A stretch of DNA of 64,000 bases from Bradyrhizobium sp. WBOS07 (lineage in GTDB: Bacteria > Pseudomonadota > Alphaproteobacteria > Rhizobiales > Xanthobacteraceae). This document shows, one piece after another, positions 1 through 64,000 of this stretch (the stretch's first letter is position 1; every line of letters begins with the position of its first letter). Both the position numbers and the translations under genes were made by a program. Location: positions 3,906,001 through 3,970,000 of the forward strand of contig NZ_CP029008.1 in NCBI RefSeq assembly GCF_024585165.1, in the 5' to 3' direction. The notes under the pieces were generated by a model. That model did no database searches, had not been told where the DNA came from, and was given only the letters and a program-made list of their open reading frames with translations.

Positions 1-2
1 TC

Positions 3-1628
3 GATCCGCGCCAGCCGGAGAAATACTTTGAAAACCAAACCGAACGGGAAAAACTGAACCGCCCGCCGGTCAGCCTGCCGACGGTTGGCCAACCCGATAC
101 CCGCGGCGATGCCAAGCCGCAATTCGTCCTGCGCGGCGTTAGCATCAGCGGCGCCCACGCGGTTTCCAGCGACCGTATTGCCGCCGTCTATCAGCCGTAT
201 CTCGGCAAGAGGGTCTCGCAGGCGGATCTCGCCGGGATCGCCGGCGCGATCAGCGAGCTCTACCGCGCCGACGGCTTCCATCTCAGCCGGGCGATCGTGC
301 CGCCGCAGGACATTGCCGACGGCCGGCTCCGGATCCAGGTGATCGAAGGCGCCATCGTGCAGGTCGAGCTGAAAGGCGACGGCGCCGAGCAGTTCGGCGT
401 CAGGCCGATGCTCGGGCCGGTTCTCGCCGAGCAGCCGTCGCGGCTCCCGACGCTCGAGCGCCAGCTCTTCCTCATCAACGCCAGGCCGGGCGTTCGGATC
501 ACCGACAGCGCGCTGGAGGAGATCGGCAGCGGGTCCGGACGCTTCCGTCTCACCGTCTATTTGAAGACTTGGCACGTCTTCTCCTCGTTCGGCCTGGACA
601 ATCTAGGATCATCCTCGGTGGGCCCGTGGCAGACCTACGCCACCGGCGCGTTCAACTCCTACCTCACGCCCGGAGACACGCTGGCCGTCAACCTGTCGAC
701 CATTGCCAACGATCCTCGCCAGCTCGGCTTCGCACGGCTGTCCTATGACGCGCCCGTCGGCGTCGATGGCGTACGTCTCGGCGCTTCCGTGCTCTACAGC
801 GCGGTCCGGCCAGGCGATGCCCGCCGCCTCGACAGCGACATCACGACGACCGAGGCCTTCGAGCTGCGCGCCAGCATCGTTCCGCTACAGTCGCAATCCT
901 CCACGCTCACGCTGACTGCGGCGACGAACTTCAGCAATGTGTCCGAGCATGACCTTTACGGCCCCTGGTACAACGACCACATCAGGACCGCGAGCCTGAC
1001 CGCCGACTACAGGCTGCAGGACCGCTTCGGCGGCACCAGTTTCGCGACGCTGATCTACCGCCAGGGCCTCGACGTCTTCGGTGCCTCGCATTTCGACGAC
1101 GATCTGTTGTCGCGCGACGGCGCCTCATCGAACTTCTCGGTGCTGAACCTCTGGTTCACGCGCTACCAGACGCTCAACGATGCCTGGTCGCTCAAGCTCG
1201 CGGCAGCGAGCCAGACAGCGTCGCGGCCGCTGTTCACCTCGCAGCAGTTCTATCTCGGCGGTGCGGCCTTCGGCAGGGGTTACGGCGCAGCCGAAATTAG
1301 CGGCGACAATGGCCTCGCCGGCTCACTTGAGCTGCGCTTCGATCAGAAGCTCGATTTCCGCTACTGGACCGGCTATCAGCTCTATGCCTTTGGCGACGCT
1401 GGCGCCGTCTGGAACGACGGCTACCGTTTGAGTGAAGGCCTATCGCTGACATCGGCCGGAGCCGGTGTGCGCTTCTTCCTGCCAAACGATTTCCAGGCCG
1501 ATCTCGGCGTGGCCGTGCCGTTGAGCTACCGGGCGCCGGACAATGAACGCCGCAGCCCCCGCTTCCTGTTTACACTGTCGAGCGCATTTCGGCTCTGTCC
1601 CGAACGCGGCAGGTCGGGGTGTATCTGA
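3..1628 (+). CDS. TpsB-type two-partner secretion pore (ShlB/FhaC/HecB family), 5' end missing
   Basis: Outer-membrane transporter of a type Vb (two-partner) secretion system, which moves a large TpsA exoprotein from the periplasm to the cell surface. The frame is open from the left edge of the window, so the signal peptide and start codon are missing; an internal GTG at 297 is not the start, because the coding upstream of it is clearly homologous. Visible residues about 40-115 form a ShlB-type POTRA domain (FVLRGVSISGAH, then LRIQVIEG). The rest is a beta barrel ending near FRLCPERGRSGCI. A stretch GRGYGAAEISGDNG matches the conserved L6-loop (V/F-R-G-F/Y) region of this family. No TpsA partner is visible; it would have to lie to the left. 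Confidence 0.88.
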   Translation, partial: DPRQPEKYFENQTEREKLNRPPVSLPTVGQPDTRGDAKPQFVLRGVSISGAHAVSSDRIAAVYQPYLGKRVSQADLAGIAGAISELYRADGFHLSRAIVPPQDIADGRLRIQVIEGAIVQVELKGDGAEQFGVRPMLGPVLAEQPSRLPTLERQLFLINARPGVRITDSALEEIGSGSGRFRLTVYLKTWHVFSSFGLDNLGSSSVGPWQTYATGAFNSYLTPGDTLAVNLSTIANDPRQLGFARLSYDAPVGVDGVRLGASVLYSAVRPGDARRLDSDITTTEAFELRASIVPLQSQSSTLTLTAATNFSNVSEHDLYGPWYNDHIRTASLTADYRLQDRFGGTSFATLIYRQGLDVFGASHFDDDLLSRDGASSNFSVLNLWFTRYQTLNDAWSLKLAAASQTASRPLFTSQQFYLGGAAFGRGYGAAEISGDNGLAGSLELRFDQKLDFRYWTGYQLYAFGDAGAVWNDGYRLSEGLSLTSAGAGVRFFLPNDFQADLGVAVPLSYRAPDNERRSPRFLFTLSSAFRLCPERGRSGCI

Positions 1629-1781
1629 CCAGCCGGTCGTTTGCGCCACTGGACCCGGCATCCGGCCATTGCGGCCTTGCTCACAGAGTTGCCAAGATTT
1701 AATCCCGTAACCTGCTCACGATCGCTCGATCGGAGAGTTCCCGATGACCATATTCAGCCGAACGTGATTTGAGACGAAGCC

Positions 1782-2612
1782 ATGAAGAGGGTGTTTGCAA
1801 TCCTGGCGTTTCTCTGCGTCCTCGGCGTCGGGGAATATTTCGTCGTCAGCCGGTTCGCGATCCGCCATGAGACTTTGGAGCTGTTCGACGCCTCGCGGCA
1901 GCGACCGATCGCGGTCGAACTGGCGGTGCGGCGCGACTACGAGACCAAGGCCAATCTCGGCCTTTGGAAACTCCCGCTCGCCATCATCAGTAACGGCAAC
2001 ACCGTCAAGGCCACCGAATATTCCTTCCTCGCCAATGTGCTCGCCGCGCGCGGCTATCTGGTTGCCAGCATCCAGCAGGACCTGCCGACTGACCCGCCGC
2101 TGATGACCCATGCCGGTCAGCAATATGTCGGCCGGCGTGAGGTCTATATCCGCTGCGAGGCCAACATTCTCTTCGTCCTGGATAAGCTGAAGAGGCAGCA
2201 GGAGAACGTCGATTACGACCACATCACCCTCGTCGGCCACTCGAACGGCGGCGATGTCTCCATGTATGTCGCCCATCAGCACCCGGAACTGGTGTCGAAG
2301 GTGATCACGCTCGACAATCTGCGGGTGCCTTTCGTGACGAGCGACGGCATGAAGATCCTGTCGTTCCGGTCGAAGGACCCGCATTTTGTGACCGATCCCG
2401 GCGTGCTGCCGACGCCGGAAGAAGCCAAGGCGCACGGCATCGACATCGTGCACACCGGCGCACAGCACACGGACATGAGCGATCGCGGCCCCAACTCGGT
2501 CAAGCAGAAGATCCAGGAAACGCTCGACCGCTTCCTGCGTGACAGCGCCAGCAGCGCGCTCGCGCCAGCCGATACGAAAAGTCCGATGATCATGAATCCG
2601 GGTGACTATTAG
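1782..2612 (+). CDS. Secreted or membrane-anchored alpha/beta hydrolase
   Basis: Probable esterase- or lipase-like hydrolase of the alpha/beta fold, substrate unknown. It has 276 residues. The N-terminal 20 residues are hydrophobic (MKRVFAILAFLCVLGVGEYF) and should act as a signal peptide or anchor, placing the enzyme in the periplasm. The nucleophile elbow is GHSNGG, with Ser as the expected nucleophile; a late His (GAQHTDMS) and an Asp between them could complete the triad. The ATG at 1782 follows GAGACGAAGCC, a weak ribosome-binding site. It stands alone between the TpsB gene and a cytochrome gene on the same strand, so no pathway is suggested. Confidence 0.8.
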   Translation: MKRVFAILAFLCVLGVGEYFVVSRFAIRHETLELFDASRQRPIAVELAVRRDYETKANLGLWKLPLAIISNGNTVKATEYSFLANVLAARGYLVASIQQDLPTDPPLMTHAGQQYVGRREVYIRCEANILFVLDKLKRQQENVDYDHITLVGHSNGGDVSMYVAHQHPELVSKVITLDNLRVPFVTSDGMKILSFRSKDPHFVTDPGVLPTPEEAKAHGIDIVHTGAQHTDMSDRGPNSVKQKIQETLDRFLRDSASSALAPADTKSPMIMNPGDY

Positions 2613-2740
2613 CCGGGAACGCTTTGCGGCAGATCAAGGCGGCTCCGAGACGGCAGGATAGAAAAGCCATATGGCCTCGGAGAGACAGGTGTCGCATTCC
2701 GTCGAAAGTCTTGATACGAAGGGGCTCGATGCAAGCCTGA

Positions 2741-2769
2741 GCCTGCCGGCGGCGAGAATGCCGGCAGGC
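2741..2769. terminator. Perfect 10-bp hairpin between hydrolase and cytochrome genes
   Basis: GCCTGCCGGC at 2741-2750 and its exact complement at 2760-2769 enclose a 9-nt loop. There is no following T-run, so it is either a poor intrinsic terminator or an RNA-stabilising structure at the end of the upstream transcript. The rest of 2613-2894 shows no convincing gene. Confidence 0.45.
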
Positions 2770-2894
2770 GTACGGCATCTCTATCGTTCGGTCCGCAAGC
2801 TGCTGCGGTCGATCATCGCCCGCATTGATCTCTCGCAATTTCCGGGATCGTGCTGCGGATAGGCTTGGCCGACGGAATGCAAGAAGGCTACCCG

Positions 2895-3212
2895 ATGCAC
2901 CAGCATTTGAGACGAATCTGCCTGACGCTTGCCGTAACCTCGAGCGTTGGCACGTCGCCCGCGCTCGCAGCCGATGCCGATCACGGTGCCGACCTCGCCA
3001 AGCGCTGGTGCGCAAGCTGCCATATCGTCGCGAACGGCCAGGCCCAGGCGAGCGCCGACGTCCCCTCCTTTGCCTCTATCGCGCGCAGGCCGGGCTTCAG
3101 TCCGGAGAGGCTCGCCTTCTTCCTGCTCGATCCCCACCCGAAGATGCCGAATTTTCCCTTGAGCCGGACCGAAGCGGGCGACATCGCGGCATACATCGCA
3201 TCGCTGCGCTAA
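2895..3212 (+). CDS. Small periplasmic c-type cytochrome
   Basis: Monohaem class I cytochrome c, a periplasmic electron carrier. It has 105 residues from the ATG at 2895, preceded by GAAGG. That start gives a clean signal peptide (MHQHLRRICLTLAVTSS... to ALAA, about residue 26); an in-frame upstream ATG at 2850 would add 15 residues that do not look like a leader. Haem attachment is C39-A-S-C42-H43, and M84 in HPKMPNF is the likely axial ligand. The length after processing, about 80 residues, is typical of small cytochromes of this class. No oxidoreductase neighbours it, so its redox partner is unknown. Confidence 0.88.
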   Translation: MHQHLRRICLTLAVTSSVGTSPALAADADHGADLAKRWCASCHIVANGQAQASADVPSFASIARRPGFSPERLAFFLLDPHPKMPNFPLSRTEAGDIAAYIASLR

Positions 3213-3232
3213 TGCATGATCCGGAAAATAAA

Positions 3233-3260
3233 GATCCCTGCCGGAGGACCGACAGGGATC
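3233..3260 (+). terminator. Stem-loop after the cytochrome gene
   Basis: GATCCCTG (3233-3240) pairs with CAGGGATC (3253-3260) around a 12-nt loop, 20 bp after the cytochrome stop. Just before it, 3214-3228 carries GCATGATCCGGAAAA, the same 15-mer that opens the dispersed repeat at 3826, so part of a repeat may have been recruited here as a terminator. Confidence 0.5.
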
Positions 3261-3388
3261 AGCAGAAGAGATGACGGACGGCGAACAAGGTCATTCGGTG
3301 GCCCGTCATGGATCTGCGCCCGCATCGAAAAGCGGATCGCCGCGCCACGCAAGTTCAATTTGTGGGCAGACTGCGCGCAGATCGAGAA

Positions 3389-3730
3389 TCAGGACTTGTC
3401 CTTGCCCGATTGCATAAGACTGCCGGTCATCTGGCGCATGTGATCTCCAGCACTGGTGAACTGGCTGCGCAGGAAATCGGACTGGATTCGCATCGCTTCC
3501 TGAAGGTCATTGGCATGAACCAGCTTGCGCGCATGCTCGAAGGCCGACTTCATATTCTGCTCAGTGAAATTCAACGCCTGCTTCGACACCTCCGTCCCCG
3601 CGCCCGGAACGGACGACATTGACTTGCTGGCGGCTTCGAAAAACATGCCGAACGCTTTTTCGGCTTGATCAATCGTCTTCTCGGCCAGGTCGCGCAGTTC
3701 GGCCGGAACTTCCAGCTTCGGTTCGATCAT
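3389..3730 (-). CDS. Phasin family protein
   Basis: Phasins are small amphipathic proteins that coat polyhydroxyalkanoate granules in the cytoplasm and control granule size. The product has 113 residues from the ATG at 3730, which has a good ribosome-binding site (GGGAGGAG, 7 nt upstream). It is almost wholly helical, with the family pattern of a central region (AEKAFGMFFEAASKSMSS), then FTEQNMKSAFEHARKLVHA and IQSDFLRSQFTSAGDHMRQM. An in-frame start 12 codons upstream is less likely. It is a single gene; no PHA synthase is in the window. Confidence 0.85.
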   Translation of the reverse strand: MIEPKLEVPAELRDLAEKTIDQAEKAFGMFFEAASKSMSSVPGAGTEVSKQALNFTEQNMKSAFEHARKLVHANDLQEAMRIQSDFLRSQFTSAGDHMRQMTGSLMQSGKDKS

Positions 3731-3825
3731 GGTCGCACTCCTCCCGCTTTCCCGACTGAATACCACACTTGCCGGATCGCCTTCCAGCGGCCAGCCTCGG
3801 GGAAACCTCGCCGGGGGCCCGGCTA

Positions 3826-3925
3826 GGGCATGATCCGGAAAAGTGCGCAGCGGCTCTCCGGAAAGATCATGCGCAAAAAGCCTGAGGCGCTATGACGATT
3901 CGCCCGAATCTCATCGCGCTTTAGG
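3826..3925 (+). repeat. Dispersed repeat H, copy 1
   Basis: A repeat of about 100 bp starting GGGCATGATCCGGAAAAG, continuing GCAGCGGCT and GATCATGC, and ending TCTCATCGCGCTTTAGGG. A diverged copy in the opposite orientation lies at 44120-44220, beside the stop codon of the TonB receptor gene. Both copies are intergenic and close to gene 3' ends. No coding potential is seen. Confidence 0.75.
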
Positions 3926-3952
3926 GCAGGAAGTGACGGCACGAGGCCGGAC

Positions 3953-4138
3953 TCAGGACAACGGGCGCTCGGGAAGGGCTTCTTCGGTGGCGAGATCTTC
4001 GACCAGCTTGATCACCTCGAAACGCTGTCGCGGTGCGAGCTTCAGGAACGCGCGGAGCAGGCGCAGACTTTCGACCGTGCCGCTTGCGGGCGCGCCGAGC
4101 TTGAGGTGCAATTCAGCCGCGAAATTAAGGTTCTTCAT
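3953..4138 (-). CDS. Small conserved-looking hypothetical protein, 61 aa
   Basis: Function not recognised. The product is 61 residues, mostly helical by composition, beginning MKNLNFAAELHLKLG, with a Leu/Arg/Lys-rich middle (LLRAFLKLAPRQRFEVIKL) and an acidic tail. The ATG at 4138 is preceded by AGGTG four bases away. Regular spacing of hydrophobic residues and a plausible start support a real gene, but its small size leaves doubt. It lies alone between a dispersed repeat and a 635-bp stretch without genes. Confidence 0.55.
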   Translation of the reverse strand: MKNLNFAAELHLKLGAPASGTVESLRLLRAFLKLAPRQRFEVIKLVEDLATEEALPERPLS

Positions 4139-4773
4139 CTCGCACCTATGACAAGCGTCAGCCTTCGTGATCTACGCGAGACCGAACGCCGCAGCAAGAC
4201 GCCACAATAGGACCTATGGCGACAAACTGTCGGCCGGGTGGCCCCGGCCAGCCGGCATGCTGAACGACATGCCCCAACAACACTCAACCACTTGGTTGCA
4301 ACTATGTCAGGGAACAACCCGTCCGGCAAGTCCGACAGCGAGCGCAGAGATGCTTCGTCTGCATCGCAGCGCGGCAATTCCGGATAACAGGAATATCGGT
4401 TGCCGTCACCCACCTGCGTCAAGAAGCGGCATCCATCACGTCACACAGTCCTGACCGCTGTCAATTGGCACAGCGTTTCGGCCTGTTTCCGACATGAATG
4501 CACATTGGCTGCATACGTGCGCTTCTCGGCGCATACACGTAATTGTTGAGTCTGGCCCCAGCGGTTGTATCGGCGACAAATGAACATCAACCTCGGAAGC
4601 TGATCTCAGCGTCCCGATCTCGACATGGATGTCGCATCGTCGGTCCGCAGGTCTCGCCCATGAACCATTAGCCATATGCGAGCGACCAAGCCGTTGCGAC
4701 ACGGCCACGCAGATTACGGGCGCCATGGCTGAACTCTTCGATTCGGGCGCGCCTCAACACCAAGGACGACGGC
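4139..4773. other. Intergenic stretch without a supported gene
   Basis: No reading frame here has a convincing start, composition or family resemblance. The stretch contains short GC hairpins (for example around GGCCGGGTGGCCCCGGCC near 4230-4250) and a less GC-rich part at 4400-4620. It should hold the promoters for the divergent genes on either side. Confidence 0.5.
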
Positions 4774-5130
4774 ATGATTTCTCGCTGCGATCTCATCAAG
4801 GGCGCCGCGGTCGCGCTTTTCACCCTCTCGATACAAGGCGCATGGGCGCAGGAGACCAAGATGAACCTGTTCAAGATCATCACCGTCAAGGACGAAATCG
4901 TGGTCGGGTTATCGACAGAGGAGCTCCAGGGGCTCGGCGGCAATGATGCGAGCGCGGTTGCGCACGCGCTCGCGCAGAAGGGTGACCTCACGGTATGGCA
5001 GTACAACGTGCATCGTGGCCCGAACGGCGAATTGCAGCAGGCGCCGACCGCCAAGATCGGGCTTCTGGCCAATGCCTCGCTGCGCGTCGAGCCGTACACG
5101 ACGCCTTATCGGATCGTACCGCACCCATAA
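4774..5130 (+). CDS. Secreted hypothetical protein, 118 aa
   Basis: Function not recognised. It starts MISRCDLIKGAAVALFTLSIQGAWAQ, a typical signal peptide with cleavage near AWA-Q, so the mature protein of about 92 residues should be periplasmic. The mature part has no Cys and has an alternating pattern (KIITVKDEIVVGLSTEEL, then LTVWQYNVHRGPNGELQQAP) suggesting a small beta-rich domain. It converges on the minus-strand gene ending at 5145, with only 14 bp between them. Confidence 0.75.
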   Translation: MISRCDLIKGAAVALFTLSIQGAWAQETKMNLFKIITVKDEIVVGLSTEELQGLGGNDASAVAHALAQKGDLTVWQYNVHRGPNGELQQAPTAKIGLLANASLRVEPYTTPYRIVPHP

Positions 5131-5144
5131 GCGACCGACCGTCT

Positions 5145-5720
5145 TCACCCGCGCCGCTCTGCCCGTCGGGCGCTCGTTTCCGTCGCAAAGCCGTAGATCA
5201 GCGCCAGTCGGTCCAGACATTCGCGAAAGCGCCGCGCAAAATAATCGTTCCAGCGCTGCGTCCGGACGGCGCGACGCGCGCCGATCTGATCCATGGTCAG
5301 GCCCAGGATCAGCACGTCGTGCACCAGCGCCGCGCCGTCGGTGCCAAGCTCGCGCTCGACCCGATTCAACCGCAACACCGCCTGGCGCTGGCTCTCGGTG
5401 ATGGGGTCGCGCGTGCGCGTGCCGTCGACATATTCCCGGGTCGGGTCCACCGCCTGAGGCCCCCGCTCCGCCCTCTCCCAATCGTTCTGGAAGGCACGCC
5501 CGCCGCGGTATTGCGCCTCGTCGATCTGGTGATGTGCGTGCAGCCGCCCCAGCGGGTCGCCACGGATCGACCGGATGGCCAGGATCTTCTCACCGGAATC
5601 GAGCGCCAGCGGATTGTCGATCTCGACCTCCGCCACTTCGGCATTGAACGGCACCTCGCGGGACCGCCGATCGTGGATCTTGGCTAATTTGTAGGACTTG
5701 TTGCGTCGGACACGAGCCAC
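5145..5720 (-). CDS. DUF6456-like protein, second gene of the GcrA-family operon
   Basis: Function unknown. It has 191 residues and starts at GTG 5720 with AAGGAG 8 nt upstream. The C-terminal half (GGRAFQNDWERAE... LIYGF, about residues 75-175) resembles the DUF6456 domain of alphaproteobacterial DNA-binding proteins; this is from memory and not certain. The N-terminus is basic (MARVRRNKSYKLAKIHDRRS). It lies 42 bp downstream of the GcrA-family gene on the same strand, so the two are probably co-transcribed. Confidence 0.65.
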   Translation of the reverse strand: MARVRRNKSYKLAKIHDRRSREVPFNAEVAEVEIDNPLALDSGEKILAIRSIRGDPLGRLHAHHQIDEAQYRGGRAFQNDWERAERGPQAVDPTREYVDGTRTRDPITESQRQAVLRLNRVERELGTDGAALVHDVLILGLTMDQIGARRAVRTQRWNDYFARRFRECLDRLALIYGFATETSARRAERRG

Positions 5721-5762
5721 TCGGATACTCCTTGCGAAATTGACGACGGAACGGATGGGAGC

Positions 5763-6293
5763 TCAGGCATCGGAGACCAGCCTCAGCACGACGGGACCGG
5801 GGGCGCGGGCGGACGCCGCACCGGAGCGGCACGTCAGGCGCGCGTGCGGCGCGCAATAGCTGGAGCCCGGCCGGCAGGGATGACCGCAGAAGGCGATTTC
5901 CTCCCCGTCCTTGTCGCCGCCATAGGGATAGCGGCAATCGGCCGGCTCGAGCTCGACCAGCTGAAGCAGGCGCGGCTGAACGCCGACGCAGCGCAACTTC
6001 ACCGGCGCCGCCGGCTTCATTGCGGACTTCGGCGGCACGTTCAGGTTCGGTAACACCGCGCGGCGCGGCGAAACCGGAGCCTCGCCCGGCAAATATGGCG
6101 CGATCGACGGGCTCGTTATCCATTCCGGGATGACGAGCCCGAGCCGCTTGGCGCGGCCGATCACCGCATTGCGGGTATAAGCCGTTCCAAATCTTGCATT
6201 AATCTGTCTTCCGATCTCCGCATAAGACATGCCCTTGCGAAAATAGTCGCGAAGCGCGTCGGAATGCTCCGACGGCCAATGGCCCGGTTCCAT
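5763..6293 (-). CDS. GcrA family cell-cycle regulator-like protein
   Basis: GcrA proteins bind sigma70 RNA polymerase and methylated promoters to control cell-cycle genes in alphaproteobacteria. The product has 176 residues. The N-terminal helix-turn-helix reads HWPSEHSDALRDYFRKGM, then SYAEIGRQIN and the hallmark TRNAVIGRAKRLGL (about 40-54). The C-terminal part has the family CRYPYGG, AFCGHPC and SYCAPHA segments. The start at 6293 has AGGA about 7 nt upstream; a further 27 codons upstream are open but not typical. The linker is long and divergent, so this is more likely a paralogue than the core GcrA. It is divergent from an S24 repressor and shares an operator-bearing promoter region with it. 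Confidence 0.82.
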   Translation of the reverse strand: MEPGHWPSEHSDALRDYFRKGMSYAEIGRQINARFGTAYTRNAVIGRAKRLGLVIPEWITSPSIAPYLPGEAPVSPRRAVLPNLNVPPKSAMKPAAPVKLRCVGVQPRLLQLVELEPADCRYPYGGDKDGEEIAFCGHPCRPGSSYCAPHARLTCRSGAASARAPGPVVLRLVSDA

Positions 6294-6348
6294 GATGCTG
6301 TCCTGTGATGCGCTTCCCTCGTCGAGCGACCGGGAGGCGAAACACACA

Positions 6349-6363
6349 TTCCGGTATTCCGAA
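6349..6363. promoter_or_regulatory. Imperfect copy of the S24-repressor operator
   Basis: TTCCGGTATTCCGAA keeps the outer arms TTCCG...GAA of the 15-bp palindrome found at 6406 and 7105, with one mismatch in the right arm. It lies 56 bp upstream of the GcrA-family start codon, where it could control that gene. Inference only. Confidence 0.4.
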
Positions 6364-6396
6364 GCGCAAGTCAAGCAATAATTCTGATATTCATAA

Positions 6397-6425
6397 TTGC
6401 ATCAATTCCGAATTTCGGATTACAA
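6397..6425 (+). promoter_or_regulatory. Promoter with embedded operator for the S24 repressor gene
   Basis: A -35-like TTGCAT (6397-6402) and -10-like TTACAA (6420-6425) have a 17-bp spacer. The palindrome TTCCGAATTTCGGAT (6406-6420) fills the spacer. The same layout, with identical -35 to operator spacing, recurs at 7096-7124. This strongly suggests autorepression by the adjacent S24 protein. Confidence 0.6.
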
Positions 6426-6458
6426 GAGCCAGGACGGTGCGCAATCGAGGGAATCACC

Positions 6459-7067
6459 ATGTTGGACGTTGCAATGATCGAGCGGGGCCTGGAGAAGACG
6501 GGCAAGAGCAAGGGCGGCCTGGCGGCGGCCATGGGCGTGCGCCCCGGCGCGGTCTCGGAGATCCTCGGCGGCGAACGTCTGGTGAAGGCTTCGGAGATCA
6601 TTCCGATCATGGAATATCTCGAGCTCAATCTCGCGCCGATCATGGGCCGGGTCGGCGCCGGCGCCGTGATCGAGCCGGATTATGAGCAGGTTCCGCCGGA
6701 GGGGCTAGGCGACATCACGTTGCCCTTCCCGATCATGGAAGAAACCGTCGCATTCGAAATCGTGGGCGATTCGATGCTGCCCAAATACGAGAGCGGCGAC
6801 GTGATCGTGGTCTACAAGGATCAGCGCCATCCGCTGTCGAGCTTCTACGGCGAGGAGGCCGTGGTCCGGCTCAAGACCGGCGAGCGCTATCTGAAGACCA
6901 TCGAGCGGGGGAAGAGTCCGTCCGTCGTCAATCTCACCAGCTTCAATGCCAAGCCGATCGTCGGCGTCAAGCTCGACTGGGTCGGGGAAATCTGCCTGTC
7001 GATGCCCAAAGGCCAGCTCGAGCGGCTGCGCGCCAAGTCGGCGCGGCCGCGCAAGAAGAGCAAGTGA
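6459..7067 (+). CDS. S24 (LexA/CI-like) transcriptional repressor
   Basis: DNA-binding repressor with a self-cleaving S24 peptidase domain, as in LexA and phage CI; it would normally be inactivated by RecA-linked autocleavage. It has 202 residues. The N-terminal helix-turn-helix spans about 15-60 (KGGLAAAMGVRPGAVSEIL). A candidate Ala67-Gly68 cleavage site precedes the catalytic domain. The nucleophile is S105 in VGDSMLP and the general base is probably K146 (RYLKTIE). The ATG at 6459 follows GAGGGAA 6 nt upstream. It is divergent from the GcrA-family gene, and operators lie on both sides of it. It looks phage-derived in type, but no phage genes surround it. Confidence 0.87.
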   Translation: MLDVAMIERGLEKTGKSKGGLAAAMGVRPGAVSEILGGERLVKASEIIPIMEYLELNLAPIMGRVGAGAVIEPDYEQVPPEGLGDITLPFPIMEETVAFEIVGDSMLPKYESGDVIVVYKDQRHPLSSFYGEEAVVRLKTGERYLKTIERGKSPSVVNLTSFNAKPIVGVKLDWVGEICLSMPKGQLERLRAKSARPRKKSK

Positions 7068-7073
7068 CCCAAA

Positions 7074-7088
7074 TTCCGTTTTTCAGAA
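7074..7088. promoter_or_regulatory. S24 operator, distal site
   Basis: TTCCGTTTTTCAGAA differs from the site at 7105 at one base. The two centres are 31 bp apart, close to three helical turns, which allows cooperative binding on one face of the DNA. It begins 7 bp after the repressor stop codon. Confidence 0.6.
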
Positions 7089-7095
7089 ACAATAC

Positions 7096-7124
7096 TTGAC
7101 TTGATTCCGTTTTTCGGAAATACT
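7096..7124 (+). promoter_or_regulatory. Promoter with embedded S24 operator upstream of the 7167 gene
   Basis: TTGACT (7096-7101), a 17-bp spacer and AATACT (7119-7124) form a near-consensus sigma70 promoter. The palindrome TTCCGTTTTTCGGAA (7105-7119) occupies the spacer, so binding would block polymerase directly. Confidence 0.7.
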
Positions 7125-7166
7125 CTGCCGCGTTTCCGGTGACGGGAGCGCGGCAGGATCATTTTC

Positions 7167-7442
7167 ATGCAATATTTCGTCGTGATGATCGATTATGGGC
7201 GGCGCGGCCGCGAAGCGGTCGTTGATCCCGAAATCACCAGGCGCGAGGTCGTCTCCCGCATCGCCTCTGGCGAATACCAGAATGTCTCGTTCATCCACGA
7301 GATCGCGGAGAACTCGGTCGAGGACGTCACCGAGGCCATCCTGACGGAGGCGACCCTGCCCCAGATTCCACCGGAAGAGGTCGACCTCCAGGCAGCCCGC
7401 CTCGACCACGCCCGCGATCTGCGCAAGCACGAACGGGCGTGA
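7167..7442 (+). CDS. Hypothetical protein under S24 repressor control, 91 aa
   Basis: Function not recognised. It has 91 residues and starts MQYFVVMIDYGRRGREAVV. It is acidic, with a likely beta-alpha start and a helical C-terminus, and has no signal peptide, Cys or membrane segment. The ATG at 7167 has AGGA 9 nt upstream. The gene sits directly behind a strong promoter whose spacer holds a palindrome shared with the repressor's own promoter, so it is the best candidate target of the S24 regulator. It converges on the quinone oxidoreductase gene. Confidence 0.72.
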   Translation: MQYFVVMIDYGRRGREAVVDPEITRREVVSRIASGEYQNVSFIHEIAENSVEDVTEAILTEATLPQIPPEEVDLQAARLDHARDLRKHERA

Positions 7443-7458
7443 CGCAGGAGAGCCTGCG
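7443..7458. terminator. Short hairpin between convergent genes
   Basis: CGCAGG and CCTGCG flank an AGAG loop in the 34-bp gap between the convergent genes ending at 7442 and 7477. It may serve both as a weak terminator. Confidence 0.35.
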
Positions 7459-7476
7459 CCAACGTCCCGGAGTGGA

Positions 7477-8451
7477 TCAAACCGTGAGGACGGTCGATCC
7501 CGTCGTCTTGCGCGCGGCGAGATCGGCATGCGCCTTGGCGGCATCCTTCAACGGATAGGTCTGGTGCACCTCGATCTTGACCGCGCCGGACTTGACGACG
7601 TCGAACAGCTCCCCGGCCATCGCAACCAGGTTTTCACGCTTGGCGGCATAGGTGAACAGGGTCGGGCGGGTGACGTAGAGCGAGCCCTTCTGAGCCAGCA
7701 GGCCGAGATTGAGCGGTTCGACCGCGCCGGAGGACTGGCCGAACAGCGCGGCGACGCCGAGCGGCGCGAGGCAATCCAACGATTTCAGGAACGTGTCCTT
7801 GCCGACGGAATCATAGACCACCGGCACCTTCTTGCCGCCCGTGATCTCGTCCACCCGCTTCACGAAGTCCTCCCGGGTGTAAATGATGACGTGATCGCAG
7901 CCATGCGCCTTGGCGAGCTTGGCCTTCTCGTCGTTGCTGACGGTGCCGATCACGGTCGCGCCGAGGTGCTTGGCCCACTGGCTCAGGATCAGGCCGACGC
8001 CGCCCGCCGCCGCGTGCAGCAGGATTGTGTCGCCGGCCTTCACCCGATAGGTCTGCCGGATCAGATATTGTGTGGTGAGCCCTTTAAGCATCATCGCCGC
8101 TGCGGTCTTGTCGTCGACGCCGTCCGGCAGCTTCAGCAAACGGTCGGCAGGGATCAGCCGCGCCTCGGAATAGGCCCCGAGCGGCGAGGCGCCGTAGGCG
8201 ACACGATCGCCCGGCTTCAGATCGGTGACACCGGGCCCGACCTCCTCGACGATTCCGGCCGCCTCGCTGCCGAGCCCGCTCGGGAGTTGCGCCGGGTACA
8301 GGCCCGAACGGTTGTAGATGTCGACGAAGTTAAGTCCGACCGCAGTGTGGCGGATGCGCGCCTCGCCCGGCCCCGGCTTGCCGACGCTGACCTCCTCCCA
8401 GACCAGGACTTCCGGACCGCCGGTCTTGTGAAAACGAATGGCATGGGTCAT
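7477..8451 (-). CDS. qor: NADPH:quinone oxidoreductase (zeta-crystallin type)
   Basis: Zinc-free medium-chain dehydrogenase that reduces quinones with NADPH in the cytoplasm. It has 324 residues from the ATG at 8451, preceded by AAAGGGAG. The family start MTHAIRFHKTGGPEVL, the GroES-like part (LNFVDIYNRSGLYP) and the Rossmann motif HAAAGGVGLILSQWAK (about 147-162) are clear. The C-terminus ends HADLAARKTTGSTVLTV. A 22-codon upstream extension is open but unlike the family. No linked pathway genes are seen. Confidence 0.9.
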   Translation of the reverse strand: MTHAIRFHKTGGPEVLVWEEVSVGKPGPGEARIRHTAVGLNFVDIYNRSGLYPAQLPSGLGSEAAGIVEEVGPGVTDLKPGDRVAYGASPLGAYSEARLIPADRLLKLPDGVDDKTAAAMMLKGLTTQYLIRQTYRVKAGDTILLHAAAGGVGLILSQWAKHLGATVIGTVSNDEKAKLAKAHGCDHVIIYTREDFVKRVDEITGGKKVPVVYDSVGKDTFLKSLDCLAPLGVAALFGQSSGAVEPLNLGLLAQKGSLYVTRPTLFTYAAKRENLVAMAGELFDVVKSGAVKIEVHQTYPLKDAAKAHADLAARKTTGSTVLTV

Positions 8452-8677
8452 GGGCGTTGCTCCCTTTATCGTTGGGTGAAGGTCCGAGAAAGCCGGATTG
8501 GCCGCAGAAATAGGCATTCAGTCTGCCCGTTACAGTACAGACACGTCACAAGAATGTCACAGCGAGCGACAAACCTCCGCCGTTCGACCTCCGTTCGGAA
8601 AAGTTGATGACGCGCATGAAGCGACCAGCAGTAGCTTCTGCGCGGGGTTTGGTGGTCGCCTGCGAAGGAGAGCCGAG

Positions 8678-8878
8678 ATGCCAGCTTATGTACAGCATCA
8701 TCAGGACGTCGAAATCGCGCCCGTGAATTGCCCCACCTGCATGGGGTTCCTGCCGATGTATGTGCGCGAGGTCGAGCCGCATTGGAGCCTTGCCAAGATC
8801 GACTTTGTCTATGAATGCGCCGATTGCGGCGCCGAGGTCAGACAGACCATCCGCAAGCCGGAAGTGCTGCGGCACTGA
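8678..8878 (+). CDS. Small zinc-ribbon-like protein, 66 aa
   Basis: Function unknown. The 66 residues hold two CXXC pairs, NCPTCMG near residue 19 and ECADCGA near 51, spaced as in a zinc ribbon. The ATG at 8678 follows GAAGGAG 7-10 nt upstream; the open frame further upstream (to 8498) has no ribosome-binding site and no homology-like features. It is divergent from qor and 147 bp upstream of the MoxR operon on the same strand. Confidence 0.75.
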   Translation: MPAYVQHHQDVEIAPVNCPTCMGFLPMYVREVEPHWSLAKIDFVYECADCGAEVRQTIRKPEVLRH

Positions 8879-8914
8879 ATCCCGCGAACGGCGGACCGCG
8901 CAACTATTTGCGTT

Positions 8915-8934
8915 CAGCGGAAAAAACGCCGCTG
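8915..8934. other. Hairpin upstream of the MoxR gene
   Basis: CAGCGG (8915-8920) pairs with CCGCTG (8929-8934) across an A-rich loop. It may be the terminator of the zinc-ribbon gene, which ends 37 bp earlier. Confidence 0.4.
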
Positions 8935-8958
8935 ATGCGGGTCTGATGTCTCCCAAAC

Positions 8959-8999
8959 GAGGCTTGTTCTTTGCCGGGAACGCAGGCAGAACAAGCCTC
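8959..8999. other. 12-bp perfect inverted repeat just before the MoxR gene
   Basis: GAGGCTTGTTCT (8959-8970) and AGAACAAGCCTC (8988-8999) are exact complements around a 17-nt centre that itself holds a GCC/GGC pair. The repeat ends 26 bp before the GTG start at 9026. It could be an operator, an mRNA leader hairpin, or a terminator of the previous gene. Confidence 0.55.
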
Positions 9000-9025
9000 A
9001 AGCAAGACCTTGGGAGCGCCCATTC

Positions 9026-9973
9026 GTGGCTGATCAGAAGGCCTCGACCTCGATCGAGGCAGTGGAGAGCGGCCTTGCCGCGCAGGGCTATATCGCCAGC
9101 CGGCAGATCGCGACCGCCGTCTATTTGTCGCAGCAGATCGAGAAGCCGATCCTGGTCGAGGGCCCCGCGGGCGTCGGCAAGACCGAGCTTGCCAAGGCGA
9201 TCGCCGCCTGGCGCGGCATGAAGATGATCCGCCTGCAATGCTACGAAGGCCTCGACGAGGCCAAGGCACTCTACGAGTGGAAATACGCCAAGCAGCTTCT
9301 GTATACGCAGATCCTCAAGGACAAGCTCGGCGAAGTCCTCGGCGGTGCGCAGACGTTGCATGCCGCGCTCGCCCAGCTCCACGATTTTGGCGACGTGTTC
9401 TTCTCCAAGGAATTCGTCGAGCCGCGTCCCCTGCTCCAGGCGCTGGAGCAGCCGGGCGGCTGCGTGCTCCTGATCGACGAGATCGACAAGTCGGACGCGG
9501 AATTTGAATCGCTGCTGCTGGAAATCCTGTCCGACTTCCAGGTCACGATCCCCGAGCTCGGCACCGTCTCGGCCATCACGCCGCCGACCGTGATCCTCAC
9601 CTCCAACAGCGAGCGAGACCTCGGCGACGCCTTGAAGCGGCGCTGCCTGCATCTGCATATCGGCTTTCCCGAGCAGCGGCTCGAGGAGCGCATCGTCGAA
9701 AGTCGCGTGCCCGGCATCTCGCAGGCGCTGCGCCGGCAGATGGTCGGCTTCATCCACGAGATCCGCTCGCTGGATCTGAAGAAGCTGCCGTCGGTCAGCG
9801 AGACCATCGACTGGGCACGCGTCCTGGTGCTGCTCCAGGCCGCCGAACTCGACACCGATATCGTCAAGGACACCCTCAACGTGCTCCTGAAATACGAAGC
9901 CGACATCGAGGCCGCATCGCCACAGGTGACGAGCTTCATTGCCAAGGCGGCACGGTCCAACGTCTTCGGTTGA
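9026..9973 (+). CDS. MoxR-family AAA+ ATPase
   Basis: MoxR ATPases work with VWA-domain partners as chaperones that help assemble or activate metalloenzymes and other complexes. It has 315 residues and starts at GTG 9026. Walker A is GPAGVGKT (46-53), Walker B is VLLIDEIDKS (about 150), and sensor 1 is ILTSNSERDLG. The downstream VWA gene overlaps or abuts its stop, the usual CoxD/CoxE-like pairing. No CO dehydrogenase or other obvious client is adjacent; the nearest molybdoenzyme is the xanthine dehydrogenase 11 kb away. Confidence 0.9.
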   Translation: MADQKASTSIEAVESGLAAQGYIASRQIATAVYLSQQIEKPILVEGPAGVGKTELAKAIAAWRGMKMIRLQCYEGLDEAKALYEWKYAKQLLYTQILKDKLGEVLGGAQTLHAALAQLHDFGDVFFSKEFVEPRPLLQALEQPGGCVLLIDEIDKSDAEFESLLLEILSDFQVTIPELGTVSAITPPTVILTSNSERDLGDALKRRCLHLHIGFPEQRLEERIVESRVPGISQALRRQMVGFIHEIRSLDLKKLPSVSETIDWARVLVLLQAAELDTDIVKDTLNVLLKYEADIEAASPQVTSFIAKAARSNVFG

Positions 9974-9978
9974 CGCCG

Positions 9979-11355
9979 ATGCGCGAGAACCTCCATCGTT
10001 TCTTTCGGGCAGCGCGGGGCGTCGGCGTTCACGTTTCGCCTGCCGAAAGCATCGATGCGATGCGCGCGGTCGCGCAAGTCGGCATCTCCGACCGAGCCGT
10101 GCTGCGCGACGCGTTGCTGCTGACGCTCGCCAAGTCGAAGGACGAGAAGCTCGCGCTCGGGGATTGTTTCGATCTGTTCTTCAGCCAGCCGGAGCCGCGG
10201 CAGGACCAGGCCGAGGCGACCGACGACGACGCCTCGCAGGACATGGATCAGTCGCCCGCTTCCAGCTCGGCCAGCGAGCCGGGCGAAGGGCAGCCTCCCG
10301 AGGGTTTGGGCCCGCTTGCGCAGATGCTGCTGTCGCAGGACCGCAACGCGATCGCAGCCGCCATCGCCAGCGCCTCCGGTGCGGCCTCCCTGTCTGAGAT
10401 CCGCTACTCCACCCAGCGCGGCATCTTCTCCAGCCGCATCCTCGACGCCATGGGCCTGCAGCGCCTGCGCGACGATCTCGACCAGCTGACCGCGACCAAT
10501 CCCGCGCTGGCCGAGCGCCTGCGCGCCGCGCTCGATGCGTTGCGTGAGGCGGTGCGCGACACGGTCGCCCAGGGGCTCGCGCTCTATGCCCGCGAGGAAG
10601 CCGAAAATCTTCGCAACGAGATCCTGCGCAACGCGCCGCTTGCCCGCATCGAGCGGCGCCAGGTCGCCGAGATGCGCGCCCTCATCCGCCAGATCGCGCG
10701 CCGGCTGCGCGAGCGCTATTCCAAGCCGCGCAAGCGCCAGCGCCGCGGCCATCTCGACGTCCGCCGCACGCTGCGCCGCAACGCGGCGTGGGGCGGCGTG
10801 CCATTCCTGACGGCGTGGAAGCGCAAGCATCGCGACCGGCCGAAGATCGTGGCGCTCTGCGACGTCTCCGGCTCGGTCGCTCAGGTCTCGGATTTCTTCC
10901 TGCTCCTGATCCACTCCTTGCACGAAGTCGTCGATGACGTCCGTTCCTTTGCCTTCTCCTCGCATCTGATCGAGGTCAGCGACATCCTGGAGGCGAAATC
11001 GCCGGAAGAGGCAATGGCCGAGATCATGTCCAAGGTCGGTTTCGGCTCGTCCGACTACGGCTCTTCGCTGGTCGATTTCGAGAAGGACTTCATGAGCGCG
11101 CTGACGCCGCAAACCACGGTGATCGTGCTCGGCGATGCCCGCAGCAACAATCTCGAGCCGCGCGCCGACATCCTGCGCCGCATCTCCGAACGTTCGAAGC
11201 GGCTGGTCTGGCTCAATCCCGAAGGGCGGCTCGCCTGGGGCTTCGGCGATTCCGAGATGCCGCGCTACGCGACCTTCTGCAGCGTGGTGCGCCAATGCGC
11301 CACCGCGCAGCAGCTCGAGCGCGCCGTGTCCGACATCGTGGCGACTTATCAGTAG
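9979..11355 (+). CDS. VWA domain protein, CoxE-like partner of MoxR
   Basis: Partner of the MoxR ATPase just upstream, expected in the cytoplasm. It has 458 residues from the ATG at 9979; a TTG at 9970 that overlaps the previous stop is an alternative start. The N-terminal helical part is followed by a low-complexity acidic/Ser region (about 75-115), a basic Arg-rich segment (RKRQRRGHLDVRRTLRRN) and a von Willebrand A domain with MIDAS motif DVSGS (about 295-299), plus GDARSNN near 380. The order and motifs match the CoxE-like VWA family. Confidence 0.88.
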   Translation: MRENLHRFFRAARGVGVHVSPAESIDAMRAVAQVGISDRAVLRDALLLTLAKSKDEKLALGDCFDLFFSQPEPRQDQAEATDDDASQDMDQSPASSSASEPGEGQPPEGLGPLAQMLLSQDRNAIAAAIASASGAASLSEIRYSTQRGIFSSRILDAMGLQRLRDDLDQLTATNPALAERLRAALDALREAVRDTVAQGLALYAREEAENLRNEILRNAPLARIERRQVAEMRALIRQIARRLRERYSKPRKRQRRGHLDVRRTLRRNAAWGGVPFLTAWKRKHRDRPKIVALCDVSGSVAQVSDFFLLLIHSLHEVVDDVRSFAFSSHLIEVSDILEAKSPEEAMAEIMSKVGFGSSDYGSSLVDFEKDFMSALTPQTTVIVLGDARSNNLEPRADILRRISERSKRLVWLNPEGRLAWGFGDSEMPRYATFCSVVRQCATAQQLERAVSDIVATYQ

Positions 11356-11388
11356 ATCCCGCGCGCAGCCAACCTCGTGGGCGAAACG

Positions 11389-11571
11389 TCAGTTTCGCGC
11401 GAGCTCCGCTTGGCCGAGATTGCACTCCCGGAAGTGATAGGCGATTTCGTCGAGCGCGCGTTGCTCCCATTCCTCGGCTTGCGCAAGCCAGAACAGCCGG
11501 CGATCCAAATCGAGAGCCGCACGCTCCCGGCACAGGGATTCCTGACTGCGAATTTCGACCAGCCTGTTCAT
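11389..11571 (-). CDS. Small hypothetical protein, 60 aa
   Basis: Function not recognised. The start at ATG 11571 has AGGAG 8 nt upstream, better than a GTG three codons before it. The product is charged and helical (MNRLVEIRSQESLCRERAAL, then FWLAQAEEWEQRALDEIAYH). It resembles in size and composition the 55-residue product at 39541-39708: both are Glu/Arg-rich with a Cys-Arg near residue 12-15. It converges on the VWA gene. Confidence 0.6.
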   Translation of the reverse strand: MNRLVEIRSQESLCRERAALDLDRRLFWLAQAEEWEQRALDEIAYHFRECNLGQAELARN

Positions 11572-11915
11572 GCACTCCACTCCTGCCGCGTGAAGTCATT
11601 CCCCGCGAATCAACCTAACAGAATCCCAGATCGCTCGCTTCACCATTTCTGTGCATATCGCGAGGCATCATGGGACAGTGATGCTTCCCGTGCACTGCAG
11701 CAGCGCGCAGCGCTACATCAACTGCGGATCATCAATTGGTGATCGAGCCACGTATCTATTCCCGATCAGACGATCTTCTTCTCTTATCGCAACGAAGTGC
11801 GGCAATTTGTGAAGAGGTGTTCTAAACGGCCTACCGAATTCCCGACTCATTGTCGTCGCATGGTCTTCATGCGGCGCCGCTAACAGGGCGCCAACGGCAC
11901 GATCTTTGAGGCAAC
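11572..11915. other. Intergenic stretch without a supported gene
   Basis: This is 344 bp between a minus-strand and a plus-strand small gene, so it should hold two divergent promoters. It is less GC-rich than its surroundings around 11620-11870. No confident -35/-10 pair or repeat was identified. Confidence 0.5.
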
Positions 11916-12137
11916 ATGAGCAACGATTTCGAATTCGAACTTGCGCCGGACCAGTGGGAAGCGCTGCGTACACTACGCAACCCGCTGTCGAACGGCCGCC
12001 TGGCGAAGTCCTATCTTGTCGAAGGCCTCGTCGAGCTCGGCCTCGTTGCCATCAACGACGGCGTACCTGCGATAACGCCGGCCGGACGCAAGGTGCTCGT
12101 GCGCGGATCGTGCCGGTTGCTGGATCTCGTGGCGTGA
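11916..12137 (+). CDS. Small hypothetical protein, possible winged-helix fold, 73 aa
   Basis: Function not recognised. It has 73 residues, with the ATG at 11916 preceded by GAGG. The sequence (FELAPDQWEALRTLRNPL, then LVEGLVELGLVAINDGVPAI and TPAGRKVLVRG) has the helix-helix-strand-turn-strand pattern of a winged helix, ending in a TPAGRK wing-like segment common in MarR-like proteins. DNA binding is inferred only. It converges with the 12188 gene. Confidence 0.65.
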   Translation: MSNDFEFELAPDQWEALRTLRNPLSNGRLAKSYLVEGLVELGLVAINDGVPAITPAGRKVLVRGSCRLLDLVA

Positions 12138-12187
12138 CAGGTTCGCGCTGATCCTCGGCGACATCCCTGCCGGCATATCGCCGCAGG

Positions 12188-13561
12188 TCAGTCGTTCCAC
12201 TGCAGGAGCGGCGATCCATAGGCCCTTCTCCAGACGGACAGGAAGCGCGGAAACCAGGAGTGAGCCACCGCGCCCTGATAGGCCCAGGTGCGATATTTCA
12301 GCCCCTGCTCGGAGATCAGCTCCTGATATCCGCCGTGCAGCTCAGTCGCAGCTCGTATGTCCTTCAAGATTCCCTGGGCGCGGGAACGGTAGGTGTCGCT
12401 TCCCGAAAATTCATCATAGTCCAGCATGCGATCCGCGAATTCGACGTTGAACGTCGGCCAGGAGGTACGTCCCTGATAGGCAGGCGCCGCGATCTTGTGG
12501 ATCAGCTTGTTCCGCGGGTTCTCCGCAGACACCAGGAAGTGGAACGTGCTGGGGATGCGAAAGCGCGGCTCGGCAATGATCAGATCCGCCGTGGCCGCGA
12601 ACAGCGCCCGCTCGCCAGCTTCGTTCAGATCCCAGAAGCCGCGATGCACGCTGACGAAATCCAGCGCAACTGAGGACGCCGGCGGGCCCTCCGGCCCGTC
12701 GAGAGAATGCCTGATATATCCGTCCCTGCCGAACAGACGGAGCAGGTCCTTCTTATACTGCACGAGGTCGCGCCCGAGCAGCCGCTTCAGCTCGTTCTCA
12801 TCGACGATTCCGAGCTGCACGCCCCACACGAAGGTCGTGTGGACGCAGGCATTGGTGACGAAGCGCCGGCGCTCGGCGCGGGTATCCGTTGCGGCGGAGC
12901 GAGGGCCACGAGCGTCGCACAGCAAACAGGAGCTGCCGTCATGATCGAACGGCTCGAGCTCGCTTGCGAGCTTGAGGATTGCGCGCCTCAGGTCACCGCC
13001 ATACTCAGCCAGCAGCAGGCGTCCGGCATGCGCGCATTGGGACATCGCCAGATAGGACGGCGCCTTCTGGTCGGCCAGGATCATCTGCCGCAGGCCGGCC
13101 AGAATGCCGAGCAGCGTATCCGACGGGCGCGAGAAGTAGTTCACGCCGAGGTATCGACCGCGCCCGGCCGGGACGATGGTCGTCGTGACGACATCGGCGC
13201 GAACCGCCTCCAGCAACAAACGGATGCTCCTGTCGAGAAGCCGTGCCCGCCGCACCGCGTCCTGCGCATCCATGATGGTTTCGGGGTCGAGGACGTCAGG
13301 ATAGAACCAGGCGAAGTCGCGGGGGTAGTAGGCGGATGCGTGGGGGGCGCCGGTGACGAGGAAGGCTTCGGTCACCGAAAATGCGCTGTCCATCGCGTGC
13401 CGGTAGAGGTCCTCGATGGCCGACAACGAATGCGGCGATTTTCTCAGGAATCGATCCCCGAGAAAATTGACCGCCTGGAGGGCGTTGGCGAAAAACGTCG
13501 CAGCCACACCTCGGTAGAATCGGTTTCCGCGATCTGAAGACAACGAGATATCGCTATTCAT
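12188..13561 (-). CDS. Putative (alpha/alpha)6-barrel glycosidase-like protein
   Basis: Enzyme of unknown substrate. It has 457 residues from the ATG at 13561; in-frame sequence further upstream looks non-coding. The segment SAYYPRDFAWFYPDVLDP (about residues 76-93) and the following helical repeats (ARLLDRSIRLLLEAVRADV, TLLGILAGLRQMILADQ) resemble six-hairpin glycosidases, in which an aromatic-Arg-Asp motif lines the active site. A cysteine pair CLLCD lies in the middle. There is no signal peptide, so it is probably cytosolic. It is divergent from the purine ABC importer, with 359 bp between. Confidence 0.6.
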   Translation of the reverse strand: MNSDISLSSDRGNRFYRGVAATFFANALQAVNFLGDRFLRKSPHSLSAIEDLYRHAMDSAFSVTEAFLVTGAPHASAYYPRDFAWFYPDVLDPETIMDAQDAVRRARLLDRSIRLLLEAVRADVVTTTIVPAGRGRYLGVNYFSRPSDTLLGILAGLRQMILADQKAPSYLAMSQCAHAGRLLLAEYGGDLRRAILKLASELEPFDHDGSSCLLCDARGPRSAATDTRAERRRFVTNACVHTTFVWGVQLGIVDENELKRLLGRDLVQYKKDLLRLFGRDGYIRHSLDGPEGPPASSVALDFVSVHRGFWDLNEAGERALFAATADLIIAEPRFRIPSTFHFLVSAENPRNKLIHKIAAPAYQGRTSWPTFNVEFADRMLDYDEFSGSDTYRSRAQGILKDIRAATELHGGYQELISEQGLKYRTWAYQGAVAHSWFPRFLSVWRRAYGSPLLQWND

Positions 13562-13920
13562 ATGCGGGCTAGAGAGTAACCCCGGCGGTGCGATCACCGT
13601 CCGAAGCTTGGCTGATTCGTGTTTCGTCCAGATGACTTGCCGGCTGCCGGCTTGCATCAACCTGCTCGGGCGACGCTTCCCGCTGGCCGATATTCTCGAT
13701 CGCCCCGAGCCTGCACCCGCGCGGCAGGCGTCGGCACAGGCGTGATCGCGCAACTTTGCTCACTGCGACGTCAAGTCTGCATAGCGGGTTCCAATTTGGC
13801 ATGGACCGTCACATATCTGCAACAGGCGCCCGCTTCCTGCCGAAGCGTTGAGCAAGGGATGACGCATTTTCACACCTTACGCCGGGCTCCAAACTGGCCC
13901 ACTATCGAGACATTTCACCC
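13562..13920. other. Divergent intergenic region upstream of the purine importer
   Basis: This is 359 bp between the glycosidase-like gene and the ABC ATPase gene. No gene or clear riboswitch fold is visible. It should carry the promoter of the five-gene importer and deaminase region; no strong consensus promoter could be picked out. Confidence 0.45.
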
Positions 13921-15510
13921 ATGCAAGCGCATCCGCGAATGTTGGATTCAATACCTGAGGGCCTGAATTCCGGCGAATCTCCGCTGCTGCGGACGATCGG
14001 GCTCACCAAACGTTACGGCGATTTCCTCGCCAACGATTCCATCGACATCGAGATCTGGCCCGGTGAAATCCATGCGTTGCTCGGTGAGAATGGGGCCGGC
14101 AAGTCGACGCTGGTCAAGGCAATTTACGGGCTGATCCAGCCCAGCTCCGGTGAAATTTACTGGCAGGGCGAGCGCATCGTGCTGTCCGGCCCCTCGGACG
14201 CCCGCCGCCGCGGCATCGGCATGGTCTTTCAACACTTCTCGCTGTTCGACAACCTCACGGTCGCCGAGAACGTCGCGCTCGGCCTCGACGGACGGGAATC
14301 CTTCAACGACATGTCGGCACGGCTGGCGCAGGTGTCGAAGACTTACGGTCTTCCGCTCGATCCCCGGAGCGAGGCCTGGCAATTGTCGGTCGGCGAGCGC
14401 CAGCGCATCGAGATCGTCCGCGCGCTGATGCAGGACCCGAAATTCCTGATCCTGGACGAGCCCACCGCGGTCTTGACGCCGCAGGAATCCGATCAGCTTT
14501 TCATCGTGCTGGAACGCCTCAAGTCCGAAGGGCGCGCCATCCTTTACATCAGCCACAAACTCGAGGAGGTGAAGCGGCTCTGCGATACCGCCACGATCCT
14601 GCGCGGCGGCAGGAAGGTCGAGACCTGCGATCCCCGGCGCGAGACCGCCGCTTCGCTCGCGCGCATGATGGTCGGCGGAGAGATCAAGGAGGTGAAGGCG
14701 GCGGCCCGCCGGACGACCACCGCGCCGCGGCTCGTCGTCAACGATCTGTCGCTCGCACCGAGCGAGGCGCATGGCGTGCGGCTCGAGCACATCTCGTTCG
14801 AACTGAAGGGCGGCGAGATTCTGGGCATCGCCGGCGTCGCCGGCAACGGTCAGGACGAATTATTCGCCGCGCTGTCGGGCGAGCGATTGTCGAAGGATCC
14901 GGGCACGGTGGTGATCGACGGCATTGCCGCCGGCCATCTCTCCATCACGCAACGGCGCAAGCTGGGGGCCGCCTTCGTTCCCGAGGAGCGGCTCGGCCAC
15001 GGCACGGCACCGCGCATGAAGCTCTCGGAGAACGCGCTGCTCACCGGACATGCCGCGAGCGGCATGGTGCATCGCGGCTTCATCGACACCGCCGCCACAC
15101 TGAAGGCCGTCGACCGCGCGACCGAGACGTTCGACGTGCGCAAGGCCAAGCGCGATCCCGAAGCAGCATCCCTCTCCGGCGGCAATCTGCAAAAATTCAT
15201 CGTGGGACGCGAGATCCTGCGCAAGCCTGCGGTGCTGGTCGTGAGCCAGCCGACCTGGGGCGTCGATGCCGGCGCCGCTGCCGTCATTCGCCAGGCGCTG
15301 CTTGATCTCGCCACCGCCGGCGCCGCCGTGCTCGTGACCAGCCAGGATCTGGACGAACTCGCCGAGATTGCCGATCGTATCGCCGTGATGTTCCACGGCA
15401 AATTGTCAGCGCCGCTCGCCGCCAGCGAGGCGACGCGCGAAAAGCTCGGCCTTCTCATGGGCGGCAGCAGCCTGGAGCCGAAGGAGGCGGCGCATGCAGT
15501 TGGTGCTTGA
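13921..15510 (+). CDS. ABC importer ATPase, BMP-type nucleoside/purine system
   Basis: Double-cassette ATPase energising an importer for nucleosides or purine bases (YufO/NupA/RbsA-like). It has 529 residues. Cassette 1 has Walker A LLGENGAGKST (about 55-65), Q-loop VFQHFSLF, signature LSVGERQR and Walker B LILDEPTAVL. Cassette 2 is degenerate: GVAGNGQDEL in place of Walker A, signature LSGGNLQK, and SQPTWGVDAG instead of DEPTRGVD, which is normal for this subfamily. Its 3' end overlaps the first permease by 17 bp. The BMP protein downstream and the xanthine dehydrogenase cluster point to purine substrates. Confidence 0.9.
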   Translation: MQAHPRMLDSIPEGLNSGESPLLRTIGLTKRYGDFLANDSIDIEIWPGEIHALLGENGAGKSTLVKAIYGLIQPSSGEIYWQGERIVLSGPSDARRRGIGMVFQHFSLFDNLTVAENVALGLDGRESFNDMSARLAQVSKTYGLPLDPRSEAWQLSVGERQRIEIVRALMQDPKFLILDEPTAVLTPQESDQLFIVLERLKSEGRAILYISHKLEEVKRLCDTATILRGGRKVETCDPRRETAASLARMMVGGEIKEVKAAARRTTTAPRLVVNDLSLAPSEAHGVRLEHISFELKGGEILGIAGVAGNGQDELFAALSGERLSKDPGTVVIDGIAAGHLSITQRRKLGAAFVPEERLGHGTAPRMKLSENALLTGHAASGMVHRGFIDTAATLKAVDRATETFDVRKAKRDPEAASLSGGNLQKFIVGREILRKPAVLVVSQPTWGVDAGAAAVIRQALLDLATAGAAVLVTSQDLDELAEIADRIAVMFHGKLSAPLAASEATREKLGLLMGGSSLEPKEAAHAVGA

Positions 15511-16585
15511 GAAGCGCGCCGAGCGCTCCGGCACGATCGCGCTGGTTTCGCCGCTGATCGCGGTCGGCCTCACGATCGCGACGATGGTGATCCTGTTCGC
15601 GATCCTCGGCAAGAATCCGCTGCTCGCTTTGCACGCCTATTTCATCGCGCCCTTGACCGACGGCTATTCGCTCCAGGAGATCGCCGTGAAGGCCGCGCCG
15701 CTGGTGATGATCGCGATCGGACTGTCACTCTGCTATCTCGCCAATGCCTGGAACATCGGCGCCGAAGGCCAATTCCTGATCGGCGCGGTGGCCGGAAGCT
15801 GGATCGCGGTGAGGACGCAAGGCACCGACGCCGGCGCCTGGGTGTTGCCGGCCATGTTCGTCCTTGCCGCCGCCGCAGGTGCGCTCTATGCGCTGATCCC
15901 GGCGATCTGCAAGGTGAAGTTCGGCGCCAGCGAGATCCTGACCAGCTTGATGCTGGTCTATGTGGCCGACCTTCTCCTCGACTATCTCGTGCGCGGCCCC
16001 TGGCGCGACCCGCACGGCTTCAACTTCCCGACCACGGCCGAGTTCGATCCGGTGGCGACCGTCCCACTGCTGATCGAGGGCGGCCGGCTGCATCTCGGCG
16101 CGATCATCGCGCTTCTCGTCGTGGCGGCTGCTGCAATCCTGCTCGGGCGAACCATCAAGGGTTTTGAGATCCGCGTCGTCGGCGCCGCCCCCCGTGCGGC
16201 GCGGTTCGGCGGCTTCAAAGCCGACCATCTGGTCATCCTGACCTTCGCGGTGTCGGGCGCGCTCGCGGGCCTTGCAGGCATCATCGAGGTTGCAGGCCCC
16301 GTCGGCCATCTCCAGCCCGGCATCTCCCCAGGCTATGGTTTTACGGCGATCATCGTTGCCTTCCTCGGCCGGCTGAATCCGCTTGGAATATTGGTTGCAG
16401 GCCTTTTCCTTGCGTTGACCTTCATCGGCGGCGAGCAAGCGCAGATCGCGATGAAAATCCCGTTGGACGTCACCAAGGTTTTCCAAGGTGTTCTGCTGTT
16501 CTACGTGCTCGCCTGCGATTCCCTGATCCTCTATCGCTTCAGGCTGGTCTTCCCGAACCGTCAGGTGGCCCGTGGAACTCGTTGA
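15494..16585 (+). CDS. ABC importer permease 1, BMP-type purine/nucleoside system
   Basis: Inner-membrane permease of the nucleoside/sugar type (YufP-like). It has 363 residues and about ten hydrophobic segments, starting with LIAVGLTIATMVILFAIL (about 19-36). The family motif NIGAEGQFLIGAVAG sits near residue 80, and EILTSLMLVYV near 147. The start overlaps the ATPase by 17 bp and its end overlaps the next permease by 14 bp, so translation is probably coupled. Confidence 0.9.
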   Translation: MQLVLEKRAERSGTIALVSPLIAVGLTIATMVILFAILGKNPLLALHAYFIAPLTDGYSLQEIAVKAAPLVMIAIGLSLCYLANAWNIGAEGQFLIGAVAGSWIAVRTQGTDAGAWVLPAMFVLAAAAGALYALIPAICKVKFGASEILTSLMLVYVADLLLDYLVRGPWRDPHGFNFPTTAEFDPVATVPLLIEGGRLHLGAIIALLVVAAAAILLGRTIKGFEIRVVGAAPRAARFGGFKADHLVILTFAVSGALAGLAGIIEVAGPVGHLQPGISPGYGFTAIIVAFLGRLNPLGILVAGLFLALTFIGGEQAQIAMKIPLDVTKVFQGVLLFYVLACDSLILYRFRLVFPNRQVARGTR

Positions 16586-17489
16586 AGCCATCGTCCTCTC
16601 GGTGCTCGCTGCATCGACGCCGCTCCTGATCGCCGCGACCGGAGAGCTCGTGACCGAGCGCTCCGGCGTGCTCAATCTCGGCGTCGAGGGCATGATGATC
16701 GTCGGCGCGGCCTGCGGCTTTGCCGGTGCTTGGCTCACCGGATCGATCTTCATGGGCGCATTGTTCGGCATCCTCGCGGGCACGATGATGTCGCTGATCT
16801 TCGCATTGATGGCGCTCGGGCTCGCCGTCAACCAGGTCGCGACGGGGCTTGCGCTGACCATCCTCGGCGTCGGGCTGTCCGGACTGGTCGGTGCCGGCTT
16901 CGTCGGCGAGCGCATCACACCGGCAGTTCATCTCTCGATTCCGGGCCTCACCGATATCCCGCTGGTCGGTCGCGTGCTGTTCGGGGAGAACGCTTTCGTC
17001 TACGTCTCCATTGCGCTTGTCGTCGCCGTCTGGTGGTTTCTGTACCGCACGCGCGCGGGACTGATCCTGCGCGCCTGCGGCGACAATCACGTCTCCGCAC
17101 ATGCGCTGGGTTATCCCGTGTTGCGCATCCGCACCTTCGCCGTGATGTTCGGTGGCGCATGCGCCGGGCTTGCCGGCGCCTATCTGCCGCTCGCCTATAC
17201 GCCGTTCTTCATTCCCGGCATGACCGCGGGCCGCGGCTGGATCGCGCTGGCGCTGGTGGTGTTCTCGTCCTGGCGGCCGGGCCGGCTCGTCGTCGGCGCC
17301 TATCTCTTCGGCGCCGTCACGATCCTTCAGCTGCATGCGCAAGGCTGGGGCGTCGGCATTCCCTCGCAATTCATGTCGGCGCTGCCTTATCTTGCGACAA
17401 TCGTCGTTCTGGTTCTGCTCTCCCGCGCGCGCAGCGGCGGCTCGACCGCACCGGCCGCGCTCGGGACCGTGTTCGTCCCTGACCGCTGA
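16572..17489 (+). CDS. ABC importer permease 2, BMP-type purine/nucleoside system
   Basis: Second permease (YufQ-like). It has 305 residues and starts at GTG 16572. The hallmark GELVTERSGVLNLGVEGMM lies near residues 22-40, and NQVATGLALTILGVGLSGL near 88. About eight to nine transmembrane segments are seen. It ends in a short Ala/Pro-rich tail. It forms the heterodimeric membrane part with permease 1. Confidence 0.9.
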   Translation: MELVEAIVLSVLAASTPLLIAATGELVTERSGVLNLGVEGMMIVGAACGFAGAWLTGSIFMGALFGILAGTMMSLIFALMALGLAVNQVATGLALTILGVGLSGLVGAGFVGERITPAVHLSIPGLTDIPLVGRVLFGENAFVYVSIALVVAVWWFLYRTRAGLILRACGDNHVSAHALGYPVLRIRTFAVMFGGACAGLAGAYLPLAYTPFFIPGMTAGRGWIALALVVFSSWRPGRLVVGAYLFGAVTILQLHAQGWGVGIPSQFMSALPYLATIVVLVLLSRARSGGSTAPAALGTVFVPDR

Positions 17490-17566
17490 GTTTCATTTCC
17501 GCGACGGGCGCGATGGGGCGCGCAGGTTGCGGATCGTGGCTTTCCCCTGATGTTTGGAGATCGATG

Positions 17567-18643
17567 ATGAGGAAATCACTTCTTGCGCTGGCCGCCACAC
17601 TGTTGCTCGCCGGGAGCATTGGTGCAGCCTCCGCCGCCGACAAGCTGAAGGTCGGCTTCATCTATCTGGGCCCGATCGGAGACTTGGGATGGACCTATCA
17701 GCACGATCTGGGGCGCCAGGCTCTGGTGAAGGAATTGGGCGACAAGATCGAGACCACCTATCTCGAGAACGTGCCCGAAGGCCCCGACGCCGAGCGCTCC
17801 ATCGAGCAGCTCGTCCGCGCCGGCAATAAGCTGATCTTCACGACATCGTTCGGCTACATGGATCCGACGCTGAAGGTCGCCAAGAAATATCCGAACGTAC
17901 ATTTCGAGCACGCCACCGGATACAAGCGCAACCCGAACATGTCGACCTATTCGGCCAGATGGTATCAGGGCCGCTACATTCAGGGCTTGATCGCGGCCAA
18001 GATGTCGAAGTCGGGCGTGCTCGGCTATATCGGCTCGTTCCCGATTCCGGAGGTCGTCTCCGGCATCAACGCGACGATGCTGGCGGCGCAGACGATCAAC
18101 CCGAACATCAAGGTCAAGATCATCTGGGCCAACACCTGGTTCGATCCGGGCAAGGAAGCCGATGCCGCCAAGGCTTTGATCGACCAGGGCGCCGACGTCA
18201 TCATGCAGCACACGGATTCGCCCGCGGCGATGCAGATCGCCAGCGAACGCGGCAAGCTCGCCTTCGGCCAGGACTCCGAGATGATCAAATTCGGACCGAA
18301 GACCCAGCTGACCTCGATCCTCGACACCTGGGGCCCCTATTACATCGAGCGCGTCAAGGCCGAGCTCGCCGGCACCTGGAAGTCCGGAGACACCTGGGGC
18401 GGCCTCGACAGCCATATGTTCACGATGGCGCCCTACACCAACATGCCCGACGAGGTGAAGAAAATGGCGGAGGATGCCCAGGCCGCGATCACCTCAGGCA
18501 AGCTGCATCCGTTCAAATGCCCGATTGTTGGGCAGGACGGCAAGCCGGTGGAGTGCAAGGGCGGCGATCACCTCGATGACAGCCAGATCCTCGGCATGAA
18601 TTTCTACGTCAAGGGCATCGACGACAAGCTGCCGGGCAAGTAG
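17567..18643 (+). CDS. BMP-family periplasmic substrate-binding protein
   Basis: Periplasmic binding protein of the basic membrane protein (BmpA/PnrA) family, which captures nucleosides or purines for the importer encoded just upstream. It has 358 residues. The signal peptide is MRKSLLALAATLLLAGS to ASAA (about 23). The mature start KLKVGFIYLGPIGDLGWTY and the segments KLIFTTSFGYMDPTLKVAKK and VLGYIGSFPIPEV are typical. Two adjacent ATGs (17564, 17567) follow TTTGGAGA; the second has the better spacing. There is no lipobox Cys, so it is soluble rather than a lipoprotein. Confidence 0.92.
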   Translation: MRKSLLALAATLLLAGSIGAASAADKLKVGFIYLGPIGDLGWTYQHDLGRQALVKELGDKIETTYLENVPEGPDAERSIEQLVRAGNKLIFTTSFGYMDPTLKVAKKYPNVHFEHATGYKRNPNMSTYSARWYQGRYIQGLIAAKMSKSGVLGYIGSFPIPEVVSGINATMLAAQTINPNIKVKIIWANTWFDPGKEADAAKALIDQGADVIMQHTDSPAAMQIASERGKLAFGQDSEMIKFGPKTQLTSILDTWGPYYIERVKAELAGTWKSGDTWGGLDSHMFTMAPYTNMPDEVKKMAEDAQAAITSGKLHPFKCPIVGQDGKPVECKGGDHLDDSQILGMNFYVKGIDDKLPGK

Positions 18644-18672
18644 CACGCTTCTTGCTTTGCTCAAATCACCTG

Positions 18673-18687
18673 CTCCTCCCGGAGGAG
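18673..18687. terminator. Small hairpin between convergent genes
   Basis: CTCCTC and GAGGAG around CCG, 30 bp after the binding-protein stop, in the gap before the convergent deaminase gene. The surrounding GGAGG-rich sequence looks like a remnant of a palindromic intergenic repeat. Confidence 0.4.
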
Positions 18688-18750
18688 GTTCGGAGGGGGT
18701 GGCCAGAAGCACCCGGCACTTGTGGTCGCCCCCTCTTTCAATTTCTGCCC

Positions 18751-20097
18751 CTATCCCACCTGCATGGCCCGCGCCGCGGAACTGTGGCGACGGACGAGAT
18801 CGGCGACATCCAGACCCGGAATCGCACCGTCGATCACGACCCATTGTCCAGCTACCATCACGCGGTCGGCCCGATGCGCCCCGCACAGCACCAGCGCGGC
18901 CAGGGGATCGCCGTGGCCGGAGAAGCGCAGCTCGTCCAGCTTGAACAGCGCGAGATCGGCCGCCTTCCCGACGGCGATCTCGCCGAGTTCCGGCCGGCCG
19001 ACGCAGGCCGCCGAGCCCTTGGTGGCCCAGCGCAACGCATCCTTGTGGCTGACTTTCGTGACGCCATAGCGGGCCCGTTGCAGCAGGAATGCGGCCCGTA
19101 CCTCCTGCATCAGGTTCGATCCGTCGTTCGAGGCCGAGCCATCCACGCCGAGCCCAATCCCGACGCCGGCCTCCTCCATCTCGCAGACCGGACAGCAGCC
19201 CGACGCCAGCAACTGGTTGCTGCACGCGCAATGGCTGATGGTCGTCCTGGCCTTGCCGAGCCGCTTGATCTCGTCGGCGTTGAAGAAAATGCCGTGAGCG
19301 AGCCAGGTTCGCGCATTCAGCCAGCCGCATTGTTCGAGATAATCGAGCGGGCGGCAGCCATACATCTGCTCGCAGAACTTGTTCTCATCCTCGGTCTCGG
19401 CGAGATGGGTGTGCAGCCGCACATCGAGCTTGTCGGCGAGATCGGCGGTTGCGCGCATCAGGGACGTCGTCACCGAGAACGGCGAGCACGGCGCCAGCGC
19501 GATCTGCACCATCGCGTCCGGACCACGCTGGTGATGTACGGCGACCACGCGCGCGCTGTCGGCGAGGATCGTGTCTTCGTCCTGCACCACGCTGTCGGGC
19601 GGCAAGCCGCCGTCGCGCTGTGACAGGTTCATCGAGCCGCGCGTCAGCAGCACGCGGACGCCGAGCCGCTTTGCGACGCCGACCTCGATGTCGATGGCGC
19701 CTTCGAGTCCTGTCGGGAAAACGTAATGATGATCGGTCGTGGTGGTGCAGCCCGACAGCAGCAGCTCGGACATCGCCACGGAGACGCCGAGCTCGAGTGC
19801 CTCAGGCGTCAGCCTCGCCCACACCGGGTAGAGTGCCTGGAGCCAGGGAAACAGCTCGCGGTCCATCGCCGCCGGCAGCGCCCGCGTCAGCGTCTGGTAG
19901 AAGTGATGATGGGTGTTGATCAGGCCCGGCAGCACGACGTGCTCGCTTGCATCGAACACCGCGACATCGGCGGTCGCAGGCGTGCCGCCGGCCGGCACCA
20001 GCTCGACGATCCGGCCGCCCGTCACCACAATCCCGCGCTCGGCACCGTCGGCGAGGATCGCCAGGGGATCCCTGATCCAGATCGGCCTTGTGCTCAT
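18751..20097 (-). CDS. 8-oxoguanine / guanine deaminase-like amidohydrolase
   Basis: Zinc amidohydrolase that deaminates an oxidised or normal purine base, feeding the xanthine dehydrogenase encoded divergently. It has 448 residues from the ATG at 20097 (MSTRPIWIRDPLAILADG). Metal-site segments are INTHHHFYQTLTRA (about residues 61-74), RLHTHLAETEDEN, WLAHGIFF and GVDGSASNDGSN; these follow the 8-oxoguanine deaminase / TrzA-AtzA-like pattern. S-adenosylhomocysteine deaminase-like activity is the main alternative. The gene is convergent with the importer operon and divergent from the dehydrogenase genes. Confidence 0.85.
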   Translation of the reverse strand: MSTRPIWIRDPLAILADGAERGIVVTGGRIVELVPAGGTPATADVAVFDASEHVVLPGLINTHHHFYQTLTRALPAAMDRELFPWLQALYPVWARLTPEALELGVSVAMSELLLSGCTTTTDHHYVFPTGLEGAIDIEVGVAKRLGVRVLLTRGSMNLSQRDGGLPPDSVVQDEDTILADSARVVAVHHQRGPDAMVQIALAPCSPFSVTTSLMRATADLADKLDVRLHTHLAETEDENKFCEQMYGCRPLDYLEQCGWLNARTWLAHGIFFNADEIKRLGKARTTISHCACSNQLLASGCCPVCEMEEAGVGIGLGVDGSASNDGSNLMQEVRAAFLLQRARYGVTKVSHKDALRWATKGSAACVGRPELGEIAVGKAADLALFKLDELRFSGHGDPLAALVLCGAHRADRVMVAGQWVVIDGAIPGLDVADLVRRHSSAARAMQVG

Positions 20098-20167
20098 GAT
20101 CCCGCTTCTCCTCACATTCGTTGACGACAGGACCGCAAGGCGGAGGCGGGTCCGATCGCCAACTTGC

Positions 20168-20201
20168 TGCGACTTGTCGTTGCGACTTCTTGTTGCGACT
20201 T
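20168..20201. promoter_or_regulatory. Three TGCGACTT direct repeats with 13-bp period
   Basis: TGCGACTT occurs at 20168, 20181 and 20194, spaced exactly 13 bp, in the 164-bp promoter region between the divergent deaminase and xanthine dehydrogenase genes. It could be a regulator-binding array controlling purine catabolism. The regulator is not identified in the window. Confidence 0.45.
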
Positions 20202-20261
20202 GGCTCCGGTCTTGCAAGACTTTCTGTCGGACGATTCACCGACGCGAGCGTGGGCGCAGCC

Positions 20262-21086
20262 ATGGACTTGAATACCATCACAGCGGTCGCCCATCCGCAA
20301 ACGCGCGCACAGCTGCCGGTTTGGACGGCGGGAGATGCTTGGCTGGCAGGCGGCACCTGGTTGTTCTCGGAGCCGCAGACTCATCTGACACGGTTGATCG
20401 ATCTCACCGATCTGAAATGGCCGGCGCTGTCGGTCACCGAGACCCATCTCAGCATCGCCGCGACCTGCACCATCGCACAGCTCGATGGTTTCGTCTGCCC
20501 GCCTGATTGGCGCGCAGCGCCGCTGATCGGCCAATGCTGCCGGGCCTTTCTGGCCTCGTTCAAGATCTGGAAGACCGCGACCATCGGCGGCAATCTCTGC
20601 ATGTCGCTGCCGGCAGGGCCCATGATCTCGCTCGCTTCCGCGCTCGACGGCGTCTGCACCGTCTGGAAGGCCGGTGGCGGCGAGCAGAAGATTCCGGTCA
20701 TCGACTTCATCACCGGCAACCAGCGCAATCGCCTGACGCCGGGTGACCTGCTTCGCCAGATCGATATTCCGATTGCCGCGTTGAAGCGCCGCACGGCGTT
20801 TCGCCAGATCTCGCTGGCACCGGTCGGCCGCTCCGCGGCGCTCCTCATCGGCAGCCTCGATGCCGATGGCACGTTGACGCTCACGGTTACCGCATCGACG
20901 GTACGGCCGATCCGGCTGTCCTTTCGCGGCGTCCCGGACGCGAGTGCATTGCACGCGGCGATCGCGCAGCAGATCACGGACGATCTGTACCACAACGACA
21001 TCCACGGCCAGCCGCTCTGGCGCAAGCACATGACATTGCGGCTCGCCGAGGAGATTCGCCGCGAGCTCCTGGGAGCGACGCCGTGA
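20262..21086 (+). CDS. Xanthine dehydrogenase, FAD-binding subunit
   Basis: FAD subunit of a molybdenum hydroxylase that oxidises hypoxanthine/xanthine to urate. It has 274 residues from the ATG at 20262 (MDLNTITAVAHPQTRAQ). The FAD-binding segments AWLAGGTWLFSEPQ (about 28-41) and TATIGGNLCMSLPAGPM (about 106-122) are clear; the second is the TxGGN motif. CO dehydrogenase flavoprotein C-terminal domain features follow. It overlaps the next gene by 4 bp (GTGA), so the two are translationally coupled. Confidence 0.87.
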   Translation: MDLNTITAVAHPQTRAQLPVWTAGDAWLAGGTWLFSEPQTHLTRLIDLTDLKWPALSVTETHLSIAATCTIAQLDGFVCPPDWRAAPLIGQCCRAFLASFKIWKTATIGGNLCMSLPAGPMISLASALDGVCTVWKAGGGEQKIPVIDFITGNQRNRLTPGDLLRQIDIPIAALKRRTAFRQISLAPVGRSAALLIGSLDADGTLTLTVTASTVRPIRLSFRGVPDASALHAAIAQQITDDLYHNDIHGQPLWRKHMTLRLAEEIRRELLGATP

Positions 21087-23809
21087 GTTTCGAGATCAAC
21101 GGCAGGAGTTTCTCGCAGGAGCCGCGCGCCGGCCAATGCCTGCGCACCTTCCTGCGCGAGCTCGGCCATTTCGGCGTGAAGAAAGGCTGCGATGCCGGCG
21201 ATTGCGGCGCCTGCACCGTGCTGCTCGACGGCGAGCCGGTGCATAGCTGCCTGATCCCGGCTTTCCGCGCCGAGGGACGCCCCGTGACCACGATCGAAGG
21301 TCTTGGCGGAGACCACGGCACGCATCCGATGCAGCAGGCTTTCCTCGACGCGCAAGGCTTTCAATGCGGCTTCTGCACCGCCGGCATGATCCTCACCTGC
21401 GCCTCGCTGAACCAGGCCCAGCGCACCGATCTCGGCACGGCGCTGAAGGGCAATATCTGCCGTTGCACCGGCTACCGCTCGATCGAGGATGCGTTGCTCG
21501 GCAAGACCAACGTCGAGACAGGTGTCGAGGCCGGCGCCGCCTTCGGCCGCAGCCTGCCTGCGCCCGCCGGCCCCGACATCGTGCGTGGCACCGTGCGCTA
21601 CACCTTCGACACCACAATCGACGGCCTGCTCCATGTCAAGCTGGCGCGTTCGCCTCACGCCCACGCCAGGATCGTCGCGATCGACAAGTCGGACGCGCTG
21701 AAGATTCCCGGCGTGCACGCGGTGCTGACGCACGAGGATGCGCCTTCGGTCCTGATCTCGACTGCGCGGCATGAGATGGACTGGATGGATCCGGAGGACA
21801 CCCGCATTCTCGACGACGTCGTCCGCTTCATCGGACAGCGGGTTGCTGCAATCGTCGCCGACAGCGAGGCCGCCGCCGAGGAGGCGTGCCGCCGGCTTAA
21901 GGTCGATTACGAGATTCTGCCGGCGTTGATCGATCCCGAGCAGGCGATGGCGCCGGGCGCGCCCGTCCTTCATCCCGATCGAACCACCGCGAACCGCATC
22001 GCCGATCCCCAGCGCAACCTCGCGGCGGAGACGCATGGCGAATTCGGCAACGTCGCCTCGGCGCTCGCCGCCTCCGCCGTGACTTACGAGGGCACTTTCC
22101 ATAGTCATCGCGTGCAGCATGCGGCGCTGGAGACCCATGGCGGCCTCGCCTGGCTCGATGAGTCCGGCGTGCTCAATGTCCGCAGCTCGACCCAGGTGCC
22201 GTTCCTGACCCGCCGCGCGCTGTCGAACATTTTCCGGCTTCCCATGGACAAGATTCGCGTGTTCTGCGAACGCGTCGGCGGCGGCTTTGGCGGCAAGCAG
22301 GAGATGTTCGTCGAGGACATCCTGGCGCTCGCTGCGTTGAAGACTGGCCGCCCTGTGAAGCTGGAGTTCACCCGCGAGGAGCAGTTCATCGCGACCTCGA
22401 CGCGGCACCCGATGCGGATCCATATCAAGGCCGGCGCCGACGCCGGCGGCAAGCTCACCGCGCTCCAGCTCGATCTGCTCTCCAACACCGGCGCTTACGG
22501 CAATCACGCCGGGCCCGTGATGTTCCACGCCCTGGCGGAATCCATTGCCGTGTACAACTGCCCGAACAAGCGGGTCGATGGCTTTGCGGTTTATACCAAT
22601 ACGGTGCCGGCGGGGGCGTTTCGCGGTTACGGCCTGCCACAGGCGCTCATCGCCGTGGAAGCCGCAATCGACGAGCTGGCGAAGCAACTCGGCATCGGCG
22701 GCTACGAGATGCGCCGGCGCAACATCATCAGGCCCGGCGATCCCATGCTGTCGCCACCGCCGTCCGAGTATCACGACGTCGTCTACGGCTCCTACGGGCT
22801 CGACCAGTGTCTCGACCTGGTCGAGCGCGCCATGCAGGCCGATGGATCCCAGCCGGACCTGTCGCCGGAATGGCTGATCGGCGACGGCGTCGCGCTGACC
22901 ATGATCCACACGGTGCCGCCGGCCGGACATATCGCCGACGCCATGATGGTGCTCAACGAGCACGGCGGCTTCGAGCTCAGCGTCGGCACCGCCGAGTTCG
23001 GCAACGGCACCAGCACCGTGCACCGGCAGATCGCGGCGACCACACTTGCGACCACCGTCGACAGGATCCACCTGCGCCAGTCCGACACCGCCCATGGCGG
23101 CCATGACACCGGCGCCTATGGCAGTGCGGGCACCTTCGTCGCCGGCAAGGCGACCCATGCGGCTTCGATGCAGCTCGCGACCGAGCTGAAGGCGGCCGCC
23201 GCCGGCGCGTGGCTGTGCGACGTCGAGACCTGTGTGCTCGAGGACAATGCGGTCGCCTGCGGCGTTCGGCGCATGTCCTTTGTGGAGCTGGCAAAGCTCG
23301 GCGGCGAACGCGGGCGACCATTCACAGGCAGCGGCAATTCCGGCGGCACGCCGCGCTCGGTCGGCTTCAACGTGCAGGGCTTTCGCATCGCCGTGAACCG
23401 GGGCACCGGCGAGCTCAGGATTCTCAAAAGCGTGCACGCCGCCGACGCAGGCGTCATTGCCAATCCCATGCAGTGCCGCGGTCAGGTCGAAGGCGGCGTC
23501 GCTCAAGCGCTCGGCGCCGCGCTCTACGAGGAGATGGTGATCGATGCCGAGGGGCGCGTCATCAACCCGAAATTCCGCGACTACCACCTGCCCTCATTCG
23601 CCGACGTGCCCCGCACCGAGGTGTTCTTCGCCGAGACGTCCGACAGCATCGGTCCGTTGGGCGCGAAGTCGATGAGCGAGAGCCCGTACAATCCGGTCGC
23701 TGCCGCGCTCGGCAATGCCATTGCCGATGCCACCGGCATCCGCTTCACCGCACCGCCGTTCAAGCCGGACCGGCTGTTTCCGGCGCTGCTCGACAAGTTC
23801 GGCGGCTAG
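21083..23809 (+). CDS. Xanthine dehydrogenase, fused 2Fe-2S and molybdopterin subunit
   Basis: Catalytic subunit of the xanthine dehydrogenase with two parts usually on separate chains. It has 908 residues and starts at GTG 21083. Residues 1-150 form the 2Fe-2S domain: KKGCDAGDCGACTVLL (first cluster ligands), then QCGFCTAGMILTC and CRCTGYRSIEDAL (second cluster). From about 165 on comes the molybdopterin part, with VGGGFGGKQEMF, AYGNHAGPV, GAFRGYG and the active-site Glu segment GAKSMSESPYNPVA near 870. Its 3' end overlaps by 4 bp the end of the convergent uric-acid-pathway gene. Confidence 0.9.
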   Translation: MSFEINGRSFSQEPRAGQCLRTFLRELGHFGVKKGCDAGDCGACTVLLDGEPVHSCLIPAFRAEGRPVTTIEGLGGDHGTHPMQQAFLDAQGFQCGFCTAGMILTCASLNQAQRTDLGTALKGNICRCTGYRSIEDALLGKTNVETGVEAGAAFGRSLPAPAGPDIVRGTVRYTFDTTIDGLLHVKLARSPHAHARIVAIDKSDALKIPGVHAVLTHEDAPSVLISTARHEMDWMDPEDTRILDDVVRFIGQRVAAIVADSEAAAEEACRRLKVDYEILPALIDPEQAMAPGAPVLHPDRTTANRIADPQRNLAAETHGEFGNVASALAASAVTYEGTFHSHRVQHAALETHGGLAWLDESGVLNVRSSTQVPFLTRRALSNIFRLPMDKIRVFCERVGGGFGGKQEMFVEDILALAALKTGRPVKLEFTREEQFIATSTRHPMRIHIKAGADAGGKLTALQLDLLSNTGAYGNHAGPVMFHALAESIAVYNCPNKRVDGFAVYTNTVPAGAFRGYGLPQALIAVEAAIDELAKQLGIGGYEMRRRNIIRPGDPMLSPPPSEYHDVVYGSYGLDQCLDLVERAMQADGSQPDLSPEWLIGDGVALTMIHTVPPAGHIADAMMVLNEHGGFELSVGTAEFGNGTSTVHRQIAATTLATTVDRIHLRQSDTAHGGHDTGAYGSAGTFVAGKATHAASMQLATELKAAAAGAWLCDVETCVLEDNAVACGVRRMSFVELAKLGGERGRPFTGSGNSGGTPRSVGFNVQGFRIAVNRGTGELRILKSVHAADAGVIANPMQCRGQVEGGVAQALGAALYEEMVIDAEGRVINPKFRDYHLPSFADVPRTEVFFAETSDSIGPLGAKSMSESPYNPVAAALGNAIADATGIRFTAPPFKPDRLFPALLDKFGG

Positions 23810-24693
23810 CTGCCGCGATAGGTCGAATAGCTCCACGGCGTGACCAGCAGCGGCACGTGATAGTGGCCTTCCGGCTCGCTGATCGCGAAGCGCAGCGGGA
23901 TTTCGTCGAGGAAGGGCGGATCGGTGAGCTGCACATTGCGCTCGGCGTAGTATCCGGCAATGCTGAATCTGAGCTCGTAACGGCCGATCGGCAGCGGCCG
24001 GCCACCGATCAGCGGCTGATCGGTGCGGCCGTCCGCATTGGTGACCGCGCGCGCGATGACGCGGTTCTCGCCGAGCGCGGAAAGTTCGACAAGCTCCACC
24101 GGGATGCCCGCCGCAGGCCTGCCGACATGATTGTCCAGCACATGGGTCGACAAGCGGCCATGCACCTTCAACGCGTCGTCGGCAATGACGAGCTGATCGA
24201 GCCGCAGCGCGGAGATGCGGCCGATCTCCTCGATCGCACGCCGCGTCTCGGTCTTGGCGATATTGCGCAACCGGACCTCGAAATCGCGCAGTACGGAATC
24301 CCGGGTGTGCCGGCGCACGCAGACGATATAGGGAAAGCCGAACTTGGCGCGATAGGCATTGTTGACGCGCTCGAAGGCGGCGTATTCGGCATCCGACAGC
24401 CGATCGAGGCCGGCGCTGCTCTGCTCATGGGTCGAGTCCGCCGTGAGGCCTTCCGCGCGCCGGGTCTTGCTGGCGAGATCGGGATGCGCCCGGATCAGCG
24501 CGAGCTGCACATCGGGGTCGGCGCTTTGGATCGCCGCCATCAGTGCCGTGTGCAGCTGGTTGATGCCGGCGAACGGCCGCTTGTCGGCCAGCTGCTCGGC
24601 GATCCACGGCGAATATTCGACGACGTTGGCAAGCGCCGCCACGAAATCAGGCTTTGCAGCGGCATTGAGATCGGACAGGGAAAGCTGCGACAT
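23806..24693 (-). CDS. uraD: Fused OHCU decarboxylase (UraD) and 5-hydroxyisourate hydrolase (UraH)
   Basis: Bifunctional enzyme for the two steps after urate oxidation: 5-hydroxyisourate to OHCU, then OHCU to S-allantoin. It has 295 residues from the ATG at 24693; open frame upstream of it is a shadow of the next gene. Residues 1-165 are the OHCU decarboxylase domain (FVAALANVVEYSPWIAEQ, LIRAHPDLASK). Residues about 180-295 are transthyretin-like HIU hydrolase (GRLSTHVLDNHVGRPAAGI and the C-terminal YRGS signature). Domain order is the reverse of reaction order. There is no peroxisomal or export signal; it acts in the cytosol. Confidence 0.92.
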   Translation of the reverse strand: MSQLSLSDLNAAAKPDFVAALANVVEYSPWIAEQLADKRPFAGINQLHTALMAAIQSADPDVQLALIRAHPDLASKTRRAEGLTADSTHEQSSAGLDRLSDAEYAAFERVNNAYRAKFGFPYIVCVRRHTRDSVLRDFEVRLRNIAKTETRRAIEEIGRISALRLDQLVIADDALKVHGRLSTHVLDNHVGRPAAGIPVELVELSALGENRVIARAVTNADGRTDQPLIGGRPLPIGRYELRFSIAGYYAERNVQLTDPPFLDEIPLRFAISEPEGHYHVPLLVTPWSYSTYRGS

Positions 24694-24695
24694 CG

Positions 24696-25631
24696 TCAAC
24701 CGATCTCGAATGCGTCGGCGGCAAGATGCGCGTGCCTGGCGTGCCAGTGCTGCGCGATCTGCAACCGCGTCGGTACCCAGAGACGCTCGTGCCTGCCGAT
24801 ATAGTCGAGGAAGCGGATCAGGCCCGCAGCGCGGCCGGGCCGGCCGGCGAGGCGGCAATGCAGGCCGACCGACATCATCTTGGGCGCGGTCTCGCCTTCG
24901 GCATAGAGCACGTCGAAGGCATCCTTGAGGTAAGTGAAGAACTGCTCGCCTTCTGCAAACCCCTGCGGGTTGATGAAGCGCATGTCGTTGGCATCCAGCG
25001 CATAGGGAATGACGAGCTGCTTGCCGTTCGCGCCCTTGATCCAATAGGGCAGATCGTCGGCATAGGAATCGCAGAGATAGAGAAAGCCGCCCTCCTCCAT
25101 CAGCAGACGGTTGGTGTTGATCGAGGAACGTCCGGTGTACCAGCCGAGCGGCCGCGCGCCGGTGGCTTCGGTATGGACGCGGATCGCCTCCGCGATCTCG
25201 GCGCGCTCCTGCGCCTCGGTCATGTCCTTGTGCTCGATCCATTTCAGGCTATGACTGGCGATATCCCAGCCCGCCTCGTTCATCGCCGCAACGATCTCGG
25301 GGTTGCGCTTGAGCGCGGTGGCGACGCCGAACACCGTGGTCGGCCAGCTGCGTTCGCCGAACATCCGCCACAGCCGCCAGAACCCGGCGCGCGAGCCGTA
25401 TTCGAACATCGATTCGATATTGGCGTGGCGCTGGCCGGGCCACGGCTGCGCGCCGAGCACGTCGGACAGGAACGCTTCCGAGGCGCGGTCGCCGTGCAGG
25501 ATGTTGTTCTCGCCGCCTTCCTCGAAATTGACGACGAACTGCACCGCGATGCGGGCATCGCCGGGCCATTGCGGGTGCGGCGGGTTGCGGCCGTAACCGC
25601 GGAGATCGCGCGGGTAGCTGTTATCGGTCAC
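24696..25631 (-). CDS. puuE: Allantoinase, PuuE type
   Basis: Metal-independent-type allantoinase of the polysaccharide-deacetylase fold, opening allantoin to allantoate. It has 311 residues and starts at GTG 25631. The PuuE hallmarks YGRNPPHPQWPGDARIAV (13-30) and VNFEEGGENNILHGD (34-48) are present, followed by GWDIASHSLKWIEH and GWYTGRSSINTNRLL. It starts directly after the TGA of the upstream gene (no gap) and ends 2 bp before the UraD-UraH start, giving a tight three-gene operon on the minus strand. Confidence 0.92.
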   Translation of the reverse strand: MTDNSYPRDLRGYGRNPPHPQWPGDARIAVQFVVNFEEGGENNILHGDRASEAFLSDVLGAQPWPGQRHANIESMFEYGSRAGFWRLWRMFGERSWPTTVFGVATALKRNPEIVAAMNEAGWDIASHSLKWIEHKDMTEAQERAEIAEAIRVHTEATGARPLGWYTGRSSINTNRLLMEEGGFLYLCDSYADDLPYWIKGANGKQLVIPYALDANDMRFINPQGFAEGEQFFTYLKDAFDVLYAEGETAPKMMSVGLHCRLAGRPGRAAGLIRFLDYIGRHERLWVPTRLQIAQHWHARHAHLAADAFEIG

Positions 25632-26045
25632 TCAGACTTCCTCAAAGCGAATCGGCAGGGCGCCCTTCCACAGCACGCTCTTGCCCAGCGTTGCCAGATT
25701 CTCCAGGCCGGAGGTCAGCGTGATGAAATGGTTGCCGGCAAGCTGGCCCATCTTGCTCGCGAAATGGACGCTGCCATAGGCCAACAGGATCTCGGTCTCG
25801 CTGATGCCGCCGGGATAGAGTATGATCTGGCCGGGCGCGGGATAGCTGGTGTGGTTCTCGTAGCCGACGCCGAAATCGAGGTCGCCGAGCGGCATCCACA
25901 CGCCCTCGCCGCTCCAGCGCACATGGATGACGTGGCTTTCGAACGGCAGCACATTGCGAAAGGCGGCGACAGTCTTGGGTGCCAGCTGCTCCTCGAAGCG
26001 GGCATCGAAGGTGAAATCGCCGGCGCGGATAACGAGCTTGCTCAT
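25632..26045 (-). CDS. DUF3830 family protein (cyclophilin-like fold)
   Basis: First gene of the allantoin operon. It has 137 residues from the ATG at 26045 (MSKLVIRAGDFTFDARF). Segments APKTVAAFRNVLPFESHVIH, WMPLGDLDFGVGYENHTSYP and PGQIILYPGGISETEILLAY match DUF3830, a small cyclophilin-like family seen beside purine and pyrimidine genes. Biochemical role unknown; linkage suggests a part in ureide metabolism. A 16-codon upstream extension lacks a ribosome-binding site. Confidence 0.82.
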   Translation of the reverse strand: MSKLVIRAGDFTFDARFEEQLAPKTVAAFRNVLPFESHVIHVRWSGEGVWMPLGDLDFGVGYENHTSYPAPGQIILYPGGISETEILLAYGSVHFASKMGQLAGNHFITLTSGLENLATLGKSVLWKGALPIRFEEV

Positions 26046-26348
26046 CTCATCTCTCTGGATCGGGGCCGGCCGCCCCAGCTCAAGCAAGAGCACTCCCGAC
26101 GACTTCGCGCAAGTGGCGCGGTCGCATCACCCGCGGTCCCAGGACCAGCCGAACATGGCGCGCCGCCGCAGCGCCGGTTCCGGCTCGGCGCAGGCCGCGC
26201 CGTCTCCTTCGCCGCGGTGTTTGCCGCAATGGATTCCATTGAACCGGATTGGGAGAGGCAAGTCCATCGGCGCCAGCGGGCATGATGCCGAATATTTAGC
26301 CGGCATGGGCCGGGCCGGCGGGCGCACGGCGTCATCACCACTCGCTCT

Positions 26349-26402
26349 CGTGTCCCGGACAAGCCGCAACGCGCGAGCGTTGCGGCGCAGAGCCGGGACC
26401 CA
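26349..26402. repeat. Palindromic intergenic repeat G
   Basis: GTCCCGG (26352-26358) pairs with CCGGGAC (26393-26399); inside it GCCGCAACGC (26363-26372) pairs with GCGTTGCGGC (26377-26386) around GCGA. A two-tier hairpin. Confidence 0.65.
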
Positions 26403-26405
26403 GTG

Positions 26406-26499
26406 TCGTAGGGTGGGCAAAGGCGCATAGCGCCGTGCCCACGATCCTTCAGATGCGGCGAAAGACGCGTGGGCACGCTGCGCTTTGCCCACCCTACGA
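26406..26499. repeat. Palindromic intergenic repeat A, copy 1
   Basis: 17-bp perfect terminal inverted repeats: TCGTAGGGTGGGCAAAG (26406-26422) and its complement (26483-26499), with inner GTGCCCACG/CGTGGGCAC arms. A second copy, in opposite orientation, is at 53112-53203. Confidence 0.85.
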
Positions 26500-26606
26500 G
26501 ATCGGAGTTTGTGCTCGCCCGCTCAAATCGCAGACATGCCTCATCAGCCTCGCGGCTTGTTTCGCCCGAGCTTTGCTTCGTCTTCGCGCCTCGGAAAGCC
26601 AAGAGG

Positions 26607-26722
26607 GCGCAGGGAAGGCCGGGTGCTGACAACGCACCCGCGGTCTGCTGCGCAAAAATGCACACGCAGAAGAACCGCACAGCAGCATACAGGTGGTGCC
26701 GATCACTCGGCCTTCCCTGCGC
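26607..26722. ncRNA. Possible structured RNA or repeat element with long stem
   Basis: GCGCAGGGAAGGCCG (26607-26621) and its exact complement (26708-26722) enclose 86 nt that can fold further: GGGTGC/GCACCC (26621-26626, 26634-26639) and GCTGC/GCAGC pairings near 26642-26690. Coding signals are absent. A transcribed structured RNA is one reading; a mobile palindromic repeat is the other. Confidence 0.4.
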
Positions 26723-27128
26723 GATGGTCGGACGGCTTATGCCGTGCTCTCCCGGGAGCCGAACTTTCCTTCTGGCCTCCCTCGCCCCGCGAATTGGATG
26801 ATGCAGTCTGCCCGGTTGGGCTCGCTCGCACCTCCGCGGAAGCTTGACCGTAGCAACGACGGCCAGGACCACACGGTTTTGCCGTACGCACGGCCCGCCA
26901 TTTCGCCGCAGTATTTCCAGCCCTGTCGACGAAGCCGGAAACTTACAGGCGAGACGAGACCTAGCAGCGCCGTTCGTCTACACGCGGCCTCGGGCTCACA
27001 GGGACTACCCGCCCTGCCCGCACCTCTCGTGCCGACGCTGCCGCGTCCACCGCAAGCCCGGCTCGCGATCAAGACGACCTCGAGATCGCCCCTCCTGGAT
27101 GAGCCGGGATGGGCGACACATACGCCAT

Positions 27129-27143
27129 TTCCGAATTTCGGTA
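27129..27143. promoter_or_regulatory. Isolated match to the S24 operator
   Basis: TTCCGAATTTCGGTA matches the operator at 6406-6420 (TTCCGAATTTCGGAT) in 13 of 15 positions, including all of both core arms. It is 20 kb from the repressor and not in front of an obvious gene. Confidence 0.35.
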
Positions 27144-27198
27144 AAGTGGAATATTTTTGCGGCGATGGATTGACAGAGGCCGACACAGGCACGGTACC

Positions 27199-27287
27199 GT
27201 AGCCCGGATGGAGCGCAGCGCAATCCGGGACAGTGCAAGATGCCGGGCGAGCGGCCCCGGATTACGCTTTCGCTCCATCCGGGCTAC
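27199..27287. repeat. Palindromic intergenic repeat B
   Basis: GTAGCCCGGATGGAGCG (27199-27215) and its perfect complement (27271-27287) flank a centre with CAATCCGGG and CCCCGGATT arms, giving a long imperfect hairpin. Confidence 0.8.
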
Positions 27288-27303
27288 AAGAGCACCGACG
27301 CAT

Positions 27304-27331
27304 CAAAAAGGGCGGTACAAAGCACCGCCCT
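27304..27331 (-). terminator. Rho-independent terminator of the Gly/Tyr-rich protein gene
   Basis: Read on the minus strand, AGGGCGGT and ACCGCCCT flank a 7-nt loop and are followed by a T-run (TTTTTG). It lies 53 bp after the stop codon of the gene at 27384. Confidence 0.8.
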
Positions 27332-27383
27332 CCTTCATGCAGTCCAATCGGGCCGCGTCGAAAACGATCGCTCGATACGATCG

Positions 27384-27797
27384 CTAGTAGCCCGGATCGT
27401 AATAGAATTGACCGCCACCGCCGCCGTAATAGCCGTGACCGCCGTAATAGCCGGGCCCGCCATAGTAGGGACGCGAGCCGTAGTAATAGCGGTTCTCGTA
27501 ATATTCGCGGCGCCGGCTCTCGGCGATTGCGCCACCGATCACCCCCGCAGCCAAGCCCATGAAGGCGAGACCGGCAGCATTCGGTCCGCGTCGATAGTGG
27601 TGGCGACGCCGGGCTGCGCTGAAATCAGTGACCTCGGACGAGCCCTGCCCTGCCGAGACAGGCTTCGCGAACAGCGCCTCGGCCGTCCCGGGGGACGCCG
27701 CAGCCGAGGGCGACATGGAGGTTGCGACCATTGCCAGGCTTGCGAACGCGGCCAGCGCCAGGTTGCGGCCGGCAGAAATCATCGGTCTAGCAGTCAT
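27384..27797 (-). CDS. Secreted Gly/Tyr-rich protein
   Basis: Function unknown. It has 137 residues with a long signal peptide (MTARPMISAGRNLALAAFAS to SAAA, about 34). A basic patch ARRRHHYRRG is followed by a glycine-zipper-like membrane segment (GLAFMGLAAGVIGGAIA, about 76-92) and a C-terminal tail rich in Gly and Tyr (YYYGSRPYYGG repeated). Such proteins are usually cell-envelope associated. It is a single gene with its own terminator. Confidence 0.78.
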   Translation of the reverse strand: MTARPMISAGRNLALAAFASLAMVATSMSPSAAASPGTAEALFAKPVSAGQGSSEVTDFSAARRRHHYRRGPNAAGLAFMGLAAGVIGGAIAESRRREYYENRYYYGSRPYYGGPGYYGGHGYYGGGGGQFYYDPGY

Positions 27798-28081
27798 TTT
27801 GACCTCCTAGGTTCTTGCGTAAAGATATGCAAACCACGTCAAATGCGCAAACCACTGAAATGGTTTCCTGATCGCGGCAATCCGCCACGCTTTGAACGAT
27901 TGTAAACGAACGGCCAATCCGCAGCTTGCACCCTCCAACCTGAGCGGATAATGAACAGCCGCGCCGTTTTGCGGTCGCCGTAAGCGTTTGACGTGAACCA
28001 ACGCATCAACCGACGTCGTCGGGATCGATGCCATTTCCAGGGTTCAACGTGATCGACGCGTCTTTCCATAAGAGAAATCAG

Positions 28082-28333
28082 ATGATTGCGGTTCGCAAAC
28101 TGCCGGCGCGCTATGCGCCGATCGTGATGCCGTTCGTGCTGTCCATCCTCATGACGGCGGTGGTATCGGTCATTTCGACGCTCCGGAGCCTCGGCGCGAC
28201 GCCGGCGTTCCTCGCGACCTGGCCCGGCGCCTGGGCGCTATCCTGGCTGGTCGCCTTTCCAACCCTGCTCGTGGTGCTTCCACTGGTGCGGCGGATCGTG
28301 ACCTGCCTCGTTGCAGCCCCACCCCGCCAATAG
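28082..28333 (+). CDS. DUF2798 membrane protein
   Basis: Small inner-membrane protein of unknown role. It has 83 residues from the ATG at 28082 (MIAVRKLPARYAPIVMPFVL). Two hydrophobic helices (about 13-34 and 47-72), with the DUF2798 pattern of a short loop ending in W-x-x-S-W/AFPTL (ALSWLVAFPTLLVVLPLVRR). An 18-codon in-frame extension upstream is unlikely. It converges on the ClC gene with 5 bp between. Confidence 0.75.
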   Translation: MIAVRKLPARYAPIVMPFVLSILMTAVVSVISTLRSLGATPAFLATWPGAWALSWLVAFPTLLVVLPLVRRIVTCLVAAPPRQ

Positions 28334-28338
28334 GGCGC

Positions 28339-30126
28339 TTACGACAACGCCCCCAGCACGCCGCGCGTCGCCTTGTCGATCTCCTCGACATAGCGACGGC
28401 GGGCGAAAGTCTCGGTGAGAAAGCCGATCACCTTGCGGCTGTCGGTGGAATCGACCACCGCCAGCATCTCGGCCTCGGCCTCGTCGAACACAGCCATCGC
28501 CGACTTCACGTTCATTTCCGGGATCAGCACGATGTCGATCAGGCGGGCGAGCTCGACCACCTGGATGTCGTCGGCGATGCTGTCGAGATCATTGGAGAAC
28601 AAGTCGGGCAGCATGACCAGCCCGACATATTCGTCCGCGTTGTTGACGATCACGATTCCCGGCCGCGAGCCCAGCGCGAACTCGCGGCGGACGGCGGCGA
28701 TCGTCGTGGTCGAGGGCACCTTGCCGACGTCGGAGCGCATCAGCCGCTCCACGGTGAGATTGCGCAGCCAGCCGACGTCGTTGGCGCTGCGGATGGTCTC
28801 GCCGCGCAGATGCAGGCGCCAGGTCGAAAAGGAATGGCCGAACATGAACCGGACGCAGATCGAGGTGACGATGCAGCCGGCCAGCACCACGGCGGTGACG
28901 TCGACGTTGCGGGTCATCTCAAGCACGAGGAACGACATGGTGAGCGGGCCGCCCACGATGGCGACGCCGAGCGTCGCCATTCCGGTCAGCATCGCCACCA
29001 GCGGATCGATCGCGAAGTTCGGGCTGATCAGGAGCAGCACCGCGGCAAAGAACTTGCCGATCAGGCTGCCGACGAACAGCGAGGCGAAGAACAGGCCGCC
29101 CCGGAAACCCGAGGCGAGCGAGATCAGGCAGGCCGTCACCTTCAAGGCGATGATCAGCGCGATCAGGCCGATCGTCATGTCGTGAAAGAGGTCGAGCACC
29201 ATGGCGCCGTGGCCGGCCGCCAGCACCTGCGGCGTGATGATCGCGAAACCGCCGACGATCAGGCCGCCGATCACCGGGCGCAGCCAGACCGGCAGCCAGG
29301 CGAACAGGCGCTCGAACATCGGCGAGGAGCGCATCACGGCGATGCCAACGCCGCTGGTGATGAGCGCCAGCCCGATCAATGCCAGATATTGCTCGACGCC
29401 GACCGCGCTGACCTTTGGTATCTCCAGCGAATACGGCGCGCCGCCGAGCCATTGCGCGGTCAACGCGCCGGCGAGCGAGGCGGCCAGGATCGGTGCCGCG
29501 CTGCCGACCGAATAAACGCCGACGATCAGCTCGCAGGCATAGAAGGCGCCGGTGATCGGCGCGCCGAACGCCGCCGCGATCGCCGCCGCAGCGCCGCAAC
29601 CGACCATCAGGCGCAGATCGTTGCGGCGAAGATTGAAGAACTTGCCGAGCAGCGAAGCAATTCCAGAGCCGATCTGGGTGTAGCCCGCCTCGAGGCCGAC
29701 CGAGGCACCACAGCCGTTTGAGATCAGCGTCTGGCTCGACACCACCACGCTGTCGCGCATCGAGAGATTGCCGCCGCGCAGCGCGTTCGCCTCGATCGGG
29801 TCGACCGCGTTCGATATCTTCATGCGCCGCCGCGACCATTCCATGATTCCGAGCGACAGCCCACCGAGCGCGGGCGCGATCAGGGCCGCCCACGGACTGA
29901 CGCTTTCGTGAGCCGAAAGGTGAACATCAATGGGAATGCCGTAGATCACCACATGCGCGATCTGGGCGATGCGGGCCATCAGCGTCACGACCGAGCCCGC
30001 GAGCGTGCCGATCACCAGCGCGAGCGGGATCAGGTAGAATTCGTTGCTGCGCAGGAGGGCACGCAGCCGAACCATGGTGCGGTTCGTCCCCTTGCGATCG
30101 ACGAGATGCCTGATCCGTACGAACAC
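28339..30126 (-). CDS. ClC-type chloride channel or transporter with CBS domains
   Basis: Anion channel or H+/Cl- exchanger in the inner membrane. It has 595 residues starting at GTG 30126; an ATG 17 codons in (MVRLRALL) is the alternative start. The ClC motifs are SNGCGASVGLEAGYTQ (about 135-150; the Glu corresponds to the gating glutamate) and GFRGGLFFASLFVGSLIGKF (about 338-357; the GxFxP-like segment). About ten or more hydrophobic helices precede a C-terminal CBS pair (about 445-580). The substrate could be chloride or fluoride. It follows the aldolase gene by 12 bp, so the two may be one operon. Confidence 0.85.
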   Translation of the reverse strand: MFVRIRHLVDRKGTNRTMVRLRALLRSNEFYLIPLALVIGTLAGSVVTLMARIAQIAHVVIYGIPIDVHLSAHESVSPWAALIAPALGGLSLGIMEWSRRRMKISNAVDPIEANALRGGNLSMRDSVVVSSQTLISNGCGASVGLEAGYTQIGSGIASLLGKFFNLRRNDLRLMVGCGAAAAIAAAFGAPITGAFYACELIVGVYSVGSAAPILAASLAGALTAQWLGGAPYSLEIPKVSAVGVEQYLALIGLALITSGVGIAVMRSSPMFERLFAWLPVWLRPVIGGLIVGGFAIITPQVLAAGHGAMVLDLFHDMTIGLIALIIALKVTACLISLASGFRGGLFFASLFVGSLIGKFFAAVLLLISPNFAIDPLVAMLTGMATLGVAIVGGPLTMSFLVLEMTRNVDVTAVVLAGCIVTSICVRFMFGHSFSTWRLHLRGETIRSANDVGWLRNLTVERLMRSDVGKVPSTTTIAAVRREFALGSRPGIVIVNNADEYVGLVMLPDLFSNDLDSIADDIQVVELARLIDIVLIPEMNVKSAMAVFDEAEAEMLAVVDSTDSRKVIGFLTETFARRRYVEEIDKATRGVLGALS

Positions 30127-30138
30127 CCTCTGCCTGCC

Positions 30139-30792
30139 CTACCCTTCCGACAGGCCGTAGCCGGCCATGCGCTGGCGGACCCGCTCGATCTCGGCGCTGG
30201 GGAGCAGCGGCGGTTGTCCGATCTGGAGGCAGCCGTGATATTGCCGCGCCAGCGTCTCGACCTCGACGGCGAGCCACATCGCCTTGTCCAGCGTCTTGCC
30301 GATCGCGATCATGCCGTGGTGGTCGAGCAGGCAGGCAAGCCGGCCCTCCAGCGCCCGCACCGCATGTTCGGACAGCTCCGCCGTTCCGAACGTCGCATAG
30401 GACGCGCAGCGGATGCTGTCGCCGCCGGCCGCCGCGATCATGTAATGCACCGGCGGAATCTCCATGCCCATGATCGCCAGGATGGTGCAATAGGTCGGAT
30501 GGGCGTGCACGACGGCGTTGATCTCGGGCCGCGACTTCAGGATGTCGCGATGAAATCGCCATTCGCTCGACGGCTTCTGGTCGGGCCCGTGTGCGCCGTC
30601 CATGGTCATGAACACGATCTGCCCGGGCGTCATGGCCTCATAGGGCACGCTGGTCGGCGTGACCAGAAGCCCGTCCACATGCCGGACAGAGATATTGCCC
30701 GAGGTGCCCTGGTTGATGCCGAGCGCATTCATGCGCCGGCAAGCGTCGATGATGGCCTGTCGCTTGGCGAGCTCGTCCGTTGTCATCGACAT
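30139..30792 (-). CDS. Class II aldolase/adducin family protein (FucA-like)
   Basis: Zinc aldolase of the L-fuculose-phosphate / rhamnulose / ribulose-phosphate-4-epimerase family. It has 217 residues. The motifs are INQGTSGNISVRH (substrate phosphate loop, about 26-38), SSEWRFHRDIL, VVHAHPTYCTILA (zinc His pair, about 93-105) and LLDHHGMIAIGKTLDKA (third zinc His, about 154-170). Start codons at 30792 and 30786 are both possible. The true substrate cannot be told from sequence. It is upstream of the ClC gene on the same strand. Confidence 0.85.
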   Translation of the reverse strand: MSMTTDELAKRQAIIDACRRMNALGINQGTSGNISVRHVDGLLVTPTSVPYEAMTPGQIVFMTMDGAHGPDQKPSSEWRFHRDILKSRPEINAVVHAHPTYCTILAIMGMEIPPVHYMIAAAGGDSIRCASYATFGTAELSEHAVRALEGRLACLLDHHGMIAIGKTLDKAMWLAVEVETLARQYHGCLQIGQPPLLPSAEIERVRQRMAGYGLSEG

Positions 30793-31306
30793 CCCGATTT
30801 CCCGACGATGGTCTTGTTAGACCGGAAGTACGTCAAAGCAATATGGCAGTGCAAGCGAAAGCGGCCCGGATCTGTTGTCAAAACCACGAAACGGACGGCA
30901 AGATCAATGGATTCACCTGCTATCGCGGCGCCATGGCAGGCGGCCGCAACCCCGTTGATCACGAACTGCCCGACTAGGCCGCGAGCAGCATGCCGGGGAC
31001 GCGCAAGAGCACGGCATTTCCTGTGGGTCCGAGAGTGCTTGCGATCACGGAAGATCACCTGATAGGACGCGCCGAGCAGCAGCAGCCCGCCGGCAATCCG
31101 GAGGACGGGATGCGATCCCCGAGCCGGTGCAGCAGTCGGTTTCCGAGCAGCGCGATCACCACCAAAATCGAAGCCGCGATCACGGTTGGCGCAGCGGACA
31201 GGGCGAAGCCGAGCATGTCTCGCCGGGATCCCGGAACGCTGGAACGATGGCGGGCGGACTGACTTAGCCCGGCAGGACCGTTTTGCAAAATCACTGGAGA
31301 CGATCG
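30793..31306. other. Intergenic stretch with a decayed gene
   Basis: This 514-bp stretch has no intact gene. It contains a fragment of a membrane-protein gene (31055-31216, minus strand). The remainder shows no repeats or promoters that could be identified with confidence, other than the need for a promoter for the 31307 gene. Confidence 0.5.
31055..31216 (-). pseudogene. Possible frameshifted remnant of a small membrane protein gene
   Basis: From the ATG at 31216 the minus strand reads MLGFALSAAPTVIAASILVV then IALLGNRLLHRLGDRI, a typical hydrophobic start. Then the frame loses hydrophobic character, while a shifted frame over 31055-31110 reads IRIAGGLLLLGASYQVI, the kind of C-terminal helix expected next. 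A single-base indel near 31105 would explain both. Family not recognised. Speculative. Confidence 0.35.
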
Positions 31307-31513
31307 ATGAGCGACAGTGGAATCGGAATGCTGCTCGGCCAGCTCTCGGCCAATCTGCTCTGGCTCTGGTTCATCGGAGCCTTCGTGCTCGGCGGGATCC
31401 TCGTCTATGGCGTGATGAAGGCCGGCCACCTCAGGCGCGGCGAGCGGGCGCAGCTCGATCGCAACACCGAGGCGCGGCAGCGCCAGGAAGATCCGTATAA
31501 GCGCCCGACCTGA
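31307..31513 (+). CDS. Small single-pass membrane protein, 68 aa
   Basis: Function unknown. From the ATG at 31307 (GGAGA 7 nt upstream) the product is 68 residues with one transmembrane helix (LLWLWFIGAFVLGGILVYGV, about 15-34), followed by a charged cytoplasmic tail (KAGHLRRGERAQLDRNTEAR). It is upstream of a DUF892 gene on the same strand, separated by 104 bp. Confidence 0.72.
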   Translation: MSDSGIGMLLGQLSANLLWLWFIGAFVLGGILVYGVMKAGHLRRGERAQLDRNTEARQRQEDPYKRPT

Positions 31514-31617
31514 GCGTCGACCGGTTGCAGATTGGAACTTTCGTTATTGAAGCGGCTTTGATCGCCTGAGGATTGAGGAGGGCGAGGCCTTCCCGTGTCA
31601 CCTCGTGAGGAGGACCT

Positions 31618-32184
31618 ATGGCTAAGCAAGCAAAGAAGCGTACGACCAAGAAGACCGCGGCGCGCCGGCCGCGTCAGGCACCGAAGATGCTCAGCGACCT
31701 GTTTCTGGAGACGCTGAAGGACATCTATTTCGCCGAGAACAAGATCATCAAGACGTTGCCCAAGATGGCGAAGGCAGCACAATCGAAAGAGCTGGCCGCA
31801 GCCTTCAACAAGCACCTGCGCGAGACCCAGGGTCAGGTCAAGCGGCTCGACCAGATCTTCAAGATGCTGGGCAAGCCGGCACGCGGCAAGCCCTGCGAGG
31901 CCATCAACGGCATCACCGACGAGGGCGCCGAGATCATGAAGGACTTCAAGGGCGCACCGGCGCTCGATGCGGGACTGCTCGCGGCCGCCCAGGCGGTCGA
32001 GCACTACGAGATCTCCCGCTACGGCACCTTGCGGACCTGGGCCGAGGAACTCGGCATGCAGGACGCGGCAAGGCTGCTTCAGGCGACGCTGGACGAAGAA
32101 GAGGCGACTGATCACACGCTGACGGAGCTCGCGACGTCCGTGATCAACCTCGAAGCGGAGGAAGAATACCGCGCCGCGGCCTGA
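31618..32184 (+). CDS. DUF892 ferritin-like protein (YciE/YciF family)
   Basis: Four-helix ferritin-like protein linked to stress responses in other bacteria. It has 188 residues. A Lys/Arg-rich N-terminus (MAKQAKKRTTKKTAARRPRQ) precedes the domain starting LFLETLKDIYFAENKIIKTL (about 28-47). The metal-type Glu/His segments are HLRETQGQVKRLDQIF, AVEHYEISRYGTL and TLDEEEATDHTLTELA. A terminator follows. The basic N-terminal tail is longer than usual and could contact DNA; this is inferred. Confidence 0.88.
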   Translation: MAKQAKKRTTKKTAARRPRQAPKMLSDLFLETLKDIYFAENKIIKTLPKMAKAAQSKELAAAFNKHLRETQGQVKRLDQIFKMLGKPARGKPCEAINGITDEGAEIMKDFKGAPALDAGLLAAAQAVEHYEISRYGTLRTWAEELGMQDAARLLQATLDEEEATDHTLTELATSVINLEAEEEYRAAA

Positions 32185-32206
32185 CCCGCGCCGCTGTCGA
32201 TGACGG

Positions 32207-32236
32207 AACGCCGCGGCCCTGCCGCGGCGTTTGTTT
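32207..32236 (+). terminator. Rho-independent terminator after the DUF892 gene
   Basis: AACGCCGCGG and CCGCGGCGTT flank a 5-nt loop and are followed by TTGTTTTT. It begins 23 bp past the stop codon. Confidence 0.85.
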
Positions 32237-32277
32237 TTGGATTGCACGACAGCGCATGGCACGCCGGCGCCGGCGCT

Positions 32278-32305
32278 CTGGATTTTCCGGGAACCGGCCC
32301 CATAT
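32278..32305 (+). promoter_or_regulatory. Sigma32-like heat-shock promoter for the Hsp20-Lon operon
   Basis: CCCCATAT (32298-32305) is a full match to the classical sigma32 -10 element, and CTGGATT (32278-32284), 13 bp upstream, is a partial match to CTTGAAA. It lies 30 bp before the Hsp20 start. This agrees with the products encoded (a small heat-shock protein and Lon). Confidence 0.55.
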
Positions 32306-32334
32306 GCAGGCTTTCCCACCCCTGAGCCTTCCAC

Positions 32335-32718
32335 ATGCAACCCAAAAATCCCCTCGACTGGATGCTGTCCGAAGCCCTGGATTCGCTGACCCGCGCCGAC
32401 CGGCTGCGCCAGCAGTTCGGCCGCCAGGAAGCCTGCTGGGAGCCGCCGATCGACGTGCTGGAAACCGAGCACGAGCTCCTGATCCTGGTGGCGCTCCCGG
32501 GCGTCAATCCGGACAATGTCGAGACGGTCATTCATGACGGCGTGCTCGTCATCTCCGGGCAGCGCACCCTGCCGCCGGAGCTCCGCAACGCCCGCATCCA
32601 CCGGCTCGAGCTGCCGCAGGGGCGTTTTGAGCGCCGTATTGCATTGCCCATCGGCCGCTACGCCATCAGCCGTTTCGTGATGGACGGCTGCGTCGCACTG
32701 CGCCTCGCCAAATCCTGA
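32335..32718 (+). CDS. Hsp20 / alpha-crystallin family small heat-shock protein
   Basis: ATP-independent holdase chaperone that binds unfolding proteins in the cytoplasm. It has 127 residues. The alpha-crystallin domain covers about 35-125, with WEPPIDVLETEHELLILVAL, LPGVNPDNVETVIHDGVLVI and SGQRTLPPE; RFERRIALP near 100 is the conserved late strand. It has a short C-terminal tail without a clear IXI motif, which may limit oligomer size. It is 8 bp upstream of lon and so co-transcribed with it. Confidence 0.87.
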   Translation: MQPKNPLDWMLSEALDSLTRADRLRQQFGRQEACWEPPIDVLETEHELLILVALPGVNPDNVETVIHDGVLVISGQRTLPPELRNARIHRLELPQGRFERRIALPIGRYAISRFVMDGCVALRLAKS

Positions 32719-32726
32719 GGTCGATC

Positions 32727-35120
<2,394 letters not shown>

Positions 35121-35124
35121 GGCG

Positions 35125-35280
35125 ATGAAGAAATTGCTGGAGAAAGCAAAGGGATCGCGGAAGACGCAGCGGCTGCGCCAAATGCTCGATCGCGCGATCG
35201 ACCGGCTTCGCGATGCGCTGGCGGCGCCGGGGCCGCAGCTTCAACCCGTTCCGGTCAGGGTGAAGCGCCGCAAGGGTTGA
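35125..35280 (+). CDS. Very small basic protein following lon, 51 aa
   Basis: Function unknown. It begins 4 bp after the lon stop with GGAGTGAGG ahead of the ATG, so it is probably translated from the same mRNA. The 51 residues are strongly basic and helical (MKKLLEKAKGSRKTQRLRQM, then LDRAIDRLRDALAAPGP), ending VKRRKG. It is short enough to be missed by gene finders. A Lon adaptor or an RNA/DNA-binding role is conceivable but unproven. Confidence 0.6.
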   Translation: MKKLLEKAKGSRKTQRLRQMLDRAIDRLRDALAAPGPQLQPVPVRVKRRKG

Positions 35281-35317
35281 GCCCTCCGTCTCAAGTCCTC
35301 GCGGCTGCCCCAAACAA

Positions 35318-35343
35318 AAGGCCCCCTTATCCGAGGGGGCCTT
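35318..35343. terminator. Bidirectional rho-independent terminator
   Basis: AAGGCCCCC and GGGGGCCTT around an 8-nt loop, with A-run upstream and T-rich ends, between the Lon operon (+) and the HU gene (-). It can serve both strands. Confidence 0.85.
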
Positions 35344-35349
35344 GCGTCG

Positions 35350-35652
35350 TTAGCCCACGGCGTCCTTGGCCGCCTTGACCGGGCGGGCGCGGACGATCTT
35401 GCGGGCCGGCTTGGCCTTGAACATCATCTCTTCACCCGTGAACGGGTTGGTGCCCTTGCGTGCCTTGGTCGCCGGCTTCTTGATCACGACGAACTTGGCG
35501 AAGCCCGGCACCAGGAACAGGCCGTTCTTCTTGAGCTCCTTGTGACCGACGTCGGTCAGCGTCTCCATGACGTTCTTGACGTCGCGCTTGGAAAGCTCTG
35601 TGGCGGTCGCAATCTTTTCGATCAACTGCGATTTGGACATTTGGGTGGCCAT
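35350..35652 (-). CDS. hup: HU family DNA-binding protein
   Basis: Nucleoid-associated protein that bends and compacts DNA. It has 100 residues from the ATG at 35652 (AGAGGAG 6 nt upstream). HU features: MSKSQLIEKIATATELSKRD, KNGLFLVPGFAKFVVIKKPA and the arm region RKGTNPFTGEEMMFKAKPAR. The C-terminus has a Lys/Ala/Arg tail (KIVRARPVKAAKDAVG) slightly longer than in E. coli HU. Its coding orientation faces the Lon operon across the terminator. Confidence 0.93.
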   Translation of the reverse strand: MATQMSKSQLIEKIATATELSKRDVKNVMETLTDVGHKELKKNGLFLVPGFAKFVVIKKPATKARKGTNPFTGEEMMFKAKPARKIVRARPVKAAKDAVG

Positions 35653-35994
35653 CGTGTCTCCTCTGATTCGTGACGGCTGCATATTAGACCAACCGGCGAA
35701 GGCCTATAGCCTTCTGCACAGTTTTGTCGCGGTTTTACGGGCTTTTTTGGCCCCATGTGACAAAAAACCCTGCATTTTAGCCACTTCCAGTGCGGAAGAA
35801 GCCTTGAGCAGCGGATTTTGCCTTGTTTCAAAGGCCCGCACGACATCTTGCTAGAACTGATTCGCCGCTTTCGACAAGCGACGACCGGCCTCTTTCTGAC
35901 GGGAAGCGCGCGATTCACCCTGAAAAATAAGGGCTGGATCGATATCGCCGGTCTTCCTCCCCGTAAAAGCAGGGAGAAAGTGACGGGCGATCGG
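35653..35994. other. Intergenic region upstream of HU
   Basis: This is 342 bp between HU and the thiolase stop codon, both on the minus strand. It should contain the HU promoter. The part at 35690-35810 is comparatively AT-rich. No gene or repeat is seen. Confidence 0.5.
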
Positions 35995-37227
35995 CTAGAC
36001 GCGCTCGATGATGATGGCGGGCGCCATGCCGCCGGCGGCGCACATGGTGACGAGACCGCGCTTGAGATCGCGCCGTTCGAGCTCGTCGAGCACGGTGCCG
36101 ATCAGGATCGAGCCGGTGGCGCCGATGGGATGACCGAGCGCGATCGAGCCGCCGTTGACGTTGACCTTGGCACGATCGAGTTCGAGGTCGCGGATGTATT
36201 TTTCCGCCACCACCGCGAACGCCTCGTTGATCTCGAACAGGTCGATGTCGTCGACGGTCAAGCCCGCCTTCGCCAGCACCTTGCGCGTGGCCGGCACCGG
36301 CGCGTTCAGCATCAGCGTCGGCGAGTCCCCCATATTCGCCATCGCCACCACGCGGGCGCGGGCTTTGAGGCCGTGCGCCTTGGCGTAAGCGGGCGAGGCC
36401 AGCAGGATCGCCGCGGCGCCGTCGACGACGCCGGACGAGTTGCCGGCATGGTGCACGAAGTTGATCTCGAGATCAGGATATTCCTGCAGGATCAGTCCGC
36501 GATAGGTCGTGCCCTTGTCGTCGAGCGCATAGTCGGCGATCGCCGGGAATGCCGGTTTCAGGCTGCTCAGCCCCTCCATCGTGGTCTGCGGCCGCGGATA
36601 TTCCTCGTGGTCGAGTGCAAGGCTGCCGTCCTCGCGATGGACCGGCACGAGGCTCTTCTTGAAGTAGCCGTTCGCGATCGCGTGCGCGGCCCGTTTCTGA
36701 CTCTCCAGCCCGAGCGCGTCGACATCCCCTCGGGTAATGCCTTCCAGCGTCGCGATCGCATCCGCGCAGACGCCCTGATGCGACTGCGGATGCCGCGCGC
36801 GGAGCCGCAGATTGCCGTTGTCCATCATCATCGGGCCACTGCCGCGCCGGCCCTCCATCGACATCATCTCGCAGCCGCCGGCGATGACGAGGTCTTCCGC
36901 GCCGGCCATGATCGAGGATGCGGCCATGTTGACGCTGGTGATGCCGCTTCCGCAAAAACGATCCAGCGTCACGGCGCTGGCGCGCACGTCGTAGCCGGCA
37001 TCGAGCGCCGACATCCGGCCGAGATCGCCGCTTTGCGTCGCGACCTGCGCGCTGCAGCCCCAGACGATGTCGTCGACGTCGGCGGTGTCGATGCCGGTGC
37101 GCTCGGCGAGCGCGCGCAGAACGGTAGCGCCCAGTTGCTGCGGATGAATGCCCGAGAGTGCCCCCTTGCCGGCCTTGCCGACGCCGCGCGGGGTCCGGCA
37201 GGCATCGATGATGAGTGCGTCAGCCAT
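35995..37227 (-). CDS. Acetyl-CoA acetyltransferase (thiolase)
   Basis: Thiolase joining or cleaving acyl-CoAs, in beta-oxidation or acetoacetyl-CoA/PHB synthesis. It has 410 residues from the ATG at 37227, which has AGAGGA 7 nt upstream; an ATG two codons earlier is too close to it. The nucleophile is C92 in LDRFCGSGIT; the C-terminal active-site elements are GGSIALGHPIGATGS and CAAGGMAPA. Sequence resembles FadA/acyl-CoA thiolases with an acidic insertion. It stands alone; a link to the phasin gene through PHA metabolism is possible but not shown. Confidence 0.9.
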   Translation of the reverse strand: MADALIIDACRTPRGVGKAGKGALSGIHPQQLGATVLRALAERTGIDTADVDDIVWGCSAQVATQSGDLGRMSALDAGYDVRASAVTLDRFCGSGITSVNMAASSIMAGAEDLVIAGGCEMMSMEGRRGSGPMMMDNGNLRLRARHPQSHQGVCADAIATLEGITRGDVDALGLESQKRAAHAIANGYFKKSLVPVHREDGSLALDHEEYPRPQTTMEGLSSLKPAFPAIADYALDDKGTTYRGLILQEYPDLEINFVHHAGNSSGVVDGAAAILLASPAYAKAHGLKARARVVAMANMGDSPTLMLNAPVPATRKVLAKAGLTVDDIDLFEINEAFAVVAEKYIRDLELDRAKVNVNGGSIALGHPIGATGSILIGTVLDELERRDLKRGLVTMCAAGGMAPAIIIERV

Positions 37228-37355
37228 GGGCATGTCCTCTTGTTGTGGTTGTTTGAGGACGGTTCTGAATAAGGCAGATAGGAGAGTCAATGCGGAGCGT
37301 CAAACGCCCTCTTCCACCCTCAGCAAATTTTCCGCTGGGCGAAAGCCTCCGCGAG

Positions 37356-37438
37356 GTCATGGCCGGGCTTGTCCCGGCCATCCACGCGTTGCTCCAAGCT
37401 CAAAGAACGTAGATGCCCGGGACAAGCCCGGGCATGAC
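37356..37438. repeat. Palindromic intergenic repeat C
   Basis: Left arm GTCATGGCCGGGCTTGTCCC (37356-37375) and right arm ending GACAAGCCCGGGCATGAC (37421-37438) are imperfect complements, each with its own nested hairpin. It lies between the thiolase start and the beta-glucosidase stop. Confidence 0.75.
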
Positions 37439-37460
37439 GAGCTCGGCGCGAGGGAGGCGA

Positions 37461-38915
37461 TCACGCCCCCGCCGCGTTCTTCGCGATCACGTTGCGGTAG
37501 AAGCTGGCGCTGAGTTTCGGTGTGCGCACCTGGGTATCGAAATTGACGTGGTAAAGTCCGAAGCGCTTGTTCAGCCCGTAGACCCATTCGAAATTGTCCA
37601 CCAGGCTCCAGAGAAAATAGCCGCGCACCGGCACGCCCTCGGCCGTGGCGCGCTGGAGCTGGGCGAGATAGTTGCGCAGATACATGATGCGATCGGTGTC
37701 GTAGATCTTGCCGTCGGGCGTCACGGCGTCGTCGCCAGAGGCGCCGTTCTCGCTGATATAGATCGCATCCGTCTTCCAGATCTTTGCCGCGAGCTTCGGC
37801 ACCCAGTAGATCGTCTCGGGTCCGACGCGCAGCCAGTCCGAGTTCATATGCGGAAACGATTTCGGAATCGGCAGCGGCATGAAGCCGGCGCCGTGATCGG
37901 ACGCCACCACATAGTTCTGCGGCGCGTAGATGTTGAGGCCGAGGAAATCGACCGGCGAGGAGATGATCTTCAGCTCCGCATCGGTGTACTTGGGCGCGTC
38001 GGCACCGGCGAATTTCAGGAAGGCGTCGGTGTAGCGGCCCGTCATGATAACGTTGAGATAACCGGCGTTCATCTCGCGGAGCGCGATCTCAGCGGCGCGA
38101 ACGTTTTCCGGCGTGTCGATCGCGGGCGCGCAAGCATCGACGTTCTCGGCCGGCCCGACCCTCGTGCCGCGGCGGCCGTGGGCGCGCACCGCCTGCACCG
38201 CGAGCCCGTGGGCCAGCGCACTGTTGTGCCTGATCTGGTTGACGTCGGCTTGCGGCAGCGTCAAGCCCGGCGCGTCGATGCCGATGCCGTAGCCGAAATA
38301 GACGAAGCGGCCGCTCTCGTTCAGCGTGAAGACGTTCTTGACGCGATCGGTCAGATGCTTGGAGACATAGGCCGCGTAGTCGCCGAAGATCTTGCAGGTC
38401 TCCGTCGAGCGCCAGCCGCCGAAGCGATCCTCAAGCGATTGCGGCAGGTCCCAATGATAGAGCGTCAGCCACGGCTCGATGCCGTTCTTCAGAAGCTCGT
38501 CAATGAGCCGGTTGTAGAAGTCGAGCCCCTTTGGATTGGGCTTGCCGTCGCCGTCCGGAAACAGCCGCGGCCAGGCCACCGAGAAGCGGTAGGCCTTGCA
38601 GCCGAGTTCCTTGATGAGGGCAATGTCCTGCTTGTAGCGGTGATAGTGCTCATTGGCGCGGTCGCCAGTGGTGCCGTCCTCGATCTTGCCGGGGATGCGC
38701 ACGAACTTGTCCCAGATCGAGGCCCCTCTCCCATCCTCGTTGACTGCGCCCTCGACCTGGTAGGACGAGGTCGCTGTTCCCCAGACGAAGCCGGCCGGAA
38801 AGCCGGCGCGCGGCGCTGCCGGTCTCGCTTCGGCTGCATCGAGCGAACCGGTCAGGCCGGTCGCGGACAGCCCCGCGAGTTTCGCGAAACGGCGACGCGA
38901 GACCTTGTCCGACAT
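37461..38915 (-). CDS. GH1 beta-glucosidase with Tat-type signal
   Basis: Glycoside hydrolase family 1 enzyme cleaving beta-glucosides. It has 484 residues from the ATG at 38915 (GCGGAGAAG upstream). The N-terminus SRRRFAKLAGLSATGL is a twin-arginine signal, so the folded enzyme should be exported to the periplasm. GH1 landmarks are FVWGTATSSYQVEG (about 42-55), TLYHWDLPQSLED, the acid/base region TLNESG and nucleophile region YISENGASGDD. The acid/base motif has Ser where TxNEP has Pro. It ends YRNVIAKNAAGA. A substrate cannot be assigned. Confidence 0.9.
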   Translation of the reverse strand: MSDKVSRRRFAKLAGLSATGLTGSLDAAEARPAAPRAGFPAGFVWGTATSSYQVEGAVNEDGRGASIWDKFVRIPGKIEDGTTGDRANEHYHRYKQDIALIKELGCKAYRFSVAWPRLFPDGDGKPNPKGLDFYNRLIDELLKNGIEPWLTLYHWDLPQSLEDRFGGWRSTETCKIFGDYAAYVSKHLTDRVKNVFTLNESGRFVYFGYGIGIDAPGLTLPQADVNQIRHNSALAHGLAVQAVRAHGRRGTRVGPAENVDACAPAIDTPENVRAAEIALREMNAGYLNVIMTGRYTDAFLKFAGADAPKYTDAELKIISSPVDFLGLNIYAPQNYVVASDHGAGFMPLPIPKSFPHMNSDWLRVGPETIYWVPKLAAKIWKTDAIYISENGASGDDAVTPDGKIYDTDRIMYLRNYLAQLQRATAEGVPVRGYFLWSLVDNFEWVYGLNKRFGLYHVNFDTQVRTPKLSASFYRNVIAKNAAGA

Positions 38916-39069
38916 TGATGCTTCTCCGCTTCCAATCCTGTTGCGGGCGCACAATGGCGAGTCCAGGGCGGTTTGAGAAGCAAGCTTTGGGAGAAACCGG
39001 ATGCAGAACCGCGCGGTCCCGGGGGCCGACATGGGGCTGACGGGCCAACTGCCCCGTGTACTTGCCGAC

Positions 39070-39480
39070 TCAGCGCGGACGCTTGGGCAACTTTGGCAGC
39101 TTGGCGAGGTTGAACGCCGGGCGCGGCTCGGCTCGCTGTTCACGTGCCGGCAGCGGCGGTTCGGTGAGAATGAGCGTTCCCTGGAGAATCATTCCCGGCA
39201 CTTGCTGTGCCGTCGCGGTGTAAGTGGCGATCTTGCCGGGGCAGTTTCCCTCGATGTCCAAAACGAGTTCGTCTTCCACGCCGAACACCGTTGCACGACC
39301 GTCGGTGTGGCGCTTGGTCGAGACGGTGGCGGTGAAGCGATCTCCATCGACCTGACAGGAGCCGTGATAGGTCATCAGGCTGTCGCGCCCCCAGATCTGT
39401 CCGTCGGCGACATGGACGATCCCGGTCCCCTGATCGAGCGGCGTCTGGTACCACGCCGCATATGTCCCGTCCTTCAGCAT
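39070..39480 (-). CDS. GrlR-like regulatory protein
   Basis: Small beta-rich protein like GrlR, the repressor that binds the activator GrlA of a type III secretion island in enteropathogenic E. coli; related proteins are common in rhizobia without that island. It has 136 residues from the ATG at 39480, with AGGGGAG 9-15 nt upstream. Family features are MLKDGTYAAWYQTPLDQGTG, GGSL-like DSLMTYHGSCQVDGDRF and a Pro/Lys/Arg-rich tail (NLAKLPKLPKRPR). No type III genes are in the window. Confidence 0.72.
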   Translation of the reverse strand: MLKDGTYAAWYQTPLDQGTGIVHVADGQIWGRDSLMTYHGSCQVDGDRFTATVSTKRHTDGRATVFGVEDELVLDIEGNCPGKIATYTATAQQVPGMILQGTLILTEPPLPAREQRAEPRPAFNLAKLPKLPKRPR

Positions 39481-39540
39481 GGGAGCAGTCTCCCCTGGCA
39501 TTCCCTCACGATCATCCGCACGATCAGCGCTAAGAAAGCG

Positions 39541-39708
39541 TTAATCACGCAGCCCGTGCCATTCCGGCCTGTCCTTGCGCAGCTCGGCTTCGAGCTCCTC
39601 GACGATGCCGTGAAGCAGACACGCGGCCAGCGGATCGGTCACCTCCCGCTCCAAACGCCGATAACGGGCGATGCGGCATTCCTGCTCTCTCAATTGGTGC
39701 TCTGTCAT
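39541..39708 (-). CDS. Very small hypothetical protein, 55 aa
   Basis: Function unknown. The frame from ATG 39708 to TAA at 39541 encodes a charged helical protein (MTEHQLREQECRIARYRRLE, then REVTDPLAACLLHGIVEELE). GGAGGG lies 8 nt upstream of the start. It is similar in style to the 60-residue product at 11389-11571. It is below the usual size cutoffs for gene calling. Confidence 0.6.
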   Translation of the reverse strand: MTEHQLREQECRIARYRRLEREVTDPLAACLLHGIVEELEAELRKDRPEWHGLRD

Positions 39709-39849
39709 CACACGGGCCCTCCGGCGAATTGACGCGGAGAGCGCCGGGCAGTTTCGTTAAAATTTTCAGATCATTCTTGATGGTTTCTGATTGGTAAAGA
39801 CGGCGCTGCGCGGCAGCGGAGCCAAGTCGCCGCGAAGGCGGCATCGTCT

Positions 39850-40248
39850 CTAGGTGGACAGGCGAAGCCAGACGTCCCTGCTCGCCAGCGTGCCGTTGGG
39901 CGTCGCGATCTCCATGTCCACGACGTGTAGGGAACCGGGCTCGTCTCCATAGATGTACTTGAGGTGCCACATCAGGCCCAGGTCCGGTGACACGACAAAA
40001 TCGTCCAACGCGTCCGTGATATCTCGAACGGCCTCGCGGTGCGTCAAGGGCGCGGAAAACATCGCATCGATCAGGTCGGCGAGGCTCATGCCCTCGACGA
40101 GCATCATTCGCGCGATCTCGTCGCCGTAGACATGCCGAAGCGCTGAAACGATCGCAGCGACGGCATCCGGATTCTTCAACGACACGGCAAGGCAGGCCTC
40201 CGAACCTATCATGCCGGAGGCGGCATATTCTGCAAGCTCAGCGAGCAC
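39850..40248 (-). CDS. Hypothetical protein, 132 aa
   Basis: Function not recognised. It has 132 residues if started at GTG 40248; an ATG at 40212 (MIGSEACLAVSLKNP) is equally plausible. The first part is helical (VAAIVSALRHVYGDEIARMM) and the last third beta-like (LGLMWHLKYIYGDEPGSLHV). No signal peptide or known motif. It lies left of a TonB-receptor gene fragment. Confidence 0.6.
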   Translation of the reverse strand: MLAELAEYAASGMIGSEACLAVSLKNPDAVAAIVSALRHVYGDEIARMMLVEGMSLADLIDAMFSAPLTHREAVRDITDALDDFVVSPDLGLMWHLKYIYGDEPGSLHVVDMEIATPNGTLASRDVWLRLST

Positions 40249-40518
40249 TCCCGCAAGAGCAACGGAGGCGGCGTCCGAAGGCGCCCAGCCTGGCCGGGCT
40301 CAGCGAGCTCAGGTCGGCGAGCGGCCCACCACTGGCAAGATTGGGCAGGGCTTCGCCGTCGACGCCGCGGCGGCTGCTTCCGATTGCACGCCGGGCATGC
40401 TTCTGCTACCTTGAGGTACGTGCCTCATTTCACCTCGCCGGCTCGCGGCCGGTGAATGGCATTTGGGCACAAGCAGAGTTGGCCTTTATCAAGGGCCGAC
40501 CGCCTTAGGGAGGATAAT
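40249..40518. other. Region upstream of the sugar importer
   Basis: It holds a TonB-receptor fragment (40270-40363, minus strand) and, at 40364-40518, the presumed promoter of the importer operon. AGGGAGG at 40506-40512 is the ribosome-binding site of the binding-protein gene. Confidence 0.5.
40270..40363 (-). pseudogene. Fragment of a TonB-dependent receptor C-terminus
   Basis: The minus strand reads DGEALPNLASGGPLADLSSL then SPARLGAFG. The intact receptor encoded at 44221-46656 ends DREALPNFANGGAEFTDPRS then LSPARPRAFYAGMRVTF. About 15 of 26 aligned residues agree, and the fragment is out of any long open frame. It is therefore a relic of a second receptor gene of the same type, on the same strand, lying on the other side of the sugar ABC operon. 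Confidence 0.65.
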
Positions 40519-41472
40519 ATGCAGCGTCTCTTGGTTGCAGGTGTCTCTATTGCCTTCGCGGTAGCAGCGGGTGTCGGCTCGGCCGGCGCAGCGGACAAGA
40601 AAGTCCTGGCCTTCGTCGTCAATGGCGCATCCGACTTCTGGAAGATCGCTGAGGCCGGCATGAAGAAGGCGCAGGGCGAGCTGCCCAACTACGACCTCCA
40701 GTTCAAATATCCGGAACAGGCTGCGGCCGCCGTGCAGCAGCGCGTGATGGACGACCTCGTCGCCGCCGGCGCCGCCGGCATCATGGTCAGCGCGGTGGAT
40801 CCGAAGAACCAGACCGATCACCTCAACAAGGTTGCGTCCCAGACGGTGCTGTTCACCACCGACAGCGACGCGCCGCAATCCAAGCGCGTGGCCTATATCG
40901 GCTCCTCCAACACCGATCTCGGCAAGGAGGCAGGAAAGCTGATGATCAAGGCGCTGCCGAACGGCGGCAAATGCGTCGGCTTCGTCGGCCTGCCCGGCGC
41001 CGACAATGCACGCGAGCGCATCGAAGGCGTGAAGGAGACCATCAAAGGCTCGAAGGTCGAGCTCGTCGACGTCCGCGGCGACGAGATCGACCAGACCCGC
41101 GCCAAGCGCAACGTCGAGGACATCCTTGCTGCCATGCCCGACGTGAGCTGCCTCGTCGGCTTCTATTCCTACAATACGCCGCGCATCTATGAGGTGCTCA
41201 AGGAAGCCGGCAAGCTCAACAAGATCAAGATCATCGGCTTCGACGAGGATCCGATCACGCTCGGCGGCGTCAAGGAAGGCAGCATCGTCGGCACAGTGGT
41301 CCAGCAGCCGTTCGAGTGGGGCTATCAGGGCATGAAGCTGATGGCGAACTACATCGGCGGCAACAAGTCTGGTGTTCCGGCCAACGGCATCATCATCGTG
41401 CCCGGCAAGGTCATCGAAAAGGCGAATGTCGACGACTTCATGGCCTCGATGAAGCAGATGCTGAAGAAATAG
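40519..41472 (+). CDS. Sugar ABC transporter periplasmic binding protein
   Basis: Ribose/xylose-type (periplasmic binding protein 1/LacI-like) receptor. It has 317 residues. The signal peptide is MQRLLVAGVSIAFAVAAGVG to AGAA (about 24). The mature start KKVLAFVVNGASDFWKIAEAG and segments GIMVSAVDPKNQTDHLNKV and VAYIGSSNTDLGKEAGKLM are characteristic; KIIGFDEDPITLGGVKEGSI near 255 is part of the sugar-binding cleft. The ATG at 40519 has AGGGAGG 6 nt upstream. It is the first gene of a three-gene importer. Confidence 0.9.
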   Translation: MQRLLVAGVSIAFAVAAGVGSAGAADKKVLAFVVNGASDFWKIAEAGMKKAQGELPNYDLQFKYPEQAAAAVQQRVMDDLVAAGAAGIMVSAVDPKNQTDHLNKVASQTVLFTTDSDAPQSKRVAYIGSSNTDLGKEAGKLMIKALPNGGKCVGFVGLPGADNARERIEGVKETIKGSKVELVDVRGDEIDQTRAKRNVEDILAAMPDVSCLVGFYSYNTPRIYEVLKEAGKLNKIKIIGFDEDPITLGGVKEGSIVGTVVQQPFEWGYQGMKLMANYIGGNKSGVPANGIIIVPGKVIEKANVDDFMASMKQMLKK

Positions 41473-41505
41473 GAGATATCCCCGCTGCCCGAGCCGCAGC
41501 CTGCC

Positions 41506-43019
<1,514 letters not shown>

Positions 43020-43023
<4 letters not shown>

Positions 43024-44045
43024 GCAAGAAAGACCTCAGCCTTCTGGTCCTGATCCTCCTGGTCGGAACCGTCGTCGCCCTCATCAATCCGAGATTCCTG
43101 TACGTTGGCAACCTCTCCAATACGGCCAACCAGGTCGGGCTGTTCGGCATCTTCTCCATCGCGCAAGCCTTCGTCATCATCATCGGCGGAATCGAGCTGT
43201 CGGTCGGTTCCGTGATCGCGCTGCTGGGCGTCCTGTTCATCGACCTCATCGTCAATCACGACGTCGACTGGCTGGCGGCAACCGCGATGATCGTTGCGGC
43301 CGGGCTCCTGATCGGCCTAATTCATGGCACGCTGGTGACCAGGATGCGGATCCAGGCCTTCGTGGTCACGCTGTGCGGCCTCCTGATCTATCGCGGCGCG
43401 GCACGCTATTATACCGAGGACTCGACGGCGGGGTTCGGCTTCGGTGCGAGCTTTCCGATGCTGGAATGGCTGGCCGCCGGCCGCACCAACGTCCTCGGTT
43501 TTCCGCTGCCGCACAGCGTGGTGGCGCTTGGCGTGGTGACCATCATCGCCTGGGTGGTGCTTCACCGCTCCGTGTTCGGCCGCTACCTCTATGCCGTCGG
43601 CAAGAACGAGGAGGCGGCACGCTACTCCGGCATCCGCTCCGACCGCGTGATCATCTCGGCCTATGTCATCTGCGGCGGGCTGACTGCGTTTTCAGCCATC
43701 CTGATCGCGATGTACACCCGTTCGATTTCGCCGGCCGTGCACGGCTCGTTCTACGAGCTCTACGCCATCGCCGCCGCTGTGCTCGGCGGCTGCTCCTTGC
43801 GCGGCGGCGAAGGCTCGATCATCGGCGTCGTGCTCGGCACCGTGCTGCTCCAGATGCTACAAAATCTGGTCAACCTGCTGGGCATTCCGAGCTCGCTCAA
43901 TTTCGCAGTGATGGGAACGGTGATCCTGGCCGGAGTGCTCGGCGATCAGTATTTGGTGCAGCGACGCAGCCGCGTCGGGGCGGCCAAAGGCCGAGGGCAG
44001 ACGAGCGCCGCGGCCGCACCGATCGAGAAACTGAAGGCGGAGTGA
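43020..44045 (+). CDS. Sugar ABC transporter permease (RbsC-like)
   Basis: Inner-membrane permease of the ribose/xylose importer family. It has 341 residues starting at TTG 43020, with GGAGGG immediately upstream and overlapping the ATPase stop. About nine to ten hydrophobic helices; GGIELSVGSVIALLGV (about 57-72) is the family signature, and AVLGGCSLRGGEGSIIGVVL (about 257-276) the cytoplasmic EAA-like loop region. The C-terminal tail is basic and Ala-rich. Substrate not determinable; pentose or a related sugar is most likely. Confidence 0.9.
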
Positions 44046-44119
44046 AGGCGACGGTTTGCGCCGGTCTGTATCCGGCACGGACGGTCGATCACGGGAAGAC
44101 GACAGCACTTCCAAAGTAT

Positions 44120-44220
44120 CTGGAGCGCGATGAGATGAGGAAGCATCATCATCACGCTCCAGGCTATTGTTTCAGCATGAGCTTCTCGGAAAGCCGCTGC
44201 GCGCTGCTCCGGATCAGGCC
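44120..44220 (-). repeat. Dispersed repeat H, copy 2
   Basis: Read on the minus strand: CTGATCCGGAGCAGCGCGCA, then GCGGCTTTCCGAGAAGCTCA and an end TCTCATCGCGCTCCAG. The order and many positions match copy 1 at 3826-3925. It abuts the stop codon of the TonB receptor gene. Confidence 0.7.
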
Positions 44221-46656
44221 TTAGAACGTCACCCGCATCCCCGCATAGAACGCGCGCGGCCTGGCCGGGCTGAGCGAGCGCGGGTCGGTGAATTCGGCTC
44301 CCCCGTTGGCGAAGTTCGGCAGCGCTTCCCTGTCGAAGAACGTGCCGAGCGTGGAGTAGCGATTGTCGAAGATGTTGTTGACGCGCCCATAGAGCTGGAT
44401 GTTCCGGGTGATCTGGTAGGAGCTGTGGAGATTGAACACGGCGTAGGACGGGAGCTGTGGAAACTGGTTGGACTCGTCGCCGACGTAGTACTGGCTCGAA
44501 ACAAACAGCGCGTCGCCTCCGACTTTCCAAACGTCGGTCACCGCATATTCGACGCTGGCCTTGATGAGGTGCCGCGGCAAGCGCGGAATCTGGTTGCCCG
44601 GCAGGACCTGGATGTTGCCGTCGGCGTCTGCGAACGGGCTATCCGAGCCCAGCGTTAGCGCGTCGAGGAAGCGCGCATCGAGGAATGCATAGCTCGCCTG
44701 GAATTGCAGCACGTTCGACTTCACGCTCACCTCGGCTTCGAGCCCCTGCCTGCGCGTGCGACCAATGTTCTGGAAGAAGCCGAAGCCGGTCAAGCCGGGG
44801 ATCGGCGTCGCAACGATGTCGTCGTAATTGGTGGCCCGGAAAGCGCCGATCTTCCAACCGAGCGAACCGATCTGCAGTTCCTTGGTGCCGCGGAAGCCCG
44901 CTTCAACGGTCTTGGATACGACTTGCCGCAGCGGAGGATCGGCGACCAGGAATTGTCCGATGATGCAGGGCCTCGCCGGATCGGCGCAACCAAGCTCGAG
45001 CGGCGTCGGCACCCTGTTGGCCTCGGAATAGCCGGCATAGGCCGTCACTTCGGACGTGATCCTGAAGGTGCCTCCGACGATGGGATTGAAGCGGTAGAAG
45101 GCATGATCGCCGTTGAGCGCGGTGCCGAGCTGGTCCATCAGGGAAATCTGGGCGGCGTTGAACCGTCCGCCGCCAGTGACCGCAAAACGATCCGTCACGT
45201 CGAACGTGTCCAGTGCATAGAGGCCCTGATACTGGTTGACGGTGCGAAGCGACACCGGGCCGATCGACGTCGGCTCGCCCGACTGACCGAGGAATATGCC
45301 GCTGCCCGTGACGACGTAGTTGGTGCCGATCGTTCCCAGTTCGGTGCTGCCCGTGAAATGCGTCTTGCTGAGGTCGTAGCTTGCGCCGACCACGAAGCGG
45401 TTGCCGTGACCGAACAGCTGATCGGTGTTGGTCGCCTGTCCGGATATGCCAAACGACGTCGACTTGGTGGAGGTGCGATCGATCTGGCTGAGGATGGCAT
45501 CGGGGCCGAAGGTATTGGCGAGCTGCACGCCATTCAGGCCGAACGCGGGGACGTCGTCGTCGTCGAAGCAAAGCAGCGTCGGGTCGGCGCAAGGCACGGT
45601 ATCGGTCGGGTTACCGTCGACGGTACTTTGCTTGAAGTGCCGCAAACGCGCCGTGCCTTCGAAGGTCCAGGTCGGCGTTGCCTCCACCTTTCCGGTGAAG
45701 TTGAGATAGCCGACCTTGTTGGAGATGGTCTGCGGCGTCGTATAGGTGGCGCCCCAATATTGCTGGAGCAATTCGGCCGGAACGGTACTGGGGCCTGCCA
45801 AGGAGTTGTTGGCGACGCCGCCATTGAGATGGAATTCGCTGCCCTCGAAGCGATATCCGACATCGCCATAGAAGCGCCGCACGTCGGACGATGAAAAGTT
45901 GCGAAAGCCGTTGTCGTGAATGCCTTCGAGCGCGCCGTAGACGGACCAGTTCCTGTCGATCTGCTTGCCCCATTGCGCGGAGCCCTGAATGCGGCCGAAC
46001 GAGCCGCCCATGACGTCGATCTCGGCGCCCTGATAGTTGAAGCCGTTCTTCATCTGCAGATCGATGGCACCGCCGAGCGCATTGAGCCCATAGGCGGGAT
46101 TGTTGGTCACCGCGACGGCTGATCGGATCGCAGCCGTCGGAATCAGGTCCCAATTGACGATGTCGGAGAAGGCCTCGTTGATGCGGACACCGTTCTGGTA
46201 GACGGCGAGACCTTGCGGCGTGCCGGCGAGCGGCGACGCGACGTAGCCGCGAAACTGGATATCGGGCTGGAAGGGATTGCCGGTCACCTCATTGATGCTG
46301 ACGCCGGGCACGTGCTGCTGCAGGGCATCGGCGATGTTCGGCGAATTGGTGCGCCTGATCTGGCCAGCGTCGACCGCGTTGATCGCCGAGGGAACCTTGT
46401 CGACGTCGAGACCTCTGCCGCTGCCCGGCGAGGTCGGATAGACGTAAAGGCGGGTCCTCGGCGCGGCGGACGACGGTGCGCCGATGCGCGCGACGGGCCG
46501 GGACGGAGCACTCCGCCGCACGGCCGGTGGCGGTGCCTCGACCTCGACCGGCGGCAAATTCTGGATGTTGGTTTGCTCATCCGGCGCGGCGCCCGCGTCG
46601 GTCGCCATGACCATTCCCGTACAGATTGAAATTACGACCAGACCCCGAACGCCCAT
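44221..46656 (-). CDS. TonB-dependent outer-membrane receptor
   Basis: Energised outer-membrane importer (22-stranded barrel with plug). It has 811 residues. The signal peptide is about 1-23 (MGVRGLVVISICTGMVMATD). A Pro-rich linker is followed by the plug (about 95-215: PSAINAVDAGQIRRT, IADALQQHVPGVSINEVTGN, QFRGYVASPLAGTPQGLAVY). The barrel ends YAGMRVTF, with the terminal Phe expected for outer-membrane insertion. The ligand is unknown: divergent transcription from a PQQ alcohol dehydrogenase suggests a metal or cofactor, but a siderophore or a sugar (ABC importer on the other side) is also possible. Confidence 0.9.
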   Translation of the reverse strand: MGVRGLVVISICTGMVMATDAGAAPDEQTNIQNLPPVEVEAPPPAVRRSAPSRPVARIGAPSSAAPRTRLYVYPTSPGSGRGLDVDKVPSAINAVDAGQIRRTNSPNIADALQQHVPGVSINEVTGNPFQPDIQFRGYVASPLAGTPQGLAVYQNGVRINEAFSDIVNWDLIPTAAIRSAVAVTNNPAYGLNALGGAIDLQMKNGFNYQGAEIDVMGGSFGRIQGSAQWGKQIDRNWSVYGALEGIHDNGFRNFSSSDVRRFYGDVGYRFEGSEFHLNGGVANNSLAGPSTVPAELLQQYWGATYTTPQTISNKVGYLNFTGKVEATPTWTFEGTARLRHFKQSTVDGNPTDTVPCADPTLLCFDDDDVPAFGLNGVQLANTFGPDAILSQIDRTSTKSTSFGISGQATNTDQLFGHGNRFVVGASYDLSKTHFTGSTELGTIGTNYVVTGSGIFLGQSGEPTSIGPVSLRTVNQYQGLYALDTFDVTDRFAVTGGGRFNAAQISLMDQLGTALNGDHAFYRFNPIVGGTFRITSEVTAYAGYSEANRVPTPLELGCADPARPCIIGQFLVADPPLRQVVSKTVEAGFRGTKELQIGSLGWKIGAFRATNYDDIVATPIPGLTGFGFFQNIGRTRRQGLEAEVSVKSNVLQFQASYAFLDARFLDALTLGSDSPFADADGNIQVLPGNQIPRLPRHLIKASVEYAVTDVWKVGGDALFVSSQYYVGDESNQFPQLPSYAVFNLHSSYQITRNIQLYGRVNNIFDNRYSTLGTFFDREALPNFANGGAEFTDPRSLSPARPRAFYAGMRVTF

Positions 46657-46769
46657 CCGTCTCCACCCACATTTTCCGGCAATCTTGTTCCCCGCCGTTC
46701 AAGCCAACGTACAGGCCAAAAGCCGCAGCACGCCAGCCGTAAAAGGTCCGCCCTCTCAACGGCAGGAAA

Positions 46770-46786
46770 TCCCGATCAAATCGGGA
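46770..46786. promoter_or_regulatory. Palindrome 1 in the dehydrogenase control region
   Basis: TCCCGAT-CAA-ATCGGGA, perfect 7-bp arms. It shares CGGGA/TCCCG half-sites and a central CAA with palindrome 2, 64 bp away centre to centre. Confidence 0.5.
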
Positions 46787-46834
46787 ATTCTTCCTGATCC
46801 GGTCGCCACTCGATCGTCGACCTGCCTCGACTCT

Positions 46835-46849
46835 CGGGAACAATTCCCG
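46835..46849. promoter_or_regulatory. Palindrome 2 in the dehydrogenase control region
   Basis: CGGGAA-CAA-TTCCCG, perfect 6-bp arms. The half-sites point in the opposite sense to those in palindrome 1. Confidence 0.5.
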
Positions 46850-46948
46850 GTGCCGGCGAGACTTTATGCTCAACCCGACCGATGGTCTCTGTGCAATCCT
46901 TGGCGCGACATCGCGACCTCGTCGCGAGTCATTCATCCGTAGACTCAA

Positions 46949-46972
46949 CACCCCGCCCTTCGTGGCGGGGTG
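46949..46972 (+). terminator. GC-rich hairpin in the dehydrogenase leader
   Basis: CACCCCGCC and GGCGGGGTG flank CTTCGT and are followed by CCTTTACG; the hairpin lies 35 bp before the start codon at 47008. It could be a leader terminator/attenuator or a 5' mRNA stabiliser. Confidence 0.5.
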
Positions 46973-47007
46973 CCTTTACGGGAAGCAAAAGACAGGCGGA
47001 GGAAACG

Positions 47008-49173
47008 ATGAGGCTGCGGGAACGCTTTTCCGTTCGAGATCTATTTGTCCGGCGCGTCCGCCGCCGCCTCGTCACGGGGTTCGCCGCCAGTCTTGGCGTC
47101 GCCGCGTCCATCGCCGCCGCAGGCGCGCAGGACACGACCAAGAGCTTGACGCCCGACAGCATCAAGGCCGCGATTGCCCAGGTCGACAGCGCCTACATCA
47201 AAGCCAATGCGGCGACATCCAACAATTGGCCGACGGTCGGCCTGGACTACGCCGAGACCCGCTTTTCGAAGCTCAATCAGATCACGAGCGACAACGTCAA
47301 GAGCCTCGGCCTGGTCTGGACCTACAATCTCGAATCCTCGCGCGGAGTCGAGGCGACGCCGGTCGTCGTCGACGGCATCATGTACCAGACGGCCTCCTGG
47401 AGCGTCGTGCATGCGATCGACGCGCGCACCGGCAAGCGCATCTGGACCTTCGATCCGCAAGTCAACCGCGAACTCGGCTACAAGGGCTGCTGCGATGTCG
47501 TCAACCGCGGCGTCGCGCTCTACAAGGGCAAGGTGTTCGTGGCTGCCTATGACGGCCGCCTGATCGCGCTCGACGCGGCAACCGGCAAGAAGGTCTGGGA
47601 AAAGGACACGCTGATCGACCACGAGCATTCCTACACCATCACCGGCGCGCCGCGCGTCTTCAACGGCAAGGTCGTGATCGGACAAGGCGGCGCCGAATAT
47701 GGCGCGCGCGGCTACGTCACCGCATACGATGCCGAAAGCGGAAACCAACTCTGGCGCTGGTTCACCGTGCCCGGCGATCCGTCGAAGCCGTTCGAAGACG
47801 AGTCGATGGAGAAGGCGGCCAAGACCTGGGATCCCGCCGGCCAATATTGGCTCAACGGCGGCGGCGGCACGCCATGGGACACCATCACCTTCGACCCCGA
47901 GCTCAACCTCGTCTATATCGGCACCGGCAACGGCTCGCCCTGGAACCGGAACGTGCGCAGCCCCGCCGGCGGCGACAATCTCTATCTCGCCTCGATCGTG
48001 GCGCTGAACGCCGACACCGGCAAATACGCCTGGCACTATCAGGAGACGCCCGGCGATCACTGGGACTACACTTCGACCCAGCCGATGATCCTCGCCGACA
48101 TCAGCATCGACGGCGCGCCGCGCAAAGTCATCCTGCACGCGCCCAAGAACGGCTTCTTCTTCGTGATCGACCGCACCAACGGCAAGTTCATCTCGGCGAA
48201 GAACTTCGTCGATGTGAACTGGGCCACCGGCTACGACGCCAACGGCCGCCCGATCGAGGTGCCGGCCGCGCGCGGCGATGCGGCCTACGACTCGATCCCG
48301 GGACCCTACGGCGCCCACAACTGGCATCCGATGTCGTTCAACCCGCAAACCGGGCTGGTCTATCTGCCGGCCCAGAACGTGCCGCTCAACCTCATCCCGG
48401 AAAAGAAATTCAAGCAGAATGCGGCAACGCCGGGCAAGTTCGGCGGCGCCACCGGCTGGAACGTCGGCTTCGTCCTGAATGGCGAGCCGCCCAAGAGTCT
48501 TCCGTTCGGGCGTCTGATCGCGTGGGACCCGGTCAGGCAGAAGGAAGCCTGGCGCGTCGAATACCCCTCGCCATGGAACGGCGGCACGCTGACCACGGCC
48601 GGAAACCTGGTGTTTCAGGGCACGGCGGATGGTCGGTTCGTCGCCTATGACGCCAAGACCGGAAAGGCGCTGTGGGAGACACCGACCGGCACCGGCGTCG
48701 TCGCTGCGGCTTCAACCTATATGCTCGACGGCGTGCAATATGTCTCGATTGCCGTCGGCTGGGGCGGTGTCTATGGCATGGCACAGCGGGCGACCGAGCG
48801 GCAAAGCCCTGGAACGGTGTACACGTTCGCGCTCAACGGCAAGGCGCCGCTGCCGGAATTCGTGAAGTACCAGACCGAGGGCCTGATCCAGGGCGTGAAG
48901 TACGATCCGAAGGACGTGCCGGAAGGAACGGCGCTCTATGTCGCCGCCTGCGCCACCTGCCATGGCGTGCCCGGTGTCGACAAGGGCGGCAACGTCCGCA
49001 ACCTCGGCTACGTGCCGGCGGAGGAGATCGCCAACCTCAAGAACATCGTGTTCAAGGGACCGTTCCGCGATAAGGGCATGCCGGACTTCACGGGCAAGCT
49101 GACGGAAGCCGATGTCGTGAAGATTCAGGCTTTCATCCAGGGCACGGCCGACGCCATACGCCCGAAGAAGTGA
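47008..49173 (+). CDS. Quinohaemoprotein alcohol dehydrogenase (PQQ and haem c, type II)
   Basis: Periplasmic enzyme oxidising primary alcohols with PQQ and passing electrons to its own cytochrome domain. It has 721 residues from the ATG at 47008 (GGAGGAA upstream), with a signal peptide ending near AGAQ (about 41). The propeller has the vicinal disulphide C161-C162 (YKGCCDVV) and catalytic D353 in GDHWDYTSTQP. The residue two after it is Thr355, as in calcium enzymes, not the Asp that marks lanthanide enzymes. The C-terminal cytochrome has C648-A-T-C651-H652 and M691. It closely resembles Comamonas testosteroni qhADH as remembered. PQQ synthesis genes are not in the window. Confidence 0.93.
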   Translation: MRLRERFSVRDLFVRRVRRRLVTGFAASLGVAASIAAAGAQDTTKSLTPDSIKAAIAQVDSAYIKANAATSNNWPTVGLDYAETRFSKLNQITSDNVKSLGLVWTYNLESSRGVEATPVVVDGIMYQTASWSVVHAIDARTGKRIWTFDPQVNRELGYKGCCDVVNRGVALYKGKVFVAAYDGRLIALDAATGKKVWEKDTLIDHEHSYTITGAPRVFNGKVVIGQGGAEYGARGYVTAYDAESGNQLWRWFTVPGDPSKPFEDESMEKAAKTWDPAGQYWLNGGGGTPWDTITFDPELNLVYIGTGNGSPWNRNVRSPAGGDNLYLASIVALNADTGKYAWHYQETPGDHWDYTSTQPMILADISIDGAPRKVILHAPKNGFFFVIDRTNGKFISAKNFVDVNWATGYDANGRPIEVPAARGDAAYDSIPGPYGAHNWHPMSFNPQTGLVYLPAQNVPLNLIPEKKFKQNAATPGKFGGATGWNVGFVLNGEPPKSLPFGRLIAWDPVRQKEAWRVEYPSPWNGGTLTTAGNLVFQGTADGRFVAYDAKTGKALWETPTGTGVVAAASTYMLDGVQYVSIAVGWGGVYGMAQRATERQSPGTVYTFALNGKAPLPEFVKYQTEGLIQGVKYDPKDVPEGTALYVAACATCHGVPGVDKGGNVRNLGYVPAEEIANLKNIVFKGPFRDKGMPDFTGKLTEADVVKIQAFIQGTADAIRPKK

Positions 49174-49183
49174 CGCGGCGACA

Positions 49184-49210
49184 CGGCTGCGGCAGGCATT
49201 GCCGCAGCCG
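49184..49210 (+). terminator. Perfect 11-bp hairpin after the dehydrogenase gene
   Basis: CGGCTGCGGCA and TGCCGCAGCCG around GGCAT, 10 bp after the stop codon. There is no T-run; it may act as a terminator or protect the mRNA 3' end. Confidence 0.6.
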
Positions 49211-49252
49211 GCGGAGATGGTTTCAAGCCTAACGTTGCATCAATCAAGCGCG

Positions 49253-49912
49253 ATGCAGACCAGAGAGTTCAATTTGAGCCCGATACTCGTCGTCGATGAT
49301 CATCCAATCATCGCAGAAGCGTGCCGCGTCGTGCTGGGCGACGTCGAGGACGTCGTCGCTGCGCGTGATGTGCCGAGCGGCTATCAGGCATTCCTGGAGC
49401 ACCGGCCCGGAGTCGTCATCCTGGATCTGACCTTTCCCGGAGAAGCACTGGGCGGCGTCGACCTACTGCATCGCATCTCCTCGGATGCACCGCTCGCACG
49501 CGTGCTGGTTTTCAGCATGCATGCGGACGCAAGCATCGTCGCGTCCGCAATCAAGGCGGGAGCCATCGGATATCTGCTGAAGGACTCGGCACCGGACGAG
49601 CTGCCGAAGGCGGTGCGTCAGGTCAGGCTCGGTCATCGCTATGTCGACGAGCGGATCAATTTGCGCGGCGTGCCCCTGCCCGATCACGTCGAATTCGGCA
49701 AGGCCGCCACACTGACGCGCAGGGAAAGAGAGGCGCTCAGCCTGCTCGGCCAGGGAAACGCCTACTCTGCGATCGCCGAAGAGCTGGACATCACGCCGCG
49801 CGCCGTCGCGCGGCTCGTCAAGCAGGCGAGGATCAAGCTCGGGATCCGTCGCACCAGCGACCTGCTCCGCCTAGCGTACGAGCTCGCGGGCGGCGCAGAC
49901 GGTTCGAATTGA
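49253..49912 (+). CDS. LuxR-family (NarL/FixJ) response regulator 1
   Basis: DNA-binding response regulator. It has 219 residues from the ATG at 49253; ATG 49217 and TTG 49274 are alternatives and none has an ideal ribosome-binding site. The receiver domain starts ILVVDDHPIIAEACRVVLG, with the phospho-acceptor Asp in VVILDLTFPGEALGG and the conserved Lys in YLLKDSAPDEL. The C-terminal LuxR helix-turn-helix is LTRREREALSLLGQGNAYSA to RIKLGIRRTS. It follows the dehydrogenase gene and converges with the sensor kinase gene; control of the dehydrogenase is likely. Confidence 0.88.
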   Translation: MQTREFNLSPILVVDDHPIIAEACRVVLGDVEDVVAARDVPSGYQAFLEHRPGVVILDLTFPGEALGGVDLLHRISSDAPLARVLVFSMHADASIVASAIKAGAIGYLLKDSAPDELPKAVRQVRLGHRYVDERINLRGVPLPDHVEFGKAATLTRREREALSLLGQGNAYSAIAEELDITPRAVARLVKQARIKLGIRRTSDLLRLAYELAGGADGSN

Positions 49913-49939
49913 CCCGGCGCGGCGCGACATCAATTCGGA

Positions 49940-51298
49940 TCAGGACGCGGCCGTCGGAACCAAGGCCTCCACCGTCACCCCTCCGTCACCGGAGACGACA
50001 TTAAGCGTACCGCCCAGCGCCAGGATCCGCTCGCGCATGCCGACGAGGCCGAAGCCGAGCTTCTGGCCGGGCTCCATGCCGCGGCCATTGTCGCTGACCC
50101 GCACCCGGGCGCAGGAGCGGCCGTCGTGAGCCGTCTGCTCCGCCGGTTCGATGACGACATTGACCGAGGTCGCGCCGGCGTGGCGGAACACATTGGTGAG
50201 CGCCTCCTGCACGATGCGGTAGATGGTGAGATCGGCGGTCTCGCCGGTGGGCCCGAGCGCGGGTGAGATCACGGTCTCGACCGCGACATCCGGATGCGAT
50301 TCCCGCCACAGCCGCGACAGCGATTCCAGCGCCTGGCGCAGGCCGAGCTCGGCGAGCCCGACCGGGCGGAGGCGCTCCAGCACGCGGCGATTGAACTGCT
50401 GCAGGGCGTTGATCTGCTCCAGCATGGCGCTGCCGTGTTTTCGCACGGCTTCCGCATTGGGAACCCGTCCGTCCGCCTGCTTCGCCAGCGCGCCGGCATG
50501 TGCGCGCAACGAGAACAGATACGGCCCGAACTCGTCGTGGAGCTCGCGCGCGATCTCCTTGCGCTCGATATCCTGAAGCGAAACCGCTCGCTCGGCGAGG
50601 CGCCGCTTGTCCTCGACCGCCTCATGAAGCGTTGCGGCAAGGTGGTTGAGCTTGGTGCAGATCGCGGCGAGCTCCGGCGCACCGCCCGGCGTGACGCGGG
50701 CCTCGTAATGTCCGCCTTCGAGCTTCCCCATCGTCTCCGCCAGCGACTGCAGCGGCGCCAAGGCCCGGCCGACCACATTCATCATCAACAGGAACAGCGC
50801 CAGCGCGATCGCCGAGCCGACCTCGAGCTGGGTCACGATGCCGTCCCAGATCTCCGCGATCTCGTCATCGGGATGCGAGGTGATCAGGAGCGAACCGGGC
50901 CTGCCATGGACCGTTACCGGAACGCTCACCGCGGTCTGGTCGGGGTGAACCAGGCTGACGAACCAGGCTGGTGGCCCGTGCGTGTCGGCATCGGCATCGG
51001 CCCGCGGCGGCGTCAGCGGATGGCCAGCGGCATCCCGGAGCGTGATGCTGACATGGCGAAGACGGCTGAGATCGCGGGCGATCTGGTTCAGCCTGGCGTC
51101 CGGATCGGGGGCTTCGTTGAGGTCGGCCACGATCATTTCGATGAATTCGCGCGCGAGGCGGATCACGCTCTGGTCCTCGGCCTGCACGCGGGGACCTGCC
51201 TCCGCGACCTGGCGGCCGATATTGACGGCGAGCCCCAGCGCCAGCAGCAGCGCCAGCAGGAGGTTGATGCGCCCGCGCAAGGATAGATTTTGCCACAT
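49940..51298 (-). CDS. NarX/DegS-type membrane sensor histidine kinase
   Basis: Inner-membrane histidine kinase that would phosphorylate one or both flanking regulators. It has 452 residues from the ATG at 51298. The N-terminal membrane helix is about 10-27 (INLLLALLLALGLAVNIG), followed by a periplasmic domain (about 30-160), a second helix (SAIALALFLLMMNVVG, about 160-176), HAMP, and the HisKA_3 box IARELHDEFGPYLF with the phospho-His. The ATPase domain has ALTNVFRHA (N-box) and DNGRGMEPG (G-box). The sensed signal is unknown, perhaps alcohol or aldehyde. Confidence 0.9.
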   Translation of the reverse strand: MWQNLSLRGRINLLLALLLALGLAVNIGRQVAEAGPRVQAEDQSVIRLAREFIEMIVADLNEAPDPDARLNQIARDLSRLRHVSITLRDAAGHPLTPPRADADADTHGPPAWFVSLVHPDQTAVSVPVTVHGRPGSLLITSHPDDEIAEIWDGIVTQLEVGSAIALALFLLMMNVVGRALAPLQSLAETMGKLEGGHYEARVTPGGAPELAAICTKLNHLAATLHEAVEDKRRLAERAVSLQDIERKEIARELHDEFGPYLFSLRAHAGALAKQADGRVPNAEAVRKHGSAMLEQINALQQFNRRVLERLRPVGLAELGLRQALESLSRLWRESHPDVAVETVISPALGPTGETADLTIYRIVQEALTNVFRHAGATSVNVVIEPAEQTAHDGRSCARVRVSDNGRGMEPGQKLGFGLVGMRERILALGGTLNVVSGDGGVTVEALVPTAAS

Positions 51299-51513
51299 GG
51301 GTATCGCTCGTGCCTCGCGAAGCTCTGCCCGCCGCTGTCCGATGACGTTGACAGGGGCGGAGCGGCGGATATCTAATCGGAAGCGTACAGCAATCCCGGC
51401 CGGGTTGCATGAGGCGAGCTCGGACACATCGCTCACGCGCCTGTCCCAGGTCGGTATCATGCGGCGCAGAGCAGGCAAGTTCATTACAGGAAACGCTGTC
51501 ACGGGGAACGCCT

Positions 51514-52134
51514 ATGCGCATTCTGATCGTGGATGATCATCCCATCGTCGCCTCCGGCTGCCGCGCCGTGCTGGCCGACGAGGGCGAGATCGAGATTTTG
51601 GAGGCCGCCGACGCCGAAGACGGCGAATGCGTCTTCATCGTCGAACGTCCCGACCTCTGCATCATCGACATCAATCTGCCGACCGTCTCCGGATTCGAGC
51701 TCGCGCGCCGCATTCTCGAACGCGCGCCCGAGGCCCGCATCATCATGTTCAGCATGAACGACGACCCGGCTTTCGCCGCGCGCGCGATCGAATGCGGGGC
51801 CAAGGGCTACGTCTCCAAGACCGGCGACCCCGACGACCTCGTCGAGGCGATCCGCGCCGTCGGCGGCGGCGGCACGTACCTGCCGAGCGCGATCGCGCGC
51901 AGCATCGCCTTCGCCGGGCCGACGCTGGCGCAAAGCCCATTGTCGAAGCTGAACGCGCGCGAGATGGAGATTCTGCGGCTGCTCAGCGCCGGAAAGAGCC
52001 TGTCGGAGATCGCCTGGCTGGTGCAATCGTCGTACAAGACGGTCGCCAACACCTCCTCCATCATGCGCCAGAAGCTCGGCGTGAAGACCTCGGTCGAGCT
52101 GGTGCGGTTGGCGATCGACAGCGGTGTCGCCTGA
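51514..52134 (+). CDS. LuxR-family (NarL/FixJ) response regulator 2
   Basis: Second response regulator, divergent from the sensor kinase. It has 206 residues from the ATG at 51514 (GGGGAA upstream). The receiver starts MRILIVDDHPIVASGCRAVL, the phospho-acceptor Asp is in LCIIDINLPTVSGFEL, and the Lys is in GYVSKTGDPDDL. The helix-turn-helix is LNAREMEILRLLSAGKSLSE to SSIMRQKLGVKTSVEL. The promoter lies between it and the kinase. The protein resembles regulators of PQQ alcohol dehydrogenases (ExaE/AgmR-like) in type. Confidence 0.9.
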   Translation: MRILIVDDHPIVASGCRAVLADEGEIEILEAADAEDGECVFIVERPDLCIIDINLPTVSGFELARRILERAPEARIIMFSMNDDPAFAARAIECGAKGYVSKTGDPDDLVEAIRAVGGGGTYLPSAIARSIAFAGPTLAQSPLSKLNAREMEILRLLSAGKSLSEIAWLVQSSYKTVANTSSIMRQKLGVKTSVELVRLAIDSGVA

Positions 52135-52208
52135 CGCGGGCCGCCGCCACACTTTCGCTCACACAAGCGTTGCAATGTTGATGTGGTGAAATGCCACGGA
52201 GCTAGGGC

Positions 52209-53054
52209 ATGACGATTCAGACTGTCTCGACCAACAGATCCTACGGCGGCGTGCAGGGCGTGTACCGCCATGCGAGCCAGGCGACCGGAACCGACATGGT
52301 GTTCTCGGTCTACGTTCCCCCGCATGCCGAAGGCGCGAAGCTGCCCGTGGTCTGGTATCTGTCCGGCCTCACCTGCACGCACGCCAACGTCACCGAGAAG
52401 GGCGAGTTCCGCAAGGCCTGTGCCGAGCTCGGCCTGATCTTCGTCGCGCCCGACACCTCACCGCGCGGGCCGGACGTTCCCGGCGATGCCAACAATGCGT
52501 ATGATTTCGGGCTCGGGGCCGGCTTCTATGTCGACGCCACGCAGGAGCCGTTCGCGCGCAATTATCGGATGTGGAGCTACGTGACGGACGAACTCCCCAA
52601 GCTCGTGGCGGGAAATTTTCCCGTCGACGCCAAACGGCAATCCATCATGGGTCATTCGATGGGCGGTCACGGCGCGCTGACGGTGGCGCTGCGCAACCCG
52701 CACCGCTATCGCGCGGCGAGCGCGTTCGCGCCGATCGTGGCGCCCTCGCTCGTGCCTTGGGGCATCAAGGCGCTGACCGGCTATCTCGGACCGCACAAGG
52801 AGGCCTGGCGCAGCCACGACACGGTGGCGCTGATCGAGGACGGCGCCAAGTTCTCCGGCTTCCTGGTCGACGTCGGCGAGGCTGACAATTTCCTGAAGGA
52901 GCAGCTCAAGCCGGAGCTGCTCGAAGCCGCCTGCACCAAGGCGGGCATCCCGCTGACGCTGCGGCGTCAGGCGGGCTACGACCACAGCTATTATTTCATC
53001 TCGACCTTCATGGGCGATCACCTGCACTGGCATGCGGAGAAGCTGAAGGGGTGA
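52209..53054 (+). CDS. fghA: S-formylglutathione hydrolase
   Basis: Serine esterase that hydrolyses S-formylglutathione to formate and glutathione in the cytoplasm, the last step of glutathione-dependent formaldehyde oxidation. It has 281 residues. Features: LPVVWYLSGLTCTHANVTEK, PDTSPRGPDVPGD, the nucleophile IMGHSMGGHGALT (S about 149), the Asp in LVDVGEADNFL and the late His in GYDHSYYFI. Its neighbours point to detoxification of formaldehyde made by the alcohol dehydrogenase. The partner S-(hydroxymethyl)glutathione dehydrogenase is not in the window. Confidence 0.93.
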   Translation: MTIQTVSTNRSYGGVQGVYRHASQATGTDMVFSVYVPPHAEGAKLPVVWYLSGLTCTHANVTEKGEFRKACAELGLIFVAPDTSPRGPDVPGDANNAYDFGLGAGFYVDATQEPFARNYRMWSYVTDELPKLVAGNFPVDAKRQSIMGHSMGGHGALTVALRNPHRYRAASAFAPIVAPSLVPWGIKALTGYLGPHKEAWRSHDTVALIEDGAKFSGFLVDVGEADNFLKEQLKPELLEAACTKAGIPLTLRRQAGYDHSYYFISTFMGDHLHWHAEKLKG

Positions 53055-53111
53055 GCTTCTCCCTCGCTCCGCTTGCGGAGAGAGGGGGACTGGGCTGTGA
53101 CGCTCGCGGTC

Positions 53112-53203
53112 TCGTAGGGTGGGCAAAGCGAAGCGTGCCCACGATTCTCTCGAATCATTGATTGATCGTGGGCACGGCGCGTTGCGCCTTTGCCCACCCT
53201 ACG
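53112..53203. repeat. Palindromic intergenic repeat A, copy 2
   Basis: TCGTAGGGTGGGCAAAG (53112-53128) and CTTTGCCCACCCTACG (53188-53203), with inner GTGCCCACGA/TCGTGGGCAC arms. It is the reverse-orientation partner of the copy at 26406-26499. It lies between the fghA stop and the DUF3280-like gene. Upstream, 53062-53095 is a GC-rich stretch that resembles another repeat fragment. Confidence 0.85.
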
Positions 53204-53228
53204 CTTCCCAAGTCGCTCGGAGAATACC

Positions 53229-53732
53229 CTACTCCCGCCTGCCGTAATTCGGCGCGAGCAAGCGGTTGCGGATCAGGTAGCTCATCGCGCGCGTCCAGGC
53301 TTCATCGGTGTTGCCGCGCATGTCGACGCTCGCCGCGGTGATCATGGCGCCGGTCTTCACGTCGCGCAGATAGACGTTGAGGTTGATGATCAGGTTCGAG
53401 ACCTTCTGCACCATGCCGGTGATCTCGAGCTCCGCTCCCAACTGCCCCGCGAGCTTGAGATCGCAGCCGCCGCAGGCCTGCAAGTTGGCGCGGCGGGCGG
53501 CGTCCCTGACCGGCGCGATGTCCAGCACCTGGAACCTGCCGGAATCGGTCAATTCCTTGCGGAGCTGCTCGCTGATGCGCAGGAGCCGTGCCTCTTCGGG
53601 CCTGGAGCCGTAGAACTCCCCGGGCAGGCTGGTGTCGATCAGCTCGAAATCGAACACGGCCAGCTTCGGCGGGTCGGCGCGCGCGAACGAAGGCGTCAAC
53701 AGCAAAGCGGCGGCCATCATCGATGCTCGCAT
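53229..53732 (-). CDS. DUF3280-like periplasmic protein
   Basis: Small periplasmic protein of unknown role found near PQQ alcohol dehydrogenase genes. It has 167 residues from the ATG at 53732 (MRASMMAAALLLTPSFARAD, signal peptide); an ATG at 53801 would add a less typical N-terminus. The segments LAVFDFELIDTSLPGEFYGS, RFQVLDIAPVRDAA and ACGGCDLKLAGQLGAELEIT suggest a fold like DUF3280/DUF2380 proteins; the Cys pair CGGC may be a redox or disulphide site. It is divergent from the substrate-binding gene at 53862. Confidence 0.7.
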   Translation of the reverse strand: MRASMMAAALLLTPSFARADPPKLAVFDFELIDTSLPGEFYGSRPEEARLLRISEQLRKELTDSGRFQVLDIAPVRDAARRANLQACGGCDLKLAGQLGAELEITGMVQKVSNLIINLNVYLRDVKTGAMITAASVDMRGNTDEAWTRAMSYLIRNRLLAPNYGRRE

Positions 53733-53861
53733 GATCGTGATTCCGGACGCCGCCAGCGCGCGGACGAAATGCGGGGTTGCATGCCCTGACAAATTGGTCA
53801 TGCTTGAAGCAGAGACAATTCTCCACCTGGGGTCAAGCCGGGGAGATCGTCCGGAGGAAAC

Positions 53862-55043
53862 ATGATCCGATGGTTGGCCGGTCTGATCGGCATTGGTCTT
53901 GCTGCGACGAGCGCGCTCGCGGCGGAGCCTGTCCTGATCGGCGTCGGCTATCTCGGCCTCGCCGCTCCCCGATCGACGCTGTCGCTGATCGAGCAGCCCG
54001 CGGAGAATGACGGCGTCGCCGGCGCCCGCCTCGCGATCGATGACAACAACACCACCGGAAAATTCCTCGGCCAGCGGTTCGCGCTGGAAGAGCGCCGCGT
54101 CAAGGAAGGCGACGACCCGGTGCAGGCCGCGACAGCGCTGGCAGAGAAGAACGGCTTCATCATCGCCGACCTGCCGGCCGACGCGCTGCTGAAAGTCTCG
54201 GATGCCCTGCGCGACCGTGGCACGCTGTTGTTCAATGCGGGGGCGATCGACGAGCGGCTGCGCGAGGCCGATTGCCGCGCCAACGTGATCCACACCGCGC
54301 CGACGCGCGCGATGCTGGCCGATGCGCTCGGGCAATATCTGGCCTGGAAGAAGTGGTCGCGCTGGCTACTGGTGGTCGGCTCGCACGACGAGGACAAGCT
54401 GTTTGCGGACGCGCTGCGGCGCACCGCCGCACGGTTCGGCGCCAAGATCGTGCAGGAGAAGACCTTTGAAGACAAGGGCGGCGCGCGGCGCACCGACAGC
54501 GGCGTCACGCTGATCCAGCGTCAGATGCCGGTGTTCACGCAAGGCGCGCCGGCCTACGACGTGCTGGTCGCTGCCGACGAGAGCGAGGTGTTCGCCGGCT
54601 ACCTGCCCTATCGCACCTGGGATCCGCGCCCCGTCGCCGGCTCGGCCGGCCTCGTGCCGCGCAGCTGGGACGCATCGCTGGACCAGTGGGGCGCGATCCA
54701 GATGCAGAACCGCTTCATGAAACTGAATTCGCGGCGCATGACCGCGCGCGACATGCAGGCCTGGACCGCGGTGCGCATGATCGGCGAAGCCACCTCGCGC
54801 ACCAATTCAGGTGACGTCAAGAAGGTCACGGACTTCATCAAGGCCCCGGATTTCTCGGTCGCGGCCTTCAAGGGCACGCGATTGACCCTACGCGACTGGA
54901 ATTTACAGCTGCGCCAGCCGATCCTCTTGGTCGACGGCCGCATGGTGGTGTCGGTCTCGCCGCAGGAAGGATTCCTGCACCAGGTCTCCGAGCTCGACAC
55001 GCTCGGCTATGATCGTCCGGAGAGCAAATGCAAGCTGAAGTGA
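53862..55043 (+). CDS. Substrate-binding protein of the PQQ-dehydrogenase-associated ABC system
   Basis: Periplasmic protein of the branched-chain amino-acid-binding fold, in the family that accompanies PQQ alcohol dehydrogenases (TIGR03863 by memory). It has 393 residues. The signal peptide is MIRWLAGLIGIGLAATSALA (20). Mature segments: VLIGVGYLGLAAPRSTLSLI, GARLAIDDNNTTGKFLGQRF, and PYRTWDPRPVAGSAGLVPRS near 250. Its ligand is unknown. It is the first gene of the cluster that continues with the beta-propeller protein and the ABC-2 exporter. Confidence 0.85.
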   Translation: MIRWLAGLIGIGLAATSALAAEPVLIGVGYLGLAAPRSTLSLIEQPAENDGVAGARLAIDDNNTTGKFLGQRFALEERRVKEGDDPVQAATALAEKNGFIIADLPADALLKVSDALRDRGTLLFNAGAIDERLREADCRANVIHTAPTRAMLADALGQYLAWKKWSRWLLVVGSHDEDKLFADALRRTAARFGAKIVQEKTFEDKGGARRTDSGVTLIQRQMPVFTQGAPAYDVLVAADESEVFAGYLPYRTWDPRPVAGSAGLVPRSWDASLDQWGAIQMQNRFMKLNSRRMTARDMQAWTAVRMIGEATSRTNSGDVKKVTDFIKAPDFSVAAFKGTRLTLRDWNLQLRQPILLVDGRMVVSVSPQEGFLHQVSELDTLGYDRPESKCKLK

Positions 55044-55086
55044 GCGATGTGAGATGAGATTGAGCTGCCACCGCGACGACGCTGCG

Positions 55087-55217
55087 CCCCCTCCCCCGCG
55101 AGCGGGGGAGGGTTGGGGAGAGGGTGTCTCGGCTCGCGAGAGCCCCCAAGAGGAAAGAGCCCTCTCCCGTATCGCATCTTTCGATGCGATACGACCTCCC
55201 CCGCAAGCGGGGGAGGT
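55087..55217. repeat. Palindromic intergenic repeat F inside the operon
   Basis: Outer arms CCCCTCCCCCGCGAGCGGGG (from 55087) and CCTCCCCCGCAAGCGGGGGAGG (ending 55217) are each self-complementary; inside lies GTATCGCATC/GATGCGATAC (55169-55178, 55183-55192). It separates two genes of the operon. Its forward frame is open and runs into the beta-propeller gene, creating a false N-terminal extension. Confidence 0.8.
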
Positions 55218-55245
55218 GACGACCGCCCGCGGGCGGATATCACGC

Positions 55246-56205
55246 ATGCTACGAGCAGCGTCGCTGCTGACTCTTGGGCTCATAGCAGCGCCCGCGCAGG
55301 CCTTCGTTGCCTATGTCTCGAACGAGAAGAGCAACACGGTTTCGGTGATCGACACCGACAGCTGGACCGTGACCAAGACCATCAAGGTCGGCCAGCGCCC
55401 GCGCGGCATCGATTTTACGCGCGACGGCAAGTTCGTGATGGTCGCGGTCGGCGACGACGACACCATCCAGGTGATCGACGCCAAGACGCAAGTCGTGGTC
55501 GACAGCCTGCCCTCCGGCCCCGATCCTGAATTGTTCGCCCAGGATGCGGCCGGAAAAACCCTCTACGTCGCCAACGAGAACGACAACACGGTCACCGTGA
55601 TCGATCTCGAGAAGCGTACCCGGCTCGGCGACATCCAGGTCGGCGTCGAGCCCGAGGGCATGACCATCAGCCCCGACGGCAAGACGCTGATCAACACCTC
55701 CGAAACCACCAACATGGCGCATTTCATCGACACGGCCACGCGCCAGATCGTCGCCAACGTGCTGGTCGATGCCCGGCCGCGCTATGCCGAATTCAAGCAC
55801 GATAGTTCCGAAGTGTGGGTGTCCTCCGAGATCGGCGGCACCGTCTCGATCATCGACCCCAGGAAGCACGAGGTGATCGGCAAGGTCACGTTCGAGATTC
55901 CGGGCCTGCGGAAAGAGGCGATCCAGCCGGTTGGCATCGGCATGACCAAGGACGACAAGACCGCCTTTGTCGCGCTCGGCCCGGCCAACCGCATCGCCGT
56001 GGTCGACGTCGCCTCGCGCAAAGTGACGAAATATCTGCTGGTCGGGCAGCGGGTCTGGCACGTGGCGTTCACGCCCGATGAAAAATATCTGCTGACCACC
56101 AACGGCGTCTCGAATGACGTCTCCGTCATCGACGTCGCCGCGCAGAAGGTGATCAAGACCATTCAGGTGGGCGAACTGCCCTGGGGCGTCGCGATCGCGC
56201 CATGA
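55246..56205 (+). CDS. Beta-propeller (YVTN) protein of the PQQ-dehydrogenase system
   Basis: Periplasmic propeller protein of the family associated with PQQ-dependent catabolism (TIGR03866 by memory). It has 319 residues from the ATG at 55246, with signal peptide MLRAASLLTLGLIAAPAQAF (cleavage about 19). It contains repeated blades of the type VAYVSNEKSNTVSVIDTDSW, VIDAKTQVVVDSLPSG, LYVANENDNTVTVIDLE, and YLLTTNGVSNDVSVIDVAAQ. An upstream in-frame ATG at 55054 lies before the inserted repeat and is not the start. It overlaps the ATPase by 4 bp (ATGA). Confidence 0.87.
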   Translation: MLRAASLLTLGLIAAPAQAFVAYVSNEKSNTVSVIDTDSWTVTKTIKVGQRPRGIDFTRDGKFVMVAVGDDDTIQVIDAKTQVVVDSLPSGPDPELFAQDAAGKTLYVANENDNTVTVIDLEKRTRLGDIQVGVEPEGMTISPDGKTLINTSETTNMAHFIDTATRQIVANVLVDARPRYAEFKHDSSEVWVSSEIGGTVSIIDPRKHEVIGKVTFEIPGLRKEAIQPVGIGMTKDDKTAFVALGPANRIAVVDVASRKVTKYLLVGQRVWHVAFTPDEKYLLTTNGVSNDVSVIDVAAQKVIKTIQVGELPWGVAIAP

Positions 56206-57008
56206 CCAGCCTTGCGCCGAGTCCCGAACCACAGGAGGCGCCGAGGCTGGAGACGGCAGCGGTGCCGGCGCTGTCGATCGACGGCGTCAGCCATGCCTAT
56301 GGGTCGCGCCGGGCGCTGATCGACGTCTCTTTCGATGTGCAGCCGGCAAGCTTTACGGCCCTGCTCGGCCTCAACGGCGCCGGCAAGAGCACGCTGTTCT
56401 CGCTCATCACGCGCCTGTTCGGCATCCAGTCCGGCCGTGTCGTCATCTTCGGTCACGACATCAGCAAGAGTCCCGGCGAGGCGCTGCGGCTGCTGGGGGT
56501 GGTATTCCAGCCGCGCACGCTCGACCTCGACCTGTCGCTGACGCAGAACCTGCTCTATCACGCCGCACTCCACGGCATCGGCCGGAGCGAGGCCGCAGCG
56601 CGCAGCGCCGAGCTGCTCGGCCGCATCGGGCTGGACGAGCGCGCCGGCAGCAAGGTACGCGATCTCTCGGGCGGACAGATGCGGCGGCTGGAGATCGCGC
56701 GGGCGCTGCTGCACCGGCCGCGGCTGTTGTTGCTCGACGAGCCGACGGTCGGCCTCGATGTCAAGGCGCGCGCCGACATCATCGGCCAGGTCCGCCAGCT
56801 CGTGACGGAGCAAGGCATCGGCGTGCTCTGGGCCACGCACCTGTTCGACGAGATCATGCCCAGCGACGACCTCGTGGTGCTGCACCAGGGCAAGGTGCTG
56901 GCGCGGGGGCCGATGAGCCGCGTCGTCACGGAGGCCGGCGCGCAGGACGTCAACACCGCCTTCATGCGCCTGACCGGTGCGCAAACGTTGCCGGGAGGCG
57001 GCGCATGA
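56202..57008 (+). CDS. ABC ATPase, PQQ-dehydrogenase-associated exporter
   Basis: ATPase subunit of an ABC-2-type exporter (family TIGR03864 by memory). It has 268 residues. Walker A is LLGLNGAGKSTLFSL (about 54-68), the signature is DLSGGQMRRLEIARALL, Walker B LLLLDEPTVGLDVKAR, and H-loop ATHLFDEI. An Ala/Pro/Glu-rich N-terminal extension of about 25 residues precedes the domain. It overlaps the propeller and permease genes by 4 bp on each side, so the operon is tightly coupled. Confidence 0.9.
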   Translation: MTSLAPSPEPQEAPRLETAAVPALSIDGVSHAYGSRRALIDVSFDVQPASFTALLGLNGAGKSTLFSLITRLFGIQSGRVVIFGHDISKSPGEALRLLGVVFQPRTLDLDLSLTQNLLYHAALHGIGRSEAAARSAELLGRIGLDERAGSKVRDLSGGQMRRLEIARALLHRPRLLLLDEPTVGLDVKARADIIGQVRQLVTEQGIGVLWATHLFDEIMPSDDLVVLHQGKVLARGPMSRVVTEAGAQDVNTAFMRLTGAQTLPGGGA

Positions 57009-57853
57009 GCAGCATCACGGCGCGCGAGGCCCCGCGTGGCTTCTCATTCGCCGAGTACATGACCTGTCTCACCGGCATCGTCTGGCGCGAGGGCCTGCGC
57101 TTCCTGCATCAGCGCGAGCGCTTCGTCTCGGCGCTGGTGCGGCCGCTGGTGTGGCTGTTCATCTTCGCCGCCGGCTTCCGCCAGGTGCTCGGCATCTCCA
57201 TCATCCCGCCCTACGAGACCTACATCCTCTACGAGGTCTATATCGCGCCCGGGCTGATGGCGATGATCCAGCTCTTCAACGGCATGCAGTCATCGCTGTC
57301 CATGGTCTACGACCGCGAGATGGGCAACATGCGTACGCTCCTGGTGAGCCCGCTGCCGCGCGGGTTCCTGCTGTTCTGCAAGCTGCTGGCGGGGACCGCG
57401 GTGTCGCTGCTCCAGGTCTATGCGTTCCTTCTGATCGCCTGGTTCTGGGACATCACCCCGCCGTCGTCGGGCTATCTCACCGTGCTGCCGGCGCTGATCC
57501 TGTCCGGGCTGATGCTCGGCTCGCTCGGCATGCTGATCTCCTCCGGAATCAAGCAGCTGGAGAACTTCGCCGGGGTCATGAACTTCGTCATCTTTCCGAT
57601 GTTCTTCGCCTCCTCCGCGCTCTATCCGCTCTGGCGGGTCCAGGAAGGCAGCCCTTATCTGTACTATCTCTGCGAGGCCAATCCGTTCACCCATGCGGTC
57701 GAGCTGATACGTTTTGCACTTTACGGGCAGATCAACTGGATCGCGCTGGCGGTGGTTGCAGCTTGCACAATCGTCTTCATGATCGGTGCAATTCTGGCCT
57801 ATGATCCCTCGCGTGGGCTGGCGCGACGGGGGCCCGCAGGAGGCGAAGGATGA
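57005..57853 (+). CDS. ABC-2 type permease, PQQ-dehydrogenase-associated exporter
   Basis: Inner-membrane permease partner of the ATPase just upstream (PedC-like, TIGR03861 by memory). It has 282 residues and six hydrophobic helices. Typical ABC-2 features are ERFVSALVRPLVWLFIFAAG (about 39-58), EVYIAPGLMAMIQLFNGMQS, a cytoplasmic segment MVYDREMGNMRTLLVSPLPR and a late motif ASSALYPLWRVQE. The cargo is unknown. The end overlaps the next gene by 4 bp. Confidence 0.9.
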   Translation: MSSITAREAPRGFSFAEYMTCLTGIVWREGLRFLHQRERFVSALVRPLVWLFIFAAGFRQVLGISIIPPYETYILYEVYIAPGLMAMIQLFNGMQSSLSMVYDREMGNMRTLLVSPLPRGFLLFCKLLAGTAVSLLQVYAFLLIAWFWDITPPSSGYLTVLPALILSGLMLGSLGMLISSGIKQLENFAGVMNFVIFPMFFASSALYPLWRVQEGSPYLYYLCEANPFTHAVELIRFALYGQINWIALAVVAACTIVFMIGAILAYDPSRGLARRGPAGGEG

Positions 57854-58458
57854 AGGTTCTGGCGATGGCTGTTCTGACACTCGCGCTGTCGGGCACGGTC
57901 GCCCGCGCGGCCGATCCGCGCTACCCCAACTGGCCGTGCACGCAGGCCAAGGTGCCAGAGATCTCGCTCGCCGCCGTCTGGGCGGGGCCCGCGCTCGACG
58001 ACGCCGAGACCAGGTGGAAGAACGACGCGAAAATCACCGCCCTGGTCGCAAAGCTGTCGGCGCGCAAGACCCCGATGGACGAGGCCGCGAAGCTGGTGAA
58101 GGACTTCCTGGCTGCCTCTTCCGCCGACAAGACGACCAACGCAAAGCTGCTGTTCGCCGGCCTGTTCGATACCCTCAACGCCCAGCGCTCGCAGGTCATG
58201 AACGGGCTCGAACGCGTCAGCCGCAAGCAGCGCGAGGCCGCCGACAAGATCCGCGAGGAGGCAATCCAGCTCCAGGCGCTTCAGGGCGCCACGCCGCGTG
58301 ACGAGGCCAAGGTCGAGGCGCTCAGCAACGAGCTGATCTGGAAGACCCGCATTTTCGAGGACCGCAACAAGGTGGTGCGGTTCGTCTGCGAGGTTCCAAC
58401 CACGATCGACCAGCGCCTGTTCGCGCTCGGCCGCGTGATTCAGCAGGAGATGGAATAG
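57850..58458 (+). CDS. Secreted hypothetical protein of the exporter operon, 202 aa
   Basis: Function not recognised. It has a signal peptide (MKVLAMAVLTLALSGTVARA, 20) and a mature part that is mostly helical and charged (LVAKLSARKTPMDEAAKLVK, then QVMNGLERVSRKQREAADKI). Two Cys (PNWPCTQ, RFVCEVP) could form a disulphide. It overlaps the permease by 4 bp, so it belongs to the same operon as the propeller, ATPase and permease. Confidence 0.8.
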   Translation: MKVLAMAVLTLALSGTVARAADPRYPNWPCTQAKVPEISLAAVWAGPALDDAETRWKNDAKITALVAKLSARKTPMDEAAKLVKDFLAASSADKTTNAKLLFAGLFDTLNAQRSQVMNGLERVSRKQREAADKIREEAIQLQALQGATPRDEAKVEALSNELIWKTRIFEDRNKVVRFVCEVPTTIDQRLFALGRVIQQEME

Positions 58459-58593
58459 CGTCAGCTTCCCTGACGGCAGTCGTAAGTTCCCGCGATAGCG
58501 TCAGATCGTTAACCCTCGCCGCGGCTATCCGGCGGAACCAAATCGATCTAGGATGGCTTGTCGAAGTGAACTCCAGGACGTCGGGAGGCCTCG

Positions 58594-58893
58594 ATGGGAA
58601 CCACCAAGTTTATCTGGGCGGGCGCTGCGGCCCTCAGCCTGCTCGCAACCAGCGCTGTTGCTGACGACATGACCGGCATGGTGATGCGGATCGATCGGCT
58701 CAACGGCACGATCTCGATCCAGCAGACGCAGAAGGGCACGGTCGGCGCCAGCACCGGAAGTGCCGGCGCGCTCCAGGAATACAAGGCCAAGGACGCCGCG
58801 ATGCTGGACGCCGTTCATGCCGGCGACAGGGTGAACTATTCTGCGACCGACAATAACGGCACCGGCACCCTGACCAAGTTGCAGAAGCAATAG
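58594..58893 (+). CDS. CusF-like copper-binding protein
   Basis: Small periplasmic protein of the CusF/CopK-like OB fold, possibly a copper chaperone. It has 99 residues. Signal peptide MGTTKFIWAGAAALSLLATS to AVAD (about 24), then DDMTGMVMRIDRLNGTISIQ, which contains a Met cluster (M25, M28, M30 region), and DAVHAGDRVNYSATDN. The order of secondary structure fits CusF; the exact metal ligands are not confirmed. Copper could link to electron transfer from the dehydrogenase, but this is inferred. A divergent repeat (58908-58994) follows. Confidence 0.72.
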   Translation: MGTTKFIWAGAAALSLLATSAVADDMTGMVMRIDRLNGTISIQQTQKGTVGASTGSAGALQEYKAKDAAMLDAVHAGDRVNYSATDNNGTGTLTKLQKQ

Positions 58894-58907
58894 GGCTCGG
58901 CCTGCAC

Positions 58908-58994
58908 CGTCATTGCGAGGAGCTGTTGCGGCGAAGCCATCCAGAGTCCCTCCGCGGAAGGACCCTGGATTGCTTCGCTGCGCTCGCAATGACG
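58908..58994. repeat. Palindromic intergenic repeat D
   Basis: CGTCATTGCGAG (58908-58919) and CTCGCAATGACG (58983-58994), with inner GCGAAGC.ATCCAG/CTGGATTGCTTCGC-type arms and a central GTCC/GGAC. It lies 15 bp after the CusF-like stop and before the convergent rhodanese-like gene. Confidence 0.8.
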
Positions 58995-59047
58995 TGGAGT
59001 GAGTTGCGCCGCGCTTTGGATCCCGAGCTGCGGTGGCCATCCAGTCG

Positions 59048-59605
59048 CTATTGCTCCGGCCGCGGTTCCGGCTGCGACTCTTCTGTCGGAAGCTTGGCCC
59101 GTTCCCATCCGTCGGTGCCGTCGGGGTACCAGGCGATGTTGGAATAGCCATAGGCCAGCGCGCGCTTGGCGGCGTTCCAGGACATCCAGCAATCGGCGAG
59201 GCAATAGATCACCAGCAGCGCGGCCTTGTCGCCGCCCGCGACACGAGCGAGCCCCCGCTGGAAATAGTCATCCATGGCCGGCGGCAAGGTGCCGTAGCCG
59301 GTATCCGGCAGCCAGACGCTGCCCGGAATGTTCCTGCGCGGCGCATCGCGCCACACCGTGCCTTCCGGAAGATTCTTGGGCTTCGGCGGGCGCGGCAGCA
59401 CGTCGATGAACACGCCGCTCTTGGCGCGCCAGATCGCTTCGGCGTCCGCCGTGGTCAGCACTCGCGCGCCGGCCAGCGTCGCCGGCACCGGCGCGCGATA
59501 ATTGTCGGCGCGATAATTCTCAGGCTCGAATGGCTCCTGCTGCTGCGCCTGAACCGGCGCCGCCAGCACGGCAGCGAGGAGCACAACGGCGGGAAGCCGC
59601 CTCAT
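59048..59605 (-). CDS. PQQ-catabolism-associated rhodanese-like Cys-Trp motif protein
   Basis: Periplasmic protein of the PQQ-associated Cys-Trp family (TIGR03865 by memory). It has 185 residues. Signal peptide MRRLPAVVLLAAVLAAPVQA (20). The rhodanese-like region is about 45-165, with C135, C139 and W140 in YCLADCWMSWNAAKRAL, so the spacing is C-x3-C-W here. A GTDGWE segment follows. The active Cys could shuttle thiol or persulphide equivalents; unproven. It lies 24 bp downstream of the binding-protein gene, as one operon. Confidence 0.85.
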   Translation of the reverse strand: MRRLPAVVLLAAVLAAPVQAQQQEPFEPENYRADNYRAPVPATLAGARVLTTADAEAIWRAKSGVFIDVLPRPPKPKNLPEGTVWRDAPRRNIPGSVWLPDTGYGTLPPAMDDYFQRGLARVAGGDKAALLVIYCLADCWMSWNAAKRALAYGYSNIAWYPDGTDGWERAKLPTEESQPEPRPEQ

Positions 59606-59629
59606 GGCGTCTGCCTCACGGCGTTTGCC

Positions 59630-60511
59630 TTACGGTGTTTTCTTGGCCGTCTCCGCATTGAGCGGCCGATCGCTTTCGTCGAGCAGCGGAACGCCGAAGT
59701 CGAGCAGGATCTTGTTGATCTCGCCCTGGTTCTCCTGGATCAGCTTGTTGAGCTGCCGTTTCCAGTTCTGGTCGGCGGGACGCACGCCCATTCCGATGCG
59801 GTAGACCAGCTTCGGCCCCGTGGTCTCCTTCACCAGCGGCGTGACATGAAGCGATCCGACCTTCTTCGCGTAGTAGCCGGCCATCGGCCCCCACAGCACG
59901 CCGGCGTCGATCTTGCCGGCCGCGAGGTCGTCGATCATGGCCTGCGCCGAATTATCGTAGCGCGTGTCGACCATCAGCGGATAGGGTTTCGCATTGCTCA
60001 TCAGGCCGGCGATGGCCATGTTGGTCGCCGGCGGGGTGCCGGCGACGATGCCGACATGCTTGCCCTTCAACTTCGGATCCTCCAGCGTATCGACGCCGTC
60101 GAGTCCGCTGCCGGTCTTGGCGACCAGCGCATAGGTGGTGCGATAATAGGGATTGGTGCCTTGCACGACGTCATCGCCCTGCGGAAAGCCCATGATGACG
60201 TCGCAGCGATGCGCGCCCAACGTCATCCGCACGAAGCCCGTGGCTTGCGGGAAGAAGACATAGTCGAGCTTCTTCTTGAGCCTGTCCGCAAACAGCTCGG
60301 CCAGCTTGTTCTCGAACCCCTCGCCCTTTTCATTCGAGAACGGCAGATTGCGTGGATCGGCACAGACGCGCAGCACGTTCGGATCGACCAGCTCGAACGA
60401 GAGGTCGCCGCTGTCATTGGTCTGCGCAACGGCGACATCGCCGAGCGCGCAGGACGCAACCAGGACCCACAGTGAAAACAACCAGCGACGATGTCGTCCG
60501 GCCTCCGTCAT
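59630..60511 (-). CDS. Quinoprotein-associated MoxJ/XoxJ-like binding protein
   Basis: Periplasmic protein of the amino-acid-binding (family 3) fold that accompanies PQQ dehydrogenases (MoxJ/XoxJ-like; TIGR03871 by memory) and may help dehydrogenase maturation or electron transfer rather than import. It has 293 residues from the ATG at 60511 (GAGGAGGAAG upstream). Signal peptide ends near VAVAQ (29). Core segments: LRVCADPRNLPFSNEKGEGF, DYVFFPQATGFVRMTLGAHR, CDVIMGFPQGDDVVQ, GKIDAGVLWGPMAGYYAK. Longer open frame upstream is not typical. Confidence 0.85.
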   Translation of the reverse strand: MTEAGRHRRWLFSLWVLVASCALGDVAVAQTNDSGDLSFELVDPNVLRVCADPRNLPFSNEKGEGFENKLAELFADRLKKKLDYVFFPQATGFVRMTLGAHRCDVIMGFPQGDDVVQGTNPYYRTTYALVAKTGSGLDGVDTLEDPKLKGKHVGIVAGTPPATNMAIAGLMSNAKPYPLMVDTRYDNSAQAMIDDLAAGKIDAGVLWGPMAGYYAKKVGSLHVTPLVKETTGPKLVYRIGMGVRPADQNWKRQLNKLIQENQGEINKILLDFGVPLLDESDRPLNAETAKKTP

Positions 60512-60638
60512 CGCGCTTCCTCCTCGTTTTGTTTGAATGCTATCCATGCAACGCATGACGCGCCATGTTTTGCCAGACCCTGCTGGGTTTCCTTTGTTGC
60601 AGTGCAATGCAGGCCATCCTTTGAACTGAGGCGGAAAA

Positions 60639-61565
60639 GTGTCTCGCATCGCTCGAGTGATCGCAGCCTTGTCCCTGCTGGGGACAGCAACGCTAGCACG
60701 GGCCGGGGCGGCCGAATTGCCTGTGAGCGAAGTCGCGCCGGGAATCTTCGTACACTCCGGGGCCATTGCCCTGATGAGCCGTGAGAACGAGGGCGACATT
60801 GCCAATGTCGGCTTCATCGTGGGCGATGATGGCGTGGCTGTCATCGACACCGGCGGCAGCGTGCGCGAAGGCGAGGCCCTGCTGGCGGCGGTGCGGGCCC
60901 GTACGCCCAAGCCGATCCGCTATGTCATCAACACCCACGGCCACCCCGACCACGTCTTCGGTAACGCGGCCTTCGCCACCACAGGCGCAAGCTTCGTCGG
61001 CCATGGCAAGCTGCCCCAGGCGCTCGCGACGCGCGGGCCTCACTATCTCGACAATTTTCGCCGCATCATGGGTAGCGAGCTGATCGATCCCGTGAGGATC
61101 ATTGCTCCCACCCTCCTGGTTTCGGACACGATGACGCTCGATCTCGGGTCACGTCGCCTAACCTTGCGTGGCTGGCGGGCCGGACATAGCGACAACGACG
61201 TCACCGTGTACGACGAGACGACCAGGACCCTGTTTGCAGGCGACCTCGTCTTTCTCCGCCACATTCCGGTCATGGACGGCAGCATCCGCGGCTGGCTCGA
61301 CACGTTGAAGGAGCTGGAGGCGATTCCGGCGCAGCGTGTCGTTCCCGGTCACGGCCCCGTGAGCGACTGGCCCGCCGCGCTGGCCGACGAACGGCGTTAC
61401 CTGTCAACGCTGCTGTCCGACGTCCGCGCCTCGAACAAGAAAGGCGAGCCGATCCGGGCCGCCGCCGACAAGGCGGCTGCCGAGGAGCGACCGCGCTGGG
61501 AGCTGTTCGGCGATTACAACGCCCGGAACGCAACTGCAGCATTCTCGGAAATTGAATGGGAGTAG
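60639..61565 (+). CDS. Quinoprotein relay system zinc metallohydrolase (MBL fold)
   Basis: Periplasmic metallo-beta-lactamase-fold hydrolase of the group linked to quinoprotein dehydrogenases (TIGR04559-like by memory). It has 308 residues, starting at GTG 60639. Signal peptide ends near ARAGA (about 24). The zinc-binding motif is [12 protein letters not shown] (about 108-119), with later His in VVPGHGPV and Asp in LFAGDLVFL. It is divergent from the MoxJ-like gene and upstream of the SoxYZ-like gene with which it is probably co-transcribed. Substrate unknown. Confidence 0.87.
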
Positions 61566-61645
61566 CCGGCGCGCTAACATAAGCAGATCGGCTTCGCTGA
61601 CATCCGGGGACGAGATCGGCTTCGCTGTCTCAGAGGACCATGACC

Positions 61646-62464
61646 ATGACGGGATGCACACGCCGCCTGCCCCTGATCGCCGCACTGCTCGGCATCGCCT
61701 TTGCCATGCCGGTGCAGGCCGAAGAAGCCTACGATCCCTGGCCGGGCCTGGTGCAGGACATCTTCAATGGCCGTCCGATGAATGACGGCAGCGCCGTCAT
61801 CGGCATCGAGATGCCGTATCGCGCCGAGGACGCGGCGATCGTGCCGGTGACCCTGCGCAGCAAGCTGTCGCCCGCAGACAGCCGACGGATCCGTTCGATC
61901 ACGCTCGTGATCGACCGTAACCCGGCGCCGATGGCGGCGAAGTTCGAGCTCGGCGCCGATGCCAATGTCACCGAGATCTCGACGCGCGTGCGTGTCAACA
62001 ATTACACCGACGTCCACGCGGTGGCCGAGCTCAGCGACGGCCAGCTCTATGTCTCGAAGGTCTACGTAAAAGCCTCCGGGGGCTGCTCGGCGCCGGCGGG
62101 AAAGAATGTCGAGGAAGCCAACAGCCGGCTCGGCAAGATGCGCTACCGGCAGTTCGCGCGCGAGGAAGCGCCGGCGAGCCGCGTCCGCGAAGCGCAGATC
62201 ATGATCGGCCATCCCAACAATTCCGGCCTGCAGATGGACCAGGTCACGCAGCTCTATATTCCCGCCTTCTTCATCAACCAGCTGAAGCTGACGCAGGACG
62301 ACAGCCCCGTGCTGTCGATGGAAGGCGGCATCTCGATCTCGGAAGATCCCAATCTGCGCTTCACCTACGTCTCCAACGGCGCCAAGCGTTTCCGCGCGGA
62401 AGCCAGGGACACGGAGGGACACGTGTTCCGCAACGAGTGGGATGTCGAGAAGCCGGGGACTTAG
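61646..62464 (+). CDS. Quinoprotein-associated SoxYZ-like carrier protein
   Basis: Fusion of SoxY- and SoxZ-like domains, found with PQQ dehydrogenases (TIGR04557 by memory). It has 272 residues from the ATG at 61646; AGAGGA gives ideal spacing there but not for the ATG at 61640. Signal peptide ends near VQAE (about 26). The SoxY-like part has the conserved Cys in KASGGCSAPAGKN (about 147-158), which would carry a covalently bound thiol group. The SoxZ-like part (about 180-272) follows. Its partner is likely the metallohydrolase upstream. Role in alcohol oxidation unproven. Confidence 0.87.
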   Translation: MTGCTRRLPLIAALLGIAFAMPVQAEEAYDPWPGLVQDIFNGRPMNDGSAVIGIEMPYRAEDAAIVPVTLRSKLSPADSRRIRSITLVIDRNPAPMAAKFELGADANVTEISTRVRVNNYTDVHAVAELSDGQLYVSKVYVKASGGCSAPAGKNVEEANSRLGKMRYRQFAREEAPASRVREAQIMIGHPNNSGLQMDQVTQLYIPAFFINQLKLTQDDSPVLSMEGGISISEDPNLRFTYVSNGAKRFRAEARDTEGHVFRNEWDVEKPGT

Positions 62465-62485
62465 TTCGTGACGCTTGCTCTGATT

Positions 62486-62622
62486 CCCTCTCCCCTTGTG
62501 GGAGAGGGTGGATCGCCGCGCAGCGGCGAGACGGGTGAGGGGTATCTCTCCACACATGAGCTCGCGGAGAGATACCCCTCATCCGACGCTTCGCGCCACC
62601 TTCTCCCACAAGGGGAGAAGGA
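62486..62622. repeat. Palindromic intergenic repeat E
   Basis: CCCTCTCCCCTTGTGGGAGA (from 62486) and CACCTTCTCCCACAAGGGGA with its end at 62622 form the outer arms; inner GGTATCTCTCC and GGAGAGATACC pair across ACACATGAGCTCGC. It lies between the SoxYZ-like stop and the convergent gene at 62631. Confidence 0.8.
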
Positions 62623-62630
62623 AGAAATCT

Positions 62631-62990
62631 TCAGAAGCACCGCACTTCGGCTTCCGCCTGCGCCCGCCGCAGATCGTTCATTGCCGTGTTGGCCTGCTCC
62701 GATGTGCGGAACTGGACGCCGAGATTGCCTCGCACCTGCGACATGCTGAGCGCGGTCTCCGCGGTCACATAGCGCTCATAGGGGATGATTGAGGCCACCA
62801 CGTCGATCGAGCAGGAACATTGCTCGATCGATTGCCGGCTCTCGCCATTGGCCTTCATGCAGCCATAGACGTACTCCGCGCGCGCCGACGTGGGATAATC
62901 ATTGACGTCCTCGGCCTGCGCCACGCACGACGTCGCCGCCAGCACCGTCAATGCGGCGACAATCGGTCGTAGCTGTCCGGCCAGTTTCAT
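62631..62990 (-). CDS. Secreted Cys-containing hypothetical protein, 119 aa
   Basis: Function not recognised. From the ATG at 62990 (GGGAGG 6 nt upstream) it has a signal peptide (MKLAGQLRPIVAALTVLAAT to VAQAE, about 27) and a mature part with YVYGCMKANGESRQSIEQCS, CSIDVVASIIPYERYVTAET and a final AEVRCF. Four Cys in the mature part suggest two disulphides. The pattern recurs, from memory, next to quinoprotein genes. It converges on the SoxYZ-like gene and is divergent from the binding-protein gene at 63078. Confidence 0.72.
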   Translation of the reverse strand: MKLAGQLRPIVAALTVLAATSCVAQAEDVNDYPTSARAEYVYGCMKANGESRQSIEQCSCSIDVVASIIPYERYVTAETALSMSQVRGNLGVQFRTSEQANTAMNDLRRAQAEAEVRCF

Positions 62991-63077
62991 GCGCATCCTC
63001 CCGCTGGTTGCGACCAAAGCTATGCTATGCGTATTGTCCTGAAAAGCACTCTGTCAGAGGAAACGGCTCACAAGGTG

Positions 63078-64000
63078 ATGAGAGCACTTGGGCTGATAAG
63101 GGCACTTGGCCTGATAAGGGCACTTGGTCGACCGTTGGCGGTCGCGGCGACGCTGGCGCTGATGCTGGCCGCACCCGGCCGCGCCGCGGAGACCATCCGC
63201 CTTGCAGTGCAGAAAACCGGAACGTTCTCCTGGGAGCTGGCCGCGATCCGCGCCAGCGGGCTCGACAAGGAAGCGGGCCTCACGCTGGAGGTCACCGAGC
63301 TCGCGAGCACCGAGGCCGGCAAGATCGCAATGCGCGCAGGCAGCGCCGACATCATCCTGTCGGACTGGCTGTGGGTGTCGCGCGAGCGAGCGCTCGGTGC
63401 CAAGCTCACTTTCTATCCCTACTCCAGTGCGCTCGGCGCGGTGATGGTGCCGGCGTCATCGCCGATCAAGTCGCTTGCCGACTTGAAGGGCCGCAAGCTC
63501 GCTGTCGCGGGCGGAGCAATCGACAAGAGCTGGCTGCTGCTGCAGGCGCGCATGAAGCAGGACGGCATCGACCTGAAGTCTGAGGCGACCGTCGTCTATG
63601 GCGCCCCGCCCCTGCTCGCAGCCAAGGCGCTCGACGGCGAGATGGAGGCCAGCCTCAACTTCTGGAATTTCTGTGCCCAGCTCGAAGCCAAGGGTTTCAG
63701 GCGCCTCGCCGGCATCGAAGACATTCTACCGAAGCTGGGCGCCAAGGGCGCCGTCTCCGCGGTCGGTTACGTCTTCGACGAGAATTGGGCCGCGAGCCAT
63801 CGCGACGCCGTGGCGCGCTTCATCGCCATGACCCGCAAGGCCAAGCAATTGCTGGTCAGCTCGGATGCGGCCTGGGACAAGATCGCGCCGCTGACCGGCA
63901 CGAGCGATGTCACCCTGCTCAAGACCTATCGCGAGCGCTATCGCGACGGTATTCCACGCCGGAGCATCGCCGAGGAGGAACAGGACGCGCGCGTGCTGTA
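63078..64000 (+). CDS. ABC transporter substrate-binding protein (NitT/TauT type), 3' end missing
   Basis: Periplasmic binding protein of the nitrate/sulphonate/taurine/thiamine-precursor type. The visible 307 residues start MRALGLIRALGLIRALGRPL, part of an unusually long signal peptide that contains 18-bp tandem repeats (63081-63130) and ends near GRAAE (about 38). The segments KTGTFSWELAAIRASGLDKE, ADIILSDWLWVSRERALGAK and NFWNFCAQLEAKGFRRLAGI fit the family. The gene runs off the right edge without a stop codon. An ABC ATPase/permease pair may follow beyond the window. Confidence 0.85.
   Translation, partial: MRALGLIRALGLIRALGRPLAVAATLALMLAAPGRAAETIRLAVQKTGTFSWELAAIRASGLDKEAGLTLEVTELASTEAGKIAMRAGSADIILSDWLWVSRERALGAKLTFYPYSSALGAVMVPASSPIKSLADLKGRKLAVAGGAIDKSWLLLQARMKQDGIDLKSEATVVYGAPPLLAAKALDGEMEASLNFWNFCAQLEAKGFRRLAGIEDILPKLGAKGAVSAVGYVFDENWAASHRDAVARFIAMTRKAKQLLVSSDAAWDKIAPLTGTSDVTLLKTYRERYRDGIPRRSIAEEEQDARVL
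63081..63130 (+). repeat. 18-bp tandem repeats in a signal-peptide coding region
   Basis: AGAGCACTTGGGCTGATA (63081-63098), AGGGCACTTGGCCTGATA (63099-63116) and AGGGCACTTGGTCG (63117-63130) repeat in frame as RALGLI-RALGLI-RALG. Slippage could change signal-peptide length in six-residue steps without a frameshift. Confidence 0.8.

Follow-up and report, generated by a model that had tools for sequence, protein, structure and literature searches.

A probable lanthanide-type alcohol oxidation island in a Bradyrhizobium-like host, with lut/ped-like uptake genes and a separate rhodanese-SoxYZ-hydrolase trio

The closest described relatives of the locus studied here are two clusters for the uptake of lanthanides (Ln) and one family of fused soxYZ carrier genes. 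In Methylorubrum extorquens, lanthanum deposits remain periplasmic in lutA, lutE and lutF mutants (PMC7391723). The loss of the PedA1A2BC transporter in Pseudomonas putida raises the La3+ requirement for growth with PedH about 100-fold and leaves growth with PedE unaffected (PMC6839425). In Bradyrhizobium, homologues of lutA, lutB, lutE, lutF and lutG as well as a xoxF cluster with genes of the GSH pathway have been reported (PMC12628762). Finally, fused soxYZ genes of the types S2 and S4 adjoin, together with soxH, genes for quinohaemoprotein alcohol dehydrogenases or xoxF; in the parts of the source drawn on here, their role is a matter of speculation only (PMC11237559).

In the 64,000-nucleotide stretch of DNA that was analysed (the window), we find an island that extends from about 44.2 kb to about 15.3 kb past the window end (Table 1). 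With a probability of roughly 0.85, it serves Ln-dependent alcohol or methanol oxidation in a Bradyrhizobium-like host and consists of a module for Ln supply, a module for oxidation, and a trio of genes (rhodanese-like protein, fused SoxYZ carrier and metallohydrolase) that is a unit of its own; the chemistry of this trio lies outside that figure. The core of the island is an already known type of system, i. e. lut/ped Ln uptake combined with DxD dehydrogenases. It shares LutA, the propeller, LutE, LutF, the LutG-like protein, the TonB receptor and the presence of lanmodulin with the lut cluster (PMC7391723) and its Bradyrhizobium homologues (PMC12628762). In contrast to the lut cluster, however, fghA and the regulators separate the receptor from lutA, at a distance of about 7 kb, and the lut genes are interleaved with xox and trio genes. 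The position of the propeller suggests that it corresponds to LutB. Common to the island and the ped cluster of P. putida KT2440 are PedA1A2BC, the rhodanese-like PP_2666, the SoxYZ-like PP_2677, the SoxH-like PP_2678, the periplasmic binding protein PedG, and calcium- and Ln-type dehydrogenases side by side, whereas the present locus differs by its XoxF-like enzyme, by formaldehyde genes of the glutathione type within the island, and by a LutH-like receptor, which P. putida lacks (PMC12997753). The fused carrier and the SoxH-like hydrolase beside quinoprotein genes recur in the S2/S4 arrangements (PMC11237559); in the present island, the same block also contains the rhodanese and lut genes.

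Table 1. Features of the island (window coordinates unless a contig or locus is named)
Feature	Position	Strand	Basis
LutH-like TonB-dependent receptor, proposed to take up lanthanide chelates at the outer membrane	44221..46656	-	Pfam Plug and barrel
Quinohaemoprotein alcohol dehydrogenase, DxT, vicinal Cys-Cys	47008..49173	+	TIGR03075 686 bits, cut-off 480; cytochrome c domain; mechanical ORF start 46882
LuxR-type response regulator adjoining quinohaemoprotein gene	49253..49912	+	Response_reg and GerE; ORF begins 49199, start presumably internal Met
Histidine kinase, MoxY-like	49940..51502	-	LapD_MoxY_N, HAMP, HisKA_3, HATPase
LuxR-type response regulator, presumed kinase partner	51514..52134	+	Response_reg 94 bits and GerE
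fghA, S-formylglutathione hydrolase	52209..53054	+	TIGR02821 411 bits, cut-off 282
DUF3280 protein, divergent from lutA	53229..53732	-	PF11684 187 bits
LutA/PedA1-like periplasmic binding protein	53862..55043	+	TIGR03863 498 bits, cut-off 414
PedA2-like beta-propeller, LutB position	55246..56205	+	TIGR03866 520 bits, cut-off 287; ORF from 55054, start presumably internal Met
LutE/PedB-like ABC ATPase	56202..57008	+	TIGR03864 339 bits, cut-off 302
LutF/PedC-like ABC-2 type permease	57005..57853	+	TIGR03861 410 bits, cut-off 241
LutG-like exported protein	57850..58458	+	33-38% identity to post-permease gene in L254, L255, L257, L258, L263
CusF-like small exported protein	58594..58893	+	PF11604 41 bits, cut-off 27
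CX3CW rhodanese-like exported protein (trio)	59048..59605	-	TIGR03865 246 bits, cut-off 128
MoxJ/XoxJ-like periplasmic binding protein	59630..60511	-	TIGR03871 305 bits, cut-off 212; SBP_bac_3; ORF extends to 60910
Metallo-beta-lactamase-fold hydrolase, SoxH-like (trio)	60639..61565	+	TIGR04559 397 bits, cut-off 280
Fused SoxYZ-like carrier, one Cys in GGCSAP (trio)	61640..62464	+	TIGR04557 284 bits, cut-off 140
Small exported Cys-containing protein	62631..63017	-	Found nearby again in 71 of 80 named loci
NMT1/SsuA-like binding protein, first gene of ABC importer crossing window end	63027..63998	+	PF09084 49 bits
ABC importer permease	L001 3-833		Inspection of the translation alone
ABC importer ATPase	L001 823-1533		Pfam
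XoxF-like dehydrogenase	L001:10781-12898		DxD motif HDEWDYDGVNE (extra Asp two residues past catalytic Asp)
Lanmodulin	C1:3974079-3974567	minus	NF053806 174.6 bits, cut-off 135; PDB 6mi5 E 7e-31

All genes named in an earlier note on this DNA were found, most of them above curated cut-offs and those for the DUF3280 and CusF-like proteins by Pfam; the TonB receptor, the LutG-like gene and the genes past the window end had been missed. The binding protein, the YVTN propeller, the ATPase and the ABC-2 permease form one contiguous run (53862-57853), all above their curated cut-offs. The DUF3280 gene has the same divergent position at 46 of the 71 lutA genes with room upstream. For the LutG-like protein, a Pfam search gave no family above the cut-off, and the corresponding gene after the permease is missing in several other loci. 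The TonB receptor is 41-45% identical over 706-806 aligned positions to receptors adjoining lut genes in four loci (L254, L255, L260, L261), and 42% identical over 761 positions to the one in the lutH position of L254, a reference that is positional rather than a characterised LutH sequence. NCBIfam yielded no LutH model, and the PQQ receptor PqqU was rejected as an assignment (NF041535, 80.8 bits against a cut-off of 1200). The set of DUF3280, LutA, propeller, ATPase, permease, LutG-like protein and TonB receptor in L254 and L255 corresponds one-to-one to parts of the window, and the gene order in these two loci agrees with the lists of lut and ped genes in the literature (PMC7391723, PMC12997753, PMC6839425). 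The predicted lut assignment in this strain is based on homology and gene order.

Co-occurrence was studied in 299 genomes, 83 of which encode a TIGR03075 quinoprotein. The propeller marker was present in 53 genomes, every one of which also encodes a DxD dehydrogenase. The DxD motif was also read in 9 of the 30 quinoprotein genomes without the marker, and these 9 count against the proposed reading. With relatedness of the genomes ignored, Fisher's test gave p = 1e-37 for the propeller marker and p = 6e-26 for the SoxYZ fusion, each with the quinoprotein, and this indicates that the grouping is not due to chance. The ABC-2 system is thus most likely the known lut/pedA1A2BC uptake system, with import as its predicted function. 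Since it matches this transporter (PMC6839425, PMC7391723) and all propeller genomes have the DxD enzyme, the earlier claim that the exporter has no link to alcohol oxidation fails. Its grouping with the thiol proteins was not supported either: 16 of the 53 genomes with the exporter marker lack the fused SoxYZ, and the marker is missing in 2 of the 39 genomes with SoxYZ. ABC-2 permeases are usually of the export type. The transporter might thus carry an alcohol, a precursor of PQQ or a chelator outwards instead of importing Ln, and PedB is indeed annotated as an efflux ATPase (table in PMC12997753). However, the phenotypes of the ped and lut mutants, i. e. a La3+ requirement that is altered for PedH but not for PedE (PMC6839425) and lanthanum deposits in the periplasm (PMC7391723), as well as the 53 of 53 genomes make export a most improbable function.

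Past the window end lie the genes for lanmodulin, for two DxD (lanthanide-type) quinoprotein dehydrogenases, both in L001, and flhA and gfa. One of the dehydrogenases is XoxF-like; its motif is that of an Ln-type enzyme, and its clade within the DxD enzymes is provisional. Lanmodulin has Pro at position 2 in three of its four EF-hand loops (DPDRDGT, DPDRDGT, NPDKDGT), the first loop being DTDNDGT; between 40 and 64 kb of the window, no ORF with at least two EF-hand motifs was found. In the proposed mechanism, the LutH-like receptor, LutA, the propeller, LutE/LutF, the LutG-like protein and lanmodulin would carry Ln3+ over both membranes. Such transport has been demonstrated by experiment in relatives, and we infer it for this strain. 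The XoxF-like and the second DxD dehydrogenase would then oxidise alcohol in the periplasm with a cytochrome and the XoxJ-like protein, and the resulting formaldehyde would be turned into formate by cytoplasmic Gfa, FlhA and FghA. The mature part of the CusF-like protein contains no Trp. The quinohaemoprotein, around which the island had been thought to be centred, carries the DxT motif (GDHWDYTSTQP) rather than the DxD of Ln-type enzymes and is therefore probably a calcium-type enzyme and optional. Moreover, in one genome (G185), the genes for FghA, regulator, kinase and TonB receptor are consecutive without a quinohaemoprotein. With its own regulator, the enzyme may thus represent an optional calcium-type addition.

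The locus is a real quinoprotein accessory island, as had been proposed. Rather than occurring mostly without quinoprotein genes, an outcome that the earlier note had named as refuting its idea, the homologues were found in quinoprotein genomes only, in this 299-genome sample: the SoxYZ fusion in 39 (39 of 39), CX3CW in 35 (35 of 35; 4 of those 39 with SoxYZ lack it) and the metallohydrolase at its cut-off in 26 (26 of 26). At a looser threshold (E<=1e-30), the hydrolase appears in 76 genomes, 30 of them without a quinoprotein. Of the 40 fused soxYZ genes in 37 loci of the G genomes, 33 have a hydrolase gene at most 3 kb away, as do 77 of the 80 from named loci. Compact runs of all three genes occur in L121, L122, L125 and L126, with no quinoprotein gene within 10 kb. 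The trio is absent from 24 of 62 DxD genomes and present in one genome (G054) whose enzymes were read as DxS and DxT only; Ln enzymes can thus do without the trio, and its link to them is not a strict one. The dinuclear ligands of the hydrolase (HxHxDH, His, Asp, His) are each conserved in 110-115 of 115 distinct rows. The carrier has the SoxY and SoxZ Pfam domains in one chain and an invariant Cys (125 of 125 rows) in a stretch of low predicted confidence (mean pLDDT 61, residues 111-120) that is probably mobile. Like the canonical SoxYZ of thiosulfate oxidation, it has both domains, their fold (PDB 2ox5, 4uwq) and one Cys after Gly-Gly; here, however, the domains are fused and the Cys lies within the chain and not on a free C-terminal arm. 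A true SoxY (TIGR04488, 68.3 bits, cut-off 125; internal GGCSAP instead of C-terminal GGCGG) and a true SoxZ (TIGR04490, 43.9 bits, cut-off 76) were rejected. For the third protein, all 99 distinct rows (99 of 99) show the motif C-x3-C-W rather than C-x2-C-W, with both Cys residues invariant. Its model (pLDDT 90.7) has rhodaneses as best PDB matches (E from 1e-4, TMq 0.4-0.5): the predicted fold is that of a rhodanese, and a sulfurtransferase role is predicted. No family above threshold was found for the small Cys-containing protein nearby.

It is plausible that the trio performs a putative periplasmic protein-thiol cycle; other schemes are already in print (PMC12997753, PMC11237559). Our preferred reading, tentative and below even odds, is that the trio scavenges sulfur and so protects PQQ from sulfur nucleophiles. 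The one Cys of SoxYZ would receive sulfane or sulfite-derived sulfur from the rhodanese, and the oxidised group would then be split off by the metallohydrolase. Near the trio, no oxidant of a carrier-bound group was recognised, and among the 39 trio genomes only 19 have a SoxB above its cut-off, which counts against sulfur scavenging. The thiol relay of the earlier note, in its open form, is a step of alcohol oxidation itself: a covalently bound group, which need not be sulfur, would be passed on by the CX3CW protein and the Cys of SoxYZ and be cleaved by the zinc enzyme. The invariant Cys residues, the probably mobile SoxYZ stretch, the near-complete metal site and the adjacency of the three genes are in good agreement with this idea. 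We know of no SoxYZ adduct, however, the fusion is missing in 44 of 83 quinoprotein genomes, and disruption of the trio in P. putida had a minimal effect, in REE-deficient medium and thus without Ln (PMC12997753), so that such a relay is doubtful. The minimal effect of disruption counts against the preferred reading as well. So does the transposon study of M. extorquens, whose main text contains none of the three trio locus tags given by PMC12997753.

A role in maturation, i. e. the formation or repair of the vicinal disulfide of the quinoprotein, has been named as a possibility (PMC12997753). It would suit the rhodanese fold and the conserved CX3C pair of the CX3CW protein, and also the link of the trio to quinoprotein genomes. 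The vicinal Cys pair is present in 168 of 173 aligned rows including the reference row, and four of the other five are gapped there. Yet 52 of 53 dehydrogenases from 44 quinoprotein genomes without fused SoxYZ keep the pair; the trio is therefore no general requirement for the disulfide, and we regard this role as unlikely. Finally, the SoxYZ thiol might bind an aldehyde or C1 unit from the quinoprotein, the adduct being oxidised to a thioester from which the hydrolase frees the acid; SoxYZ would then be the protein counterpart, outside the cytoplasm, of glutathione or tetrahydromethanopterin. The trio does adjoin genes for a molybdopterin oxidoreductase and NuoF-like proteins (formate-dehydrogenase type) in L147 and L149, in L149 on one strand between a DxS quinoprotein with cytochromes and the formate-dehydrogenase-type genes, and a formyltransferase gene (FTR) in L116; soxYZ-S4 is reported to cluster with fdhAB and xoxF (PMC11237559). 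On the other hand, no enzyme for the oxidation step was seen, the rhodanese is not obviously needed, the genome already has Gfa, FlhA and FghA, and the trio-bearing P. putida uses longer alcohols. The scan of neighbours covered no more than 20 flanking proteins from 10 hand-picked loci, and 8 of these 20 proteins had no family, which also counts against aldehyde transfer. We consider this role very unlikely.

Our analysis places the supposedly unexplained exporter in a known pathway, the uptake of rare earths, and narrows what is really left to explain to three conserved genes, few enough for clean deletion.

The island is of a known kind, in which lut, xox and glutathione genes are found together with a ped-type trio of a metallohydrolase, a fused SoxYZ protein and a rhodanese-like CX3CW protein. 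The window spans 3906001-3970000 in a genome of 6.73 Mb that consists of one contig and has its closest named protein relatives in Bradyrhizobium, and profile searches of the window confirmed the genes that had been described from the sequence alone. A TonB-dependent receptor and an exported, LutG-like protein encoded after the permease were absent from that description. The corrected gene starts in the window were chosen at internal Met codons. An Rfam search of the window from 40 to 64 kb gave zero matches, and unbiased clustering of the neighbours returned chiefly known seeds and antisense frames.

Features of the island, of the DNA past the window end (L001) and of other loci on contig NZ_CP029008.1 (C1)
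Feature	Location	Strand	Remarks
TonB-dependent receptor	44221-46656	minus	
DUF3280 gene	53229-53732		
LutA, propeller, ATPase, permease	53862-57853		TIGR03863, TIGR03866, TIGR03864, TIGR03861 (PedC), each above cut-off
LutG-like exported protein	57850-58458		
CusF-like protein	58594-58893		
CX3CW protein	59048-59605		family named CXXCW
NMT1/SsuA-like (sulfonate-type) ABC importer	63027-63998 and L001:3-1533		ATPase by Pfam; permease by translation reading only
Lanmodulin	C1:3974079-3974567 (L001:4079-4567)	minus	NF053806 174.6 bits (cut-off 135); 6mi5 lanmodulin E 7e-31
Quinoprotein dehydrogenase	L001		FDYD
Binding-protein frame	L001		SBP_bac_3
XoxF-like dehydrogenase	L001		WDYD
Cytochrome-c-like protein	L001		one CxxCH; slightly below Pfam cut-off
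Class III alcohol dehydrogenase (flhA)	L001		above cut-off
gfa	L001		above cut-off
Quinoprotein frame	L003:6383-8212 (~C1:886400)		WDYD
Quinoprotein frame	L002:1-1140 (~C1:3990000)		WDWD; no Cys pair aligned
SoxB gene	C1:3553305		above cut-off; SoxY/SoxZ-type matches close by
SoxB gene	C1:1595130		above cut-off; SoxY/SoxZ-type matches close by

Judged by sequence, the exporter genes match a lanthanide transporter. Genes of these four kinds make up pedA1A2BC of P. putida, the loss of which is reported to raise the La3+ requirement for PedH-dependent growth about 100-fold while PedE-dependent growth is unchanged (PMC6839425), and in lutA, lutE and lutF mutants of M. extorquens La deposits are described as staying periplasmic (PMC7391723). 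Moreover, the order DUF3280, LutA, propeller, ATPase, permease, LutG-like protein and TonB receptor in two loci of the sampled genomes, L254 and L255, agrees with the lut genes as published, and the window matches these loci one for one (LutA 43-46%, propeller 62-63%, ATPase 59-60%, permease 65-68%, LutG-like protein 33-35%, receptor 41-42%). The position of the propeller suggests that it is LutB. For the receptor, an identity as PqqU was ruled out by the profile score. The lanmodulin gene is located about 4 kb past the window end, immediately upstream of a dehydrogenase frame with the lanthanide-type DxD motif; lanmodulin genes adjoin lut genes also in L258 and L260, and in L255 an ORF with three lanmodulin-type EF-hands adjoins the receptor. 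The DUF3280 gene is a candidate lut-associated gene: of the 71 lutA genes preceded by 1.2 kb of sequence or more, 46 have it next to them in divergent orientation, namely 39/49 in named loci, 6/21 in loci of the sampled genomes (L120, L132, L151, L254, L255, L258) and the one in the window. The gene for the CusF-like protein follows that of the LutG-like protein and has matches in 35 of the 80 named loci; the 11 matches listed are all from Bradyrhizobium. CusF has a copper site, and this site is probably absent from the window protein since its mature part is without Trp.

Together with fghA in the window, flhA and gfa are predicted to form the glutathione-dependent pathway that converts formaldehyde to formate, the genes of which are described as clustered with xoxF in Bradyrhizobium and Sinorhizobium (PMC12628762). 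The binding protein of the ABC importer was matched (>150 bits) in 51 of the 80 named loci as well as in L114, L118, L128, L151, L152, L261 and L263. The two SoxB loci, which lie apart from the island, hold genes of ordinary thiosulfate oxidation.

In one fixed set of 299 genomes of the phylum, with the propeller as the only marker of the exporter, this TIGR03866 marker was present in 53 genomes, all of them among the 83 that encode quinoprotein dehydrogenases. At least one DxD enzyme was found in all 53, and DxD was read in at least 9 of the 30 quinoprotein genomes without the marker (Fisher p 6e-13, a value that ignores kinship, the 83 genomes representing 24 families, 16 of these with the marker). 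At most four dehydrogenase candidates were scored per genome rather than every copy, and "no DxD" is thus a lower bound. The context after DxD is unusual (SNQ or STQ) in three genomes (G247, G140, G219), and one enzyme of G203 has Gly at both motif places. The quinohaemoprotein of the window has the motif DxT. It looks like an optional addition since in G185 (L152) the genes for fghA, regulator, kinase and TonB receptor are consecutive without the quinohaemoprotein gene and the first regulator.

The fused SoxYZ protein was present in 39 of the 299 genomes, all of which encode a quinoprotein. Eleven of initially 50 genomes were dropped as their TIGR04557 rows above cut-off contained internal stops and were read as separate soxY and soxZ genes; the 83 quinoprotein genomes include none of these eleven. 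The members of the trio tend to travel together, since a metallohydrolase homologue (E<=1e-30) occurs in 39/39 fused-SoxYZ genomes and the CX3CW protein in 35 genomes, every one within these 39. In the sample, 37 loci carry 40 fused SoxYZ genes, several of them in a genome that has another one (G137, G221, G204, G245, G271). For these 40 genes, the hydrolase gene lies within 3 kb in 33 cases, the CX3CW gene within 10 kb in 27 and a quinoprotein gene within 10 kb in 24; the corresponding numbers for the 80 named loci, which are mostly from Bradyrhizobium and in part end at contig ends, are 77, 71 and 54. A DxD enzyme is present in 38 of the 39 SoxYZ genomes; the reads of G054, which has fused SoxYZ and lacks the propeller marker, were only DxS and DxT. 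Conversely, fused SoxYZ is absent from 24 of 62 DxD genomes, 62 being a lower bound. The trio can thus be separated from the exporter and, as far as gene position goes, also from the quinoprotein, and in L121, L122, L125 and L126 it forms a bare run in the order MBL-SoxYZ-CX3CW. As an observation, the island of the earlier note stands, and half of its interpretation holds. A place for the exporter in the proposed relay, in which the Cys-Trp protein and the SoxYZ Cys pass a bound group that the zinc enzyme cleaves, is rejected: 16 of the 53 propeller-marker genomes are without fused SoxYZ, and 2 of the 39 SoxYZ genomes are without the marker. As to other neighbours, molybdopterin oxidoreductase and NuoF-like genes of the formate-dehydrogenase type directly follow the trio in L147 and L149; in L149, cytochrome b561, cytochrome c and a DxS quinoprotein precede it on the same strand. 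In L116 (11486-14816), it adjoins genes for GXGXG, FTR formyltransferase and amidohydrolase proteins, a combination like that of a formyltransferase/hydrolase complex. YeeE/PmpAB has been reported near a Sox(YZ) fusion (PMC11582611).

Besides co-occurrence and operon-like runs, the trio has conserved thiols and a conserved metal site. With identical rows and rows of less than 70% coverage excluded, the SoxYZ Cys is identical in 125/125 distinct rows, and in the window protein it is the sole Cys downstream of the predicted signal peptide. In the CX3CW protein, both Cys, the Trp that follows the second of them and the subsequent S-W-N are identical in 99/99 distinct rows, the actual spacing being C-x3-C-W. 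For the hydrolase, 110-115 of 115 rows keep each metal ligand. Structures of SoxY and SoxZ are matched by the model of SoxYZ, which has a mean pLDDT of 89.3; the stretch around its Cys (mean pLDDT 61) is compatible with a mobile arm, which would be tethered at both ends, whereas the C-terminus of SoxY is free. The CX3CW protein is modelled with the fold of a rhodanese.

We suggest that the trio runs a protein-thiol cycle. Our first-placed reading is sulfur scavenging, to which we give a probability of roughly 0.35, because rhodanese, SoxYZ and the SoxH-like enzyme belong to sulfur-handling families and because of a precedent cited in PMC11237559: in Sulfurimonas, SoxH replaces SoxB in freeing sulfate from SoxY. 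Two observations speak against this reading: the genes recognised near the trio include no oxidant for the group bound to the carrier, and SoxB is above cut-off in 19 of the 39 trio genomes but not in the other 20. The latter count and scores below the cut-offs for true SoxY and true SoxZ led us to reject thiosulfate oxidation proper by the trio.

Proposals in print include the protection of PQQ from sulfur nucleophiles, disulfide formation or cofactor stabilisation (PMC12997753), and, for methanol dehydrogenase, a shield against thiosulfate (PMC11237559). A general role of the trio in quinoprotein disulfide formation is unlikely, being weakened by the dehydrogenases of genomes that lack fused SoxYZ: of the 53 read, 52 have the vicinal Cys pair. 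We consider it unlikely that the trio carries an aldehyde adduct in alcohol oxidation: the formate-dehydrogenase-type and formyltransferase neighbours would fit, but they come from 20 flanking proteins of 10 loci only, and an enzyme for the oxidising step is missing. For a carrier/thioester idea, the literature search gave no paper combining all its elements, which is not proof of absence. The remaining question is the chemistry of the three trio genes, and this chemistry is testable because the cysteines are invariant.
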